Below, piece after piece: positions 1-50,397 of a DNA stretch of 50,397 nt; within the stretch, counting starts at the first letter, position 1, and every line of letters begins with the position of its first letter. The translations under genes were made by a program, and so were the position numbers. The notes under the pieces are model-generated. The model was not told the DNA's origin and did no database searches. It worked only from the letters and a program-made list of their open reading frames with translations. The stretch is taken from the NCBI GenBank assembly GCA_017444985.1, contig JAFSVK010000004.1:1-50397 (forward strand), in the 5' to 3' direction. The stretch comes from Bacillota bacterium (GTDB lineage: Bacteria > Bacillota > Clostridia > Lachnospirales > CAG-274).

Positions 1-157
1 GGGGACATCTAAAAAGTGCTATTGAAGTAAAATTGAGATATCTTGTTCGAGGACCGGGAAATGGCTCGAAGCCAATGTAGAGCATTGGTGAGAGACATTG
101 ACGACTAACCTTTGCAAGATAGCCAATTTTACGATTTATGAGTTTTTAGAGGTTCCC
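1..157 (+). repeat. 157-bp interspersed palindromic repeat, copy 1
   Basis: First of seven copies of a MITE-like element. The left end GGGGACATCTAAAAAGT and right end GTTTTTAGAGGTTCCC form imperfect terminal inverted repeats. A second pair of arms (27-45 and 115-132) is also nearly complementary, and the centre holds a small hairpin (72-88). No protein is encoded. The element begins at the first base of the window, so any left target duplication is not visible. The right end supplies the stop of a decayed minus-strand frame. Confidence 0.9.
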
Positions 158-313
158 AATAGTTACATCCGCAAGATTTGATATTTCAGATACCGTATCT
201 CTTCCTCTTTTTAACAGTTTAACAATAAAATTATCGGTTTTTTCTAACTATTTTTCTCTTGCATATTCCTCAACCGCTTTGCACATAGTATCCACTCCCT
301 TCTTCGTGTTCTC
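146..313 (-). pseudogene. Remnant of an Rpn/PD-(D/E)XK transposase C-terminal tail
   Basis: The minus-strand frame reads TMCKAVEEYAREK, a stop at 248-250, then about 33 more residues ending in GNL and a stop at 146-148 inside repeat copy 1. As I recall the family, MCKAVEEYA followed by a basic heptad-like tail is typical of the C-terminus of PD-(D/E)XK transposase / Rpn proteins. The catalytic domain is absent and a stop lies just upstream (around 315), so this is a fragment. A short unrelated frame is the alternative. Confidence 0.4.
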
Positions 314-386
314 CTATTATAAACCTCTGTTATTACAAATCCAACTTCTATTTAATTGTCTTATTTACCCAATTTACGCAAAGAAA

Positions 387-421
387 AAGCCTGTCGATCA
401 TTTCCTACAACCGACAGGCTT
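387..421 (-). terminator. Minus-strand intrinsic terminator candidate
   Basis: AAGCCTGTCG at 387-396 pairs perfectly with CGACAGGCTT at 412-421. Read on the minus strand the stem is followed by TTTTTCTTTG. It would end a minus-strand transcript from 422-1219, where I recognise no gene. Confidence 0.55.
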
Positions 422-1219
422 ACATAAACTCAACCATATTAAATTTTAACTCACTTTCATTTTAATATATCCGCGAATATTTGTACAACTTAAGGAGTTG
501 CACTTCCTCTTCGACCTCTCGTCTTAATTGCTACCTACATCATCCCACTTGAGCCTTTAGCCCTTGACCTTATATATTGAAGGCCACATTCCGAAGCGAT
601 ACCAAAATCAAAGAGACCGGAACATGTGCTCTCTCGCACACTTTAAAACTACCCGACTGAATATCCACATGATAAACACTCCTCTCGAACTTGCCGCTTA
701 TGAACCACATATTCCAACCATATTCGGCGATACTGAGAGACAACATCCAATCTATATAAATAAAAGACCTATGTTCATATAACCCCAGGCACTGCTCTTT
801 TCGTATGCTAATTCTCTACACAAAACTTTTAAAACAACTGCTATAATATCAAAAAATGTATTGAGTATGGAGCAACGCAACGGTTATTGAACGGAACTTA
901 AGTTTTAGGTGGACTCACATCCTTTCCCTTCCAAGCATTTCTGCACTTCTCGTCAAAACTGCCCACCGAAACCTCAGCCTATATATTCTTGGGTACCCGA
1001 CCGAGCTTTCGTTACTTAATGTCTTCCTTTAATGTAAGAGGATTATACACCCTTAAAAAGCCCTTGTCAATGGGATTTTTTCGATTTGTGCATTTTGAAA
1101 AACGGATTTGTGATATTGCACAATTATTTCATTTGTTTTATAATAATATTACTGTTTTTATTATGCAATTTCACAACGCAAAAATCATTATGTTTAGTCA
1201 ATATTTACAATAGGTAGTA
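422..1219. other. Intergenic stretch without recognisable gene
   Basis: About 800 bases in which both strands carry only short frames with no recognisable motif. Together with the neighbouring transposase-tail remnant it looks like decayed accessory DNA. The minus strand ends in a terminator-like hairpin at 387-421, so a lost gene or an unrecognised small RNA remains possible. Confidence 0.4.
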
Positions 1220-2050
1220 TTATATAACTTCACCTGTTTTGAATTTCATCATCATTTCGTTTGTCAAAGAATAGTCATCGGGTTGAAGCTTTATATCCTC
1301 TCTTTTTATCCACCCCGCAAAACCCAGCTCACTCTTATCCGCCACTATTTTATCATCTCCGTCGGCATAGCAGAAAAATCCCACAAGTATATCGTTTGCC
1401 ACTCCCCAAGGTTGAGATTTGTAGTATTTTATATCCTTTACTTTTATGCCCGTCTCCTCCATTACCTCTCTTTCCACGGTCTGCTCCAGTGTTTCCCCTA
1501 TTTCTGTAAAACCTGCCACAAGAGCATAATTTTTATAGCCTGTTTTATACTTTGTAAGAAGAAGAGAGTCCCCCTTTATCACAGCTACGATCACAGCAGG
1601 CATTATTCTGGGATAACAGGTATATCCGCAACTGCAGACCATAGCTCTTTCCGTAAGAGAGTGTTTCATTTCAAGAGAACATCTTCCGCAATATTTGTTG
1701 TCCGAATACCAATCCGAAATATGTTTTGCGGTAAGCAAGGCAAAAACACAATGCTTAGGTCCAAGACCTCTTTCCCTTATTTCCCTTACCGATAAAAACT
1801 CATAGTTTTCACTTACATAATCCGTGCCGTTATAAAAGAAAAAATCCCTATCATCCAAAGAAAAAGCATAAGTAAACTTTTCCGTTTTTAAGGATCTTAA
1901 AACATCCTCCACCTTCGGTATATATATTTGATCCTTATCGCAACCGCATAAAAAACGCCCCTCTTTCCCTATAAAAACATAGGAGTCCTCTCTTACGGTC
2001 TTATTTTTGTATTTGTTGTTAAGCCTATGGGGGTAAATATCCTGTATCAT
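1220..2050 (-). CDS. nudC: NADH pyrophosphatase / RNA deNADding Nudix hydrolase NudC
   Basis: Predicted Nudix hydrolase of 276 residues that cleaves NAD(H) to NMN(H) and AMP; family members also remove NAD caps from RNA. A zinc-ribbon uses C121, C124 and a Cys cluster at 139-145 before YPRIMP. The Nudix box runs from G180 through E186 to REVMEETGI (194-202). The NudC signature after the box reads SQPWGVAN instead of the usual SQPWPFP, a local variation in the nicotinamide-site motif. GAGGT lies 7 bases before the ATG. It is a single gene, divergent from the FIST-GGDEF gene, and the length is normal for the family. Confidence 0.9.
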   Translation of the reverse strand: MIQDIYPHRLNNKYKNKTVREDSYVFIGKEGRFLCGCDKDQIYIPKVEDVLRSLKTEKFTYAFSLDDRDFFFYNGTDYVSENYEFLSVREIRERGLGPKHCVFALLTAKHISDWYSDNKYCGRCSLEMKHSLTERAMVCSCGYTCYPRIMPAVIVAVIKGDSLLLTKYKTGYKNYALVAGFTEIGETLEQTVEREVMEETGIKVKDIKYYKSQPWGVANDILVGFFCYADGDDKIVADKSELGFAGWIKREDIKLQPDDYSLTNEMMMKFKTGEVI

Positions 2051-2080
2051 ATCCGTGACCTCGTTTTTGGTTATTTTCTA

Positions 2081-2110
2081 TATAATCTCACAAAATACGT
2101 CTTATGTCAA
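2081..2110 (-). promoter_or_regulatory. Promoter candidate for nudC
   Basis: Minus-strand TTGACA (2105-2110) and ATTATA (2081-2086) are 18 bases apart, about 30 bases upstream of the nudC start. Confidence 0.5.
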
Positions 2111-2294
2111 CAACCGATACCTCCGCCCTTATAAATGTCCACCGCAACACGATCGCAATCGGCTTGACACCTGTATACCTTTCTCGATTATCGGTCGTTA
2201 GTGTATTTACCCGCTTTGTTTGCACACTACGGACAGCATTTCCCCTTCCGATTGATAAAGATGTATAAAATAAACCATAAATTTATATTAACTC

Positions 2295-2323
2295 TTGCTT
2301 ATTACTCAAATACATAGTATAAT
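2295..2323 (+). promoter_or_regulatory. Promoter candidate for the FIST-GGDEF operon
   Basis: TTGCTT (2295-2300) and TATAAT (2318-2323) are separated by 17 bases, about 40 bases before the start codon at 2363; GGAGGTG follows as ribosome binding site. The rest of the nudC/FIST divergent interval (2111-2294) shows nothing further that I can support. Confidence 0.6.
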
Positions 2324-2362
2324 AGTGGGAAGGGAAGGATAAATATTTACGGAGGTGTATCT

Positions 2363-4114
2363 ATGCGTCAGTTTCAATTCGAATACAGCGATAAAACTAT
2401 GCTCCTCAGAGAGCTTCAAAAGATAAACAACTGGTGTCGTTCACATGTATATTCTCATGTGGTTTTCTATATTTTTTCGGAGACCACGGATCAAACCACG
2501 ATAGAAGAAATATGCCGTACCATAGACGAGGAAATGCCCTACGCTACATATATGGGCTGTTCAAGTAACGGAAATGTGTTAGACGGTAAGCTTTCTCCAA
2601 ATCCCATAGGAATATCCTGCACCATATTCGAATACGCCTCCACAAAGGTAAAAATGTTGCAGTATAAACTTACCAACGATACCTACTTGACTGCGGTCAA
2701 CGAGCTTAAAAAGGAAATAGAGACTTTTGGAGAAACAAAGGCTATAGAGATGCTTCTTACCATAAGAGGTATGTCCATGACAAACTTCTGCAAGGAGCTT
2801 AGCACCATACCCGAAAATATTGAAATTTTCGGTGGCGGAGCCTTCAACCTTAACATAGACAGCAATGTTGCCTGCGTATTTACAAAGGAAAAGGGTTACA
2901 GTAACAACAGCATAGCCTTTCTTTTAATGGGCGGAAACGACTTTTATATCGACACCCGTTATATTACGGGTTGGAAACCCTTGGGCAGACCCCTTCGCGT
3001 TACACGTTCGAAAGGCTCTACCCTCTATGAGTTGGACGGAAGACCTGCATACGAAACATACTACAAGTATCTCAACATCAAAAACGATGAGAATTTCTTT
3101 ACAAACACCTTGGAATTCCCCTTCCTTTACCGTTACAACGGCATAGACATACTTCGTGCCCCCATAGCAAGTAACGACGACGGCTCTTTGGAAATGACCT
3201 CGGATATAGAAGAAAATGTTCTTGCAAAGATAGCCTACGGAGATCCTTGGACAATACTTGAAAACATAGAAAGCGAAAGCGAAAAGATAAGATACTTTTC
3301 CCCCGAAATAATACATATATACTCCTGTGCCGCAAGAAGAACATTTTGGGGCAACCACGAATCTCAAAATGAGACACAGCCTCTTCATGCGGTAGCTCCC
3401 ACCTTCGGGTTCTTCACCTCGAGTGAATTTTTAAGAACAAACGGTGCCGTAAATCAGCACAATGTCACCCTTGTAATAGCCTCCATGCGTGAAGGCGAGC
3501 CCTTTGAGACCGAAAGATGGGCAGATAGCTATGTGCCTAAAACAATATCGGGCAAAATATCTATGGTAAACAGGCTTGCCACATTTATAGCGGCTGCTAC
3601 GGATGAGCTTGACAAGGCAAATAAGCAGCTGGAGTTATTGGCTCGCACCGATTCCCTTACACAGATACTGAACAGAGGAGCTATACAATCCGTCATATCG
3701 GAAAATCTCAACAACATCGGCGATACTCCCCTTTCCCTGATAATGGTGGACATCGACAACTTTAAGCGTGTAAACGATATTTTCGGCCACAATGAGGGTG
3801 ATAATGTTATAAAAGCTCTTGCAAATATACTCTCCCGCACCGCAGAAAGTATTTCGGGCAAAGCCTACGCAGGAAGATGGGGCGGAGAAGAATTTATGTT
3901 TGCTATGGTAAGCAACGAGGATCTTCTTGAGACCGCCGAAAAAATAAGAAACGAATTTTCAAAAATCAACTTCGATCTGGCGGGTAACCTTACGGTAAGT
4001 GTAGGTATAACCGTTGCAAAGCCTGGAGAAAGTGTAGATACACTCTACAACAGGGTAGACGATGCCCTTTACACCGCCAAGGAAACGGGAAAAAACAAGA
4101 CGGTCAGAAAGTAA
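2363..4114 (+). CDS. FIST-domain diguanylate cyclase
   Basis: A 583-residue soluble signalling protein. Residues ~1-400 resemble FIST N and C sensory domains, which are proposed to bind small ligands such as amino acids. A short coiled linker (DELDKANKQLELLARTD) leads into a GGDEF domain with an intact GGEEF motif (507-511) and the usual VDIDNFKRVND segment, so it should make cyclic-di-GMP. No RxxD inhibitory site is visible just before GRWGGEEF, suggesting no product inhibition through that site. There are no membrane segments, so it is cytoplasmic. It heads a three-gene run with an unknown protein and a response-regulator-like protein. Confidence 0.88.
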   Translation: MRQFQFEYSDKTMLLRELQKINNWCRSHVYSHVVFYIFSETTDQTTIEEICRTIDEEMPYATYMGCSSNGNVLDGKLSPNPIGISCTIFEYASTKVKMLQYKLTNDTYLTAVNELKKEIETFGETKAIEMLLTIRGMSMTNFCKELSTIPENIEIFGGGAFNLNIDSNVACVFTKEKGYSNNSIAFLLMGGNDFYIDTRYITGWKPLGRPLRVTRSKGSTLYELDGRPAYETYYKYLNIKNDENFFTNTLEFPFLYRYNGIDILRAPIASNDDGSLEMTSDIEENVLAKIAYGDPWTILENIESESEKIRYFSPEIIHIYSCAARRTFWGNHESQNETQPLHAVAPTFGFFTSSEFLRTNGAVNQHNVTLVIASMREGEPFETERWADSYVPKTISGKISMVNRLATFIAAATDELDKANKQLELLARTDSLTQILNRGAIQSVISENLNNIGDTPLSLIMVDIDNFKRVNDIFGHNEGDNVIKALANILSRTAESISGKAYAGRWGGEEFMFAMVSNEDLLETAEKIRNEFSKINFDLAGNLTVSVGITVAKPGESVDTLYNRVDDALYTAKETGKNKTVRK

Positions 4115-4135
4115 ACCTTGTAGAAGGAGAAAAAT

Positions 4136-4627
4136 ATGGCTGTTAAATATATAGACAGAAAATTTTATGAAGCTATCATTAACTTTGATGACAGTGAAGA
4201 AGCCAGGGACTACTATTACAGCGTGATGGATAAGGTCACCTCCAAAACTGACGGCAATAAAAAAGAAGATACCATACGAAACAAGATACTTCGCACCTAT
4301 GCCATGCTTTTTTGTGAGGGCAGTGTTCCTCCCGGACAGGAGGCGGACTGCGATGACGTGGCTCAAACCGCCGACAGGCTGTATATAGGCTCGGCAGGTT
4401 TCGATCCCACCCACTGGTACAGGATGCGCTATCATTTCCCCGTAATAGACGATGATAACTACGACAGATTTGCAGCCCTTGTCATTGCGGACCTAAATGC
4501 AGGCCCTTTGAGGGAGGCAGCCATGAATGAAGGAAACACCCTTCTTGTGGGAGAAAAAAATCCGTTTATGATGACAGGCGAAGAGCGAAAAAGTCAAAAG
4601 CTTCGTTCTGTAGGAAGTATTGAATAA
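4136..4627 (+). CDS. Uncharacterised 163-residue protein
   Basis: A soluble acidic protein with no recognised domain. It has no signal peptide or membrane segment. It starts 22 bases after the FIST-GGDEF stop with AGAAGGAG as ribosome binding site, and its stop overlaps the leader of the following regulator gene, so the three are almost certainly cotranscribed. By position it may be a partner of the cyclase or the regulator; nothing in the sequence shows how. Confidence that it is a real gene is high. Confidence 0.75.
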   Translation: MAVKYIDRKFYEAIINFDDSEEARDYYYSVMDKVTSKTDGNKKEDTIRNKILRTYAMLFCEGSVPPGQEADCDDVAQTADRLYIGSAGFDPTHWYRMRYHFPVIDDDNYDRFAALVIADLNAGPLREAAMNEGNTLLVGEKNPFMMTGEERKSQKLRSVGSIE

Positions 4628-4628
4628 A

Positions 4629-5438
4629 ATGAATATTATAATCGTGGACTCCGAAAAAGCAACTACCGAAAAGCACAAAGCCACTATAGAAAAGCTTTAT
4701 CCCCTGTGCGGTATAGACACATTTACAGACTCTCTTTCAGCCCTTGCCTCCGCAAGAGAAAAAGAGTATGATGTAGCTTTTTTAAACGGTGATATGCCCG
4801 AACTCGGCGGTATAGACTTAGGTACTTACATAAAAGAATTGCATCCTTTCATAAACCTTATATATGTGTGCCAAAATAAAGACTATGCCTACGATGCTCT
4901 TAAAATACACGCCAGCGGCTATATACTAAAACCCCTGTCTGAAAAAGATATTAAAAAAGAGTTTGAGGAACTGCGCTTTAGCCAAAGACAAAAGCAACAA
5001 AAAAGAGTTTTTGCCCAAACTTTCGGAAACTTCGAGTTCTTTATAGACGGAAAGCCCGTACAATTTAAGTACAACCGCACAAAAGAAATGGTGGCTATAC
5101 TTATAAACAACAGAGGCGCACAGGTCACAAACGGAGAGATAATAGCCTGTCTTTGGGAAGACGACGGCGACCCCGATAAAAAAATGTCCTACCTAAGAAA
5201 TTTAAGACAGGATCTGCAAAATACACTAAAAGCTCAAAAGCTTGAAAATATAGTATCAAAACAAAGAGGCTCCATAGCTATAGTAACAAGCGCCATAGAA
5301 TGTGACCTCTTCGATTGGCTGGAAAAAAAGAAGGAGTCTAAATACGACTACATAGGCGACTATATGAACCAATACAGCTGGCCCGAATTTTTCCATGCGG
5401 AACTTGATGAAATAAGCTACAGTCTTTATGATGATTAA
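4629..5438 (+). CDS. Response-regulator-like protein with winged-helix DNA-binding domain
   Basis: A 269-residue protein. Residues 1-~115 form a CheY-like receiver (IIIVDSEK at the start, SGYILKP with K101). The phosphoacceptor position in FLNGDMPELGG is N53 rather than Asp, so normal aspartyl phosphorylation is unlikely. After a linker comes an OmpR/SARP-type winged helix (RVFAQTFGNFEFFIDGKPV onward, with EIIACLW) and a short C-terminal tail. The ATG at 4629 has AGGAAG 11 bases upstream; an in-frame TTG at 4620 is too close to it. It probably binds DNA and may read a signal from the upstream FIST protein by contact or ligand. No histidine kinase lies nearby. Confidence 0.8.
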   Translation: MNIIIVDSEKATTEKHKATIEKLYPLCGIDTFTDSLSALASAREKEYDVAFLNGDMPELGGIDLGTYIKELHPFINLIYVCQNKDYAYDALKIHASGYILKPLSEKDIKKEFEELRFSQRQKQQKRVFAQTFGNFEFFIDGKPVQFKYNRTKEMVAILINNRGAQVTNGEIIACLWEDDGDPDKKMSYLRNLRQDLQNTLKAQKLENIVSKQRGSIAIVTSAIECDLFDWLEKKKESKYDYIGDYMNQYSWPEFFHAELDEISYSLYDD

Positions 5439-5440
5439 AG

Positions 5441-5474
5441 CAAGCCACCTTATACAGGTGGCTTGAACTTTTTT
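5441..5474 (+). terminator. Intrinsic terminator of the FIST-GGDEF operon
   Basis: CAAGCCACCT and AGGTGGCTTG form a 10-bp stem with a small loop, followed by AACTTTTTT. Confidence 0.85.
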
Positions 5475-5598
5475 GGGTGAGTGTTGTATTTGTTGACCCA
5501 AATCAATTTTTTGTAAGCTAAATATTGATTTTTCCATCTTTAGCTTTGATAAATTGTTGTTTGTGGGGGTACACTACCATTACGGCCTTGGCAAAAGA

Positions 5599-5657
5599 AC
5601 CTCTCAGTCGGCTAATGCCGACAGCTCTCCTTTCAGGCGAGCCTACCGTGGGGAGGT
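5599..5657. repeat. Diverged GC-rich CCTCTCC...GGGGAGG repeat
   Basis: ACCTCTCAGTCGGCTAATGC followed by a CTCTCCTTTCAGGCGAGCC segment is a diverged copy of the CCTCTCCGTCAGC...CCTTTCAGGGGAGGC repeat that also occurs at 5764-5798 and, better preserved, at 47222-47735. It lies in the 620-base gene-poor interval between the 5441 terminator and rplT. Confidence 0.6.
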
Positions 5658-5763
5658 TTTCTTTCTCCAAATTAAACACCGCATCCATACATTAACATTT
5701 ATTGTAGTTTTTGATAATGTATGAAAATATAAATTACTTTGAAATAACCGCAACTGCCACAAA

Positions 5764-5798
5764 GCCTCCCCTGAACAGCCACAGCTGACGGAGAGGTC
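5764..5798. repeat. GC-rich short repeat (CCTCCCCTGAACAGCC type)
   Basis: AAGCCTCCCCTGAACAGCC followed by ACAGCTGACGGAGAGG is nearly identical to 47598-47634. It interrupts the zinc-ribbon reading frame that resumes at 5788. Confidence 0.75.
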
Positions 5799-5982
5799 CC
5801 GCCATAAAGATATACAACAGCAACCGACTCAGCAGCAGACACCTCAATATCAAGAGGACAATGCTCCGTCGATTCTTGAAGCCGTAGATTCTGCCCCCGA
5901 AGAACTCATAACCTGTTATAATTGCGGTTTTGATAATCCTGCGAATACTATTTACTGTAAAGGATGCGGACAAAAACTTTAA
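5788..5982 (+). pseudogene. 3' fragment of a zinc-ribbon protein gene
   Basis: The frame ends in a Gln/Thr/Pro-rich stretch, then EELITCYNCGFDNPANT, IYCKGCGQKL and a TAA at 5980-5982. This is a typical C-terminal zinc ribbon (CxxC...CxxC) as found in small Firmicute membrane or adaptor proteins. No start codon exists in this frame; it is cut off upstream by a GC-rich repeat and a stop at 5785-5787. A short frame starting at 5719 (MYENINYFEITATAT) enters the same repeat from the other side and could be the lost N-terminus. I read this as a gene broken by repeat insertion. Confidence 0.6.
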
Positions 5983-6051
5983 TAGAGCATAGGACTAAAA
6001 AAAACTATTTACAAACAATGTGGGTATAAGAATATAACCTTCACATCCCAT

Positions 6052-6096
6052 AAAAAAAGGCATTGAAGACTTTCTCCTCAATGCCTTTTGTTTTTT
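6052..6096. terminator. Bidirectional terminator after rplT
   Basis: AGGCATTGAA (6058-6067) pairs with TTCAATGCCT read from the other arm (6078-6086 region). The A-run at 6052-6058 gives a U-run for the minus-strand rplT transcript, and a T-run also follows on the plus strand. Confidence 0.85.
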
Positions 6097-6097
6097 A

Positions 6098-6454
6098 TTA
6101 TTTTACTGCTGTCTTAGCCTTTTCAACCAAAGCTGTGAAAGCTGCGAAATCGTTTACTGCAAGGTCTGCAAGCATCTTTCTGTTGATGTTGATGTTTGCG
6201 TTCTTAAGACCGCTCATAAACTTGCTGTAAGAAAGACCGTTCATTCTTGCGGCTGCATTTATTCTTACTATCCAAAGCTTTCTGTATGCTCTCTTTGTCT
6301 GCTTTCTGCCTGCAAAGGAGTATGCAAGAGCCTTCATTACGGACTGCTTAGCAACTCTGTACTGTTTGCTTCTTGCACCGTAATAGCCCTTAGCCATCTT
6401 TAATACTTTTTTATGTCTTTTACGAGCGTTTAAAGCTCCTTTTACTCTTGCCAT
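6098..6454 (-). CDS. rplT: Large ribosomal subunit protein bL20
   Basis: A 118-residue bL20, full length. The conserved basic N-terminus ([19 protein letters not shown]) and the [21 protein letters not shown] segment are present. bL20 binds 23S rRNA early in 50S assembly and in Firmicutes represses its own operon by binding the infC leader. It is the last gene of infC-rpmI-rplT, 20 bases after rpmI, and ends at a strong terminator. Confidence 0.98.
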
Positions 6455-6474
6455 TTGTTATTTCCTCCCGTAAA

Positions 6475-6672
6475 TCAGATGTAAGGTAATTCTTTTCTCA
6501 TTACTTTAACGTTTGTAGAGTCTACAAGTGTAGCCTTTCTGTAGCCTCTCTTTACCTTTGTGCTCTTCTTTGTAAGAATGTGCTGCTTGTTAGCCTTTGT
6601 TCTCTTGATCTTACCTGTACCTGTTACGGAAACACGCTTAGCAACAGCTTTTCTTGTTTTTAATTTAGGCAT
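6475..6672 (-). CDS. rpmI: Large ribosomal subunit protein bL35
   Basis: A 65-residue bL35 with the typical start [20 protein letters not shown] and the [13 protein letters not shown] segment. It sits between infC and rplT in the canonical order, with a GGAGGAAG ribosome binding site just upstream. Length and composition are normal for the family. Confidence 0.98.
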
Positions 6673-6690
6673 TTTTCTTCCTCCTGTTTA

Positions 6691-7200
6691 TCAATTGGTT
6701 TTGGGTGATACGAACATTGCCATAGATCTGCCTTCCATTTTGGGTGCTTTATCCACAACACCGTACTCGGAAATGCTGTCGGCAAAATCGTTCATTATCT
6801 TTAATGCAATATCCTGTCTGGAAAGCTCACGTCCTCTGAAACGTATGCTTATCTTGACCTTATTACCGCTTTTAAGAAATTTAACGGCGTTCTTCACCTT
6901 CACCTCAACGTCGTGGGTGTCGGTATTGGGAGTGAGGCGAACCTCTTTAAGCTCCACGGTTTTCTGTTTTTTACGAGCGTCTTTCTCTTTTTTGGCAAGA
7001 TCGAACTTATACTTGCTGTAGTCCATTATCTTGCAGACGGGCGGCTTTGCCTGAGGGGATATTTTTACAAGATCCAAGCCCCTGTCATCGGCAATCTTCT
7101 GTGCGTCTTTTGCTGATACTATACCAAGCTGCTCTCCCGTATCGCTTATAAGTCTTACTTCCTTATCTCTTATTTGACCGTTAGTCATTAAATCGGTAAT
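6691..7200 (-). CDS. infC: Translation initiation factor IF-3, probable ATT start
   Basis: IF-3 discriminates start codons and keeps 30S subunits free. The protein has the NGQIRDKEVRLI start of the N-domain and the C-domain RFRGRELSRQDI and VDKAPKMEGRSM motifs. On the minus strand, AAGGAGG is followed 8 bases later by ATT (7198-7200) in frame, giving 169 residues. Non-canonical starts that make IF-3 limit its own synthesis are established for infC in other bacteria. The first in-frame ATG, at 7188, would give 165 residues; longer upstream starts would translate through the attenuator hairpin and are unlikely. It is the first gene of the operon. Confidence 0.93.
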   Translation of the reverse strand: MTDLMTNGQIRDKEVRLISDTGEQLGIVSAKDAQKIADDRGLDLVKISPQAKPPVCKIMDYSKYKFDLAKKEKDARKKQKTVELKEVRLTPNTDTHDVEVKVKNAVKFLKSGNKVKISIRFRGRELSRQDIALKIMNDFADSISEYGVVDKAPKMEGRSMAMFVSPKTN

Positions 7201-7350
7201 GGTCAACACCTCCTTAAAAATATTGCGGCTCCAATATAAAAGGCAGAGCGAACAAGCTCTGCCACATAAATTCATAATCACAAAAAAAGTGAAAACATAA
7301 CCTCAAAGCACGAAAGCCGTAAGGTGAGAAGTGGAGCTTCTTCTTTACAC
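7201..7350 (-). promoter_or_regulatory. infC leader with attenuator (L20-leader type)
   Basis: The ~150-base untranslated leader ends in GGCAGAGC-gaacaa-GCTCTGCC (7242-7263), followed on the minus strand by TTTTATATT: an intrinsic terminator placed before the infC ribosome binding site. Upstream the RNA contains paired GAAGAAGCTCC / GGAG-type segments and CACCTTACGGC, resembling the Firmicute L20 leader. Expected behaviour is bL20-stabilised premature termination. Confidence 0.75.
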
Positions 7351-7357
7351 AAAGGGG

Positions 7358-7386
7358 ATTGTACCACTTTATTATGGTGTTGTCAA
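7358..7386 (-). promoter_or_regulatory. Promoter of infC-rpmI-rplT
   Basis: Minus-strand TTGACA (7381-7386), 17-base spacer, TACAAT (7358-7363): near-consensus sigma-A promoter about 160 bases upstream of infC. Confidence 0.9.
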
Positions 7387-7458
7387 GATAAAAAACAAGA
7401 AATTTATAATTTTTTGCAAAGCCGTCACACCCGGCACAAATCTTCATAAATATCGGTA

Positions 7459-7487
7459 TGGACATTATAATATGGTTGTGATAAAAT
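7459..7487 (+). promoter_or_regulatory. Promoter candidate for the 7520 gene
   Basis: TGGACA (7459-7464), 17 bases, TAAAAT (7482-7487), about 30 bases before the start codon. It lies back-to-back with the infC promoter. Confidence 0.5.
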
Positions 7488-7519
7488 GAAATCGTAAAAC
7501 ATTGAGGGGAGATGAGGAA

Positions 7520-8521
7520 ATGAAAAAGAGCAGCAAAAAGAAAAGATTTCTAAAAAAATTGGCTCTACTAAAAAAAGATAAAAAGTTTGTATTTTTATCA
7601 ATTGCGAGCTTGATAGCTATTGTTTTGGCTTTGTTTGCTTTCTTCCTTTTCCCCGTACTTATATCCGACAAAGTTGCAGAGCTTAAAGCAAAAGAGTTAT
7701 ACGACAATGCCTTCGGGCTTTTGATATCGGGCAACTACGAAAAAGCCTATGATGATTTTGAAGCGCTATATGCAAAATATCCCTCAACAAAATACGGTCA
7801 GGGAGCGTTAAGATGCAAAGCTATGTGCGACATGTATGCTTCTACCGTAAACGGAAGAATGAGAATAGAGGAAAACCGTACTAAGAGCTACGATGTACCA
7901 ACACCTTATACTACCGCCTACGGAGCCTTTCAATCTCTATCGGGTGATCTGCCCCCTATGAACAAAGCACAAGAAAACTTTTTTAGAACTCTTGCAGAGC
8001 TCGTGACCGATAACTACCAAAAGAATAAAAAAAAGGAGTCGGATGCATTATGGGAAGCAGAGGAAAAAGTATACAATGAACATAAGGCGGCCCACCCTAT
8101 CCCTTACGAAGGTATGGATCAAGACTATATACTCTACACAGGCTTAGGCAGATATACAAATCGTGAAGAACGTTCTTCTTCCGATAACCCCGAATCCAAT
8201 TCCTATCCATATAATACATATAAATGGGAGAGAACAATATATACTTGGGAGAAAAACGGCTATATAATATTTAGCGCCACCTGTGAAAAAGGCAAGGTAG
8301 TAAGTGTTTCGGATCACAGACAAGACCCCATAAAATCACAAACACCCACCCCCAAAAATAACTCTTCCAAAAACGGCTCAAGTTCAAAAAACAATTCCCA
8401 CAAAGACCCTTACGACAAGGACCTTGACGCCTATATGGATGATTACAGCGACATTTACGACAACGAGGACGATGCCTACGACGACCTTGAAGAGAACGAA
8501 GATCTGTGGGATGATTATTAA
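7520..8521 (+). CDS. Membrane-anchored protein with acidic C-terminus, unknown function
   Basis: A 333-residue protein. A Lys-rich N-terminus is followed by one membrane segment at about residues 33-54 (IASLIAIVLALFAFFLFPVL), so the bulk faces outside. Residues ~65-110 look like a tetratricopeptide-type helical pair (LLISGNYEKAYDDFEALYAK). The last ~80 residues are a low-complexity Ser/Asn/Lys stretch and then a strongly acidic Asp/Glu/Tyr tail. GAGGGGAG lies 8 bases before the ATG; an in-frame TTG at 7502 lacks a site. It is transcribed alone, ending at the shared terminator. No family recognised. Confidence 0.75.
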   Translation: MKKSSKKKRFLKKLALLKKDKKFVFLSIASLIAIVLALFAFFLFPVLISDKVAELKAKELYDNAFGLLISGNYEKAYDDFEALYAKYPSTKYGQGALRCKAMCDMYASTVNGRMRIEENRTKSYDVPTPYTTAYGAFQSLSGDLPPMNKAQENFFRTLAELVTDNYQKNKKKESDALWEAEEKVYNEHKAAHPIPYEGMDQDYILYTGLGRYTNREERSSSDNPESNSYPYNTYKWERTIYTWEKNGYIIFSATCEKGKVVSVSDHRQDPIKSQTPTPKNNSSKNGSSSKNNSHKDPYDKDLDAYMDDYSDIYDNEDDAYDDLEENEDLWDDY

Positions 8522-8535
8522 AAGATGCTTGTAAA

Positions 8536-8573
8536 AAGCCCCTTACAAAGCGATACAGCCATGTAAGGGGCTT
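8536..8573. terminator. Bidirectional terminator
   Basis: AAGCCCCTTACA pairs with TGTAAGGGGCTT around a 14-base loop. On the minus strand it is followed by TTTTTAC, a good end for nadE; on the plus side the tail is GGTGTTTT. Confidence 0.8.
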
Positions 8574-8593
8574 GGTGTTTTATAATATACCTA

Positions 8594-9352
8594 TTAATTT
8601 TGACTTTTTGGGCAGGTAGGTATTGTTTTTAATTTATGCAGATTAAGTCTGTGCATACGATCTATTTTTTCCTTTGTTTTTTCGTCTTCACATATACCGT
8701 TTAAAATATAGTTATCTAAAGTATCATAGGTAAAACCTATTTTGTCCTCATCGGATCTTCCCGAAAGGCCGTCGGAGGGGGTCTTGTGTACAAGGGTATC
8801 CGGAAGGCCCAAGTATTCACCTATTTTAAGTACTTCGGATACCGTATAGTTTGCCAAAGGGGAAAAATCTCCCGCGGCATCGCCGTACTTTGTGGAATAG
8901 CCTATCCAATCCTCGGATCTGTTGCAGGTATTCGCTACCCTACCCCCGTTTTTAAGGCTTTGAGCTACGGCATAAAGCACCGTCATTCTTATACGAGGCT
9001 GTATGTTTATACGTGTGTCCTCGCTTAGAGTTTCAAGGCCGCTGTCCAAAAGGCTTTTTTCCACCGCCTCCACACTTTCCTTTATATTTACAACTCTGCC
9101 TTCAAGACCTAAAAGTCTTACAAGGCTTTTAGAGTCTTCTATATCGGGCTGTATGCCCTTTGGCATAAGAACAGCCTCCACTCTTTCCTTTCCCAAGGCT
9201 CTTACAAGAAGGGTTGTTACAACACTTGAATCCTTGCCTCCCGAAACTCCCACCACAGCATTTGCGGTAGGTCCGTTTTCCTCAAACCAGTTTTTGATCC
9301 AAGCTACAATGTTTTCCGTTTCTTTTTTGGCATCAAAATTTTTAAGTTCCAT
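8594..9352 (-). CDS. nadE: NAD synthase, ammonia-dependent (NadE)
   Basis: Makes NAD from deamido-NAD, ATP and ammonia. The 252-residue protein is the short form, without a glutaminase domain. The PP-loop SGGKDS is at 37-42; VLMPKGIQPDIED, NTCNRSEDWIGYSTKYGD and FSPLANYTVSEV are the usual substrate-site segments, and HKTPSDGLSGRSDEDKIGF is the characteristic late loop. The last residues TCPKSQN end 20 bases before the shared terminator. It is a single gene with AAGGAAAA before the ATG. Confidence 0.94.
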   Translation of the reverse strand: MELKNFDAKKETENIVAWIKNWFEENGPTANAVVGVSGGKDSSVVTTLLVRALGKERVEAVLMPKGIQPDIEDSKSLVRLLGLEGRVVNIKESVEAVEKSLLDSGLETLSEDTRINIQPRIRMTVLYAVAQSLKNGGRVANTCNRSEDWIGYSTKYGDAAGDFSPLANYTVSEVLKIGEYLGLPDTLVHKTPSDGLSGRSDEDKIGFTYDTLDNYILNGICEDEKTKEKIDRMHRLNLHKLKTIPTCPKSQN

Positions 9353-9542
9353 AATAATTTTCCTTTCTTAAAAAATTAAATTCTTAATAATTAAATATAT
9401 TTTGTAATATTTCTATTGTTATTTTTATGTAAAGCCATTAAATTTCACTATAAATACCTCTCTTTTATAGTCATTCTATAAAAAAATTAAACTAAGTTGT
9501 TACGAAAGTGTTACGACAGAGAAATATTTTTGTAAAAACCCC

Positions 9543-9571
9543 TTGACAAATTCTTAATACTGTAGTACAAT
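9543..9571 (+). promoter_or_regulatory. Promoter of the NlpC/P60 gene
   Basis: TTGACA (9543-9548), 17 bases, TACAAT (9566-9571), followed by a ~60-base leader with AAGGAGAG. The rest of the 278-base nadE/NlpC interval is AT-rich without other clear signals. Confidence 0.85.
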
Positions 9572-9630
9572 ACCACAGTACGATGAAGAACGAATATAGT
9601 TCAATCGAATATTAAGGAGAGATTTTAATA

Positions 9631-10386
9631 ATGAAACTTTTATCAAAATTGGCAGCTTCTGCTTGCATATTTTCGATGGTACTTTCATCAAATGTGTTTG
9701 CTGCCGATAAATATGATGAAGATGCAGTTCCTTCTACACTTTACACAGCGGCATTGTGCGGAAACGCTTCCATCACAAATGTTGACGACGATGTATATGT
9801 AACTGTTTCTTCACCCGAGAAACTGGCTATGAAAGAGGGTATGACCGACAACTCCAAAACACTTGTCAACCTTCCCGATGGATATGCACTTACGGTTCTC
9901 GGCGCAGAGTACGGTTGGGTAAACGTACAGGATGATGAGGGACACACAGGCTATGTAAGAGGTGCCTTCCTTACATTCCACAACGGTGAAAAGCCCGAAA
10001 ACGCTTCCCTTCCCTCAATGCTTGCTCAGCAGATCTGCGACTACTCAAAGCAGTTTATAGGTACACCTTACGTTTGGGGCGGTACAAACCTTACCTCCGG
10101 CGTTGACTGTTCGGGCCTTGTTATGATGTGCTACAAGAACTTCGGTATATCTCTTCCCAGAACATCAAGAGAGATGTACACAAAGGGTACCCCTGTTGCC
10201 AAAGAAGACCTTCAACCCGGTGATCTGGTATTCTTCAACACCTTCGGTTCGGGAGTTTCCCACGTTGGTATGTACGTTGGCGACAACACATATATCGAAG
10301 CGGGTGATGACGGCGTTTGTCTTTCGGATATAAACAGACCCTATGCCCTCAGAACTTACATCGGTGCAAAAAGAATTATAGAGTGA
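9631..10386 (+). CDS. Secreted SH3b-NlpC/P60 peptidoglycan hydrolase
   Basis: A 251-residue exported cell-wall endopeptidase. A signal peptide ends about VFAA (residue ~25). An SH3b-like domain occupies ~50-118 (DGYALTVLGAEYGWVNVQD). The NlpC/P60 domain runs from ~135 to the end, with catalytic Cys in GVDCSG (C160) and His in SHVGMYVG (H211); the third polar position is in YIEAG. Such enzymes cut gamma-D-Glu to diamino-acid bonds in stem peptides. It has its own strong promoter and terminator. Confidence 0.9.
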   Translation: MKLLSKLAASACIFSMVLSSNVFAADKYDEDAVPSTLYTAALCGNASITNVDDDVYVTVSSPEKLAMKEGMTDNSKTLVNLPDGYALTVLGAEYGWVNVQDDEGHTGYVRGAFLTFHNGEKPENASLPSMLAQQICDYSKQFIGTPYVWGGTNLTSGVDCSGLVMMCYKNFGISLPRTSREMYTKGTPVAKEDLQPGDLVFFNTFGSGVSHVGMYVGDNTYIEAGDDGVCLSDINRPYALRTYIGAKRIIE

Positions 10387-10393
10387 TATTTTT

Positions 10394-10422
10394 AGCGGAG
10401 GCTTTATTGTCTCCGCTTTTTT
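10394..10422 (+). terminator. Terminator of the NlpC/P60 gene
   Basis: AGCGGAG and CTCCGCT form a stem followed by TTTTTT. Repeat copy 2 begins three bases later. Confidence 0.85.
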
Positions 10423-10424
10423 AA

Positions 10425-10583
10425 GGGTACCTCTAAGAAGTGCTACTGAAGTAAAATCGAGATATCTTGTTCGAGGACCGGGAAATGACTCGAAAGCAAT
10501 GCCACAAGCATTGTCGAGAGACATTGACTACTAACCTATTCAAGATAGCCGATTTTACGATCTATGACTTTTTAGAGGTGCCC
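10425..10583 (+). repeat. 157-bp interspersed palindromic repeat, copy 2
   Basis: Starts GGGTACCTCTAAGAAG and ends TTTTTAGAGGTGCCC. TTAA lies directly on both sides, a likely 4-bp target duplication. The right terminal repeat supplies the last seven residues (GTSKKS plus stop) of the GNAT gene coming from the right. Removing the element and one TTAA leaves the GNAT frame open far into the neighbouring terminator and gene. Confidence 0.92.
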
Positions 10584-11113
10584 TTAATATACCACTTACT
10601 TACACTCACCTTATTTTCAAGACCCCAATCTTCCTCGGTCTCCATTGCCTTTGTAAAGCCACACTTTGCAAGCGCCGCTTCAGATGCCTTATTTCCCTTC
10701 ATAACGGTTGCGGTTATAAGCTCTGCCTCCGTATTATTGAAAACATATTCTATCATAAGTATCGTAGCCTCCGTTGCAAGTCCCCTTCCCCAATACTGCT
10801 TTTTTGACCTGTATCCTATACTTATTTTATTATATTCTTTACGGTAGCCGTAAAACTCTGCCAACCCGCAAAATTCTTCCTTAAAATACACCCCCAATAT
10901 CAATGAGCCCTCGGAGATACACTCTGTATAAAGTGCCTCTACAAGCTTCTTTTCATCTATATGTTTTTTCTCAAAAATAAATGCAGGCACATACCTATAT
11001 ACCGACTTATCCTCAGTCATTTCCTTTATGTCGGTAACATCTTTCTCTTCTATTTTCTTAATAACGATATCTCCCGATATTATATAAGGTATTTCTTTAA
11101 ATATACCTATCAT
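10562..11113 (-). CDS. GNAT family N-acetyltransferase, C-terminus encoded by a repeat
   Basis: A 183-residue acetyltransferase of the RimJ/RimL type; substrate unknown. IGYRSKKQYWGRGLATEAT is the acetyl-CoA binding loop and the C-terminal part reads ASEAALAKCGFTKAMETEE. The ATG at 11113 overlaps the preceding gene's stop as ATGA, which indicates translational coupling; an earlier in-frame TTG at 11128 is less likely. The last residues GTSKKS and the stop lie inside repeat copy 2, so the original 3' end has been replaced. It is the last gene of the run from rfbB to here. Confidence 0.85.
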   Translation of the reverse strand: MIGIFKEIPYIISGDIVIKKIEEKDVTDIKEMTEDKSVYRYVPAFIFEKKHIDEKKLVEALYTECISEGSLILGVYFKEEFCGLAEFYGYRKEYNKISIGYRSKKQYWGRGLATEATILMIEYVFNNTEAELITATVMKGNKASEAALAKCGFTKAMETEEDWGLENKVSVSKWYIKGTSKKS

Positions 11114-11376
11114 AAAGGTTTTTTCCAATACTCTTCCTCTTTTCCGTTTTGAAGTGCCTCCAAATACTTATCCGCAAGGTCGAAAATTTCACTTTCGTCT
11201 TCTATCTGATAATATGTTTTATCTTTGGTTTTCTTTATATCTTTGGAGTTTGCGTTTTCCAGGAAGGCTGTTATTTTTTCCTTCCATTTAAGGGCTTTTT
11301 CCTCCCCTACCTCCTCATAACACACCAACTCCTCATATATTTCTTGTACAAAATCATTTATTTCAAGCTTTATCAT
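11110..11376 (-). CDS. Small uncharacterised protein between ruvB and a GNAT gene
   Basis: An 88-residue, strongly charged, apparently helical protein starting MIKLEINDFVQEIYEE. I recognise no family. GAGG lies 6 bases before the ATG at 11376; an in-frame GTG that overlaps the ruvB stop is possible (92 residues). Its stop overlaps the GNAT start as ATGA. It is probably cotranscribed with ruvAB. Confidence 0.7.
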   Translation of the reverse strand: MIKLEINDFVQEIYEELVCYEEVGEEKALKWKEKITAFLENANSKDIKKTKDKTYYQIEDESEIFDLADKYLEALQNGKEEEYWKKPL

Positions 11377-11384
11377 ATCGCACC

Positions 11385-12404
11385 TCACATTAAAAATGTT
11401 TCTATCCCCAAATACTCATAGGCTCGTCTTGTGGCTACTCTGCCTCTGGGTGTTCTCATTATAAATCCCTGCTGTATAAGATAGGGCTCATAAACATCTT
11501 CTATAGTACCCGCATCCTCACCTAAGGATACCGCAAGAGTATCAAGACCTACGGGGCCGCCTTCAAATTTTTCTATAATGTTTTTGATCAAATTCTTGTC
11601 GTTTACATCAAGACCGTTGCGATCCACCTCAAGTATATCCAGGCTTTCTCTTGCTACTTCCTCCGTTATGACACCGTCATACTTCACCTGTGCAAAATCT
11701 CGCACTCTTTTCAAAAATCTGTTGGCTATCCTGGGTGTACCTCTGGATCTTTTGGCAAGCTCCAAGGCACCCTTATCCTCTATTTCCACATCAAAAACAC
11801 GAGCAGACCTTTTTATTATCCTTGTAAGTTCCTCCACGCTGTACATTTCAAGCCTGTTGGTCACTCCAAACCTTGCCCTTAGGGGCTCACTTAAAAGGCC
11901 TATTCTTGTAGTGGCTCCCACCAATGTAAAGTGAGGAAGCTTTATTCTTATACTTTTGGCATCGGCTCCCTTGCCCAAAACGATATCCAGCATAAAATCT
12001 TCCATAGCAGAGTAAAGCACCTCTTCCACAAGCCTGTTTATGCGGTGTATCTCGTCTATAAAAAGCACATCGCCCTCATTCAGACCGTTGAGTATCGCCG
12101 CCATATCACCGGGTCTTTCTATAGCGGGACCCGTAGTCACTTTAAGGGAAGCATTCATTTCATTTGCTATTATATTTGAAAGTGTGGTCTTTCCAAGCCC
12201 GGGAGGCCCGTACAGAAGCACGTGATCCAAACTTTCTCCTCTTTGTTTGGCGGCTTCTATATATATTTTCATATTTTCTTTTACTTTTTCCTGCCCTATA
12301 TATCCGTCAAAACCCGAAGGCCTAAGTTGAGTATCCGAAAATATATCCTCTTGTTTTTCCGCAGCACCCGTAAGCCTTGTGTCCTCGGTAGTTCTTATAG
12401 CCAT
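11385..12404 (-). CDS. ruvB: Holliday junction branch migration DNA helicase RuvB
   Basis: The hexameric AAA+ motor that drives branch migration with RuvA. It has 339 residues, the usual length. Walker A GPPGLGKT is at 66-73, Walker B with DEIH at 117-120, sensor 1 in VGATTRIG, the arginine finger region in SEPLRARFG, and a C-terminal winged helix ([21 protein letters not shown]). It follows ruvA by 11 bases. Confidence 0.98.
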
Positions 12405-12415
12405 ATATCCCTCTT

Positions 12416-13003
12416 TCAGTTCAAGGCTCTTAAAGCTCTCTGAACCAACTCTTCCGTAGTTAATTTCTCATCATAAATACTTGATACCGCTTTTTCCGAC
12501 TCTCCCGCGGTAAAGCCCAAAGCCTGCAATGCTTGTACCGCCTCCGTTTTGGCAAGGGATACCGATGAAGGTACGCTTACAGGTGCCGTAAGCCCCGTAT
12601 ATCCCTTTAGTTTATCCTTAAGTTCAAGAGCTATCCTTTGGGCTGTTTTCTTGCCTATACCCGGGGCTTTTGCCAAGGTGTTTACATCCTCTGTCATAAC
12701 AGCCAATGTAAGTGCATTTATATCGGAGCTGCCAAGTATACCCAAAGCACTTTTGGGACCTACTCCGTTCACACATATAAGAAGCTTAAAAAGATCCAAC
12801 TCCTGTCTTGTAAGAAAGCCAAAAAGCGTGATATCGTCTTCCTTTACACTTGTGTAGGTATATATCTTTACCTCCCCCTCCTTCACGGAAAGAGTGAGGG
12901 CAGTTTGTGAGGAAACATTTATATTGTAGCCTATACCGTTGTTCTCGGCTACAACAAAACCATCTCCCACATATTCTATACTTCCTTTTACAAATCCTAT
13001 CAT
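12416..13003 (-). CDS. ruvA: Holliday junction DNA helicase subunit RuvA
   Basis: Tetrameric protein that grips the four-way junction and loads RuvB. It has 195 residues from the ATG at 13003, which has GAGGA 5 bases upstream and gives the family start [12 protein letters not shown]; a longer in-frame upstream extension overlaps the DUF1858 stop and lacks support. The N-terminal OB domain, two helix-hairpin-helix motifs ([17 protein letters not shown] and [15 protein letters not shown]) and the C-terminal RuvB-binding domain ([11 protein letters not shown]) are all visible. Confidence 0.97.
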
Positions 13004-13050
13004 ATTATCCTCAAAAAAGGCCGTCAAATAAATTGCCGGCCCCATTGTCA

Positions 13051-13257
13051 TTAAATATTACCTGTTTCAAGGTAGTTGTTTATGCTGTCTACCACTTCGG
13101 TCACATCCATACCGTGAACCATACAAGCCTCTTCAAGGCTTTCCATTTGAGATGCGGGACATCCCACACAGTGCATACCGCTGTTCATAAGTACTGCAGC
13201 TATCTGCATATCTTGTGCAAGCAATTCGCCTATTACGGAATCTTTTGTTACTTTCAT
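13051..13257 (-). CDS. DUF1858 domain protein
   Basis: A 68-residue protein matching the DUF1858 pattern: an N-terminal MKVTKDSVIGELL, the SGMHCVGCPASQMESLEEA core with a CxxC-like pair, and a helical end. The family often accompanies redox or hybrid-cluster proteins and may bind a metal; the function is unknown. It sits between lepB and ruvA, close to both, and is probably cotranscribed. Confidence 0.88.
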   Translation of the reverse strand: MKVTKDSVIGELLAQDMQIAAVLMNSGMHCVGCPASQMESLEEACMVHGMDVTEVVDSINNYLETGNI

Positions 13258-13262
13258 TTTTT

Positions 13263-13967
13263 TTACTCCTTTTCTTCTTTTATAATACCCATGTGATTCA
13301 CAGGGAAATATTTAAACACGGCTTTGCCGAGTATTTCATCTTTTCTTACAAAATGGTTTTGCCAGTATCTCGAATCGTGGGAGTTGTTTCTGTTATCTCC
13401 CATCATAAAATAACAATCCTCGGGAACTTCAAACTCCATATCGGGGCTTTCCATAGGCTCTTTTATAAACTCATCTTTCAAAGGCTCCGTGCTGTCGTTT
13501 ATATAGACCTCATTGTCCTTTATCGTTACCTTTTCACCGGGAAGACCTATAACTCTTTTTATGAAAAGAGTGTTTGCCTCCTTGTCACCCTTTGAAATAT
13601 TGGGATTTACATTAGGGTCCTTGTCGGGAAACTTAAACACCACTATATCAAAGCGCTTTACACTTCCAAACTTATAGGCAAGCCTGTTTGCTATAAGCCT
13701 GTCGCCTGTCATTATGGTATCTTCCATAGATGCGGAGGGCACCCTTGCATTTACTATAAAAAACTGTGTTATAATAAGGGCACAGACAACCGCAAACACA
13801 AGTGTCCACACCCAGCTGAATAACTCTCTTACGATCTTTTGCTTTTTCGTAAAGCTGTAGGACCCTGCCTCCATCTTTTTTTCGCTCATTGTTATGAGCT
13901 TCCAAAAGCCCAATTCGAAAGGGACTTGCGGCTTGTTTTGTTTTTCTTGCTTTTCCTCTTTTGCCAT
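13263..13967 (-). CDS. lepB: Type I signal peptidase
   Basis: Removes signal peptides at the outer face of the membrane. The 234-residue protein has a charged cytosolic N-terminus and one membrane segment at ~51-71. The catalytic Ser is S80 in VPSASMEDT and the general base Lys is K137 in FIKRVIGLPGE; the MGDNRNNSHDSR box is intact. GGAGAG precedes the ATG at 13967; an upstream in-frame ATG at 13979 overlaps the rfbB stop and lacks a ribosome binding site. Confidence 0.95.
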   Translation of the reverse strand: MAKEEKQEKQNKPQVPFELGFWKLITMSEKKMEAGSYSFTKKQKIVRELFSWVWTLVFAVVCALIITQFFIVNARVPSASMEDTIMTGDRLIANRLAYKFGSVKRFDIVVFKFPDKDPNVNPNISKGDKEANTLFIKRVIGLPGEKVTIKDNEVYINDSTEPLKDEFIKEPMESPDMEFEVPEDCYFMMGDNRNNSHDSRYWQNHFVRKDEILGKAVFKYFPVNHMGIIKEEKE

Positions 13968-13978
13968 ATTTCTCTCCA

Positions 13979-14998
13979 TTAACGATTTGTGTACATTTTA
14001 TCGTAGTAGTTACGATATTCGCCCTTTATTATCTCTTCCCACCACTGCTTGTTGTTAAGGTACCAATCTATAGTCTTTTTAATACCGTCTTCAAACTTGG
14101 TTTCGGGAAGCCACCCAAGGGCATTGTGTATCTTTGTGGGGTCTATGGCATAACGCATATCATGGCCCTTTCTGTCGGTAACAAACTGTATGAGAGATTC
14201 GGGTTTACCCAAGTGTTTACATATAAGCTTTACAATATCGATATTTCTCATTTCATTGTGTCCGCCTACATTGTAGACCTCTCCCGCTTCGCCCTTGTGT
14301 ATTATAAGGTCTATGGCTTTGCAATGGTCTTCTACATAAAGCCAATCTCTTACATTTATACCCTCTCCGTATACGGGAAGGGGCTTATCGTGAAGAGCGT
14401 TCACGATGGTAAGAGGTATAAGCTTTTCGGGAAAATGGTAGGGTCCGTAGTTGTTTGAACAACGGGATATCGTTACATTTAAGCCATAAGTCCTGTGGTA
14501 TGCCTGTACCATGAGGTCCGCCCCCGCCTTTGATGAGGAATAGGGGCTTGAAGTATGCAAAGGTGTGCTTTCCGTAAAGAAAAGATCCTTCCTGTCAAGG
14601 GGAAGATCTCCGTATACCTCGTCGGTAGACACCTGATGATACCTCTTTACACCGTACTTTTTCGATGCATCCATAAGCACCTCCGTGCCTATGATATTCG
14701 TTCTTAAAAACACTTCGGGCTCCTCTATGGATCTGTCCACATGGGATTCCGCCGCAAAGTTTACAACAATATCGGGCTTTTCCTTTTCAAAAATATCATA
14801 TACAGCCTGTCTGTCCGCAATATCGGCTTTGTAAAATTTAAAACCCGGTTTATCCAAAACGGAGGCAAGTGTGGAAAGATTTCCCGCATAAGTTAAAAGA
14901 TCCACGCATATAAGGTTATAATCGGGATATTTTTTCCTCATGTGGAATATAAAATTGCTACCTATAAAACCTGCTCCGCCTGTTATCAGTATGTTCAT
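13979..14998 (-). CDS. rfbB: dTDP-glucose 4,6-dehydratase
   Basis: Converts dTDP-glucose to dTDP-4-keto-6-deoxyglucose for surface-sugar synthesis. It is a 339-residue extended short-chain dehydrogenase: GGAGFIG NAD-binding motif at 7-13, STDEVYGDL with T125, D126 and E127, and the YSSSK active site (Y153, K157). The other rhamnose genes (rfbA, C, D) are not in the window, so this copy stands apart from its pathway. It heads the run rfbB-lepB-DUF1858-ruvAB. Confidence 0.95.
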   Translation of the reverse strand: MNILITGGAGFIGSNFIFHMRKKYPDYNLICVDLLTYAGNLSTLASVLDKPGFKFYKADIADRQAVYDIFEKEKPDIVVNFAAESHVDRSIEEPEVFLRTNIIGTEVLMDASKKYGVKRYHQVSTDEVYGDLPLDRKDLFFTESTPLHTSSPYSSSKAGADLMVQAYHRTYGLNVTISRCSNNYGPYHFPEKLIPLTIVNALHDKPLPVYGEGINVRDWLYVEDHCKAIDLIIHKGEAGEVYNVGGHNEMRNIDIVKLICKHLGKPESLIQFVTDRKGHDMRYAIDPTKIHNALGWLPETKFEDGIKKTIDWYLNNKQWWEEIIKGEYRNYYDKMYTNR

Positions 14999-15213
14999 GT
15001 ATCCCTTCCTTACTTTCTTTTTTTTAATGCTATCCTATATAATAACACTTAAACAACAAAAGGTCAAATACTTTATTCCAAACTTTACCCTCCAACATAT
15101 TTTATGTGGTTTTTTGTTCCTTTTTTAGGCAAAAAAAATCGGTAATATACGACATTGTAGAAGTTTTGATATGCCACCGCAGATTTTTTAGGCTAAATAT
15201 GTAAGTTAAACCG

Positions 15214-15243
15214 TTTACAAGTTTCTTCTTGATATGCTATAAT
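15214..15243 (+). promoter_or_regulatory. Promoter of the prephenate-dehydratase-like lipoprotein gene
   Basis: TTTACA (15214-15219), 18 bases, TATAAT (15238-15243) with a TG one base before the -10; GGAGG follows before the ATG at 15286. Confidence 0.8.
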
Positions 15244-15285
15244 AAAAAAAATTTTACACTAACTTATAAAAAAACGGAGGAAAAA

Positions 15286-16209
15286 ATGAAAAAAATCGCT
15301 TTATTATTATTGATGTGCTGTATGTGCTTTTCAAATGTGGGATGCTCATCTTCTGCCCCACAGGCACAACAGCCTCAAACGGAAACGGAACAGCCCTCCT
15401 TTGCTACGGCAAAAGTAAGCTACTTAGGTCCCGAGGGAACATATACTCAAGAGGCTTGTGAGAAGTTTTTTGGTGGTTCGGGAGAATATATACCCTACAA
15501 AACAGTAGATGATGCGGTGGCGGCTCTTGTTAAAAGAGAGTCGGATCATGCCGTTATCCCTCAGGAAAATACCATAGGCGGTGCTGTAACGGATTATATC
15601 GATACTTTGATAGGAGAAAAAAGTCTCAGCGTTGTGGGGGAAGTGGAACTGCCCATAAGTCAAAATCTTCTTGTCTTACCCGATGCACAGTTGAGTGATA
15701 TTAAAACCGTCTATTCCCATAAACAAGGCATAGCCCAAGGGAAGGATTTTCTTGCCCAAAATCTCCCCGAGGCGGAAGTTGTTGAGGTGTCCAGTACGGC
15801 AGAGGGTGCAAAAAAAGTTGCAGAGGCCAAAGATAAAACCGCCGCAGCCATTGCCTCCGCAGGCTGTGCGGATGTGTATGGTTTAAAAATACTTTCTTCA
15901 AATATACAAAATAACGACCTGAATAAAACCAGATTCTATGTTTTGTCTACGGATAATGCCCCTATGGATAAAAAAGAAAGGTTTGCCTTTATTGCAAGCG
16001 GTGAAGCTAAAAACCTGCCAAAGCTTATGAATAAGCTGGAAAGCCTAAACGCCACCCTCATAACGATACATGACAGACCTCTTAAAACGGAACTTGGACA
16101 ATATAATTATGTCATAGAATGTGCCGAAGGCACCTACAACACCTATGAGGAACTTTCAAAAGTAGAAGGCTTTGAGTATCGTTTCCTCGGCTGCTTTGAC
16201 AGTTATTGA
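15286..16209 (+). CDS. Lipoprotein with prephenate dehydratase and ACT-like domains
   Basis: A 307-residue protein. A lipoprotein signal ends at C20 (FSNVGC), so the mature protein should sit outside the membrane. Residues ~43-222 are a prephenate dehydratase (PheA) domain: VSYLGPEGTYTQEA, the PQENTIGGAV loop (92-101), H145 in VYSHKQG and the catalytic TRF at 215-217. Residues ~231-305 resemble the PheA ACT regulatory domain, but its Phe-binding ESRP motif reads IHDRP. The enzyme is normally cytosolic in phenylalanine synthesis. Export suggests either an external enzyme or, since the catalytic domain has a periplasmic-binding-protein fold, a sensor or carrier for an aromatic compound. It is monocistronic with its own promoter. 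Confidence 0.87.
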   Translation: MKKIALLLLMCCMCFSNVGCSSSAPQAQQPQTETEQPSFATAKVSYLGPEGTYTQEACEKFFGGSGEYIPYKTVDDAVAALVKRESDHAVIPQENTIGGAVTDYIDTLIGEKSLSVVGEVELPISQNLLVLPDAQLSDIKTVYSHKQGIAQGKDFLAQNLPEAEVVEVSSTAEGAKKVAEAKDKTAAAIASAGCADVYGLKILSSNIQNNDLNKTRFYVLSTDNAPMDKKERFAFIASGEAKNLPKLMNKLESLNATLITIHDRPLKTELGQYNYVIECAEGTYNTYEELSKVEGFEYRFLGCFDSY

Positions 16210-16246
16210 GAGATCCAAAAAAATTTATAACTTTGCAAAAAAAACC

Positions 16247-16275
16247 TTGACATTCCCTCCCAATATGTGTATAAT
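16247..16275 (+). promoter_or_regulatory. tRNA cluster promoter
   Basis: TTGACA (16247-16252), 17 bases, TATAAT (16270-16275): consensus, 20 bases upstream of tRNA-Asp. Confidence 0.92.
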
Positions 16276-16294
16276 GGTTCTGTTGCTGATATGT

Positions 16295-16368
<74 letters not shown>

Positions 16369-16376
16369 TCACATAT

Positions 16377-16449
16377 GGGAGCATAGCTCAGCTGGGAGAG
16401 CATCTGCCTTACAAGCAGAGGGTCATAGGTTCGAGCCCTATTGTTCCCA
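16377..16449 (+). tRNA. tRNA-Val (TAC)
   Basis: A 73-base cloverleaf. GGGAGCA pairs with TGTTCCC, the anticodon TAC is at 16410-16412 in CTTACAA, and the T-loop TTCGAGC is present. It starts 8 bases after tRNA-Asp. The CCA end is not encoded. Confidence 0.97.
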
Positions 16450-16477
16450 TATCGGGGAGGTCTACCCTCCCCCCTAA

Positions 16478-16561
16478 GCCCGAGTGGCGGAATTGGTAGA
16501 CGCAAGGGACTTAAAATCCCTCGATGGCAACATCGTACCGGTTCAAGTCCGGTCTCGGGCA
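16478..16561 (+). tRNA. tRNA-Leu (TAA)
   Basis: An 84-base class II tRNA. GCCCGAG pairs with CTCGGGC, the anticodon TAA is at 16512-16514, and a long variable arm (TCGATGGCAACATCG type) is present. Last gene of the cluster, followed by a terminator. Confidence 0.97.
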
Positions 16562-16564
16562 TAA

Positions 16565-16590
16565 GGCTGTCTTTCAGACAGTCTTTTTTT
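16565..16590 (+). terminator. tRNA cluster terminator
   Basis: GGCTGTCT and AGACAGTC form a stem with a 3-base loop, followed by seven T. It also faces the end of the minus-strand 22-kb gene run. Confidence 0.88.
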
Positions 16591-16615
16591 ATACGAAACA
16601 TCAAACATATATTTT

Positions 16616-18589
16616 TTATTTCATATACCCAAGTTCCCTTGCCTTTTGAATATATCTCTGTCCCATTTCCTCATTCTTTTCCGTTCCACTGCCGTTGATA
16701 TACATCTCGCCTGTCATATAGCAAGCTTCCCCGTCACCCATATCGGCACAAATTTTACGCCACTTAAATGCTTGTTCAATATCTTTCGGGAAATCGACCG
16801 AACCGGTCAGATAGAGGTTTGCAAGATTAAATGCTGCATCTATACTGCCTTGTTTTGCCGCAAGTTCATAATAATAGGCAGCCTTTTCAGCAGATCTTTT
16901 AAATGCACCGAATTCATTTTCGGGTACAAGGTTTCTTGCAAGTTCATATTGAGCTTCCACATCACCGGCATCGGCCATCTCATAATATTTATTGACAAGG
17001 TCCCTATGCTTGTACCATTTTGAACCGGAACCTTGTACTCCGTGAACAACGGACATTTCCAAAATATTTCTTCCTGTGTCGTTATCAAATTTTTCAACAA
17101 TTTCACGAGCATTATCATGTCCGTTTGTCGCAGCCATTTTAAACCAATACATAGCCTTGTCTATATCCACATAAACTCCGCCTTCGCCCCAACGATAACA
17201 CATACCTGCATTGAACATGGCGTCAGCACTGCCTTTTTTTGCAGCCATTTCATAATAATAGCAAGCATAGATAACCATAGGTTTTGAGAATTTACCGCTA
17301 AAGATCATATCCGCAATATGTGAGAGTATACTTACATCGGCAGAACCGTCTTTTATCATCTCAAAAGCCGAAAGGTATATATCCATATCATCGTAGAAAT
17401 CATAACCTGCATATTCGTCCTCAAAAATATATCTTTTGCCGTCAAACTCATCGGAAGTCAAACCAAACTGTTCTAATCTTAAAGCCTGTACTGCACGTTT
17501 TCTCCAAAGTTCTATGCGTTCGACATCTTCTTTCTCCATTTGACCTATCTCTGCCATCTTAATACGACACAAAGGAATAATTATATTAGCATTGAACTGA
17601 GAGTCGTCCGTTAAATTGTCATTTATGTAGTCTATCGGATTTCGGTCGTCAACATATATAGATAAATTTCTGAACAACCGGAAGCAAGCGTTATGGTATG
17701 TTAATATCTTACGCTTTTTGTTTTCATCGTCACAAGAAATGTACATATTGTAATATTGCTTTCTTATATTTATCAATGCATTAAAACAATCCGTTTCTGT
17801 TTGACTTTTTTTCAATTCGGGCAGGGCAGATTCATATACGACAGTAAACACATCCGAGTTATAATATTCTACTTCTTTTTTTAAAAAATCTATGTATAAT
17901 TCCGCTTTAACAGAACCATTTGTGTATTCAATTCCCAACTTATCGGCAAGCTGCATTGCCGGTACAAAACCCATCTTTGCCGATGCTTTTAAATACTCCA
18001 GTCCTTCTTCGATGTTTCTTTCCACGCCATCACCTTGAAGCAAAAGAGTGGCATAATTAAAACTTCCTGCGGATGAACCCATTTCACCACTTATTTTATA
18101 TAAATAAGCAGCTTTGGAATGATCCACTTTAACTACACTATGTCCTGTCATATAAAAATCCGCAAGGAAATAATAACCCCTTTCATTTCCCAAGTTGGCT
18201 GCCATAGCAAACCAATAATATGCTTCAACAAAATTTGTTTCCGTTCCTTCGTGGTTTAAAAACATATATGCGGCATTAAAAGCTGCCATAGCGTGTTCTT
18301 TTGCTCCCGCTGCAGCAAAGTAAGCAATTGCATCTTTGTGATCTTTATCTCTTCCGTTAGTTCCGTTATAGTAATCCGTCCCCATCTGATAAAGAGTTTC
18401 CGCATCATATGACATTATGCCTGCATATGCCATATCAAATGCTTCACTTGCAGAATCTTCATCCACAAACATGCCACCGATTCCACCTTCAGCTATTACA
18501 AAAAGATCAAACACGGATAATCTGTGCAGATCATAGCTCACTCTCATAATGTCATCTTCAATAATCTTAAGATTTTTGTTAATCAACAT
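16616..18589 (-). CDS. Sel1-repeat protein
   Basis: A 657-residue soluble protein built largely of Sel1-like helical repeats, an interaction scaffold. Typical units include AMAAFNAAYMFLNHEGTETN, GSSAGSFNYATLLLQGDG, GSADAMFNAGMCYRWGEGG, GSIDAAFNLANLYLTGSV and GEACYMTGEMYINGSG. A less regular region at about 240-420 separates N- and C-terminal repeat blocks. No signal peptide or membrane segment. GGAGGTG precedes the ATG at 18589; an upstream in-frame start would lie in repeat-derived sequence. It is the last gene of the large minus-strand run, separated from the previous one by repeat copy 3. It could be an adaptor of that system or an unrelated neighbour. Confidence 0.85.
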   Translation of the reverse strand: MLINKNLKIIEDDIMRVSYDLHRLSVFDLFVIAEGGIGGMFVDEDSASEAFDMAYAGIMSYDAETLYQMGTDYYNGTNGRDKDHKDAIAYFAAAGAKEHAMAAFNAAYMFLNHEGTETNFVEAYYWFAMAANLGNERGYYFLADFYMTGHSVVKVDHSKAAYLYKISGEMGSSAGSFNYATLLLQGDGVERNIEEGLEYLKASAKMGFVPAMQLADKLGIEYTNGSVKAELYIDFLKKEVEYYNSDVFTVVYESALPELKKSQTETDCFNALINIRKQYYNMYISCDDENKKRKILTYHNACFRLFRNLSIYVDDRNPIDYINDNLTDDSQFNANIIIPLCRIKMAEIGQMEKEDVERIELWRKRAVQALRLEQFGLTSDEFDGKRYIFEDEYAGYDFYDDMDIYLSAFEMIKDGSADVSILSHIADMIFSGKFSKPMVIYACYYYEMAAKKGSADAMFNAGMCYRWGEGGVYVDIDKAMYWFKMAATNGHDNAREIVEKFDNDTGRNILEMSVVHGVQGSGSKWYKHRDLVNKYYEMADAGDVEAQYELARNLVPENEFGAFKRSAEKAAYYYELAAKQGSIDAAFNLANLYLTGSVDFPKDIEQAFKWRKICADMGDGEACYMTGEMYINGSGTEKNEEMGQRYIQKARELGYMK

Positions 18590-18620
18590 AACAGCACCTC
18601 CATATAATCTCTCAGTATTT

Positions 18621-18644
18621 AGGTGAGCTCTAAAAAGCACTATT
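18621..18644 (+). repeat. Truncated left end of the 157-bp repeat
   Basis: AGGTGAGCTCTAAAAAGCAC plus TATT repeats, with substitutions, the left terminal sequence of the element just before full copy 3. It looks like the remains of an older insertion or a partial duplication. Confidence 0.5.
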
Positions 18645-18648
18645 TAAA

Positions 18649-18799
18649 GGCACCTCTAAAAAGTGCTATTGAAGTAAAATTGAGATATCTTGTTCAAAAA
18701 CCGGGAACCGGCTCGAAGCCAAAGTGGAGCATTGGTGAAAGACATTGACGCCTAAGCCCGGCAAGATAGTCAATTTTACGATTTGTTTTAGATATCACC
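18649..18799 (+). repeat. 157-bp interspersed palindromic repeat, copy 3 (degraded)
   Basis: It starts GGCACCTCTAAAAAGTGC. The centre carries substitutions and the right end is shortened to TTTTAGATATCACC. Despite this decay the right end still supplies the last codons (GDI) and the TAA of the minus-strand gene at 18788. Confidence 0.85.
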
Positions 18800-19627
18800 T
18801 TGAGGAAAACTTTTCTCATTCTTATTCACACTAAAACCTATGTTGGTTACATTTCTCTGTCTTTTCCTATTGCCTATTATGTTCATGAACAAATTTTCCG
18901 ACATGAGGCTTACTGGATTAAAATTTACCCCATTGTTACTGCCATAGTAATACCAAAGCGAAGATTTAAGCCACAGATCCAATATGTGAAAGTTAATATA
19001 GGCTCTGTATCTTACGAGAAAATTTTTCAACCAAACCTTTTGCTTATCCTCTAAAGAAACGGAGTACTCTCGTAACCTTTCCGTGACCCATAGGAAATAC
19101 TCTTCCACTGTAAGATTTTCTACATCATAACAGAGAGTGAAAACCTCATTTTCAAGTAAATTTTGAATTTCGGAATCTTCGTTATTGCTACACGATATAA
19201 AAACCATAAAATTTTTTTTGCATCTGCGAATATCACAAAATAACCGTTCCCACCACAGAATGTCATGCTTAATATTTTTGTAATCTTGGATAACGAGCAT
19301 GATAACACCGTATTCGTAATGATATCTGCCTCTTACAAAATCCAACCATTGCCCCAGTCCTTTTTTATGCTCTCCCGAACCATTTAGTAACAAAAGTTGA
19401 TTTTCTCCTTTTATATATTCTGCCGAAAAGCAAATAAAAGCACTTGAATTAGATGGTATAATATTTTTTTCTTCCAGCTCGAGCCGAAATTCATTCAGAG
19501 TAGACTGCAAAAAACCACTATCCTCTGTATGATTTAACAACAAATAAACAGGACATAGTTCAAACAGTATGTCCCCGTTTACTTTTTTACTTATGCTGTA
19601 AAAATCTTCCTTTATTTTTTTTATCAT
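18788..19627 (-). CDS. Uncharacterised protein following a VirD4-like ATPase gene
   Basis: A 279-residue protein that I do not recognise. It is soluble, without signal peptide or P-loop, and alternates beta-like stretches (AFICFSAEYIKG, GVIMLVIQDYK, NFMVFISCSNN) with helices rich in Trp and Tyr, which recalls a Rossmann-like ATPase fold without its nucleotide motifs. It starts 12 bases after the VirD4-like gene ends, with AGGAAG before the ATG, so the two are coupled and both lie between repeat copies 3 and 4. The final GDI and stop are encoded by degraded repeat DNA. Confidence 0.7.
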   Translation of the reverse strand: MIKKIKEDFYSISKKVNGDILFELCPVYLLLNHTEDSGFLQSTLNEFRLELEEKNIIPSNSSAFICFSAEYIKGENQLLLLNGSGEHKKGLGQWLDFVRGRYHYEYGVIMLVIQDYKNIKHDILWWERLFCDIRRCKKNFMVFISCSNNEDSEIQNLLENEVFTLCYDVENLTVEEYFLWVTERLREYSVSLEDKQKVWLKNFLVRYRAYINFHILDLWLKSSLWYYYGSNNGVNFNPVSLMSENLFMNIIGNRKRQRNVTNIGFSVNKNEKSFPQGDI

Positions 19628-19639
19628 AGACTCTTCCTA

Positions 19640-21139
19640 TCAATTAAACAGATCCTCTATCGTCGGAGTATCCTTTGTTTCTTCCAATTCTTTCGTCAGT
19701 TTATCATGTACGCATTTTAAAACCGAAAAACAGCTTACCTTCTCATGCCAAGGCAGAGGAATATTATATACATCATATCCCACTTGCGGATATACCGAAA
19801 AATCCTTCACTCGAGAAATATATGGTGCAATTCCCGAACGTAACACAAGTGCCTCACTGTCTTCCCAACCGATTTGCAACCTTTGAAGCTGTGTTATGGT
19901 AAGGAGAGGATATTCTCTTTCATCGATCTCCACACTTCCGCATAATTGCTCGATCTCTTTAAGCAAATTCAACTCTCTGCAGGACAAATATACCCAATTT
20001 TTACAATTGGACTTTATTGTTTCGGCATCATCTCCGTACTCTGCCAAAAGTTGTTGTTTACTTTGCACAACAAGAACAAACCTTATATTTCTGCTGCGGG
20101 CAGCCGAGATCATAGCAGGCATATCCGCTATTTTAGGGAAATTTGAAAACTCGTCAAGTATGAAGTTTACCCTTATGGGAAGGATGCCATTTCTGCAGTC
20201 CTTCGCTTTATCTATAAGGTTTTCGTAACATTGTTTTACAAATACACTTATCAGAAAATGATATGTGGTTTTCTCATCGGGTGTTATTAAATACAGAGCA
20301 GTTTTTTCCTCTGTTATTTTACCGAAGCCTATCTCATTTGCATTGATAAGATCCATCAATTTTTCATTGAATATAAAACTTCTTAACATAGAGTCAAATG
20401 TACTGACAACACAATTCAAAGTTTTTTCCACATTACGCAAAGTATACACCGATGCAAGTTTGTAGCGAACAAGGGAATTTTCGGAGAAAGTCCGTATAAG
20501 ATCCCAAAATATGGAACTTCTCGTTTCCGAAGTATCTTCAATCTCTATATACATCCTCATTCGCTGGATACTTTCCATGTGTATTTTCTTCTCGTCATCC
20601 TCACTTTCAAAAAGCATCAGTATCATTCCCATCAAGAGATCTGCCGCTTGATTTTCCCAGTACAGATCTCTCTCGGAATGCACCTGTGCCTTTAACTGTG
20701 CGCAAAGATCCGAGATCATTTCAATAGCTTTATCCGCATTACCGTTCTTATAGTAACGGTATGGCAGCATAAGAGGATTCCACCTTGAACTTTTTTCCGG
20801 TTCTCGCAGGTTCAGAGTTTTTATGGTATATCCCTTATGTGCCAAAAACCCCGAGGTGTTTCTGTAGATTTCCCCTTTGGGATCTGAAATTATCATAGAT
20901 TCTCCCGCCATCCCAAGAGTATAAACACTCGGTATACAAAAATTTCTTGTCTTTTTTGAACCCGTGTTTCCGAATATTAGGGTATGAGCATCCGTAGTAT
21001 CGGTATAAACAATACCATTTTCGTAATAAAACGGAACTCCCGACAAATTACATTCTGAATTCAAATCTTGTCCTGTAAGTGTCTGAATAAATTCATTTTT
21101 AGTGGATAATCTGTTTCCGTTTAATCTCACTGTTTCCAT
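19640..21139 (-). CDS. VirD4/TraG-like coupling ATPase, altered Walker A, no membrane anchor
   Basis: A 499-residue protein of the conjugative coupling-protein family. The P-loop region reads LIFGNTGSKKTRN: the Gly before the catalytic Lys of GxxGxGKT is Lys (K62). MIISDPKGEIYRNT follows, and Walker B is FILDEFSNFPKIADM (D329, E330), then SRNIRFVLVVQSKQQL. The N-terminal membrane anchor of true coupling proteins is absent. No relaxase, VirB4, VirB6 or oriT-like neighbour is present. Its partner is the unknown protein just downstream, and repeat copies 3 and 4 flank the pair. I infer a domesticated or exchanged payload ATPase attached to the GTPase system; a decayed conjugation remnant is the alternative, but the frame is intact. 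Confidence 0.85.
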   Translation of the reverse strand: METVRLNGNRLSTKNEFIQTLTGQDLNSECNLSGVPFYYENGIVYTDTTDAHTLIFGNTGSKKTRNFCIPSVYTLGMAGESMIISDPKGEIYRNTSGFLAHKGYTIKTLNLREPEKSSRWNPLMLPYRYYKNGNADKAIEMISDLCAQLKAQVHSERDLYWENQAADLLMGMILMLFESEDDEKKIHMESIQRMRMYIEIEDTSETRSSIFWDLIRTFSENSLVRYKLASVYTLRNVEKTLNCVVSTFDSMLRSFIFNEKLMDLINANEIGFGKITEEKTALYLITPDEKTTYHFLISVFVKQCYENLIDKAKDCRNGILPIRVNFILDEFSNFPKIADMPAMISAARSRNIRFVLVVQSKQQLLAEYGDDAETIKSNCKNWVYLSCRELNLLKEIEQLCGSVEIDEREYPLLTITQLQRLQIGWEDSEALVLRSGIAPYISRVKDFSVYPQVGYDVYNIPLPWHEKVSCFSVLKCVHDKLTKELEETKDTPTIEDLFN

Positions 21140-21164
21140 TATTTATTCCTCTTCCAACATTTTA

Positions 21165-21321
21165 GGGTACCTCTAAAAAGTGCTATTGAAGTAAAATTGA
21201 GATAGCTTGTTCGAGGACTAGGAAATGGCTTGAAGCCAATGTAGAGCATTGGTGAGAGACATTGACGACGTACTCGGGCAAGATAGCCAATTTTACGATT
21301 TATGAGTTTTTAGAGGTGCCC
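21165..21321 (+). repeat. 157-bp interspersed palindromic repeat, copy 4
   Basis: Starts GGGTACCTCTAAAAAG and ends TTTTTAGAGGTGCCC. TTTA flanks both ends, a likely 4-bp target duplication. It lies inside the 22-kb minus-strand gene run, 26 bases upstream of the VirD4-like gene, and encodes GHL and the stop of the small gene on its right. Confidence 0.92.
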
Positions 21322-21639
21322 TTTACTGTATTCTTTCAATTTAGCTTTTTTCTCGTTACGTTTAAGCTTTTCATCATATATTATCCGTTCCTCTGGTGTT
21401 GCCCAGTAATCTCTGTATAGAAAACCTATAATAGCGTATGTTTCTTTTAACAAATTCTGTTCTTCAAGTTCTTTTTCTACATCGATATGAAAGTCATAGG
21501 TTTTGTCACGATTCTCTTCAAAAACCTTTAAAATTTCCTTCGGTATTTTATCGTAATCCTCCTTTCTCGTATGTTTTAAAACCTCCAAAACTTCAGTATA
21601 TGCTTGTGGGTTTTTAGATAGATCCAACACAACTTTCAT
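21310..21639 (-). CDS. Small tandem paralogue A (IPKE...DKTYDFHID family)
   Basis: A 109-residue soluble protein with the pattern YTEVLEVLK...DYDKIPKEI...RDKTYDFHID...LLKETYAIIGFLYRDYW. The two genes upstream carry the same pattern, so it arose by tandem duplication. The AGGGAG directly abuts the ATG at 21639, so a GTG three codons in (21630) may be the real start. Its last three residues and stop come from repeat copy 4. I recall similar small proteins in many Firmicutes but know no function. Confidence 0.7.
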   Translation of the reverse strand: MKVVLDLSKNPQAYTEVLEVLKHTRKEDYDKIPKEILKVFEENRDKTYDFHIDVEKELEEQNLLKETYAIIGFLYRDYWATPEERIIYDEKLKRNEKKAKLKEYSKGHL

Positions 21640-21675
21640 CTCCCTGATCGTCTTATATAAAAGTGACCTCTAATA

Positions 21676-22002
21676 TTACTCTTCTTTCATCATATTTTCG
21701 TATTCTTCCAATTTAGCTTTTTTGTCGTTTAACTCCAATATTTTATCAAGCATTTCACGTTTATCGGGAGGTAAAACATATTTTCTGTAAAGCGATACAA
21801 TAAGTGCATCTGTTTCTTTCAAAAGAACCGTATCTTCTAAAGGCTTTGACGCGTCTATGTGAAAATCGTAAGTTTTGTCGCAATATTTCCTGAAAAACAT
21901 AACTTCCTCCTCCGGGATCTTATCCCGATCTTTTTTCGGAAAATATTTCATAACTTCCAATATTTCCGTGTATGCCTTTTCCATTTGAAGCTTATCCGCC
22001 AT
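21676..22002 (-). CDS. Small tandem paralogue B
   Basis: A 108-residue protein starting MADKLQMEKAYTEILEVMK, with KDRDKIPEEE, CDKTYDFHID and LLKETDALIVSLYRKYV aligning to its neighbour at 21310. A GGGGGAG-type ribosome binding site precedes the ATG at 22002; an in-frame start further up is less likely. Function unknown; possibly a small binding or immunity-type protein given its multiplication here. Confidence 0.7.
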   Translation of the reverse strand: MADKLQMEKAYTEILEVMKYFPKKDRDKIPEEEVMFFRKYCDKTYDFHIDASKPLEDTVLLKETDALIVSLYRKYVLPPDKREMLDKILELNDKKAKLEEYENMMKEE

Positions 22003-22035
22003 ATATCTCTCCCCCCTTTTTTTAAACTTCTTCAC

Positions 22036-22236
22036 TCAACATGCTTGTGTAACAAAGGTAATATCCTGTTCTGTCAGATTCTTATTACAATCAAACTTGA
22101 ATGTATTTTTTTTATCTCTCTTGTTTTCTATTTTCTCCAACAAACATTTCGGAATTTTATCAACAATGTATTTTGGTTGCCGTTTTAAAATCTCCCAAAC
22201 TTCTGCATACATTGTAGCTGATTCCTCTTCGGTCAT
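22036..22236 (-). CDS. Small tandem paralogue C, shortened
   Basis: A 66-residue protein with YAEVWEILKRQPKYIVDKIP and NTFKFDCNKNLTEQDI, matching the first half of paralogues A and B but ending at a Cys before the LLKET...LYR helix pair. Either a natural short variant or a copy truncated by an early stop. It starts 12 bases after the TM2 gene ends. Confidence 0.6.
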   Translation of the reverse strand: MTEEESATMYAEVWEILKRQPKYIVDKIPKCLLEKIENKRDKKNTFKFDCNKNLTEQDITFVTQAC

Positions 22237-22248
22237 ACAGGTACACCT

Positions 22249-23241
22249 CTAATGATATCTTCCTTCCCCGTCAGCTTTTAAACCTATGGCAAATGCTGCC
22301 CATATTATAAAAGACCAGAGCATAACTATAACAGGAACATAAATAGTCCATCCAAGAAAAAGTGTTAAAAGCAATTGCACAATACCTGTTTTTTTATAAC
22401 TCAAATAAAAACTCTGTGCACCGATAGTTCCCAAAAACAACATAAGTAAAAAAGCTATACCCACTGATTTTCTTGAACGTGCACCTACTTGATAGGGTAT
22501 ATTTGTACCTGCCCCTGTTTGAGCGGGAGCATTTGTTGCAGCTCCTGTTTGGGCGACGGCAGGAGCTTTTGTTGCGGTTCCTGTTTGAGCATTGGCAGAG
22601 GTGTTTCCCAAAGGATCGTAGCGAGTATTGGCAAAGGGATTGTAAGAGGCATTTGTTTGCGGATTTTTAACATTGGTTGCCGGGGATGCTGTTTGCGGAT
22701 TTTTTGCATTGCTTGTAGGGGATGCTGTTTGTGTATCGGCTTTATCCTTTTGCATTCTCCTATTTTTCTCATCCTCAATAAGTTTTCTGTTTCTTGCCTC
22801 TCTGTCATAGTCAAATACTTTATGCAAAGCTTTAAATATTGCATTGGTGACCACTTTGTTATCTTGTCCGAAAAGCGTAGCAATACTTAATTCCATTGCA
22901 GTTTCAAGGCTTTCTCCGACCTTCTTGACCTCAAGCACAAGTTTCTCAAAAAGCTCCGAATATTTAGCCAAGTACTGCAAAACTTTTTCCTTATCCAGAT
23001 TAAACCTATCCGCAAACACCATAAATCTATCAAATAAATAAGGGTAATCTTTTGCTGTAACCTCATCTGTATATTCTCTGACATAACGAATATACATAAC
23101 ATAAAAATTCATACCATATTGAACTATCCAATCTTCAGCAGTGGTTTTTTGGGGATCGTAAAACCCTGATTTTATGAGTTCTATAATAAACTCGCCACCC
23201 TCTGTACTGACTTTATTTAAAATCACTTTGTTTGATGCCAT
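22249..23241 (-). CDS. TM2-domain membrane protein with repetitive linker
   Basis: A 330-residue protein. Residues 1-~160 are a helical cytoplasmic domain (FIIELIKSGFYDPQKTTAEDW and onward). A low-complexity linker follows with tandem TASPxxNxKNPQ units and Ala/Thr/Gln-rich repeats. The C-terminus is a TM2 domain: RSRKSVGIAFLLMLFLGTIG, QSFYLSYKKTGIVQLLLTLF and a final hydrophobic segment. The GGGAGGTG site before the ATG at 23241 fixes the start. The gene follows a ~250-base gap, the largest in the minus-strand run, containing a TATAAT at 23390-23395 region without a good -35, so a second transcript may begin here. Confidence 0.85.
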   Translation of the reverse strand: MASNKVILNKVSTEGGEFIIELIKSGFYDPQKTTAEDWIVQYGMNFYVMYIRYVREYTDEVTAKDYPYLFDRFMVFADRFNLDKEKVLQYLAKYSELFEKLVLEVKKVGESLETAMELSIATLFGQDNKVVTNAIFKALHKVFDYDREARNRKLIEDEKNRRMQKDKADTQTASPTSNAKNPQTASPATNVKNPQTNASYNPFANTRYDPLGNTSANAQTGTATKAPAVAQTGAATNAPAQTGAGTNIPYQVGARSRKSVGIAFLLMLFLGTIGAQSFYLSYKKTGIVQLLLTLFLGWTIYVPVIVMLWSFIIWAAFAIGLKADGEGRYH

Positions 23242-23489
23242 AGCGTACACCTCCCATAAAATATTTTTAATGCTGTTTAAAGTTCCTAAATAAACACAAT
23301 GTATATAACAATGGCATAAACATCTTCTTAACATAACAGATTTATCTAAAAACTGCCTATAAAAGAAAATATTTATGCCACAACCATTATACCCTCACTC
23401 ATAGAGACTATGGTACATACCACATAAATTTAGGCGCTATCATTTCATTTTAATTATCCCTGCGCTTGATAAACGTGCTTAATACAGCA

Positions 23490-24332
23490 TTATTCCATAT
23501 TCTCAGTGTTAAGCTTGTCATATAAGGCAGTATCAAGCTCATACCTGTCAATATCGGAATAATCCCACCACTCTCCTCGATATCCGCTAAACCCGTTCCT
23601 GTACATTACTTCTTCCAATAGCCTTGCATTTGTAGCTGCAGTTTCCGATACATCACTGTAATCTCTGTCTGCAGTCGTCGTAAATTCATCAAACTCCGAG
23701 GGCATCTCCACAGCGGAACCATCTTCATATACCAAAGAAATATCTACCGTATCTCCGCGACTATGACTTGTTATTCCTTTATTCGGATTGGCAACATAGG
23801 TAGGGTCGGGATATGTTTCCCACAATTTCCATTGTGCTTGAGGTGAACGATAGGCATCCCATATCAGAATACGATACCCCATATCTTTAAGTTCCTTTTG
23901 CACCAATATCAGCTTCCTAACGGTACCGTAGCACAAAAATGCCTCTGAATTATCATATATAACTTTTCCCGTAAAATTATTTGTTGTCGCATACCTAAGA
24001 TCTATTTCTGCATCGGGTATATAGTCAAGAATATTAACAAGTTGCCCGTCATCAGGTATGCTTTCATTTAAATTTTCATCCGCCTCGTTCGGGTGTGTTG
24101 TATCCTCCGAAGGTTCTTGTGTTATAACAGATGCAGTTTCCGTGGTGTCTTCTGTAAAGTATTGTGTTATAACAGAGGTATTTTCCGTTGTATCTTCCAA
24201 AGCTGTATTCAAAAACGTCGACTTTACTGTAGTCTGTTCATCAGTATCAACCGATGTATCTTTAGACAAGCATCCTGTAAATACCACAGCATACACCCAT
24301 AATAACAGTAATAATATCAATATTCTTCTCAT
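23490..24332 (-). CDS. VanX-like D-Ala-D-Ala dipeptidase lipoprotein with altered zinc ligand
   Basis: A 280-residue protein of peptidase family M15D. A lipoprotein signal ends at C21 (VVFTGC). Residues ~24-92 are a Thr/Glu-rich spacer with repeated TSVITQ/ASVITQ units. The catalytic domain then shows the VanX markers DYIPDAEIDLRYATTNNF, DAYRSPQAQW, SHSRGDTVDI (H190, D197) and GEWWDYSD. In VanX the last motif is EWWH, whose His binds zinc; here it is Asp (D257), while the catalytic Glu (E254) remains. Activity may be lost or altered. VanX is usually cytosolic, so outward anchoring is also unusual. No vanH/A or VanRS genes lie nearby, arguing against vancomycin resistance. Confidence 0.86.
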   Translation of the reverse strand: MRRILILLLLLWVYAVVFTGCLSKDTSVDTDEQTTVKSTFLNTALEDTTENTSVITQYFTEDTTETASVITQEPSEDTTHPNEADENLNESIPDDGQLVNILDYIPDAEIDLRYATTNNFTGKVIYDNSEAFLCYGTVRKLILVQKELKDMGYRILIWDAYRSPQAQWKLWETYPDPTYVANPNKGITSHSRGDTVDISLVYEDGSAVEMPSEFDEFTTTADRDYSDVSETAATNARLLEEVMYRNGFSGYRGEWWDYSDIDRYELDTALYDKLNTENME

Positions 24333-24351
24333 ATATTTTCGCCTTTACATA

Positions 24352-25818
24352 TCATGATACACTTATTTCGGATATACATGTATCGCTGTAAACATTACCC
24401 TCATAAACCGATTGTATTATTATCGTCAGTGATGTTGTTTCTATACCGGCACCAAAAGAAAATACATTATTACGGTTATTCCAGCCATCCAAACATTCCA
24501 CATCATAACTTGTACCGTCTGAAAACACTACTTTTATATCTCGGAGTCTTGAATTCTTATAATATAGTTCCTCGTTGGTACACAATCCATTCATCAGCGA
24601 CAACTCACTTATAGTATATAAGTCGTCAAAATAAATTGTAATGTATTCACCCTCACCATAGCTACCCGAACCTTCACACCAACAAGTTGATACATCGTTA
24701 TCTATAACATTTTCGGGAGAATAACTATATGTTGTACTTCCATAGGTTTCAGACTCAAGATTACTACTTGAGTTAACTCTTGATATATGGGATCTGAAAT
24801 TTGAAATTCTTTGCGCCGCCGGTATACTTATGTCGGTATCCTCTATATCGGAATTATTTGTTTCCGTAGTGTTTTCATTGGCATTCGTTCCCTTCAAGTT
24901 GTTTTTTACCGTACTGTTTATTACACCGTATAACATTTGTGCCGCTTCATTTCTCCTTGCAAATGCCAAGGGACGAATCAAATTGTCACTGCCCGATATA
25001 ATACCTGCCGCCGTTAAATTTCTGATACTGGGAATAGCATAATTTGATATTGAACCTGCATCCGAATAGAAAGAATATATATCAAATTCGCTGTTATCCT
25101 CCACTTGGCCCAATTTATTCAAAGCTCTCTCGGTAAATGTAAACATATCTTGTCTGGATATGGTATTATCGGGTTTAAAAATATTCCCTTCATAGCCCGA
25201 GGCAATACCCAAAGCCTTCGCCTTTATCAAATATTGGCTGTAATACTTTTCACTCAAAACATCGTTAAAACCATCGGTATATTCAGTATCAACAGATACA
25301 TTCATCTCATTTTCCAGCATTCTGACCAACATTGTAACAAATTCCGCTCTGGTTATATTGTTCTCGGCACCAAACATATTATCGCCGATTCCTGAAACAA
25401 TGCCTTTTTTTGCAAGATACATTACAGCTTCCTCAGCCCATGTACCTTCCACATCCCAAAAGATTTGAACCTCTGATACTTCGTTATTTTCATTTTCTAT
25501 TGCTGCCTCATCGGAAAGTTTTTGCTCTATATCCGTGGCAACCTTATTACAGGCATACCAAATTCCCGACGTCATCACAATAATAAGGGACATAAATATA
25601 AATACAACTTTTTGATTCCTATACATTCTTGTTTTTATTTCGGAATTGTTTATGTCGATATTTAGTTTTCCCATATCATTTCGAAAGTTCTTTTTGGCTC
25701 TTTGATATGAAAAAACACAAAACATAATGAATAAAAACACGCAAAACGCCTGAATAACTGCAGGATGCTCTTTTATAGTAGTTAAAAAGTCTTCTGATTT
25801 TTCTACCAAACCCGTCAA
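24352..25818 (-). CDS. Membrane protein with SLH repeats and NADase-type glycan-binding-like domain
   Basis: A 488-residue protein. Membrane segments lie at ~20-38 and ~71-89. Three SLH (cell-wall anchoring) units follow from ~118 to 320: VEGTWAEEAVMYLAKKGIV, FNDVLSEKYYSQYLIKAKAL and SNYAIPSIRNLTAAGI. The C-terminal ~115 residues (SPENVIDNDVSTCWCEGSG ... LDGWNNRNNVFSFG) form a discoidin-like beta domain of the kind called NADase-type glycan-binding. The likely topology puts the SLH and sugar-binding parts outside. It starts with TTG at 25818, with AAAGGTGG 9 bases upstream. In this operon it is a plausible surface sensor or envelope anchor. Confidence 0.85.
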   Translation of the reverse strand: MTGLVEKSEDFLTTIKEHPAVIQAFCVFLFIMFCVFSYQRAKKNFRNDMGKLNIDINNSEIKTRMYRNQKVVFIFMSLIIVMTSGIWYACNKVATDIEQKLSDEAAIENENNEVSEVQIFWDVEGTWAEEAVMYLAKKGIVSGIGDNMFGAENNITRAEFVTMLVRMLENEMNVSVDTEYTDGFNDVLSEKYYSQYLIKAKALGIASGYEGNIFKPDNTISRQDMFTFTERALNKLGQVEDNSEFDIYSFYSDAGSISNYAIPSIRNLTAAGIISGSDNLIRPLAFARRNEAAQMLYGVINSTVKNNLKGTNANENTTETNNSDIEDTDISIPAAQRISNFRSHISRVNSSSNLESETYGSTTYSYSPENVIDNDVSTCWCEGSGSYGEGEYITIYFDDLYTISELSLMNGLCTNEELYYKNSRLRDIKVVFSDGTSYDVECLDGWNNRNNVFSFGAGIETTSLTIIIQSVYEGNVYSDTCISEISVS

Positions 25819-25839
25819 CGGCGGTCACCACCTTTAAAT

Positions 25840-28539
25840 TTATTTCTTTTTACCCTTAATGGCGGAAAATAAGTCTCGACCCTTACCCTTTAAAATACCG
25901 AATATATTTTGTGATGCAGCTACATCATAAGCACCTTTAATTTCATCAAGAGCTTTTTTTGTTTTATCTTTGGATATTTCCAAATTTTTTTCTCTCAATG
26001 CACTTGCCAATCTTGTTGAATTTAGTTCCTCTTCAATAAGCCGGAATTTTATCTTGTTTTTATACATCATAGTACCCAAGGGAGCAAAATCAACATTCGG
26101 CATAAGGGATAGAACAGCAACAACATAAACAACCCTTCCCCATTTTTTGTCGGAATAGTTGCTAAGTATTTCCTTCAACTGATTTTTAAGAATATTTCCC
26201 AGCATCTTTTTTGAATCTTCATCATTGATATCAAAATATTTTTCAAAATTTACTTTTGAAGCGGAATTTTCTTTCTCACTGACTTTGTAAAAAGCAGTTG
26301 CTGCTGTATCTTCAATTTTTTCCCGCTCATCCGAGCTTAAAATACCAATCGCAAAAGGCCTTACCTCATAGTTAAAAAGTACATTTTCCCCTGTCTGAAT
26401 ATAGGAAAGCTTATAATAGTTAAGTATATTACTCACTTCGTTTAAATATGTTTCATCGGGCAACTTACTGTATAGCTTAAACAGTGTTGAAACATTATTT
26501 TCGTTTAAATTAAACTTTGTATCATAACATAAACATGATATGTAATCCGATACTACAGAATTTACGTGTTCACTCTCCAAAGTATTGAGTTTTTTCGCAA
26601 AATCATACCACATATCAAAACCATCCGGATATTGTGCCTTAGATGAGTCTAATAACTTTTTATATAATTCATCGGAAAAATCTTTTGCATACCTACTGTA
26701 ACTATTCCTTTTGCATAGTTTAAGTAATTTTTCTTTCACAGAAGATATATTGGGCTCCTCCATACTTCTTTTTAGGTTCTCCGCAAAATCCTCCTCTACG
26801 GAAAGCTCTTCCGTTATAAAGAGTATATCTTCTTCCTCTGTATCTACGTCAAAGTATTCCCTTGATAATATATTCAAAACATCATCCTTGCATACAGGTG
26901 CAATATTTTTTATACTCTTCAGCAGTATAGCCTTACTTTCCTTTGTCCTCAGTGTTTTAAGATACGCAGATAGTATTTTCTCCCTGTTTTTATCATCGTT
27001 AAAAATTCTATCTATTAAAATTTCGAAAAGTTTTCTGTGTTCTACACTTTTCGTTTCAAAAGGCGAACATTGAAGTAAAAGAGAAAAGATCTCCATATAC
27101 TTCCACTTCTTGTTTGTTTCCGTAATAAGACTTATATATTCTTCACTTTCGCAGTCACTTATAAACACATTACAAAAATCGGACATTTCTTCCTTAAAAA
27201 AATCAAGTATAAGTTCCTTGGTGTTAAGAAATGTTTCTCTTAAAACATCTTCCTTCAGTATTTGTAATACCAAAAACTTTGAAAAAGCGACTTTACTATT
27301 ATCATATTTAACATCCGAACACAATTTCACCATATCATTCAAGAATATTTCGGAATCATCTTCGACATAGATCAATGAAAAAGCTTTTTCAAGAAGAAGT
27401 TTAACACTTTCATCCCTCATATATTTTTTTGCAAAATCTCGGGCATCTTCCAAATATACCAGTGCTGCACCGTTGCCCTTCTTAACTATCATATAATAAG
27501 CATACCCTTTTTCGTAATACGGATTTATATCACACAAGCTTGTTTCATTGCTTATAAAACTTTGATAATCTTTCAATACATCCGTATCTTCCATTGCCAT
27601 ATACAAAAAAGTATCAAAGTATGCCTGTCCCTCACAGTCGGAGGAAATGTAATCTCTCTCAAAATCAAATATTATAAGATCTTCTCTGTTGTCTACCTTT
27701 TCGGGAGAATAGCCTGTAGGATATCTATCCAAATTATTTTCTACAGACAGACCATTTACTGCGGGAGTATATACACCCGTTACCATAGTTGAAATAGTTC
27801 CGGAAAAATTCGAATAGGTGCTAAAGGAGAGTTCTTTAGCTATGTTGAGAGGTAATAGTACGCTTAAGGCACCTATCCATAATATTATATTTTCTTTTTT
27901 ATCACATATAACTATTTTTTTCTTATCTATATCGTAGGCCTCATTAACAAGGGCATGAAACATCTTTACAACAATACTTTCGCATTGGTTTGATGATATA
28001 AATGAAAATACTGTTTCCTCCGTTAATGAACCCGAAATATCAAGTGAAAGAACATTGTTGGTTTCCGCAACACTTTTGGCATAATTATTCTTAAAATACT
28101 CTCTTCTTTCATCAAGGAAAAGTTCTTTGCTTCCGTAGTACATAAAAGGATAAGACCCTATATCATCTTTATCCGTAAGCAATGTATGTACAAGAATATT
28201 TCCGGGGCGTGTTTCTATTTTTAAATCTCTTCCCATATTTTTCTTATAAAAAAAGGCAAGTTTTTCTTCTCCATCTATACTTATGGGAATATACTCAAAT
28301 GATATGGGGTGGATCTTTTTAATATTCTCATATTCTGCCTCTTCTCTTTTTTCAGCATCGTTTTCAAATACCATCCAATCCTGATTTGAAGGAGGAACAA
28401 AGGAACAAGCCAAAGAAGAAAGCAGTTTTGAATTTGATAAAGCCTCCTCCATTTTTTTCGTTTTATAAAAGTATCCGAATTCGTACCTGTTACTTTCCCT
28501 ATCTTTTACAACAGTATATAAAGAATTTTCTATAGACAT
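25840..28539 (-). CDS. GTPase-associated protein 1 (GAP1) family protein
   Basis: An 899-residue soluble protein. The first ~400 residues match the GAP1 family as I know it: IENSLYTVVKD at the start, RPGNILVHTLL (111-121), then IILWIGALSVLLPLNIAKEL and SFSTYSN (~218-244). The rest is long, helical and less conserved, ending in a Lys-rich tail. GAP1 proteins are found with double GTPases (DO-GTPase) in systems proposed from comparative genomics to act in biological conflict; they are thought to bind or regulate the GTPase. Two such GTPases occur upstream here. The gene abuts the ABC permease gene with no gap, so it is the same transcript. Confidence 0.85.
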   Translation of the reverse strand: MSIENSLYTVVKDRESNRYEFGYFYKTKKMEEALSNSKLLSSLACSFVPPSNQDWMVFENDAEKREEAEYENIKKIHPISFEYIPISIDGEEKLAFFYKKNMGRDLKIETRPGNILVHTLLTDKDDIGSYPFMYYGSKELFLDERREYFKNNYAKSVAETNNVLSLDISGSLTEETVFSFISSNQCESIVVKMFHALVNEAYDIDKKKIVICDKKENIILWIGALSVLLPLNIAKELSFSTYSNFSGTISTMVTGVYTPAVNGLSVENNLDRYPTGYSPEKVDNREDLIIFDFERDYISSDCEGQAYFDTFLYMAMEDTDVLKDYQSFISNETSLCDINPYYEKGYAYYMIVKKGNGAALVYLEDARDFAKKYMRDESVKLLLEKAFSLIYVEDDSEIFLNDMVKLCSDVKYDNSKVAFSKFLVLQILKEDVLRETFLNTKELILDFFKEEMSDFCNVFISDCESEEYISLITETNKKWKYMEIFSLLLQCSPFETKSVEHRKLFEILIDRIFNDDKNREKILSAYLKTLRTKESKAILLKSIKNIAPVCKDDVLNILSREYFDVDTEEEDILFITEELSVEEDFAENLKRSMEEPNISSVKEKLLKLCKRNSYSRYAKDFSDELYKKLLDSSKAQYPDGFDMWYDFAKKLNTLESEHVNSVVSDYISCLCYDTKFNLNENNVSTLFKLYSKLPDETYLNEVSNILNYYKLSYIQTGENVLFNYEVRPFAIGILSSDEREKIEDTAATAFYKVSEKENSASKVNFEKYFDINDEDSKKMLGNILKNQLKEILSNYSDKKWGRVVYVVAVLSLMPNVDFAPLGTMMYKNKIKFRLIEEELNSTRLASALREKNLEISKDKTKKALDEIKGAYDVAASQNIFGILKGKGRDLFSAIKGKKK

Positions 28540-29382
28540 TTAAAATACCCCCTTTTTTGTTGTATCTGAAAAACTAAGCTTATTTAAAGTATAAAAAGAG
28601 ACAGCGACAGACAATGCAGCCCAACAAACACACATAAATATACTTTGGAACGTTATCGGCGTTTTGCCTGCATAATAGGATATGCTTAAGATCCATATCC
28701 TTTCAAAAGGTATGCTTACATTAAAAAGATTTTTGGCAAAAACAAAAACTATAGGCAAAGCATATATCATACTCAACACTGCAAAAACAGACGGTATAGC
28801 TCTTTTCAGTACATTACACAAAGCAATGATGATGCTTGCAAAATTGAAAAGCAAAATTTCTTGAAGAAATATTGTTTGAACCAATCTATCTGTATCTGAT
28901 ACAGACATATCCACTCCAAAAAGCGGCAAAAACAAGAGCAATGTTCCCAAATATATACAAGACACAAAAAAAATATGCAAAAATGATAATATATATTGGG
29001 AAAACAGTATTTCTCTCGGTTTAAAACCCTTTGCCTTATATATGAATATGTCGTAATATCTGTACATTCCCGTAAACATAAACACAAGAGGAACAGATGC
29101 TAACGTAAATATAATTTTCGAGGACAGAAGATTTAAGGCAATATTTTCAAAATCCATATTTTTCAGTTCGGAGAGCGAAGGGAAGCTTGTAACATATATA
29201 TCGTATGTGTTTTCATACGCAAACATATTCAGTATAGCTTTTGGCAATACCTCTTTAAAACGAAACACAAAACATATCATGAACAAAGCAAAAAAGCATG
29301 ACAATACGGTGAAGATAACAGTAAGCAAATACAAGGGAGTCAAAAAGTTTTTTCTTACACCGGTTCTTATAAGGATATCCAT
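28540..29382 (-). CDS. ABC-2 type transporter permease
   Basis: A 280-residue integral membrane protein with about six hydrophobic segments (e.g. YLLTVIFTVLSCFFALFMIC, IIFTLASVPLVFMFTGMY, YILSFLHIFFVSCIYLGTLL), the layout of an ABC-2 permease. Its AAAGGAG site lies inside the end of the ATPase gene and the ATG is 2 bases past that stop, so the pair is coupled. Substrate and direction are unknown. It is embedded between the GTPase and GAP1 genes, which suggests a membrane effector or export function in that system. Confidence 0.82.
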   Translation of the reverse strand: MDILIRTGVRKNFLTPLYLLTVIFTVLSCFFALFMICFVFRFKEVLPKAILNMFAYENTYDIYVTSFPSLSELKNMDFENIALNLLSSKIIFTLASVPLVFMFTGMYRYYDIFIYKAKGFKPREILFSQYILSFLHIFFVSCIYLGTLLLFLPLFGVDMSVSDTDRLVQTIFLQEILLFNFASIIIALCNVLKRAIPSVFAVLSMIYALPIVFVFAKNLFNVSIPFERIWILSISYYAGKTPITFQSIFMCVCWAALSVAVSFYTLNKLSFSDTTKKGVF

Positions 29383-29383
29383 A

Positions 29384-30271
29384 TTAAGAAACTCCTTTGC
29401 CTAATTTATACAGTACTATATCCTCCGCACTTGCTCCACATACGTTCAGTATGGGGAGATTCGTATCGTTTTCAAACTCTCCCAAAACAGTCAATTTATC
29501 TTGGAAAGGTATCAAAACACAACTTTTAGGAAACAGAGTAAGAAGCTTGTCATTCGATATATCAAAGCCCGAAAGATCTACGATCGTTTTTTTTATGGTG
29601 GTATTATCAAGCTCCTGTTTTGAAAAAACCTCTCTTATTTCACCTTTGGAAATTACACCAAAGTTTTTTGAAAATTTTAAAAGTTCATTTATAATATGAC
29701 TCGTTATTAAAAATGTTATACCCATCTTATTTAAGTCAAATATGATATTACGGAATTGAACCATACCTTCGGGATCTATGCCGTTAAAAGGTTCATCCAA
29801 AATCAAAAACTCGGGATCCCCCACAAGGGCTGTCGCCAACATAAGTCTTTTTTTCATACCGTCGGAGTAAGTTGATATAAACTTATCAAGATATCCGTTA
29901 CTTCCTGTTTTAACAGTTGTTTCTTCGATCTTCTCCCTTATAATTTTCTTGTTTTTTTCTCCACTTAAAAGTACTTGTTCGTACAAATATTCTCTTCCTG
30001 TTTTAAAGGGCGGTGTTTTCAGAGGAAAGAACACCGATCCCATCTTTTTTCTTGCATTACTGTCATTTTCGAGACCAAAAAGTTTTATTGTACCTTTCCC
30101 GAACTTGTCAACACCCAATATCAGCTTTATAAGAGAGCTTTTTCCCGCACCATTGTACCCTATAAGAGAAAAAATATCCCCTTCGGATATGGTAAGTGAA
30201 ATATTTTTAAGTATTTCCTTATTCCCAACAGAGTATGAAAGCTCGTTGATTTCCAAAATACGCTTGTTCAA
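29384..30271 (-). CDS. ABC transporter ATP-binding protein
   Basis: A 295-residue ABC ATPase. Walker A is GYNGAGKSS, the signature is YSDGMKKRL in place of LSGGQ (usual for ABC-2 exporters), and Walker B is FLILDEPFNGID, followed by the H-loop TSHI. A C-terminal ~80-residue beta-rich extension follows. It starts with TTG at 30271 with GGTGAG 5 bases upstream, 19 bases after the GTPase gene. It works with the permease encoded next. Confidence 0.92.
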   Translation of the reverse strand: MNKRILEINELSYSVGNKEILKNISLTISEGDIFSLIGYNGAGKSSLIKLILGVDKFGKGTIKLFGLENDSNARKKMGSVFFPLKTPPFKTGREYLYEQVLLSGEKNKKIIREKIEETTVKTGSNGYLDKFISTYSDGMKKRLMLATALVGDPEFLILDEPFNGIDPEGMVQFRNIIFDLNKMGITFLITSHIINELLKFSKNFGVISKGEIREVFSKQELDNTTIKKTIVDLSGFDISNDKLLTLFPKSCVLIPFQDKLTVLGEFENDTNLPILNVCGASAEDIVLYKLGKGVS

Positions 30272-30290
30272 CAGTACTCACCGCCATACT

Positions 30291-31466
30291 TTAATTCGGA
30301 GCCTTTTTTATTAAAGTGTTCATCTTTTTTTTGTTTAAAAGCCAAAGAAAGGGATCCTCAACTCTCTTGGGCGTTATACTGGGTACCCAACCTGAGTTTT
30401 CAACATTTGCACCTATAGCGGAAAAACCGAAAAATTTTACATTTTTAAATTTTCTTCTTGCAAGAGATATGAAGTTTTCTTGATGCCAAGCCGCAAGAAG
30501 TCCCTCTATTTCGTTACTTACATTATCTGCATCCGCCTGTGAAAATCCATTTACAAAATGTGTACTCTGTCGCACAACACAGCTGCCATCGGGACAAAGA
30601 GACGAATTCTCAATAAGATCCCATTTTGAAAATCCTATAGCAAGCGGTATATCTATTACGGACTCTGCTTTTGTAAGCGTCTGATTATGTACAACATCGG
30701 CAATATTGTTTAATATATCTTCATAGGTACATCTGCCCTGCTCGTTTTCAATTCCCAAGTTATGAGAAACAAAGGGTATTTCCGTAGGGTCCAAAAGAAG
30801 TATCATCGCCGCAGAGTGAGAAATATAAGGAGCAACGTATGCCATAACGCTCATATCGTTAAAATTTTCACCTGCTGCATCAAAGAATGTAAATGTCACC
30901 GCATTGTTCTTTCTATCAACAATATCGCACAATATAGGCAGATTTGCACCTACTATATTTACATTTTCTCCCGGGGGATTGGTTTTATCTATAGCAGTGT
31001 GTTTTTCAAATTTACTTTCAAATCTTGTATTATATATGCCCGCTGCCTCTTGGGTCGTAAATTTAAAAGCACATTGGTATGCATTTATATTTGTATGCAA
31101 TTGCTTCAACAGAGCACCTATATAATAGCTTTTACCCGCACCGGGAGCCCCTATTACCGATACAATCATGGTATCTAAGGTAGAAGGTAATGTACTGTGA
31201 CACTTAGGGCATATCATCATATTTGTATATTGTTGGCATTTATCGCACTTTGCAAAGCCCTCTCTGTTAGGTTTAGGTTTAACAATTATATGAGGAAGCC
31301 TTTTCTCACTTTCACTGAGTATATTGTGATATTCCGCATATATAGTGTCAACTTCAAGCTTGTCGCTCTTTTTACATTCATTTTGATTGCATCTGTACAT
31401 TATTTTATTTTTGGTAAATTTATGAAAACAATAAGGGCATATTACGGTCTTTAAAAATTCCAGCAT
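30291..31466 (-). CDS. Zinc-ribbon GTPase, DO-GTPase2-like, soluble
   Basis: A 391-residue protein. Two zinc ribbons open it (VICPYCFHKF...YRCNQNEC; CDKCQQYTNMMICPKCHS). The P-loop GTPase domain has Walker A GAPGAGKS (106-113), a switch-II type FTFFDAAGENFND and a base-recognition segment GFSKWDL, where SKWD replaces NKxD. This pattern fits the TRAFAC-class double-GTPase family (DO-GTPase2). No membrane segment. GGAGG precedes the ATG. It presumably forms the soluble half of a two-GTPase relay with the membrane GTPase at 37070. Confidence 0.84.
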   Translation of the reverse strand: MLEFLKTVICPYCFHKFTKNKIMYRCNQNECKKSDKLEVDTIYAEYHNILSESEKRLPHIIVKPKPNREGFAKCDKCQQYTNMMICPKCHSTLPSTLDTMIVSVIGAPGAGKSYYIGALLKQLHTNINAYQCAFKFTTQEAAGIYNTRFESKFEKHTAIDKTNPPGENVNIVGANLPILCDIVDRKNNAVTFTFFDAAGENFNDMSVMAYVAPYISHSAAMILLLDPTEIPFVSHNLGIENEQGRCTYEDILNNIADVVHNQTLTKAESVIDIPLAIGFSKWDLIENSSLCPDGSCVVRQSTHFVNGFSQADADNVSNEIEGLLAAWHQENFISLARRKFKNVKFFGFSAIGANVENSGWVPSITPKRVEDPFLWLLNKKKMNTLIKKAPN

Positions 31467-31582
31467 ATATTACCTCCTTTTTTGAAATCATAATGTCATC
31501 AGTATAACCCTTAGCTTAATGACATTGTTCGGTTATAAAAAAACTCACTTATTATGTAACTTGATAATTTTTGAAAGCACTT

Positions 31583-34500
31583 TTACTTCTTTCCTGTCAG
31601 ATCCGGGCTGCAACCTTCTTTAAGCAAAGCTACATACCTACCTTTATCATAGCTGTTTTTTATAAAAAGCTTTCCCTTAAGTCCCGAAGTTAATTTTTGA
31701 CCTTTAACTTCGAAATTCTTACTTTTAAAATTTTCCTTTGTGGGACCTATGGTACAAAAAAGGGAACCGGTATTTTCGTATACGGGAGGAACAGATGGCG
31801 AATATCTTACCTCCATTTCGGGTATAGGTGCATCTTCGGAGAGTTCCAAATGTATTTTATAACTACCGAAAAAGTCCTTTGTAAAGAAATACTTTATTTC
31901 TATCTTCTTTGCATTACAGTAGGCAGTTGTAAATATAGGAACATCATCGAACCTTGTAAATCCCGCAATATAATAGTTCATTGGAGCTATGCTTTTAATT
32001 TCCACATAGCCTAAGGTCATGTATGCTTTTTTGAAGAGTTTATATGAATAACAACCGTCCTCGTCATAGCTTGTGGGTGGCTTTACATTACTGCACACGA
32101 TGTAGAGCATATCAGCATCTTCGGGCCAAGGGTCAAGCTCAAAGTAAAGATTCACACCGTCTGTCCTCATGTTTTTTGTGTTTACGGGCTTAACGTACTT
32201 TACATATTCTTTTTGCCATATACTTGCATACCCACTGTCTATATTTACAGCATATATATATTTTGCCTCTCCTTCTCTTAAACGGAAGGAATATTCGCCT
32301 TTTTTTATAGGCACAACATTTAGAGCATTAAGCCCCATGTTCGACAACATAGCCATATCCGCCCTGCTCCCGGGAACAACGGTATCCGACGCAGAAGAAA
32401 AAAACTTAACTTCTCCCTCATTTTCCAAACCTTCCGTGACTCTAACAATAAAAAGTCCCGCCTCTTCTCCTTTTTCCAGTTCGTATGCCACAGGCTTACT
32501 GAATGCTATTGTTTCGCCGCTTACATTCCAAGGTGGAGATATGTATTTTTTACCGCCGTCTTCCAGTATAAAAAAAACATTATAAAAATACTTTTTCTTT
32601 TTTTCCAAGTGAGAATCCGAAAAGGAGTTTTTACCCGTTTCGTTAATAGGTACTCCCACACCGTAATTTCTTATATTCGGAGCATCACAGCGATATATTT
32701 CCGTTCTTGCCTTACCCTTATCCGCAATATAGCTTATACTTAAGCTTGTTTCGGAGGGTGTAGCATCAAAAGATTTGATTTTCGGAAACACCACTATAGG
32801 TTCTTTCGTTGTTAAAAGAACGGACTTAGAACCTCTTTGAGAAAATATGCCGTAATAATACAAATTCCCCGCATTTAACTTTTTGTCGGTAAAGCCCTTT
32901 TCCACGCCCTTGTATATTTGCGTACCATCGCTGTAGCTAACAGGGAAACCACCCTCTTTTCGTATAAGAATGTAATCGCAACTTCCCTCTGAGTCATCAC
33001 TGTTCCAGCTTAGGGATACTTCACCGTTACTTTCCGAAAAATTATATTTAAAATCTTTTATCGGAGCGGGAGGTATTTTGTTCAGCTCCTCCTCAAGCCC
33101 CGGATAATCCGTTGTCAACTGCTTTACGGAAAATAATATTTTTATTTTTTCCTGTATATTTGTTTGTTTTTGAGCATTGTTCCACGCAAGCTTTGCTCTG
33201 CTTATTCTGTCTTCTATCAGAGAAACCAAGGCTTCATTTGAATATGAGGGTATTCTCCTGCGTATTTTTTCAAGCTCTGTCTTTGCTGTAAAGAACTTAT
33301 TTTCCTCTACGAATTTATTAAGTTTTTCAACAGAGTCGCCTATAATATTTTGTGCACCCGTAAGTTGCGTTCTTATAGGTGCAAGAGCAGGCCAACCCTT
33401 CCAAATTCTTTCTATTTCCTCTATCTGCAGACGCGCAAATTCCAAGTCATACCTGTTTACGGATTCTTGGGCTTTTTTGCACATACTCTCTACCGTATAG
33501 TATATATCAAAGCCAAAGGAACAATCAGTATTTTCACATACTCTTGAATTTACATAATTTGTTTTTGTCCCGCACTTCGGACAAACCATAATAAGGTCTC
33601 TACCGCAGGAAGGACACTTATCGGGAGTTTTTCCCACTTTTTCAAATATATTTGAACAAAAAGGACAAACCACCGTGTTGGGAATATCCTCGGCTATTTT
33701 AATACCTTTATCCTTACAGAAATTTAAAAGTACACTTTCTGCATCGTCTCTGTTTGAAAGTACCTCTGTTATTCTATTTATGTATTTTCCCTTTGTACCT
33801 GTATTTAATACCTTTTCATTGGCATTTTCTATTAAGGAAAATGTTTTGTTTATTTCATTGGTTATTTCTTCAAGTTTTTGGTACTCGGAATATTTTATAT
33901 AATCTTCCTTGTCCAACAATCCAATGGCTGTTGTAAGCTGATCTACCGCTTCTTGTTCTTGATTTTTTGCCGCATGTTCCCAAGCTTTTTTAATTTCCTT
34001 GGCTGCACTCTTTAATTTTCCTTCTTCCGTAAATGCGGAAAAGCTTCCTTTTTTGCCTGTTTTTGCACTGTATTTATTGAGAAAATCAAAATAATCTTTA
34101 CAAGATACGACCATCAAATTTGTTTCATTGGATTTGTAGTTTCTGATAGAAACAGGCTTATAGTCCGAAAGTTGTTTGTTGCTTTTATTTTTCTTTTTTT
34201 CTTTTGGTTTTTCATCGGAAGTGTAAATTTCAATACCCTTTTTATCCGCTTCTCTCTTAACATATTCAAAGGAAAGATTGTTTTCCTCTGCCAATCTTTT
34301 AACTGTTTTTTCCGATATGCCTCCCTTTTCTCCCAATGTAGACAAAGAGGCTATTATTTTTTTATCAACGGTTTTTTTTCCCTCGTTGTATATCTTTTTC
34401 CACTCGGAAGAATCGCTGTATGCCTGCTTTAACATACCGCTTTTATAATATATTTCCGAGTTTGCTCTTACCGTTGCATTTGGAGAGTTTATCCATTTTT

Positions 34501-34594
34501 TGTTAAGTTCTTCAAGCTTTTTATCCAACAATGCTATATCGGAAACAAAAGTCTCTACCGAAAGTTTCATAACATCGGTGTATAAATTTACCAT
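31583..34594 (-). CDS. Large zinc-ribbon scaffold protein of the Hsp70/GTPase system
   Basis: A 1003-residue soluble protein. The N-terminal ~300 residues are helical and Lys-rich. Two zinc ribbons follow (VVCPFCSNIF...CPSCGRD, Cys ~310-330; VCPKCGTKTN...CENTDC, Cys ~338-358). Next is a helical region with coiled-coil character (~365-510), then several beta-sandwich units resembling fibronectin type III (e.g. LSWNSDDSEGSCDYILIRKE). No catalytic motif is visible. GGAGG lies 8 bases before the ATG at 34594. Large zinc-ribbon proteins often accompany such Hsp70 genes; I infer an assembly platform that recruits chaperone and GTPases. The nested hairpin upstream may set its expression separately from the Hsp70 gene. 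Confidence 0.75.
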   Translation of the reverse strand: MVNLYTDVMKLSVETFVSDIALLDKKLEELNKKWINSPNATVRANSEIYYKSGMLKQAYSDSSEWKKIYNEGKKTVDKKIIASLSTLGEKGGISEKTVKRLAEENNLSFEYVKREADKKGIEIYTSDEKPKEKKKNKSNKQLSDYKPVSIRNYKSNETNLMVVSCKDYFDFLNKYSAKTGKKGSFSAFTEEGKLKSAAKEIKKAWEHAAKNQEQEAVDQLTTAIGLLDKEDYIKYSEYQKLEEITNEINKTFSLIENANEKVLNTGTKGKYINRITEVLSNRDDAESVLLNFCKDKGIKIAEDIPNTVVCPFCSNIFEKVGKTPDKCPSCGRDLIMVCPKCGTKTNYVNSRVCENTDCSFGFDIYYTVESMCKKAQESVNRYDLEFARLQIEEIERIWKGWPALAPIRTQLTGAQNIIGDSVEKLNKFVEENKFFTAKTELEKIRRRIPSYSNEALVSLIEDRISRAKLAWNNAQKQTNIQEKIKILFSVKQLTTDYPGLEEELNKIPPAPIKDFKYNFSESNGEVSLSWNSDDSEGSCDYILIRKEGGFPVSYSDGTQIYKGVEKGFTDKKLNAGNLYYYGIFSQRGSKSVLLTTKEPIVVFPKIKSFDATPSETSLSISYIADKGKARTEIYRCDAPNIRNYGVGVPINETGKNSFSDSHLEKKKKYFYNVFFILEDGGKKYISPPWNVSGETIAFSKPVAYELEKGEEAGLFIVRVTEGLENEGEVKFFSSASDTVVPGSRADMAMLSNMGLNALNVVPIKKGEYSFRLREGEAKYIYAVNIDSGYASIWQKEYVKYVKPVNTKNMRTDGVNLYFELDPWPEDADMLYIVCSNVKPPTSYDEDGCYSYKLFKKAYMTLGYVEIKSIAPMNYYIAGFTRFDDVPIFTTAYCNAKKIEIKYFFTKDFFGSYKIHLELSEDAPIPEMEVRYSPSVPPVYENTGSLFCTIGPTKENFKSKNFEVKGQKLTSGLKGKLFIKNSYDKGRYVALLKEGCSPDLTGKK

Positions 34595-34617
34595 ACTCGT
34601 CACCTCCGAAAAATGTA

Positions 34618-34697
34618 CCGATAGGTAAGTGCGATTTTATAATACAATACGCTTTTTTAAATCGCATTTACCTATCGGTGGGAGTAAACTCCCACCG
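34618..34697 (-). promoter_or_regulatory. Nested hairpins between Hsp70 and scaffold genes
   Basis: CCGATAGGTAAGTGCGATTT (34618-34637) pairs with 34659-34678 over 20 bp with one G-U. CGGTGGGAGT-AA-ACTCCCACCG (34676-34697) forms a second perfect stem. On the minus strand the first stem ends shortly before TACATTTTT, so it may attenuate transcription, or mark RNA processing. It sits 15-25 bases upstream of the scaffold ribosome binding site. Confidence 0.65.
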
Positions 34698-34705
34698 AAA
34701 AATAT

Positions 34706-36280
34706 TTACTTTGTTGCTATTTCGCAGTTAAATTCCGCCTTAACATCTAAATTTCTTGTTTTGTCCACAGCTCTGACTACTACAAGGCCGTCCTTTTCAA
34801 CACCTATGGTTACCTCAATGGGAGAGCCTGCGGGTAAGCCCGGAGGAATACTGAGGGTCGTTTCACCCAAGTAAAGATCCTCGTCTATCTCATAAAACTC
34901 ATCCATGTATGTTGACTGATATATCTTAATAGGTAAGTTTGTGGCATTGTCACCGTTTGTACCGTATACCTCGGAATTTGTAATAGGGAGCAATGAATCT
35001 TTAAATATGATATTGTTTATCTTAGGTTGATTATTCAAAAGCATTCGCACACCAAGGCTCTTAGTGGTTACGGATTGTACATTTATCTCTCCTATGGTCT
35101 TTATTCCATCACCGTACCCTTCCAAAACCCTTTTCCTTTCAGGATCAATAGGTCCGGGAACAGGTGCGGGAATAGGTCCGGGAACGGGTGTGGTAACAGG
35201 TTTGTTTTCCACTTCCTCTACAAGACAAGTATAAGCATAAATACTTGCCCCCTTTGAAACAGAGGTATTAGGTTCATTTATAAATATTTGAAGATCGGGG
35301 AAGTTTTCTTCTATAGCGGCTTTGACCTGCGGCATGTATGACGAACCACCTACAAGTAATATTTTGGTAGGTTTTTCCTCTAATCTGTCGTAAACCGATT
35401 TCGTCAGATCTATAGCGGTATACAAAAGCGTTTTTGTACTTTCCTCAAATTCTTGTCTTGTTACGGTGATATTTGCCGCATGTTGTCTGTCTATTCTTAG
35501 GGAAACATTGGCTACCTCACTTCCCGTAAGGGCAAATTTCGCCTTTTCACAATTTATGGCAAGCTCCTGCTCTATATCGATATCGTAGTCCTCATCATAT
35601 CCCGTTTCTTCGCTGAATTTTTCCTTTACCAATTCTATAAGTTTGGCATCCCAGTTTTTTCCTCCCAAATCGTGGTTTCCGTCGGTGGTCAAAACTCTAA
35701 AATTTTTATCTTCTATTTTCATAGCGGTGATATCAAAGGTTCCGCCACCTAAGTCGAATACCATTATCGTTTCGGGCTCTTTTGACGAGTTCAAACCGTA
35801 ATATATTGCCGAAGCGGTAGGCTCCTCAACAATGCTTATAACATCAAGGCCCGCTTCCAAGCCTGCATTTCTTGTAGCTTCTTTTTCTGCCTGACCAAAA
35901 TAAGCGGGTACGGTAATAACCACTCTTTTAACAACGGAATTCGTATATATACTTGCATCATTTGCCAATTTTTCAAGTATTTTTGCGGAAACGGACACAG
36001 GAGATATTTCCTTTGAATAGTCTTGTCCGTAGTTTACAAAATTGTCTCTACCTATGTGTGTTTTAACAAACATTATGGTATCTTCGGGAAACATTATGGC
36101 ATTATTTTTAGCACTTTCTCCCACTACAGGCTCCGTACCCTCCTGCATACGCACAACGGAAGGTACCGTTTCCTGTCCTTCCACACTTCGGCATGTTACG
36201 TGTTGTCCGTTTTCATCCAAATAACTGATACATGAATAAGTTGTACCCAAATCAATACCAAATACATACTTTTCTTCCAT
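34706..36280 (-). CDS. DnaK-like Hsp70 with proline-rich linker and no lid
   Basis: A 524-residue Hsp70. The ATPase domain is complete: GIDLGTTYSCISY (8-20), VFDLGGGTFDI (174-184) and ILLVGGSSYMPQV (307-319). The usual DVLLLD interdomain linker is replaced by a Pro-rich segment (~360-380, PVPGPIPAPVPGPID). A short beta substrate-binding-like domain follows (GETTLSIPPGLPAGSPIEVT) and the helical lid is missing. It is therefore not the housekeeping DnaK. AAGGAGG lies 7 bases before the ATG at 36280. A GrpE-like gene precedes it, but no J-domain gene is in the window. Likely role: ATP-driven client sensor in this system. Confidence 0.92.
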   Translation of the reverse strand: MEEKYVFGIDLGTTYSCISYLDENGQHVTCRSVEGQETVPSVVRMQEGTEPVVGESAKNNAIMFPEDTIMFVKTHIGRDNFVNYGQDYSKEISPVSVSAKILEKLANDASIYTNSVVKRVVITVPAYFGQAEKEATRNAGLEAGLDVISIVEEPTASAIYYGLNSSKEPETIMVFDLGGGTFDITAMKIEDKNFRVLTTDGNHDLGGKNWDAKLIELVKEKFSEETGYDEDYDIDIEQELAINCEKAKFALTGSEVANVSLRIDRQHAANITVTRQEFEESTKTLLYTAIDLTKSVYDRLEEKPTKILLVGGSSYMPQVKAAIEENFPDLQIFINEPNTSVSKGASIYAYTCLVEEVENKPVTTPVPGPIPAPVPGPIDPERKRVLEGYGDGIKTIGEINVQSVTTKSLGVRMLLNNQPKINNIIFKDSLLPITNSEVYGTNGDNATNLPIKIYQSTYMDEFYEIDEDLYLGETTLSIPPGLPAGSPIEVTIGVEKDGLVVVRAVDKTRNLDVKAEFNCEIATK

Positions 36281-36338
36281 TTTCATTCCTCCTTTTTATT
36301 TGTAAACAGTAACCTTTGCAGGTACTATAACTTTTTCT

Positions 36339-37058
36339 TTATATATAGGTACCGCTTTTTACCTCGGCTACCGTACCGAATGTTGTTCCCTCTCCGAGAG
36401 GTAAGGTTTTTGCAATGCTCATCTTTTTTTCGTTAAAACTTTCTCCTTCGCAAGGGTATTCAATGACAACACCGAAATTCAGCAATATTCCTTCTACATT
36501 TCCCTTGTAGTATTTTACCGTATCATATTGTTCTTTAAGATATGATTTGATGTTTTCGTCTTCGCAATTTTCAAGGTCCCTTTCCAAAGATGCCACATCC
36601 TTGGACAATTCCTTATGCAGGGAAGCGAATTGTATCAAGTAAGGTGATACTATCTCCGTGTAAAAATCGTTCTTGTATTTTTGGTTTTCGTCGGTAAGAG
36701 TTCTTTCGATGGCATCTCTGGCATTTGTGGCGGAGACCAATGAAGACAGCATTACCCTTATTTTACTTATTTCACTTTTAATTGTGGTTATTTCACCGGA
36801 CACATCAGGAGAACAATTATTTTCGGCAGTCGTCTTTTGTTTATTTTCTGCTTGACTTTCCTCCGCACCCGATTCTTTTGTATCCTTTTCTTCGGGTTCC
36901 GCATCACATTCATCTTGAGAGACCGTATCTAAGTTATCTTCTACCTTCTCCGAAAAATTGTCATTCACTTCGGAAACCTCGGGTTCTTCTCCTTCGTTGT
37001 TTACAACGACCACATCATCTTCATCACAAAGATCGTAAATGTTTTCTTTTTCTTCCAT
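36339..37058 (-). CDS. GrpE-like nucleotide exchange factor
   Basis: A 239-residue protein. An acidic low-complexity N-terminus (~1-90) is followed by a long helix (EITTIKSEISKIRVMLSSLV, then DAIERTLTDENQKYKNDFYT) and a helical bundle. The end carries a GrpE-like beta segment (YPCEGESFNEKKMSIAKTLP, then TTFGTVAEVKSGTYI). It lies directly before the Hsp70 gene and 11 bases after the membrane GTPase gene, supporting a dedicated exchange factor. Sequence drift from ordinary GrpE is large, so this rests on layout plus context. Confidence 0.75.
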   Translation of the reverse strand: MEEKENIYDLCDEDDVVVVNNEGEEPEVSEVNDNFSEKVEDNLDTVSQDECDAEPEEKDTKESGAEESQAENKQKTTAENNCSPDVSGEITTIKSEISKIRVMLSSLVSATNARDAIERTLTDENQKYKNDFYTEIVSPYLIQFASLHKELSKDVASLERDLENCEDENIKSYLKEQYDTVKYYKGNVEGILLNFGVVIEYPCEGESFNEKKMSIAKTLPLGEGTTFGTVAEVKSGTYI

Positions 37059-37069
37059 ATTTTTATCTC

Positions 37070-38863
37070 CTATTTCAATTGTTTTTCTATAAGTTCCATA
37101 TAATCGGAGGAATTCGCCGCATATATTTTTCTTTGAGCCTCTGTAATATCTCCTATGATATCTTTGTTTCTTTTACGCCATATATTTTTCATGCCCGAGT
37201 CGGATCTTGTTATTATCCAGTAAACGGCAAGATCTATATTGTTTGGCATAAATCTAACCAACGCTCCTTTTGGCACATATCCCATTGATGTACAAGAAAA
37301 GAAATGTACATTATTAAACATATTGTCCAAGAGAGTAACGGCATTACCCTTTCCGTTAGCCTTCAAAAACTCTCTGCAAAGATAGTCCATGGTGTTAAAC
37401 GGATTGTTATAGACATTAGGCTTAAGCTGCATGAGCCTATTTATGGCAGTATCACCTATTCTATCCGTCAAGCCCTTTGTATCAACTTTGTTTATCGCCA
37501 CAGCCACAGGAAGATTGTACTTATTGCCGCTTTTTTTCATACCCGCTATCTCACTTACGGTATCTACAAATCTCTGCACAAGATTATTAACATCTATGAT
37601 ACTCTTATCATACATTCCCGCATCTTCGTCAAGATTTGCCGCAACATCCAAAGAGTAAGGATCTATTATAAGCACAACACCTTCACTGAAACTGAAATGC
37701 GTAAGTCTTTCCTTTGCATTGTTCCGCTCAAAGACCTCACCCGGCATATCGTAGAGGTGCATATACCGCGGAACATCAAGTTCCTTGGAATTTATTAGCA
37801 AATTAAATGAGGTTATATCATATTCCGCACCCACATTTGTTTTTGCTATAAGTCTTTTTCCTATAAAGCATTCCTTTATAAGTCCATATTCATCTTGATC
37901 GACTTTAACAGGTATATCAACATCAAGACCCAGTTGTAAAGAATCTTCGTTTATAAACTTATAGAGAAAAGAGGTTTTGAATGTAGTCTTACCTGCTCCA
38001 ACTCCTCCTATAAGTGCAACACCCAGAGGACGGGAAAGTCCCGCTTTATCCGTGTTTTTACATATAGGACAAAGTGCGTTAAGTTCGCTTCTCTTTAAAT
38101 TCGAAACTCCCTTTGAAAAGCCCGTACAGGGCAACACTTCACCGCAGGCACACACTCTTTTAAATATACCGAATTTACTCGGACGAAGAGACATATGTTC
38201 AACAGAACACTTAGGGCATACATATATGGGCAGTTTATAAGCACCCTTGCAATAATCACACCTGTAAGATATTTTCTTTGAGGTAAAGAATAATCTCTCT
38301 ATACCCATACATATAAGTGCAAATATCCTGTAGAAGAATGTAATTATAAGACCCAATGCAGATGTCAATACACTTAAAAGTATTGAGATCACAAAGCCAA
38401 AGGATACAATAGAGAGTATTTGCAAACCGTTTTTCACAAGGGAAAGTAACTTTAAAAAGAAAGAATTGGCCAAATATATATTTCCTTTGCATAATTGTAT
38501 TTCATACTGCATTCTCCGCCACATATGTTTGGAAACATTAAGAGCATCTTTTATCAACTGTCCGTTAAAATAGCTACTTCTTGCAAATTGCTCATAATAC
38601 TTTCTGTTGCCGTTTTCATCAAGCTCTACATTCTTATAATAATTCTTGTCGAGTTCCCTTGCCACTTGTTCAAAATTCACGGCAAAAACGGCATAAAAGA
38701 AACTGCTTAAGGCAGTATACATACCTAATATAGCGCCAACTATTCCCGCAACAATAAGTATCAACACCCCGATTGAAACTACCGCAGCCAATATATACGC
38801 CAAAAAATAGAATATCGCCACTATAACAAACAGGCACCCTAAGCATCCGTAACCGTTATCCAA
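37070..38863 (-). CDS. Membrane zinc-ribbon GTPase, DO-GTPase2-like
   Basis: A 597-residue protein. Hydrophobic segments lie at ~10-60 and ~150-190. Zinc ribbons follow (YRCDYCKGAYKLPIYVCPKC, CACGEVLPC, LCPICKN at ~201-269). The GTPase domain has Walker A GGVGAGKTT (286-294), MHLYDMPGEVF as switch II and VAINKVDT as the base-recognition motif. The overall pattern matches the TRAFAC double-GTPase type. It starts with TTG at 38863, with AAAGGAAG 9 bases upstream; the nearby ATG is out of frame. It is the first gene of the operon and the likely membrane sensor or trigger. Confidence 0.84.
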   Translation of the reverse strand: MDNGYGCLGCLFVIVAIFYFLAYILAAVVSIGVLILIVAGIVGAILGMYTALSSFFYAVFAVNFEQVARELDKNYYKNVELDENGNRKYYEQFARSSYFNGQLIKDALNVSKHMWRRMQYEIQLCKGNIYLANSFFLKLLSLVKNGLQILSIVSFGFVISILLSVLTSALGLIITFFYRIFALICMGIERLFFTSKKISYRCDYCKGAYKLPIYVCPKCSVEHMSLRPSKFGIFKRVCACGEVLPCTGFSKGVSNLKRSELNALCPICKNTDKAGLSRPLGVALIGGVGAGKTTFKTSFLYKFINEDSLQLGLDVDIPVKVDQDEYGLIKECFIGKRLIAKTNVGAEYDITSFNLLINSKELDVPRYMHLYDMPGEVFERNNAKERLTHFSFSEGVVLIIDPYSLDVAANLDEDAGMYDKSIIDVNNLVQRFVDTVSEIAGMKKSGNKYNLPVAVAINKVDTKGLTDRIGDTAINRLMQLKPNVYNNPFNTMDYLCREFLKANGKGNAVTLLDNMFNNVHFFSCTSMGYVPKGALVRFMPNNIDLAVYWIITRSDSGMKNIWRKRNKDIIGDITEAQRKIYAANSSDYMELIEKQLK

Positions 38864-38921
38864 AACTCATCACTTCCTTTTATTTTTTTCCTATAGTGAG
38901 AAACGCTATCCCCCTATACCT

Positions 38922-38947
38922 ATTATAACATTGTTTTTTTTTGTCAA
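38922..38947 (-). promoter_or_regulatory. Promoter candidate for the GTPase-Hsp70 operon
   Basis: Minus-strand TTGACA (38942-38947) and TATAAT (38922-38927) are both consensus but only 14 bases apart. Such a short spacer is poor for sigma-A unless DNA is distorted by a regulator. It lies ~60 bases upstream of the TTG start. Confidence 0.45.
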
Positions 38948-39151
38948 TCTTTTTGTGAGCATTTTATACTGTTTTATTTATGTTGTCCGGCTAAAATGTT
39001 ATAATCAATACAAATTCGTTTATCTTCAAATCCTTTCCCTTCTTCCCACATATAAAAATTTCAAATAACATGCGATAAAATCCTTAAAATTTTCAAAACT
39101 TTTTATCTATGATAATATGTATAAAAGTTGTAGAACGAAAGGAGACATAGC

Positions 39152-40102
39152 GTGTATAACACATTTAAAAAAATATCCCCTCTTTTATCCATAGGAGCTG
39201 CAATGCTTGTGGACAGGCTCATACCTTTATCCCCAAAACAGCCTGCCTCTAACGGGCCTTGTTTTTTTTATCTCCTTTGTATATTAGGGGTGTTGAGTTT
39301 ATTGATACTGGCTGTTTCGTTTTTTAATGAAAGAATAAGCGAAAAGCTTGTAAGCTCGGGTCCTGTTTTTGCAGGCGGTATACTGGTACTGAATATCGTA
39401 AATATAGTCTGTGGCAAGTTTGCGCTTTTACCTGTGTTGTTCTTCCCTTCCTTGGACAGGATATTTGAGGTATTTATAAACGACAGAGAACTTTTGGGGG
39501 AGTGTGTGCTTTCATCCTTTAAGCTTCTTTTATACGGTTATGCTATAGGAGGAAGCTTGGGGCTTCTTACGGGAATACTCATAGGATTTAACAAAACATT
39601 TTCCTACTGGATGGATCCTTTTACCAAAATAATAGGACCGATCCCTCCCACTTCCTGGTCACCTTTGGTGTTGTCTCTTTTTTCAACATCCTATCAAGCT
39701 GCCATATTTATGATAACACTTTCAGTATGGTTTCCCATAACCATAATGACAAGTAACGGTATAAGAAATATATCACAAGCCTATTTCGAGGTGGCAGATA
39801 CCTTCGGCGCCAAAAAGTTGTACAAGATATTGCATGTAGGTATACCTGCAGCCCTGCCCAGCGTGTTTTTGGGGCTTTTCTATGCCACCACAGGCTCCTT
39901 CGTGACCCTTATAACAGCGGAGATGTTCGGCTGCAAGCTGGGTATAGGCTGGTATTTGAACTGGCAAAAGAGTATGATGCTTTACGCCAATGTATATGCG
40001 GGGCTTATACTTTTGGCTCTGTTGTGTAACATAGCACTTAAGTTTTTATTTGTTTTCAGAGAAAAAGCCTTGAATTGGCAGAAAGGAGTTATAAAGTGGT
40101 AG
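39152..40102 (+). CDS. ABC transporter permease, SsuC/TauC type
   Basis: A 316-residue permease with about eight hydrophobic segments, including two extra ones at the N-terminus. The EAA-like loop ADTFGAKKLYKILHVGIPAALP contacts the ATPase. The family imports sulfonates, taurine, nitrate or pyrimidine precursors. A GTG start at 39152 has AAAGGAG 7 bases upstream. First gene of a permease-ATPase-binding-protein operon. Confidence 0.9.
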   Translation: MYNTFKKISPLLSIGAAMLVDRLIPLSPKQPASNGPCFFYLLCILGVLSLLILAVSFFNERISEKLVSSGPVFAGGILVLNIVNIVCGKFALLPVLFFPSLDRIFEVFINDRELLGECVLSSFKLLLYGYAIGGSLGLLTGILIGFNKTFSYWMDPFTKIIGPIPPTSWSPLVLSLFSTSYQAAIFMITLSVWFPITIMTSNGIRNISQAYFEVADTFGAKKLYKILHVGIPAALPSVFLGLFYATTGSFVTLITAEMFGCKLGIGWYLNWQKSMMLYANVYAGLILLALLCNIALKFLFVFREKALNWQKGVIKW

Positions 40103-40875
40103 GCGAGATCAAAATAGAAAATGTGTCCAAAAGCTTTGTAAACCCCGACAAGACCAGTGTAACGGCTTTGGAAAACATAAGCCTTAATGTAGAGGCGGGA
40201 AGCTTTGTATCTCTTATAGGCCCTTCGGGTTGCGGTAAAACCACCCTCTTAAGAGCAATATCCGGTTTAGGTCTTGCGGATGAGGGGCAGATATATGTAG
40301 ACGATGAGCCCGTTAAAGGTCCCGGAGCCGACAGAGGTTTTGCTTTTCAGCAGTCAAACCTTTATCCATGGCTTACCATAAAAGAAAATATAGCCTTCGG
40401 TCTTAAGGCAAGGGGGATATACAAGGAAAAGAAGTCTGATGTAGACGAATATATTGAAATGGTGAACCTTAAGGGCTTTGAAAACTCATACCCCCATCAA
40501 CTTTCGGGAGGTATGAACCAAAGAGCCTCCTTGGCAAGAGCCCTTGTGGGAAAACCTAAGGTGCTTTTACTTGATGAGCCTTTGGGTGCTCTCGATGCCT
40601 TTACAAGAATGAATATGCAAGACGAGATACTTAAAATACAGCATCTTCACTCCATCACCATGATAATGGTAACTCACGATGTAGATGAGGCGGTGTACCT
40701 GTCGGATCGTGTAGTCATAATGACTCCCAGACCCGCCAAAGTAGAAGAAGTGATAGATATACAGCTGTCAAGACCAAGGGCAAGAGGAAGTCAAGATTTC
40801 ATACAGTACAGGACGAAGATATTAAAAATACTAAACTATGCGGGAGAAAACAAAGAACCCGAGTATTATTTATAA
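40096..40875 (+). CDS. ABC transporter ATPase, SsuB/TauB type
   Basis: A 259-residue ATPase: Walker A GPSGCGKTT, Q-loop AFQQSNLYPWLT, signature LSGGMNQRASLARAL, Walker B VLLLDEPLGALD and H-loop VTHDVDEAV. The GTG start at 40096 overlaps the permease end by 7 bases, with AAAGGAG 7 bases upstream; an in-frame TTG at 40075 lacks a site. It energises uptake through the neighbouring permease. Confidence 0.94.
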   Translation: MVGEIKIENVSKSFVNPDKTSVTALENISLNVEAGSFVSLIGPSGCGKTTLLRAISGLGLADEGQIYVDDEPVKGPGADRGFAFQQSNLYPWLTIKENIAFGLKARGIYKEKKSDVDEYIEMVNLKGFENSYPHQLSGGMNQRASLARALVGKPKVLLLDEPLGALDAFTRMNMQDEILKIQHLHSITMIMVTHDVDEAVYLSDRVVIMTPRPAKVEEVIDIQLSRPRARGSQDFIQYRTKILKILNYAGENKEPEYYL

Positions 40876-40886
40876 GGAGGATAAAA

Positions 40887-41999
40887 ATGAAAAAGACACT
40901 GAAAAAAGCCTTTGGCATACTTTTGGCAAGTACATTCACTCTTTCTCTGCTTAGCGGATGTGGCGGCTCAAAGCCTGCACCAAGCGACAACACAAACACT
41001 GCACAGACGGAAAACGGCGAAAAGGAAAAGGTAAAGATACTCAACAACAAAGAGAGCCTCTGCCTTGCCCCCGTACATATAGCTATTATAAACGGCTATT
41101 TTGACGATGAATTTAAGGCAATAGGTCAGGAGTACGAAATAGTTACCTCCAACATCGACACAGTGACCGAACAGATCTCAAGTAAAAACATAAACGCAGG
41201 CTACGGCCTTACGGGCACACTTATGCAGCCTATCTCCAACGGCCTTGCCATTTCCTTTGTAACGGGACTTCACAGAGGTTGTACAAAGTTCTACTCCAAA
41301 AAGGGTACGGGTATAAACTCCCTTGAAGACCTTAAGGGAAAAACCATAGGTGTAGCCTCCCTTGCCGACTCCGCTCCCATACAGCTTAAAAGAAAGCTCC
41401 ACTCTTTAGGCTTTACAGTAAACGGAAAGGATGCGGACATACAATTCGTACCCTATGCCATGACAGACCTTCCCATAGCCTTGGATAACGGTGCGGTAGA
41501 TGCCATAGGTATACACGACCCCGTAGCCTACAACGCAGAGAAGAATTACGATTTTATAAAAATACTTGACATAGGAGAGGATGAAGTTTTCTCACAGGAA
41601 TACTGCTGCCAAGCCTATGTGTCTCAAGACCTTATAGCAAGTAACCCCGAGGGTGCCGCAGCCTATGCAAGGGCTATGCAAAAAGCAGCCGCCTTTGTGG
41701 AAGCCTTCCCCGAAAAGACAGCCGAACTTCAGGTTGAAAACGAATATATGCCCGCAGAAGGCAAGGAAGACATAAAAGCCTACGGCGAAATACTTGCGGG
41801 ACTTGACTACAATGCTTCCGTAAAATTAGGCAGAGAGACCTTCGTAGCCTCCTTCCACGACCTGCAGGAAACGGGAGACTTGGACAAAAACCTTGACGTA
41901 GACGAGTTTACCAAAAAAGTATTCCCCGACCTTGAAGGCGTACCCGAAGGCTATGTATACAACAAAGAAACAAATACATTTGATGAAGTCAAAAGTTAA
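40887..41999 (+). CDS. ABC transporter substrate-binding lipoprotein, SsuA/TauA/NMT1 type
   Basis: A 370-residue lipoprotein with lipid attachment at C25 (LLSGC). It has the two-lobe binding-protein fold of the nitrate/sulfonate/thiamine-precursor family: LAPVHIAIINGYFDDEF near the start, then LEDLKGKTIGVASLADSAP and DNGAVDAIGIHDP. Paired CC in SQEYCCQAYV is distinctive. An AAGGAGG site precedes the ATG, 11 bases after the ATPase gene. Substrate cannot be set from sequence. Confidence 0.91.
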   Translation: MKKTLKKAFGILLASTFTLSLLSGCGGSKPAPSDNTNTAQTENGEKEKVKILNNKESLCLAPVHIAIINGYFDDEFKAIGQEYEIVTSNIDTVTEQISSKNINAGYGLTGTLMQPISNGLAISFVTGLHRGCTKFYSKKGTGINSLEDLKGKTIGVASLADSAPIQLKRKLHSLGFTVNGKDADIQFVPYAMTDLPIALDNGAVDAIGIHDPVAYNAEKNYDFIKILDIGEDEVFSQEYCCQAYVSQDLIASNPEGAAAYARAMQKAAAFVEAFPEKTAELQVENEYMPAEGKEDIKAYGEILAGLDYNASVKLGRETFVASFHDLQETGDLDKNLDVDEFTKKVFPDLEGVPEGYVYNKETNTFDEVKS

Positions 42000-42016
42000 A
42001 TAAATGCTGTAATTCA

Positions 42017-42051
42017 AGCCGAGTATCGACTTTTCGATATTCGGCTTTTTC
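42017..42051 (+). terminator. Terminator of the ABC importer operon
   Basis: AGCCGAGTATCG and CGATATTCGGCT pair around a short loop (one G-U), followed by TTTTTC. Confidence 0.85.
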
Positions 42052-42115
42052 TTATTCGGACAAAAAACCCCCTTGCTTTTTCATAAAAATAATTTTATTT
42101 TGTTAATAATATATA

Positions 42116-42144
42116 TTGAAAGATAAAGAGAACTATTGTATAAT
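42116..42144 (+). promoter_or_regulatory. Promoter of the Rpn-type nuclease gene
   Basis: TTGAAA (42116-42121), 17 bases, TATAAT (42139-42144), then AAGGGGGGAT before the GTG start. Confidence 0.75.
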
Positions 42145-42188
42145 TGATTTAGCAAAAAGAGGTTTATTCATAGATAAGGGGGGATAGT

Positions 42189-43061
42189 GTGACAACGATC
42201 AACAGAACGCATAAAGACAGACTTTTCCGTGCGATATTCGGTAGAGAAGAGCATAAGAATTGGACACTTGAACTGTATAACGCCATAAACAATTCAAATT
42301 ATACAAATGTAGATGACATTCAGCTTACGGTCATAGAAGATGTTATATATATGGGTATGAAAAATGATGTATCATTCATTATAAACGATACATTAAACCT
42401 GTACGAACAGCAATCAACCAAAAATCCCAATATGCCCTTAAGGTTTTTAGAATACGCAGGTATGATATATTCAAGGTATGCCGAGGATAATCCGGATTTT
42501 AATATTTACAGCAGTAAACTTCAAAAAATACCCACACCTAAGTTTATATGTTTTTACAACGGCGTAGATAAGGCTCCCGACAAAGATATTTTAAAACTCT
42601 CCGATGCCTATGAGGGTGAGGGGGATATAGAAGTAAAAGTTTTAATGTTAAATATAAACTACGGCTATAATATGGAGTTTTTAAAGATATGCAGACCCCT
42701 TCTTGATTATTCTTGGTTTGTGTCAAAAGTAAGAGAATATCAGGAAGAGACAAAAAGCATCGATAAAGCCGTAGATCTGGTAATATCGGAAATGGAAGAA
42801 ACATCACCTATAAAGAGTTTCATAGTGGATAATAAAGCGGAGGTGAAGCGTATGTTTATGACCGAGTATGACGAAAAGAAAGTAATGGCTGCCGAAAGAA
42901 GAGAAGGCCGTGAAGAAGGTTTAGCCGAAGGAAGAGCCGAAGGTATTTTTGATACGTTGATCGATTTGGTAAAAGAAGGCATTTTGTCTATCAACCTTGC
43001 GGCACAAAAAGCAGGTATGTCCGTATCGGAATTTGAGCTTAAATCGGGCTTAAAGGCATAA
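42189..43061 (+). CDS. Rpn family recombination-promoting nuclease / PD-(D/E)XK transposase-like protein
   Basis: A 290-residue protein of the PD-(D/E)XK family. The N-terminus NRTHKDRLFRAIFGREEHKN is typical; the catalytic core reads MKNDVSFIINDTLNLYEQQS (D then ExQ). PTPKFICFYNG follows, and the C-terminus has the usual RREGREEGLAEGRAEG helix and a small helical tail. In other bacteria Rpn proteins are nucleases that raise recombination rates and may act in defence; they are not proven transposases. It is intact, with its own promoter and terminator, and starts at GTG 42189. Confidence 0.9.
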   Translation: MTTINRTHKDRLFRAIFGREEHKNWTLELYNAINNSNYTNVDDIQLTVIEDVIYMGMKNDVSFIINDTLNLYEQQSTKNPNMPLRFLEYAGMIYSRYAEDNPDFNIYSSKLQKIPTPKFICFYNGVDKAPDKDILKLSDAYEGEGDIEVKVLMLNINYGYNMEFLKICRPLLDYSWFVSKVREYQEETKSIDKAVDLVISEMEETSPIKSFIVDNKAEVKRMFMTEYDEKKVMAAERREGREEGLAEGRAEGIFDTLIDLVKEGILSINLAAQKAGMSVSEFELKSGLKA

Positions 43062-43068
43062 CAGCAGC

Positions 43069-43102
43069 AGCTCCCTTGCAAACATTCTGCAAGGGAGCTT
43101 TT
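43069..43102 (+). terminator. Terminator of the Rpn-type gene
   Basis: AGCTCCCTTGCA and TGCAAGGGAGCT form a perfect 12-bp stem with a 7-base loop, followed by TTTTA. Confidence 0.85.
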
Positions 43103-43287
43103 ATATAACATTTTCCCTATATTAGAGTTTGACGACGATAAGGAAAAACCCATAAAAATTTTACTGTAAGAAAATTAAACGATCGTACTTTTACTTATTT
43201 TCGGCTCGATTATTTTTTATTGGCACTTTTCTGAAATTTATGGGAAATTCATTGTAAATAAAAATATTATATGATAAAATATTTTTA

Positions 43288-43443
43288 GGGGATCTCTAAA
43301 AAGTGCTATTGAAGTAAAATTGAAATAGCTTGTTCGAGGATCGAGAAACAGTTCGAAGCCAATGTAGAGCATTGGTGAGAAACATTGACGACGTATTCGG
43401 GCAAGATAGCCAATTTTACGATTTATGAGTTTTTAGAGGTGCC
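43288..43443 (+). repeat. 157-bp interspersed palindromic repeat, copy 5
   Basis: Starts GGGGATCTCTAAAAAGTGC and ends TTTTTAGAGGTGCC. A TTA-containing flank is seen on both sides but no clean duplication. The right end encodes GTSKNS and the stop of the MarR gene. Confidence 0.9.
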
Positions 43444-43881
43444 ATTAAGTGCCTTATCAAGTAATGTTTTAAGTTGCATCATTTCTTCGGGAGTAAGGTT
43501 CATACAGCCTTGCATGGCCTCGGGTATCTTTATGGCTTCTTCTTGAAGTGCCTGTCCTTTTTCCGTAAGGGAGATGCAAAGTTTTCTTTCGTTATCATCG
43601 GGGCGTACCCTGTTTACAACACCTTGCTTTTCCAGCCTTTTTAAAAGGGGTGCAAGGGTGCCCGAGTCGAGATACACTTTTTCACCCAATTCGCTTTCCG
43701 TCATGGTACCAAACTCCCAAAGAGCCATCATTACCACATATTGTGTATAGGTAAGCCCCAATTTTTCCAAGGGCTTGCGGTACTTTCTTATGACCTCTTT
43801 GGAACAGGCATAAAGGGGGAAACACAGCTGATTTCTGAGACGAATACAATCGTACTTGTTTTCTTTTAAGTTATCTTTCAT
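43423..43881 (-). CDS. MarR family transcriptional regulator, C-terminus encoded by a repeat
   Basis: A 152-residue winged-helix repressor: LGLTYTQYVVMMALWEFGTM, the recognition helix region DSGTLAPLLKRLEKQGVVNR and the wing RPDDNERKLCISLTEKGQ. An N-terminal CSKEV Cys (around residue 27) could be a redox sensor as in OhrR-like members; that is inference. The start overlaps the flavodoxin stop as ATGA. The final GTSKNS and stop are in repeat copy 5. Likely autoregulates the operon through the palindrome at 44713-44726. Confidence 0.92.
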   Translation of the reverse strand: MKDNLKENKYDCIRLRNQLCFPLYACSKEVIRKYRKPLEKLGLTYTQYVVMMALWEFGTMTESELGEKVYLDSGTLAPLLKRLEKQGVVNRVRPDDNERKLCISLTEKGQALQEEAIKIPEAMQGCMNLTPEEMMQLKTLLDKALNGTSKNS

Positions 43882-44270
43882 ATATATCTTTTGGCAAACT
43901 CCTTTGCCTCTTCCAATTGTTTTTCGTTGGGTCTACCCTTAAAGTAAAGCGTTTCCTCCACCGTTTCTATACCTGCATTCTTTAAAGCTTTTTTTATAAG
44001 CTCCAAAGCGTGTTTTGATAACCAAGAGGTGGAAAAGACCACAGCCTTTTTAACATCCTCTTTTCTTAAAGTTTGAAGGTAGCTTTTAAGCCTTTTGTCA
44101 ATGCCGTAGGCATAGAGGGCACCACCTATAAAAAGAAGGTCGGTAGGCTCTTTTATGGCTGCCTTATCCGAATCCACACTTACGGCATCCACTCCCACGG
44201 CATCGCCTATAGCCACAGCCAAAGCTTTTGTGTTTCCGCTCCTTGAACAGTATCTTACAGCAATATTCAT
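43878..44270 (-). CDS. Flavodoxin-like protein
   Basis: A 130-residue flavodoxin-fold protein. The FMN phosphate loop is YCSRSGNTKALA (residues 7-18), followed by LLFIGGALYAYG as a second FMN-contacting loop and VVFSTSWLSKHALE. Shorter than classic flavodoxin. It lies between the PNPOx-like and MarR genes, 2 bases after the first and overlapping the second, suggesting a small redox module under MarR control. Confidence 0.88.
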   Translation of the reverse strand: MNIAVRYCSRSGNTKALAVAIGDAVGVDAVSVDSDKAAIKEPTDLLFIGGALYAYGIDKRLKSYLQTLRKEDVKKAVVFSTSWLSKHALELIKKALKNAGIETVEETLYFKGRPNEKQLEEAKEFAKRYI

Positions 44271-44272
44271 AC

Positions 44273-44674
44273 TTAGATCTCCACACTCTCGCTTTCTTCC
44301 GTAAAGGATGAAAATGTAGCTGTGGCATTTTTAAAATACAGCATTTGCATATTTCCGTCGTCGGGATCGTACATAGCCTTTAATGTGGGCATAGCCTCAA
44401 GCATAGCCACTTTTACATCCCTGTTGTCATCGTTTACAAGCTCTCCCGCAACTCTTACCCACTTGCCGTCTTTAAAAGCACAAAGCTCCACCTTGGGATT
44501 TATAGCTATCTGCTTTGAAACATCCTTTGACTTTCCCGTTTGTATATAGAGCTTGCCTTCGTGTAAAAGCACCGTACCAAAGGGGCGAACTCTGGGCATA
44601 TCCTTATCCATGGTTGCAAGATAGTAGGTTTGTGCCTCGGCTAAAAATTTACATACTCTTTCAATACCTGTCAT
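44273..44674 (-). CDS. Pyridoxamine 5'-phosphate oxidase-like flavoprotein
   Basis: A 133-residue split-barrel flavin-binding protein: TYYLATMDKDMPRVRPFGTV at the N-terminus, GKLYIQTGKSKDVSKQI, and PKVELCAFKDGKWVRVAGEL. Such small proteins bind FMN or F420-like cofactors; true vitamin B6 oxidation is not implied. GGAGGTG precedes the ATG at 44674. First gene of the operon, 40 bases downstream of its promoter. Confidence 0.88.
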   Translation of the reverse strand: MTGIERVCKFLAEAQTYYLATMDKDMPRVRPFGTVLLHEGKLYIQTGKSKDVSKQIAINPKVELCAFKDGKWVRVAGELVNDDNRDVKVAMLEAMPTLKAMYDPDDGNMQMLYFKNATATFSSFTEESESVEI

Positions 44675-44712
44675 ATTAAACACCTCCTAAAAACTATTGT
44701 TGTGAACTTTTA

Positions 44713-44726
44713 TATTGTGCACAATA
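44713..44726. promoter_or_regulatory. Palindromic operator candidate for the MarR repressor
   Basis: TATTGTGCACAATA is a perfect 14-base palindrome lying just downstream of the -10 box, over the expected transcription start, the standard place for MarR autorepression. Confidence 0.6.
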
Positions 44727-44728
44727 AT

Positions 44729-44757
44729 ATTGTAGCACTTTCTCTTCTGTTTTGCAA
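44729..44757 (-). promoter_or_regulatory. Promoter of the PNPOx-flavodoxin-marR operon
   Basis: Minus-strand TTGCAA (44752-44757), 17 bases, TACAAT (44729-44734). Confidence 0.75.
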
Positions 44758-44791
44758 GTGTTTCTTGTATATTTTGGGAGACTTTGCAAAC

Positions 44792-44825
44792 AAAAAGCCT
44801 CTCGGCACTTTTGTGCCAAGAGGCT
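44792..44825 (-). terminator. Terminator of the double-glycine peptide gene
   Basis: On the minus strand AGCCTCTTGGCAC pairs with GTGCCGAGAGGCT around AAAA, followed by TTTTTG. Confidence 0.88.
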
Positions 44826-44833
44826 GTAAATTT

Positions 44834-45067
44834 TTAAATACGTACACCCACGCTTGTGAACAATGTTTTCCACTGTCCGCCGCAGGCACTGCATCTTACT
44901 ATGGTATAGGGCTGTCCCGTAGCCGCATCCGTGCCGTCTTCGGTGGAAAGGCTGTTTTGCGCTCCGCAACAAGTGCAACCCTGCTTTAAATAATCTCCCG
45001 CATAAAATTCGCTCTGGGTGATACCGCCGGTAACTTCTTTTAACACATTGTTATCAAGTTTGGTCAT
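44834..45067 (-). CDS. Small peptide with double-glycine-type leader and two CxxC motifs
   Basis: A 77-residue protein. The first 15 residues, MTKLDNNVLKEVTGG, look like the leader of class II bacteriocins and peptides exported by C39-type ABC transporters, with cleavage expected after GG. The remaining 62 residues hold CTCCGA and CSACGG, which could bind zinc or form disulfides. No C39 peptidase-transporter, modification enzyme or immunity gene is in the window. AAGGAG lies 9 bases before the ATG, and the gene has its own terminator. A housekeeping zinc-ribbon microprotein is the alternative. The transcript leader contains repeat copy 6. Confidence 0.7.
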   Translation of the reverse strand: MTKLDNNVLKEVTGGITQSEFYAGDYLKQGCTCCGAQNSLSTEDGTDAATGQPYTIVRCSACGGQWKTLFTSVGVRI

Positions 45068-45090
45068 ATCTATCAGCTCCTTAATATATC

Positions 45091-45247
45091 GGAGCCCTCT
45101 AAAAAATCATAAATCGTAAAATTGGCTGTCTTGCAAAGGTTAGTCGTCAATGACTCTCACCAATGCTCTACATTGGCTTTGAGCCATTTCCCGGTCCTCG
45201 AACAAGCTATCTCAATTTTACTTCAATAGCACTTTTTAGAGGTCCCC
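45091..45247 (-). repeat. 157-bp interspersed palindromic repeat, copy 6 (inverted)
   Basis: Inverse orientation, starting GGAGCCCTCTAAAAAATCAT and ending CACTTTTTAGAGGTCCCC. It lies between the promoter at 45277-45305 and the double-glycine peptide gene, so the RNA would carry it as a structured 5' leader. Confidence 0.9.
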
Positions 45248-45276
45248 TACTGTCTATCTTCGAATGTTACAAGCAA

Positions 45277-45305
45277 AGTATAGCATACTTAAAAAAATTA
45301 TACAA
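45277..45305 (-). promoter_or_regulatory. Promoter candidate upstream of repeat copy 6
   Basis: Minus-strand TTGTAT (45300-45305), 17 bases, TATACT (45277-45282) with an extended TGC before the -10. It would transcribe through the repeat into the 45067 gene. Confidence 0.6.
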
Positions 45306-45372
45306 CCGTTAAATATTAACAATTTTTTAACAAACAAAGGAACTTCTATCCTGTAACTTTCACATATATTTG

Positions 45373-45401
45373 TTGCAAGTTTTGAAATAATGTGGTATAA
45401 T
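45373..45401 (+). promoter_or_regulatory. Promoter of the small membrane protein gene
   Basis: TTGCAA (45373-45378), 17 bases, TATAAT (45396-45401). Confidence 0.8.
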
Positions 45402-45439
45402 ATTTGTAATTTAAACGTAACACAAAGGAGGATATGGCT

Positions 45440-45628
45440 ATGACATACGCAAGACCTAAGAGAAATTACAGAGTGGCTCAAAAACAGGTAGAGCAGAACA
45501 ACCGTGCATTAAAAGGTACCTTCGTACCCGAGAAAGATAAGCCTAAGGTAGCGCTTTTCGCTGTGGGTATAGGTGTACTTTTGTTTGTTTTGGGTCTGCT
45601 TATAGGGGCTTTGGCAAACAGAGATTAA
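45440..45628 (+). CDS. Small single-span membrane protein
   Basis: A 62-residue protein: a basic N-terminal ~35 residues, then one membrane segment (VALFAVGIGVLLFVLGLLIG) and a short tail. AAAGGAGG lies 8 bases before the ATG at 45440; the ATG at 45434 is only 2 bases from it. No family recognised. It has a strong promoter and its own terminator. Confidence 0.75.
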   Translation: MTYARPKRNYRVAQKQVEQNNRALKGTFVPEKDKPKVALFAVGIGVLLFVLGLLIGALANRD

Positions 45629-45668
45629 GGAACCGCTGACTGATTTGATCGGTGTTTCTATGATTTTG

Positions 45669-45695
45669 GAGCCGTCGTAAGGCGGCTCTTTTTTT
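45669..45695 (+). terminator. Terminator of the small membrane protein gene
   Basis: GAGCCG pairs with CGGCTC around TCGTAAGG, followed by TTTTTTT. Confidence 0.8.
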
Positions 45696-45712
45696 ACTAC
45701 AGGAGGCAGAAT

Positions 45713-47179
45713 ATGAAAAGATCCGTTAAACTTTTAATTTTAATATCGGCTATGGCACTTTTTTCGGCTACAGCCTACGGCAAGACCGTTAATTTACAGG
45801 TAAACAGCGACCAAATCTATATTGACGGCAATGCACTTACCATAGACCAACCCCCCGTAATAGCCGACAGCAGAACACTTGTGCCCGTAAGAGCGGTGTC
45901 GGAGGCTTTTGAGGGAGAGGTAAGCTGGGATGCGACAAGTAAAACAGCCACCGTTGTAAGTCTTGAAGGCGATGAGATAAAGCTTACCATAGGCAGTAAA
46001 ACGGCATACTTAAACGGTAAGGCTGTGGAGCTTGATGTGGCTCCCGCCATTATAAACGAAAGGACCATGCTCCCCATAAGATTTATAGCCGAAAGCTTTG
46101 GCTTTGACACTCGTTGGATAGAGGAGAGCAAAAGCATTATAGTACAAAAAGAAGATAGCGGTGAGGGCATAGGTATAGGAGATGACGATATATCCTACAC
46201 CGATGCCGAGGGCAATGTTTATATCGAACATGTAAATGAGGATATGAGTTTGGAAGCCTTGAGAATAACCGATAAATCGGGAAAGACCAAAGCAATGTAC
46301 AAATTTTCGGGTGCCTACGAAGATATGTACATCTCAAAAGACGGAAAGAAGCTTACATTTACCTACAACTCCAAAGATGATACCTATACCGTTACAAAAG
46401 ACGGTACCGAAAAAAGCTTGAAATATGTGGATTTTGTTCTCACAGACGATGAAGGAAACACCTACGATGTAAATAACGGTATAGGGGGGCTTTTTACAGT
46501 TAAGGATAAGAACGGAAAAGTTACAGAGACCTACACCTTTACCGAAGAGACCCACAACATATTTGAGACCGAAAAGGGTGAAAAGGTATGTGTTGCCATA
46601 AAATACGAAGGTGGTTACAAAGACGGCTTTGTAGATGAAAACGGAAAATTTACAGCCTTTGATAACGACCATGAGCTGGCTATGATGGGTAGCGATAACA
46701 GAATATACAGCTTGAAGCACAACTACCTTCTTATAAGCGACGATCAATATAACTTGAAAGAAGTATTGAAAGAAACGGGCGGAAACCTGTTTTACATCGC
46801 AGGTGATGGAGAAGAATACCCTATAGACGGCACCTTTGCCGAGGGCTACACCATTGTAAGAGGCGACAAGACCATAGTCTTGACTTGCGATTTTGAAGAA
46901 GAACACAACAAGGAACTTTTTGCAAGAGACTCCTACGGCACCGAGGATGAAGTGTACTACAAGGGTGATGACGGCAATACCTATGTGGGAAAGGATAATA
47001 ATTTTAAAGTTTATGACGGGCAGGGAAATGAAATAGACACCTATACCGCCTGCTGTCAAGAAATAAACTATGAAGACGAAAAGGGCGGAAAGGCTACGAT
47101 TTGCTACAGCTACTTAGGTGAAAGCGATTGTGTTAAAATAGGTGACAAGCGTATAGAACTTAATGCCATAATGGGATAA
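45713..47179 (+). CDS. Secreted protein with copper amine oxidase N-terminal-like domain
   Basis: A 488-residue exported protein. The signal peptide ends near TAYGKT (residue ~24). Residues ~27-150 are the copper-amine-oxidase-N domain common in Clostridia: IYIDGNALTIDQPPVIADSR, TLVPVRAVSEAFEGEVSWD, then a second half-repeat with RTMLPIRFIAESFGF. The remaining ~340 residues are beta-rich and repetitive (EDGxxY, DEGNTYDV, DGNTYVGKDN), without catalytic residues I recognise. The family is thought to act in cell-wall binding, not oxidation. AGGAGGC precedes the ATG. Confidence 0.87.
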   Translation: MKRSVKLLILISAMALFSATAYGKTVNLQVNSDQIYIDGNALTIDQPPVIADSRTLVPVRAVSEAFEGEVSWDATSKTATVVSLEGDEIKLTIGSKTAYLNGKAVELDVAPAIINERTMLPIRFIAESFGFDTRWIEESKSIIVQKEDSGEGIGIGDDDISYTDAEGNVYIEHVNEDMSLEALRITDKSGKTKAMYKFSGAYEDMYISKDGKKLTFTYNSKDDTYTVTKDGTEKSLKYVDFVLTDDEGNTYDVNNGIGGLFTVKDKNGKVTETYTFTEETHNIFETEKGEKVCVAIKYEGGYKDGFVDENGKFTAFDNDHELAMMGSDNRIYSLKHNYLLISDDQYNLKEVLKETGGNLFYIAGDGEEYPIDGTFAEGYTIVRGDKTIVLTCDFEEEHNKELFARDSYGTEDEVYYKGDDGNTYVGKDNNFKVYDGQGNEIDTYTACCQEINYEDEKGGKATICYSYLGESDCVKIGDKRIELNAIMG

Positions 47180-47221
47180 AAGAAGTTGTGAGTAGGTGGT
47201 GGCAAAGGTGTTCGTTGCTCG

Positions 47222-47357
47222 ATCGTCAGCCCTATGGGCTTCCTCCCCCTACTCGGGGAGAGTACCTCTCCGACACGGCTCTCGCCGTGTCCCCTCCCCT
47301 TTCAGGGGAGGCAAAAGCAAGGACAACTATTTTGCCAAAACCACCCCCTAACCCCCT
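47222..47357. repeat. 136-bp direct repeat, unit 1
   Basis: ATCGTCAGCCCTATGGGCTT begins a unit nearly identical to 47462-47597, 240 bases later, with only a few mismatches. It contains TCTCCGACACGGC / GCCGTGT and CCCCTCCCCTTTCAGGGGAG hairpins. Non-coding; frames through it are not proteins. Confidence 0.9.
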
Positions 47358-47405
47358 CACCAACACCCAAGCCTCCCCTGAAAGGGGAGGTGTCAGCTTT
47401 AGCTG

Positions 47406-47735
47406 ACGGAGAGGTTTCAAGCGGGGCGAAAAATTCTGTGGGCAAAGGTATTGGTCGCATCATCGTCAGCCCTATGGGCTTCCTCCCCCTACTCGGGGAG
47501 AGTACCTCTCCGACACGGCTCCCGCCGTGTCCCCTCCCCTTTCAGGGGAGGCAAAAGCAAGGACAACTATTTCGCCAAAACCACCCCCTAACCCCCAAGC
47601 CTCCCCTGAACAGCCGCAGCTGACGGAGAGGTTTCAAGCAGGGCGAAAAACTTTGCCAATAAAAGGACGGAGAGGTTTCAAGCGGGGCGAAAAATTTTGC
47701 CGACAAAAGGACGGGGAGGTTTCAAGCGGGACGAA
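47406..47735. repeat. Array of ~44-bp GAGAGGTTTCAAGCGGGGCG repeats
   Basis: GGAGAGGTTTCAAGCGGGGC recurs at about 47409, 47625, 47669 and 47714 (the last reads GGGGAGGTTTCAAGCGGGAC). The last three are spaced ~44 bases apart, each preceded by an AAAAGGACGG-type joint. The 47180-47766 stretch holds only these repeats and no gene. Confidence 0.8.
47462..47597. repeat. 136-bp direct repeat, unit 2
   Basis: Second copy of the 47222 unit, differing at a few positions (for example CTCGCCGTGT versus CCCGCCGTGT). Confidence 0.9.
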
Positions 47736-47766
47736 AACCTAACCCACACCAAAAAAATCTGCAACA

Positions 47767-47814
47767 ACAAAAAAGGCATTTCTCACCCCTTCAAGGTCTG
47801 AGAAATGCCTTTTT
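47767..47814. terminator. Bidirectional terminator before the SipW-like gene end
   Basis: AAGGCATTTCTCA pairs with TGAGAAATGCCTT. An A-run before and a T-run after allow function in either direction. Confidence 0.85.
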
Positions 47815-47818
47815 CAAA

Positions 47819-48283
47819 TCACTGTTTTTTCCTCACAACATTTACTATCACCGTCACAGCCAGTATTATACCCATACTTATAAGGCCCGCGGTACTTGAA
47901 AGGAATCTTGAAAGTTTACCTACCAAGGGCAGTTTAAATACCATTACACCGCCGTACATTTCTTTGGAAATGTTTTCGGGTTCGGGGGAGGAGAGGGCGG
48001 AGGCCTTTACTTTGTAGCCGTCATACTCCTTTCCTACCACAAGACGCACTTTTTTTGTGCCGTCGGCGGAGGTGTAGCCCATTATATCCCCTGTTTTTGC
48101 ACTTTCGTAATCGTGTCTTGAGTCCATAAAGCAGGCGGTACCCTCTGCTATCTTAGGCTCCATAAGGTCGTCCTCCACGCTGTATATGTTTATACCCAAG
48201 GCAAAACACACCAGAAAGCCTACAAATACCACTGCCAATATATCCATAACGATATTCAGTATTATGCTGTATATTTTGTTCAT
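47819..48283 (-). CDS. SipW/S26-like signal peptidase homologue lacking the catalytic Ser
   Basis: A 154-residue membrane protein with hydrophobic ends (residues ~7-32 and ~128-150), the layout of SipW / archaeal-type signal peptidases. The active-site motif, normally SGSMEPT, reads EDDLMEPKI: the Ser before Met is Leu. The S26B His/Asp-type region (TGDIMGYTSADGTKKVRLVV) is recognisable. It is thus probably not a protease. It starts 1 base after ftsH ends, so they share a transcript. It may be a regulator or chaperone-like relative, or an envelope protein of unknown role. Confidence 0.75.
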   Translation of the reverse strand: MNKIYSIILNIVMDILAVVFVGFLVCFALGINIYSVEDDLMEPKIAEGTACFMDSRHDYESAKTGDIMGYTSADGTKKVRLVVGKEYDGYKVKASALSSPEPENISKEMYGGVMVFKLPLVGKLSRFLSSTAGLISMGIILAVTVIVNVVRKKQ

Positions 48284-48284
48284 A

Positions 48285-50117
48285 TTATACCTCTCCCTTT
48301 AAAACTTTACGAAATTCGTCCCCTGTTACCTTTTCTTTTTCAAGAAGGAGCTCTGCTGTTCGGTGTAAGCCCTCCATATTTTCCGTTAATATCTTTTGCG
48401 CCTGTGCATAGGCCTTGTCTACTATATTTTTAATTTCTTTGTCGATCTGACCTGCCACATCCTCGCCGTAGTTTCTGCTTGAGGTTATATCCTGTCCCAA
48501 GAATACTTGGTGATCATCTTCGTCGCCGTAGAGTATGGGGCCTAAATTTTCGCTCATACCAAAGCGCATTACCATTTTTCTTGCGAGATTGGAGGCTTTT
48601 TGTATATCACTGCTTGCTCCTGCGGTGTAGTCGCCGAAAATAAGCTCTTCTGCCACTCTTCCGCCAAAGGCTGCCACTATTTCCTCTTCCATGGCCTTTT
48701 TAAACTTAAAGCCCAACTCCTCGGGTACGGGCATGGTGTAGCCTCCCATTGCGCCTATGGGTATTATGGAAACGGTATGCACAGGGGAAAGATCGGGTAA
48801 CATCTCATATATTATAGCGTGACCCGCCTCGTGGTAGGCTGTTATTTTTCTGTCCTTGTCGGATATGATATGGCTCTTTTTCTCCGTTCCCAGAGCCACC
48901 CTTACAAAGGACTGCCTTATATTTTCCTGTGTTATTTCCTTTTCGTTCTTCCTTGCCGTAAGAAGGGCAGCTTCATTCAGCAGGTTTTCAAGGTCGGCAC
49001 CCGTAAAGCCCTGTGTGGTTTTGGCTATCTCTCTGAGATCCACATCCTTTGAGAGTTTCTTGCCTTTGGCGTGTATTTTTAAAATATCCTCTCTGCCCTT
49101 GGCATCGGGAGAACCTACTATCACCTGCCTGTCAAACCTTCCGGGTCTTAAAAGTGCAGGATCAAGCACATCGGGGCGGTTGGTGGCTGCCATAACTATT
49201 ACGCCCTCGTTTACGCCGAAGCCGTCCATTTCCACCAAAAGCTGGTTCAGAGTTTGTTCTCTCTCGTCGTGACCGCCTCCGAGGCCTGTGCCTCTTTTTC
49301 TGCCTACGGCATCTATCTCGTCTATAAACACCAAACAAGGTGCCTGTCTTTTGGCTTTTTCAAAAAGGTCTCTCACTCTTGAAGCACCTACACCTACGAA
49401 CATTTCCACAAAATCGGAGCCCGATATGGAAAAGAAGGGCACATTAGCCTCTCCAGATATGGCTTTTGCAAGCAAGGTCTTACCCGTTCCCGGAGGGCCT
49501 ACCATAAGTATGCCCTTGGGTATCCTTGCACCAAGCTCCGTATACTTTTGGGGGCTTTTGAGAAAGTCTACTATCTCTTCTATTTCCTCTTTCTCTTCTT
49601 CAAGGCCTGCCACATCCTTAAATGTCACCTTACCGTCGCCGCCCTGTTCCACTCTTGCCCTGACTTTGCCGAAGTTCATCATCTTCCTGCCACCGCCTTG
49701 CATCTGCTGTACAAGAAAGAATGTCAGCACTATGGCAACACCTATGGCAACTATGGTAAGTATCACCGAAAATACATTTCCGGAGCCTGCGGGGGGAACG
49801 GTCTCCACATCCAATTTCCCCTCCGTTACAAAGCTTGATATATAGTCCATAAATTGGGAAACACTGGGGATGTTTACATTAAACTTGGGTCCCCCGTCTT
49901 TTCTCTCCACCATAGCAATAGCCGCATCGTCCACATCGGCAGACTTTTGTATGGTTATTTTACTTATATTTTCGCTCTGTATCTCCGCTATAAAGTTGTT
50001 GTAGCTGTACTTTATGGGATTACTCCCCGAACGGGACAGCCCCACAAAAAACACTATAGCCAAAAATACCGCTATGTATATAATTACCGTTGTTAATATT
50101 CCTTTATTGTAGTTCAA
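48285..50117 (-). CDS. ftsH: ATP-dependent zinc metalloprotease FtsH
   Basis: A 610-residue membrane AAA protease. Two membrane segments flank an outer domain (residues ~8-25 and ~110-130). The AAA domain has [13 protein letters not shown], the pore motif in [14 protein letters not shown], Walker [11 protein letters not shown] and the second region of homology [13 protein letters not shown]. The zinc site is HEAGH with the downstream Asp in [10 protein letters not shown]. It degrades membrane and regulatory proteins. Length is normal. The start MNYNKGILT has GGAGGG upstream. Confidence 0.97.
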
Positions 50118-50148
50118 TTTCGCCCTCCTGTAATTTTATAGCTACAAA

Positions 50149-50177
50149 AGTATAGCATACTTTTTTATTTTTTGCAA
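50149..50177 (-). promoter_or_regulatory. Promoter of ftsH
   Basis: Minus-strand TTGCAA (50172-50177), 17 bases, TATACT (50149-50154) with extended TGC. Confidence 0.7.
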
Positions 50178-50261
50178 TTCAAATAGAAGAAAAAGAGTTT
50201 GGGTTTGGGTAAAAAGATATTTATTGCAAGAAAAGGCAGTAATGTGATAGAATGGATTTAA

Positions 50262-50397
50262 GGGAACCTCTAAAAAGTCATAAATCGTAAAATTGGCTAT
50301 CTTGCCCGAGTACGTCGTCAATGTCTCTTACCAATGCTCTACATTGGCTTCGAGCCATTTCCCAGTCCTCGAACAAGCTATCTCAATTTTACTTCAA
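50262..50397 (-). repeat. 157-bp interspersed palindromic repeat, copy 7 (inverted, cut by window end)
   Basis: Starts GGGAACCTCTAAAAAGTCAT in inverse orientation; the first 136 bases are present, the rest lies beyond the window. The left flank ATTTAA resembles the TTAA/TTTA target of copies 2 and 4. Confidence 0.9.

Follow-up and report, generated by a model that had tools for sequence, protein, structure and literature searches.

xPDT, a patchily distributed family of probable exported prephenate dehydratases from gut bacteria that lacks the phenylalanine-binding motifs

The window analysed here comprises 50,397 nucleotides of contig JAFSVK010000004.1 from a Bacillota bacterium of the CAG-274 lineage. 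It carries a relative of prephenate dehydratase (PDT), termed xPDT in the following, which is encoded at 15286-16209 on the plus strand by an open reading frame of 307 amino acids with an ATG start. The gene is solitary, with a divergent gene on its 5' side and three tRNA genes on its 3' side. The features assigned to it are as follows.

15214..15243, plus strand: sigma-70-type promoter-like site, TTTACA-18-TATAAT, 11/12 with extended -10 (consensus match only)
15276..15280, plus strand: Shine-Dalgarno sequence GGAGG, 5 nt upstream of the ATG
15286..15342, plus strand: signal peptide, amino acids 1-19, with MKK, a hydrophobic core and an SNVG end (Asn at -3 atypical)
15343..15345, plus strand: Cys20, the presumed lipidated cysteine (Lgt and LspA genes in the genome)
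15346..15414, plus strand: low-complexity tether rich in Ser, Gln, Thr, Glu and Pro, amino acids 21-43 (AF2 pLDDT below 50 at amino acids 26-33)
15415..15954, plus strand: prephenate dehydratase domain PF00800, amino acids 44-223, with E94, N95, S144, Q151, T215, R216 and F217
15955..16206, plus strand: ACT-like C-terminal domain, amino acids 224-307, without the Phe-binding GALV and ESRP and with the family motif IHDRPxKT

The likely transcript includes the stretch coding for the signal, and the evidence for initiation at this ATG far exceeds that for any start further downstream. The tRNA genes directly 3' of xPDT are those for Asp, Val and Leu (16294-16561). They are followed on the minus strand, at 16616-21139, by genes for a Sel1-repeat-like protein, a 279-amino-acid ORF and a VirD4/TraG-like coupling-protein ORF of 499 amino acids, all read by eye; together with the tRNA genes these possibly form a tRNA-associated island. 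A D-Ala-D-Ala dipeptidase-like lipoprotein, also read by eye, is encoded at 23490-24332 on the minus strand.

The N-terminus of the window xPDT (MKKIALLLLMCCMCFSNVG-C20-SSS) is a signal of the Sec/lipoprotein type. It combines a lipoprotein n-region, a hydrophobic h-region and a Cys within the first 35 residues (MKK-IALLLLMCCMCFSNVG-C20). The lipobox reads S-N-V-G-C, in which the canonical residue at -3 is replaced by Asn, and it is missed by a strict pattern. The usual lipobox classes (PROSITE PS51257, G+LPP patterns) do not allow for Asn at this position, which makes cleavage and lipidation of the window copy less sure. Canonical lipoboxes such as SVTGC and LIIGC are present in near relatives, and both Lgt and LspA are encoded in the window's genome. 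A hydrophobic N-terminal segment ahead of the domain was found in 54 of 60 xPDTs and a strict lipobox in 43, compared with 0 of 38 canonical PDTs for either feature. L057, L058 and L077 carry a simple signal or membrane anchor, and L060 has an extra N-terminal stretch. The signals differ in sequence across the family and share the same architecture. These features predict that the window xPDT is exported and probably lipid-anchored.

Residues 44-223 matched PF00800 with E 1.5e-60 and 204.6 bits (Pfam gathering cut-off 25.2). The score against the NCBIfam equivalog for prephenate dehydratase, PRK11898.1, was 210.8 bits, just short of the curated cut-off of 219. Catalytic residues are numbered here as in enterobacterial PheA, via Salmonella PheA. 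N160, S208, Q215 and T278, said to be the four catalytic residues named by Zhang et al. in 2000, are together with E159 100% identical in 59-60 homologues, that is, in all copies covering them. For E159, a substrate-binding residue, and for the TRF motif, the roles follow what PMC8192741 and PMC10845154 cite. TRF is located at 215-217 of the window xPDT, and its Arg is present in 100% of xPDTs versus 64% of canonical sequences. Of the 15 PDT positions conserved to at least 95% in canonical enzymes, 14 are kept in xPDT, the remaining one being changed from Ser to Thr. Among the xPDTs, the most distant of which share about 42% identity with the window copy, 52 of 180 PDT positions are conserved to at least 97%.

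Ten positions, among them Q93, Y104, K146, Y218 and H262, are near-invariant in xPDT and differ from the canonical enzymes. Several of these fixed residues adjoin active-site motifs in sequence (Q93 by E94-N95, K146 by S144-H145, and Y218). They could represent a shift possibly including the substrate, or could tune extracellular stability or dimer contacts. The family is further characterized by the motifs AVIPQENTIGG, YSHKQG and IHDRPxKT. Cys58, Cys194 and Cys279, looked at as disulphide candidates, mostly co-occur and are found in most Bacillota members; they are absent from a Coriobacteria subclade. The AF2 model of xPDT (46 sequences) had a mean pLDDT of 90.3, and its best PDB matches were PDT-ACT structures, with 2qmx at Z 28.3 and rmsd 2.2 over 259 residues covering the whole mature protein. 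Structures of GqqA were also among the top matches (Z 27.3; 22-24% identity in structural alignments), whereas ModA, PtxB and BvgS matched more weakly.

In the ACT-like domain, IHDRP is found at 261-265 of the window xPDT where ESRP would be expected, and IHDRPxKT.LG.Y is the ACT motif peculiar to the family. GALV and ESRP are the Phe-binding motifs of the ACT domain (PMC10845154). Gly309 of GALV drops from 100% in canonical sequences to 2% in xPDT, and Ser330 of ESRP from 100% to 0%. Since the Phe-binding residues are gone from the ACT-like domain, xPDT is predicted to lack inhibition by Phe and should escape this feedback. Our analysis confirmed what the first-pass annotation had read at this locus, namely a lipobox with C20, a full dehydratase domain with TRF at 215-217, and IHDRP in place of ESRP, with the Asn at -3 as a caveat.

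The window's genome (2.67 Mb, 98.5% complete) contains two PDT genes. The second one, L002 (1216-2091, minus strand), has no signal, a standard ACT domain and an FSRP motif; it is a canonical cytosolic PDT-ACT by these features and the expected PheA of this genome. A search for a second, cytosolic pheA had been proposed as a check in the first-pass annotation, and L002 is such a gene; the case raised there against an exported role, that xPDT is the sole pheA and cytosolic, did not occur. At least one further PDT match was present in 47 of 50 carrier genomes checked. In one genome (G024, 96% complete; L033/L004) the exported PDT was the sole PDT found, and a cytosolic pheA is either missing from the assembly or lacking in the organism.

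The chorismate mutase of the window's genome is of the AroH type and, as read by eye, forms a fusion with cytidylate kinase. Fusions of AroH-type chorismate mutase to an apparent cytidylate kinase were seen on contig C58 of G000 (L123, 1439-2452) and in L120, L121 and L122, and in the window's lineage the fusion adjoins a gene for an HI0933-like flavoprotein. L109-L115 from Lachnospiraceae encode fusions, about 260-310 amino acids long, of AroQ chorismate mutase with a shikimate-kinase-like domain, and most of these genomes also carry the xPDT fusions described below. No exported chorismate mutase partner was found, the chorismate mutase loci inspected in full (e.g. the shikimate kinase and AroH-Cmk fusions) being without a signal. 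Likewise, neither an exported chorismate mutase nor a transporter was found beside xPDT, and the Pfam scan of the window xPDT gave no chorismate mutase domain.

The scan of genome contigs resulted in 67 loci, and the proteins of about 60 of them share 42-73% identity with the window xPDT. The architecture of signal, PDT and ACT-like domain recurs in about 60 homologues and hence is not a chance arrangement in the window copy. According to NCBI titles, the carriers are mostly Oscillospiraceae, Lachnospiraceae and other Bacillota, together with eight Actinomycetota (Coriobacteria) and one Candidatus Riflebacteria, and 49 of 64 carrier records checked have names pointing to ruminants. The family-specific coding pattern AVIPQENT was present in 6 of the 48 genomes from the window's family and in 9 of the 392 from its order. 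Thus, the family has a patchy distribution among bacteria of the gut, chiefly the rumen, and spans at least two phyla. In the tree, a branch with support 100 separates the xPDTs, as a single clade, from the 38 canonical PDTs sampled, which are mostly from relatives rather than from all phyla. Family labels on the tree need 13 changes compared with a minimum of 7, and the signs of horizontal transfer of xPDT are suggestive only. A mobile-element origin was rejected: plasmids and phages gave no close homologue, their best matches being canonical PDTs below 40% identity, and viral contigs gave none either.

Beyond the 54 xPDTs with a hydrophobic N-terminal segment, five further members, all from Lachnospiraceae (L044, L053, L056, L061 and L087), have xPDT as the C-terminal half of a longer exported protein. 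Its N-terminal half, which has its own signal, belongs to the histidine acid phosphatases (PF00328) and is closest to the glucose-1-phosphatase Agp; for L044 this half matched the Agp structures 3ntl (E 2e-74) and 1nt4 (E 7e-72). To our knowledge, no fusion of Agp to PDT-ACT has been known. L089 has a dockerin-bearing Agp homologue, apparently split in two frames, and an HAD-phosphatase lipoprotein upstream of xPDT in the same direction. The gene neighbourhood was also considered as a clue to xPDT function and rejected, as no neighbour was stable across 69 loci and the neighbours showed no enrichment of exported proteins (Fisher p = 0.35). Recurrent but rare neighbours were HAD phosphatases (L089 and L088, and inside a dockerin protein in L054), PAP2 (L053, L056) and a nucleoside-deoxyribosyltransferase lipoprotein (L034, with a homologue near L033). 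The latter, a nucleoside 2-deoxyribosyltransferase-domain lipoprotein near or beside xPDT (L033 7525-8949, L034 4182-4856), is, like xPDT, a lipobox-bearing protein of an enzyme type that is normally cytosolic. L033 also has an acetolactate-decarboxylase-like gene.

The sequences provide an export signal, kept catalytic residues, lost Phe motifs, a separate cytosolic paralogue and conservation throughout the family, and from these we infer enzyme activity, substrate, lipidation and role. xPDT is probably an exported, presumably lipid-anchored, feedback-insensitive and active prephenate (or arogenate) dehydratase. The Sec-type signal would move the protein across the membrane, where C20 or an uncleaved anchor would tether it outside. 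The two-lobed PDT domain with its Glu/Asn/Ser/Gln/Thr site would then decarboxylate and dehydrate extracellular prephenate to phenylpyruvate, or convert arogenate to Phe, and the ACT-like domain is presumably kept for dimerisation. Because no exported chorismate mutase was seen, the sources left for prephenate would be lysed neighbouring cells, leakage and, in the rumen, material from plants. At the cell surface, prephenate from lysed cells or leaking from the owner's cytosol may be turned into a keto acid that is taken up and transaminated. Tentatively, the role of xPDT might therefore be the salvage of prephenate as an importable keto acid. The fused Agp phosphatases may follow the same logic, in that charged, non-importable intracellular metabolites would be converted to importable ones. 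Quite possibly, the xPDTs are a gut-specific and probably exchanged family of surface enzymes for an extracellular shikimate step, which arose from PheA independently of PheC, have exported phosphatase partners and act in salvage or signalling fed by lysed neighbours.

Several other readings were weighed against an exported dehydratase. An exported enzyme with an altered substrate, such as a GqqA-like quorum-quenching acylase or an enzyme for another cyclohexadienyl compound, is unlikely. The PDT-family protein GqqA does cleave N-acyl-homoserine lactones (PMC8192741) and is among the top structural matches, and the xPDT-specific residues Q93 and K146 lie next to catalytic motifs. However, GqqA is only 22-24% identical and is reported to have only two of the four catalytic residues (PMC8192741), all four of which are present in xPDTs, and it still complements a PDT mutant itself (PMC8192741). 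An exported binding protein or sensor derived from PDT, holding an aromatic ligand in its cleft without turning it over and signalling this to a partner, is distinctly unlikely. It would fit the likeness of the PDT fold to solute-binding proteins (the weaker ModA, PtxB and BvgS matches), the fact that binding proteins of Gram-positive bacteria are lipoproteins like xPDT, and the signalling proposed for exported CM-CDT enzymes (PMC10520331). Yet no permease, kinase or chemoreceptor is a conserved neighbour, and the fusion partner is a phosphatase instead of a signalling domain. The first-pass annotation had left the choice between an external enzyme and such a sensor or binding protein. The former gained from the invariance of the catalytic residues in about 60 diverse members, and the latter is less supported, as a pure binder is not expected to keep them. 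On the sequence evidence, the external enzyme is favoured.

That xPDT is an exported duplicate in decay without a selected role outside the cell is very unlikely. Its patchy presence among the genomes of family and order and the absence of conserved neighbours would agree with decay, but the strong conservation of the PDT domain and the several anchoring solutions (lipobox, transmembrane segment, Agp fusion) argue against it. That xPDT is a cytosolic PheA whose start was misread, the hydrophobic stretch being untranslated, is hardly credible, even though the domain starts only at residue 44. Translation beginning after the signal, which the first-pass annotation had named as a finding that would overturn its reading, is contradicted by the position of the Shine-Dalgarno sequence and promoter upstream of the first ATG and by the lack of an ATG between signal and domain. 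The architecture of the signals is moreover kept family-wide despite differing sequence, and a separate cytosolic copy is present; a misread start is thus already largely refuted. Beyond that annotation, xPDT is a family, the Phe site of its ACT domain is lost family-wide, and it occurs in phosphatase fusions.

As far as could be searched, the exported dehydratase described here is a genuine variant of a known enzyme that has previously gone unremarked. The literature searched, which covered few subscription journals and thus does not prove priority, contained no description of a PDT as exported, secreted or a lipoprotein. Since isolate- or strain-titled records carry xPDT (Lachnospiraceae NK4A144, KH1T2 and KH1P17; Ruminococcaceae YRB3002), the question of why bacteria export shikimate-pathway enzymes can probably be addressed directly in culture.

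xPDT shares domain order, fold and all catalytic residues with canonical PDT-ACT enzymes of the PheA type (L002; PDB 2qmx, 6vh5), but differs from them in its export signal, its own clade and motifs, and the lack of GALV and ESRP. GqqA of Komagataeibacter europaeus, a bifunctional AHL acylase/PDT, has the same PDT-ACT fold; in contrast to xPDT, no signal peptide is mentioned for it, it is reported to have only two of the four catalytic residues and Phe is bound in its ACT domain (PMC8192741). E. coli Agp is exported like the N-terminal half of the fusions, which differ from it by the joined PDT-ACT. The closest parallel in function is PheC of P. aeruginosa with the exported CM-CDT fusions. PheC contains neither PF00800 nor ACT, and the window xPDT, scanned against Pfam at E up to 1, matched PF00800 and no solute-binding family. 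Exported, Phe-insensitive CDT enzymes are known, and PheC is considered a descendant of solute-binding proteins (PMC10520331). Like these, xPDT would be exported and not regulated by Phe, with the same chemistry expected, a cytosolic counterpart and a two-lobed unit resembling binding proteins. Unlike them, it is derived from the PheA family, lacks the AroQ-gamma chorismate mutase domain of the CM-CDT fusions, occurs as a lipoprotein and in Agp fusions, and is found in Clostridia-type gut anaerobes instead of Proteobacteria. The export of shikimate-pathway enzymes, with cases in Proteobacteria, has been called an enigma by Stocker et al. 2023 (PMC10520331). To these cases xPDT adds a second exported dehydratase, one that evolved separately and is found in several families of gut bacteria. 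Its sequences speak for kept catalysis and lost feedback, and carrier cells probably perform one step of the shikimate pathway extracellularly. As far as can be inferred by analogy, PheC and xPDT would represent convergent export of the same step by different protein families, and such convergence speaks for a genuine presence of prephenate outside cells.

What the first reader, a model, noticed from the sequence alone, without database searches (positions are those of the whole stretch)
16616..38863. 22-kb one-strand operon combining two zinc-ribbon GTPases, Hsp70/GrpE, GAP1, an ABC transporter and a mixed payload
Seen: consecutive minus-strand genes with tight spacing for a membrane GTPase, GrpE-like, Hsp70, scaffold, soluble GTPase, ABC pair, GAP1, SLH membrane protein, VanX-like, TM2, small paralogues, VirD4-like, unknown and Sel1 genes. 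Known: double GTPases and GAP1 were described by comparative genomics as parts of NTPase-based conflict systems whose variable partners are often borrowed, sometimes inactive, modules. Inference: GTPases plus Hsp70 form a threshold switch at the membrane and the distal genes are the effector or payload part. I do not recall this exact set being described as one system.
Basis: partly seen in the sequence, partly recalled or inferred. Interest (0 to 1): 0.92.

Follow-up and report, generated by a model that had tools for sequence, protein, structure and literature searches.

The report
Membrane GTPase–Hsp70 conflict operon with exporter
This bacterial genome carries a described but apparently never tested kind of conflict system, built from two GTPases, their partner GAP1 and a private Hsp70 chaperone, and this version has also taken in a small membrane exporter and probably a cell-wall-binding surface protein.

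Summary
The gene run is real, but it is at least two things, not one. Window 38863-25840 (minus strand) is a GAP1-N2-type double-GTPase system of the Hsp70/GrpE theme, described by comparative genomics in Kaur et al. 2020 (PMC7159879): membrane DO-GTPase, GrpE, Hsp70, zinc-ribbon/FNIII scaffold, soluble DO-GTPase and GAP1. Profiles for all six parts hit in 31 of 51 relative loci of 19 kb or more. What departs from the paper's main text is an ABC-2-like exporter pair between soluble GTPase and GAP1, found in the window and in 4 of 6 informative near relatives, and a changeable surface-binding gene after GAP1: C-type lectin in 6 of 6 near relatives, SLH plus NADase-type discoidin here. The distal VirD4-like, unknown and small genes have relatives grouped together, without GTPase genes in view, in two other genomes, and repeat copies separate them here. 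Most likely mechanism (inferred): GTP/ATP-fuelled assembly at the membrane, triggered through the surface protein, gates the exporter or an envelope-directed output. I found no functional test. New variant of a known kind.

The parts
37070..38863 (-). membrane DO-GTPase with zinc ribbons and two long N-terminal hydrophobic stretches
   Evidence: Pfam DO-GTPase2 2.6e-6; motifs and hydropathy; relatives
36339..37058 (-). divergent GrpE (Hsp70 nucleotide-exchange factor)
   Evidence: 7-member profile: PDB GrpE 4ani 1.5e-5, 3a6m 0.0028; no Pfam GrpE hit for the single protein
34706..36286 (-). Hsp70 with ATPase domain and beta substrate-binding domain
   Evidence: Pfam HSP70 1.3e-84; alignment to DnaK 2v7y covers the ATPase and part of the beta domain
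31583..34603 (-). scaffold: N-terminal helical part, zinc ribbons, helical repeats, C-terminal beta-sandwich (FNIII) domains
   Evidence: AlphaFold model, mean pLDDT 87, pTM 0.45; best match fibronectin FNIII, Foldseek E 6.5e-13; VIA Z 12.7, rmsd 4.0, 170 aligned; invariant Cys
30291..31466 (-). soluble DO-GTPase with N-terminal zinc ribbons
   Evidence: Pfam DO-GTPase1 4.9e-7; G1, DxxGE and SKxD motifs
29384..30271 (-). ABC transporter ATPase
   Evidence: Pfam ABC_tran 6.1e-24; closest solved: ABCA and NosF ATPases
28540..29382 (-). ABC-2-like (exporter-type) membrane subunit
   Evidence: no family hit; AlphaFold model from 5 sequences, pLDDT 72; Foldseek top PmtCD, TM 0.64, prob 1.00, E 8.9e-3, then PmtCD and NosFY entries
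25840..28539 (-). GAP1 (N2 type by alignment to relatives)
   Evidence: GAP1-M 6e-7; GAP1-M in 11 of 11 and GAP1-N2 in 10 of 11 aligned members, the window being the one without an N2 hit
24352..25818 (-). protein with two hydrophobic stretches, three SLH stretches and a NADase-type discoidin-like glycan-binding domain; membership by position
   Evidence: Pfam and NCBIfam; hydropathy; PDB SLH relatives and one ADP-ribosyl cyclase/NADase entry
23490..24332 (-). VanX-like M15 peptidase with N-terminal hydrophobic stretch; EWWD where VanX 1r44 has EWWH; membership by position
   Evidence: Pfam M15 2.7e-34; alignment to 1r44
22249..23334 (-). TM2-domain protein; membership of the system not supported
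   Evidence: Pfam TM2 1.8e-7; no relative in the 100 relative loci at E 1e-5
21310..22236 (-). small genes: 22236-22036 (read by eye), 22035-21676, 21639-21310; distal module
   Evidence: relatives of the latter two beside orphan VirD4 genes in L151 and L155
21159..21301 (.). copy of a genome-wide repeat, 143 bp, MITE-like
19640..21139 (-). orphan VirD4-like ATPase, Walker A GNTGSKKT; distal module
   Evidence: NCBIfam conju_CD1115 5.2e-83; relatives and motif
18788..19627 (-). unknown partner of the VirD4-like ATPase; distal module
   Evidence: no family hit; relatives beside VirD4 in L143/L155 and L151
18642..18784 (.). second copy of the repeat, 85% identical to the first
16616..18640 (-). 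Sel1-repeat protein; link to the system unresolved (one relative, L125/L144, also lies downstream of a DO-GTPase locus)
   Evidence: Pfam Sel1 3.3e-48; 34% over 694 columns; at E 1e-50 only the window's own of 246 genomes

Best explanation
The stretch 38863-25840, probably with the next one or two genes to 23490, is one membrane-associated DO-GTPase/GAP1-N2 system of the Hsp70/GrpE theme, extended by an ABC-2-like exporter. Shown by sequence or predicted fold: family identity, GTPase and Hsp70 motifs, a private GrpE, an FNIII scaffold, and conserved order. Inferred: the two GTPases act as a paired GTP switch, one of them in the membrane; GAP1 couples them to the output; the FNIII/zinc-ribbon scaffold and the Hsp70/GrpE pair drive ATP-dependent assembly and reset; the surface glycan- or wall-binding protein after GAP1 reports a disturbed or foreign surface (phage adsorption, a competitor, wall damage); the switched-on complex then opens or fuels the exporter, or acts on the envelope. 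The distal TM2/small/VirD4/unknown genes are not part of it.
For: Families. Core order: of 80 relative loci, profile hits (E 1e-4) for GAP1 in 74, FNIII scaffold 72 (short partial proteins included), membrane-type GTPase 57, Hsp70 48, GrpE 41; of the 51 loci of 19 kb or more, 31 have all six. The exporter lies exactly between soluble GTPase and GAP1 in the window, L056, L057, L060 and L061. These fall in one 100/100 clade of nine rows that also holds L058 and L059 (nested by the window at 95/96, no exporter genes there) and L063 and L064 (none between GTPase and GAP1); loss in L058/L059 is the simplest reading. A fused ABC half-transporter (ABC_tran plus ABC2_membrane) lies in the GTPase-GAP1 interval of L042, with other genes beside it, and by ATPase match and size in L040; both sit in the other, 52-row clade, which suggests a separate association. 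Surface-binding genes follow GAP1: one or two Lectin_C stretches in L056, L057, L059, L060, L061 and, by profile, L058; SLH-discoidin here, 21 bp after GAP1. Elsewhere surface- or wall-type domains are fused to GTPases: FGE-sulfatase (C-type lectin fold, per Kaur et al.) in L091 and L130, whose GTPase part is called by phmmer (3e-44, 7e-44) and not by Pfam; PEGA in L130 and L101; SH3 in L084 and L106.
Against: No experiment in any organism was found. Gating of the exporter is not shown; it could be a passenger or a self-protection gene, and 2 of 6 informative near relatives lack it. The exporter subunit rests on a moderate model with no Foldseek hit under 1e-3. The window's surface protein is not hit by the profile of the relatives' lectins, and neither it nor the M15 gene has a relative in the 100 loci at E 1e-5 (one weak SLH match, 4e-4, L089). 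PADLOC, with 10 of the 16 proteins scanned, gave only weak hits to VirD4 and Sel1. L056, L057 and L062 have no FNIII scaffold gene between Hsp70 and GTPase, so the scaffold is not always needed.
Confidence: 0.5

Rival explanations
1. Envelope or social function, not immunity: the GTPase/Hsp70 machine assembles or exports surface lectins and wall proteins and monitors the cell surface, as a household or adhesion device.
For: Lectin, SLH, discoidin, PEGA, SH3 and M15 domains all concern the surface or wall; the exporter subunit resembles PmtCD and NosFY; no match of the soluble GTPase in phages, plasmids or viral contigs.
Against: Patchy presence, own genome counted: soluble GTPase in 5 of 97 relatives at 1e-10, GAP1-M in 26 of 392 genomes of the order; accessory genes change between near relatives.
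Confidence: 0.25
2. The ABC pair is a passenger: an unrelated exporter that inserted once between GTPase and GAP1 and rides on the promoter.
For: Confined to one clade, missing from 2 of 6 informative near relatives.
Against: Kept between the same two genes in five divergent loci, with 0-19 bp spacing in the window; an ABC half-transporter of another build lies in the GTPase-GAP1 interval of L042 and probably L040.
Confidence: 0.15
3. One reading: all of 38863-16616 is one operon and the VirD4/Sel1/TM2 genes are its effectors.
For: One strand throughout; the four minus-strand terminator-like sites in 21000-39200 all lie inside genes; a Sel1 relative (34%, 694 columns) lies downstream of another Hsp70-theme locus, L125/L144.
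Against: Relatives of VirD4, unknown and small genes sit together without GTPase relatives in two other genomes; repeat copies separate the blocks; at E 1e-5 no distal gene but that Sel1 recurs on the GTPase strand in 100 relative loci; two weaker Sel1 hits are on the other strand.
Confidence: 0.1

Closest known systems
[quoted passage not shown] 2020, PMC7159879; section 29 read whole, other passages)
   Same: Paired DO-GTPases with zinc ribbons, one in the membrane; GAP1; Hsp70; GrpE; FNIII protein; variable surface-type accessories; firmicutes among the hosts
   Different: ABC-2-like exporter pair between GTPase and GAP1; Lectin_C or SLH-discoidin gene after GAP1. In the main text 'abc transporter' occurs 0 times, 'transporter' once in a cited title, 'lectin' 3 times (the FGS fold and cited titles), 'SLH', 'S-layer' and 'discoidin' 0 times. 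Its figures and source data were not seen. No second Hsp70 in the window
GAP1-N2 tubulin theme (same paper)
   Same: DO-GTPase and GAP1; the window's own genome also carries one on another contig (L036)
   Different: Tubulin-like and vWA proteins instead of Hsp70/GrpE
PmtCD and NosFY ABC exporters (PDB matches)
   Same: Predicted fold of the membrane subunit; ATPase closest to ABCA-type and NosF ATPases
   Different: Substrate unknown here; no GTPase link in those systems (recalled)
VirD4-like coupling proteins, CD1115 family (distal gene)
   Same: NCBIfam model 279 bits over a cut-off of 250
   Different: No relaxase or T4SS gene among the 16 window genes scanned; Walker A has KK in 6 of 6 orphan members, GK in 2 of 2 plasmid members displayed

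Membership tests
GAP1-N2 DO-GTPase system, Hsp70/GrpE theme | DO-GTPase family GTPase with Walker B glutamate | tested here: met
   Pfam hits just over curated cut-off for both proteins; DxxGE in both
GAP1-N2 DO-GTPase system, Hsp70/GrpE theme | if two GTPases, one with N-terminal TM helices (four) and one C-terminal | tested here: inconclusive
   two long N-terminal hydrophobic stretches (hydropathy only); number of helices not settled; no C-terminal stretch found
GAP1-N2 DO-GTPase system, Hsp70/GrpE theme | GAP1 with N2-type N-terminal domain | tested here: inconclusive
   GAP1-M met; N2 profile hits 10 of 11 aligned members but not the window protein itself, though its N-terminus aligns with theirs
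GAP1-N2 DO-GTPase system, Hsp70/GrpE theme | Hsp70 and GrpE genes | tested here: met
GAP1-N2 DO-GTPase system, Hsp70/GrpE theme | FNIII-repeat protein | tested here: met
   by predicted fold; no Pfam FN3 hit in 6 members
GAP1-N2 DO-GTPase system, Hsp70/GrpE theme | FNIII protein typically fused to DnaJ or TPR | tested here: inconclusive
   helical parts at 1-121, 145-298 and 365-508 in the model; their nature was not established
GAP1-N2 DO-GTPase system, Hsp70/GrpE theme | role in biological conflict | not testable with these tools
   no functional data found
ABC-2-type exporter | ABC ATPase beside a six-helix type V membrane subunit | tested here: inconclusive
   ATPase Pfam met; subunit by model, Foldseek prob 1.00 and TM 0.64 to PmtCD but E 8.9e-3 and pLDDT 72
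conjugative type IV secretion system (VirD4-like gene) | relaxase and T4SS genes near the coupling protein | tested here: inconclusive
   none among the 16 window genes scanned; other window genes were seen as ORFs of 12000-44000 only, and the orphan loci were scanned for only a few genes
active VanX dipeptidase | EWWH motif with zinc-ligand His (role recalled) | tested here: not met
   EWWD in the window protein

The most novel reading that the evidence does not exclude
A chaperone-driven GTPase switch that directly gates an ABC exporter in response to a swappable surface-glycan sensor: a bacterial conflict system whose output is secretion or envelope permeability, with the sensor exchanged (lectin, discoidin/SLH, or fused C-type-lectin-fold FGS) as phages or rivals change.
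Probability: 0.22. Interest if true: 0.8.

Novelty: new variant of a known kind. Interest (0 to 1): 0.5.

Why it matters
The DO-GTPase/GAP1 systems were predicted in 2020, and my searches found no experimental paper on them. A variant with its own transporter and an identifiable surface-binding gene gives a concrete guess at input (surface glycan) and output (export or envelope). A named strain record (Ruminococcus sp. YE71, L056) holds a compact version of eight genes, ending beside what looks by eye like a household gene.

Tried and rejected
One 22-kb operon: set aside because relatives of the VirD4, unknown and small genes are grouped elsewhere and repeat copies lie between the blocks. Conjugative element: no relaxase or T4SS gene among the 16 genes scanned; not excluded. 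Phage or plasmid origin of the soluble GTPase: no tblastn match in 50,697 phage and 72,556 plasmid records, none in viral contigs. Empty-site test in the two same-genus genomes: failed; in G002 only the pheA-like gene matches and no tRNA was found in the stretch, in G001 it lies near a contig end. Insertion beside the tRNA cluster is thus unproven; lower G+C (0.32-0.40 against 0.40 and 0.43 in the flanks) is suggestive only. Wider search for the exporter subunit: 4 of 391 genomes of the class, own included; the other three are weak, with only an ABC ATPase of the window's proteins beside them in 3-4 kb. Promoter scan: as many hits as in shuffles (67 against 67.3), so no promoter is claimed; an extended -10-like TGTTATAAT upstream of 38863 was seen by eye. 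PADLOC: no hit for the six core-side proteins scanned (Hsp70 and the ABC ATPase were not given to it). A PDB profile search with the soluble GTPase gave nothing under 0.05.

Biases: the 80 loci are the best of 289 confirmed, found with a GTPase alignment that included Hsp70-theme members. L044 and L118 are one locus, as are L050 and L111; L077 and L081 share a genome, as do L107 and L108. The exporter and lectin profiles were built from loci that they then count. The two GTPase profiles hit the same 168 ORFs each, so 'membrane' and 'soluble' in relatives mean the better-scoring profile, with TM helices not checked. 'All six present' does not require one strand (L119 has Hsp70 and GrpE on the other). 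The tree used 61 of 82 rows, is midpoint-rooted and carries a long-branch warning. Lectin profile hits outside the near relatives are weak or apart: L083 (2.1e-20, but no Lectin_C by Pfam) and L127 (Lectin_C 1.6e-6). Single-sequence phmmer misses distant GAP1 proteins.
Full report
What is there. From the ORF list, sixteen minus-strand genes in a row lie between 38863 and 16616, just beyond three tRNA genes at 16294-16561. Pfam assigns DO-GTPase, Hsp70, ABC_tran, GAP1-M, SLH, NADase-type discoidin, M15, TM2, T4SS coupling protein and Sel1 domains. The GrpE-like gene has no Pfam GrpE hit alone, but a profile of seven relatives has solved GrpE chains as its two best hits (1.5e-5, 0.0028). The 1006-residue scaffold has no FN3 hit in Pfam, yet its model (36 sequences, mean pLDDT 87) matches fibronectin FNIII repeats (E 6.5e-13; VIA Z 12.7, rmsd 4.0 over 170 residues). 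The Hsp70 aligns with the DnaK ATPase domain and part of the beta substrate-binding domain. Both GTPases keep P-loop, DxxGE and N/SKxD motifs.

Is it known? Section 29 of Kaur et al. 2020 (PMC7159879; read whole; other passages by word search) describes GAP1-N2 systems with zinc-ribbon GTPases, one of a pair carrying TM helices, an FNIII protein, and a theme of about 14% of neighbourhoods with Hsp70 and GrpE, mainly in actinobacteria and firmicutes. The window's core fits this. GAP1-N2 profile hits occur in 10 of 11 aligned members and GAP1-M in 11 of 11; the window protein itself shows only GAP1-M. So the core is a member of a described kind. Searches for later or experimental work listed that paper and no test of these systems. 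Two listed titles bear on the idea and were seen as listings only: DnaJ in phage sensing by a bacterial NLR-like protein (PMC12169576) and retroelement-diversified conflict-system sensors (PMC10907252).

What stays together. A genome-contig scan with a soluble-GTPase alignment confirmed 289 relatives; the best 80 were kept. With iterated profiles at E 1e-4, of these 80: GAP1 in 74, FNIII scaffold 72 (short partial proteins included), membrane-type GTPase 57, Hsp70 48, GrpE 41, ABC-2 subunit 4. Of the 51 loci of at least 19 kb, 31 have all six core parts, across Bacillota, Actinomycetota, Spirochaetota, Bacteroidota, Acidobacteriota and others (organisms). Sixteen of the 51 lack Hsp70 or GrpE: ten Clostridium, four Streptomyces, one Paenibacillus, one Marinilabiliaceae. 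The system is patchy near home, own genome counted: GTPase in 5 of 97 relatives, GAP1-M in 26 of 392 genomes of the order, 22 over cut-off.

What is unusual. Between soluble GTPase and GAP1 lie an ABC ATPase and a membrane subunit. The subunit had no family or PDB sequence hit; its model (5 sequences, pLDDT 72) is closest to PmtCD and NosFY (Foldseek prob 1.00, TM 0.64, best E 8.9e-3). The same four-gene order is in L056, L057, L060 and L061; L058 and L059 have no ABC genes there and L062 ends inside the GTPase. The GTPase tree puts all of these except L062 in one 100/100 clade of nine with L063 and L064, the window beside L056/L057 and L058/L059 (95/96), so the exporter was probably present in the ancestor of the window and the Ruminococcus loci and lost in L058/L059. 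A fused ABC half-transporter lies in the GTPase-GAP1 interval of L042 (ABC_tran and ABC2_membrane), with other genes beside it, and, by ATPase match and size only, L040, in the other large clade. After GAP1, L056, L057, L059, L060 and L061 carry a protein with one or two Lectin_C stretches, L058 too by profile. The window has instead a protein with two hydrophobic stretches, three SLH stretches and a NADase-type discoidin, then an M15 protein; neither has a relative in the 100 loci at E 1e-5. Elsewhere surface-type domains are fused to a GTPase: FGE-sulfatase in L091 and L130, PEGA in L130 and L101, SH3 in L084 and L106 (the GTPase part of L091 and L130 by phmmer). Kaur et al. already describe SH3, PEGA and FGS; separate Lectin_C genes, SLH-discoidin and the exporter are not in their main text, whose figures and source data I did not see.

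What does not belong. The VirD4-like gene has relatives of 41-66% identity in 5 of 150 genomes of another family, the genome used as centre included. In L143/L155 (one genome) and L151 it lies beside relatives of the unknown gene and of the small genes, with no match to the window's GTPase or GAP1 proteins in stretches of 16-20 kb. In L152-L154 the VirD4 relative has a neighbour of about 300 residues but no detectable relative of the other two. All six orphan VirD4 proteins share a KK Walker A. In the window the VirD4-unknown pair is bounded by two copies of a 143-bp repeat, 85% alike, with 41 matches listed in the genome (40 of 305 candidates scored). The Sel1 gene is unresolved: one relative in L125/L144 sits downstream of another DO-GTPase locus (34% over 694 columns), none in 245 other genomes at E 1e-50. 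TM2 is unassigned.

How it most likely works. Shown: parts, motifs, order. Predicted in the cited paper, not tested: DO-GTPases as dimeric switches, GAP1 as coordinator, FNIII as contact with the invader, Hsp70 as a multimer-forming component. My inference: the surface protein is the input and the exporter, or envelope damage, the output. The VanX-like protein carries EWWD in place of EWWH, so if it acts it may do so as a binder rather than as a dipeptidase; the ligand role of that His is recalled. I put the family assignment near 0.95, the membrane-conflict role near 0.6 and exporter gating near 0.25-0.35.

Noticed in passing
window 18642-18784, 21159-21301 and 2-137; whole genome G000: A 140-145 bp MITE-like repeat has 41 listed matches in the genome (40 of 305 candidates scored), many at contig ends, so it probably breaks the assembly; by eye one copy's end runs into the 3' end of the last small gene.
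   Followed up: partly
window 18788-22236; L151, L152, L153, L154, L155: Orphan VirD4-like ATPases with a KK Walker A (6 of 6), each beside a partner of about 250-310 residues and in two genomes a small-gene relative: a possible undescribed chromosomal module. L151 has a second VirD4-like gene with a normal P-loop. Conjugation genes were not searched systematically there.
   Followed up: partly
L036 (own genome, contig C125); L055 (same-genus genome G002): The genome carries a second, tubulin-theme DO-GTPase/GAP1 system (Tubulin_2, DO-GTPase2, GAP1-M below cut-off, vWA). L055 has a like run of gene lengths around a GTPase.
   Followed up: partly
window 23490-24332: VanX-like M15 protein with EWWD instead of EWWH.
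   Followed up: partly
L091, L130 (Treponema): DO-GTPase-like protein with a C-terminal FGE-sulfatase domain, with PEGA in L130; worth checking for diversity-generating retroelements nearby.
   Followed up: no
L101: Membrane-type DO-GTPase with PEGA, TPR and TonB_C domains in an Acidobacteriota genome.
   Followed up: no
L056, L057, L062: Ruminococcus versions with Hsp70 directly followed by the soluble GTPase: no FNIII scaffold and no second Hsp70 called.
   Followed up: partly
L040: Two GAP1 genes on opposite strands about 2 kb apart, one with the ABC half-transporter and FNIII gene, the other with two Hsp70 genes and a GrpE fragment.
   Followed up: no
L144 16113-17045 and L151 3360-3803: Similar-looking proteins (starts read by eye, not tested) lie next to Sel1-repeat genes in both loci.
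   Followed up: no
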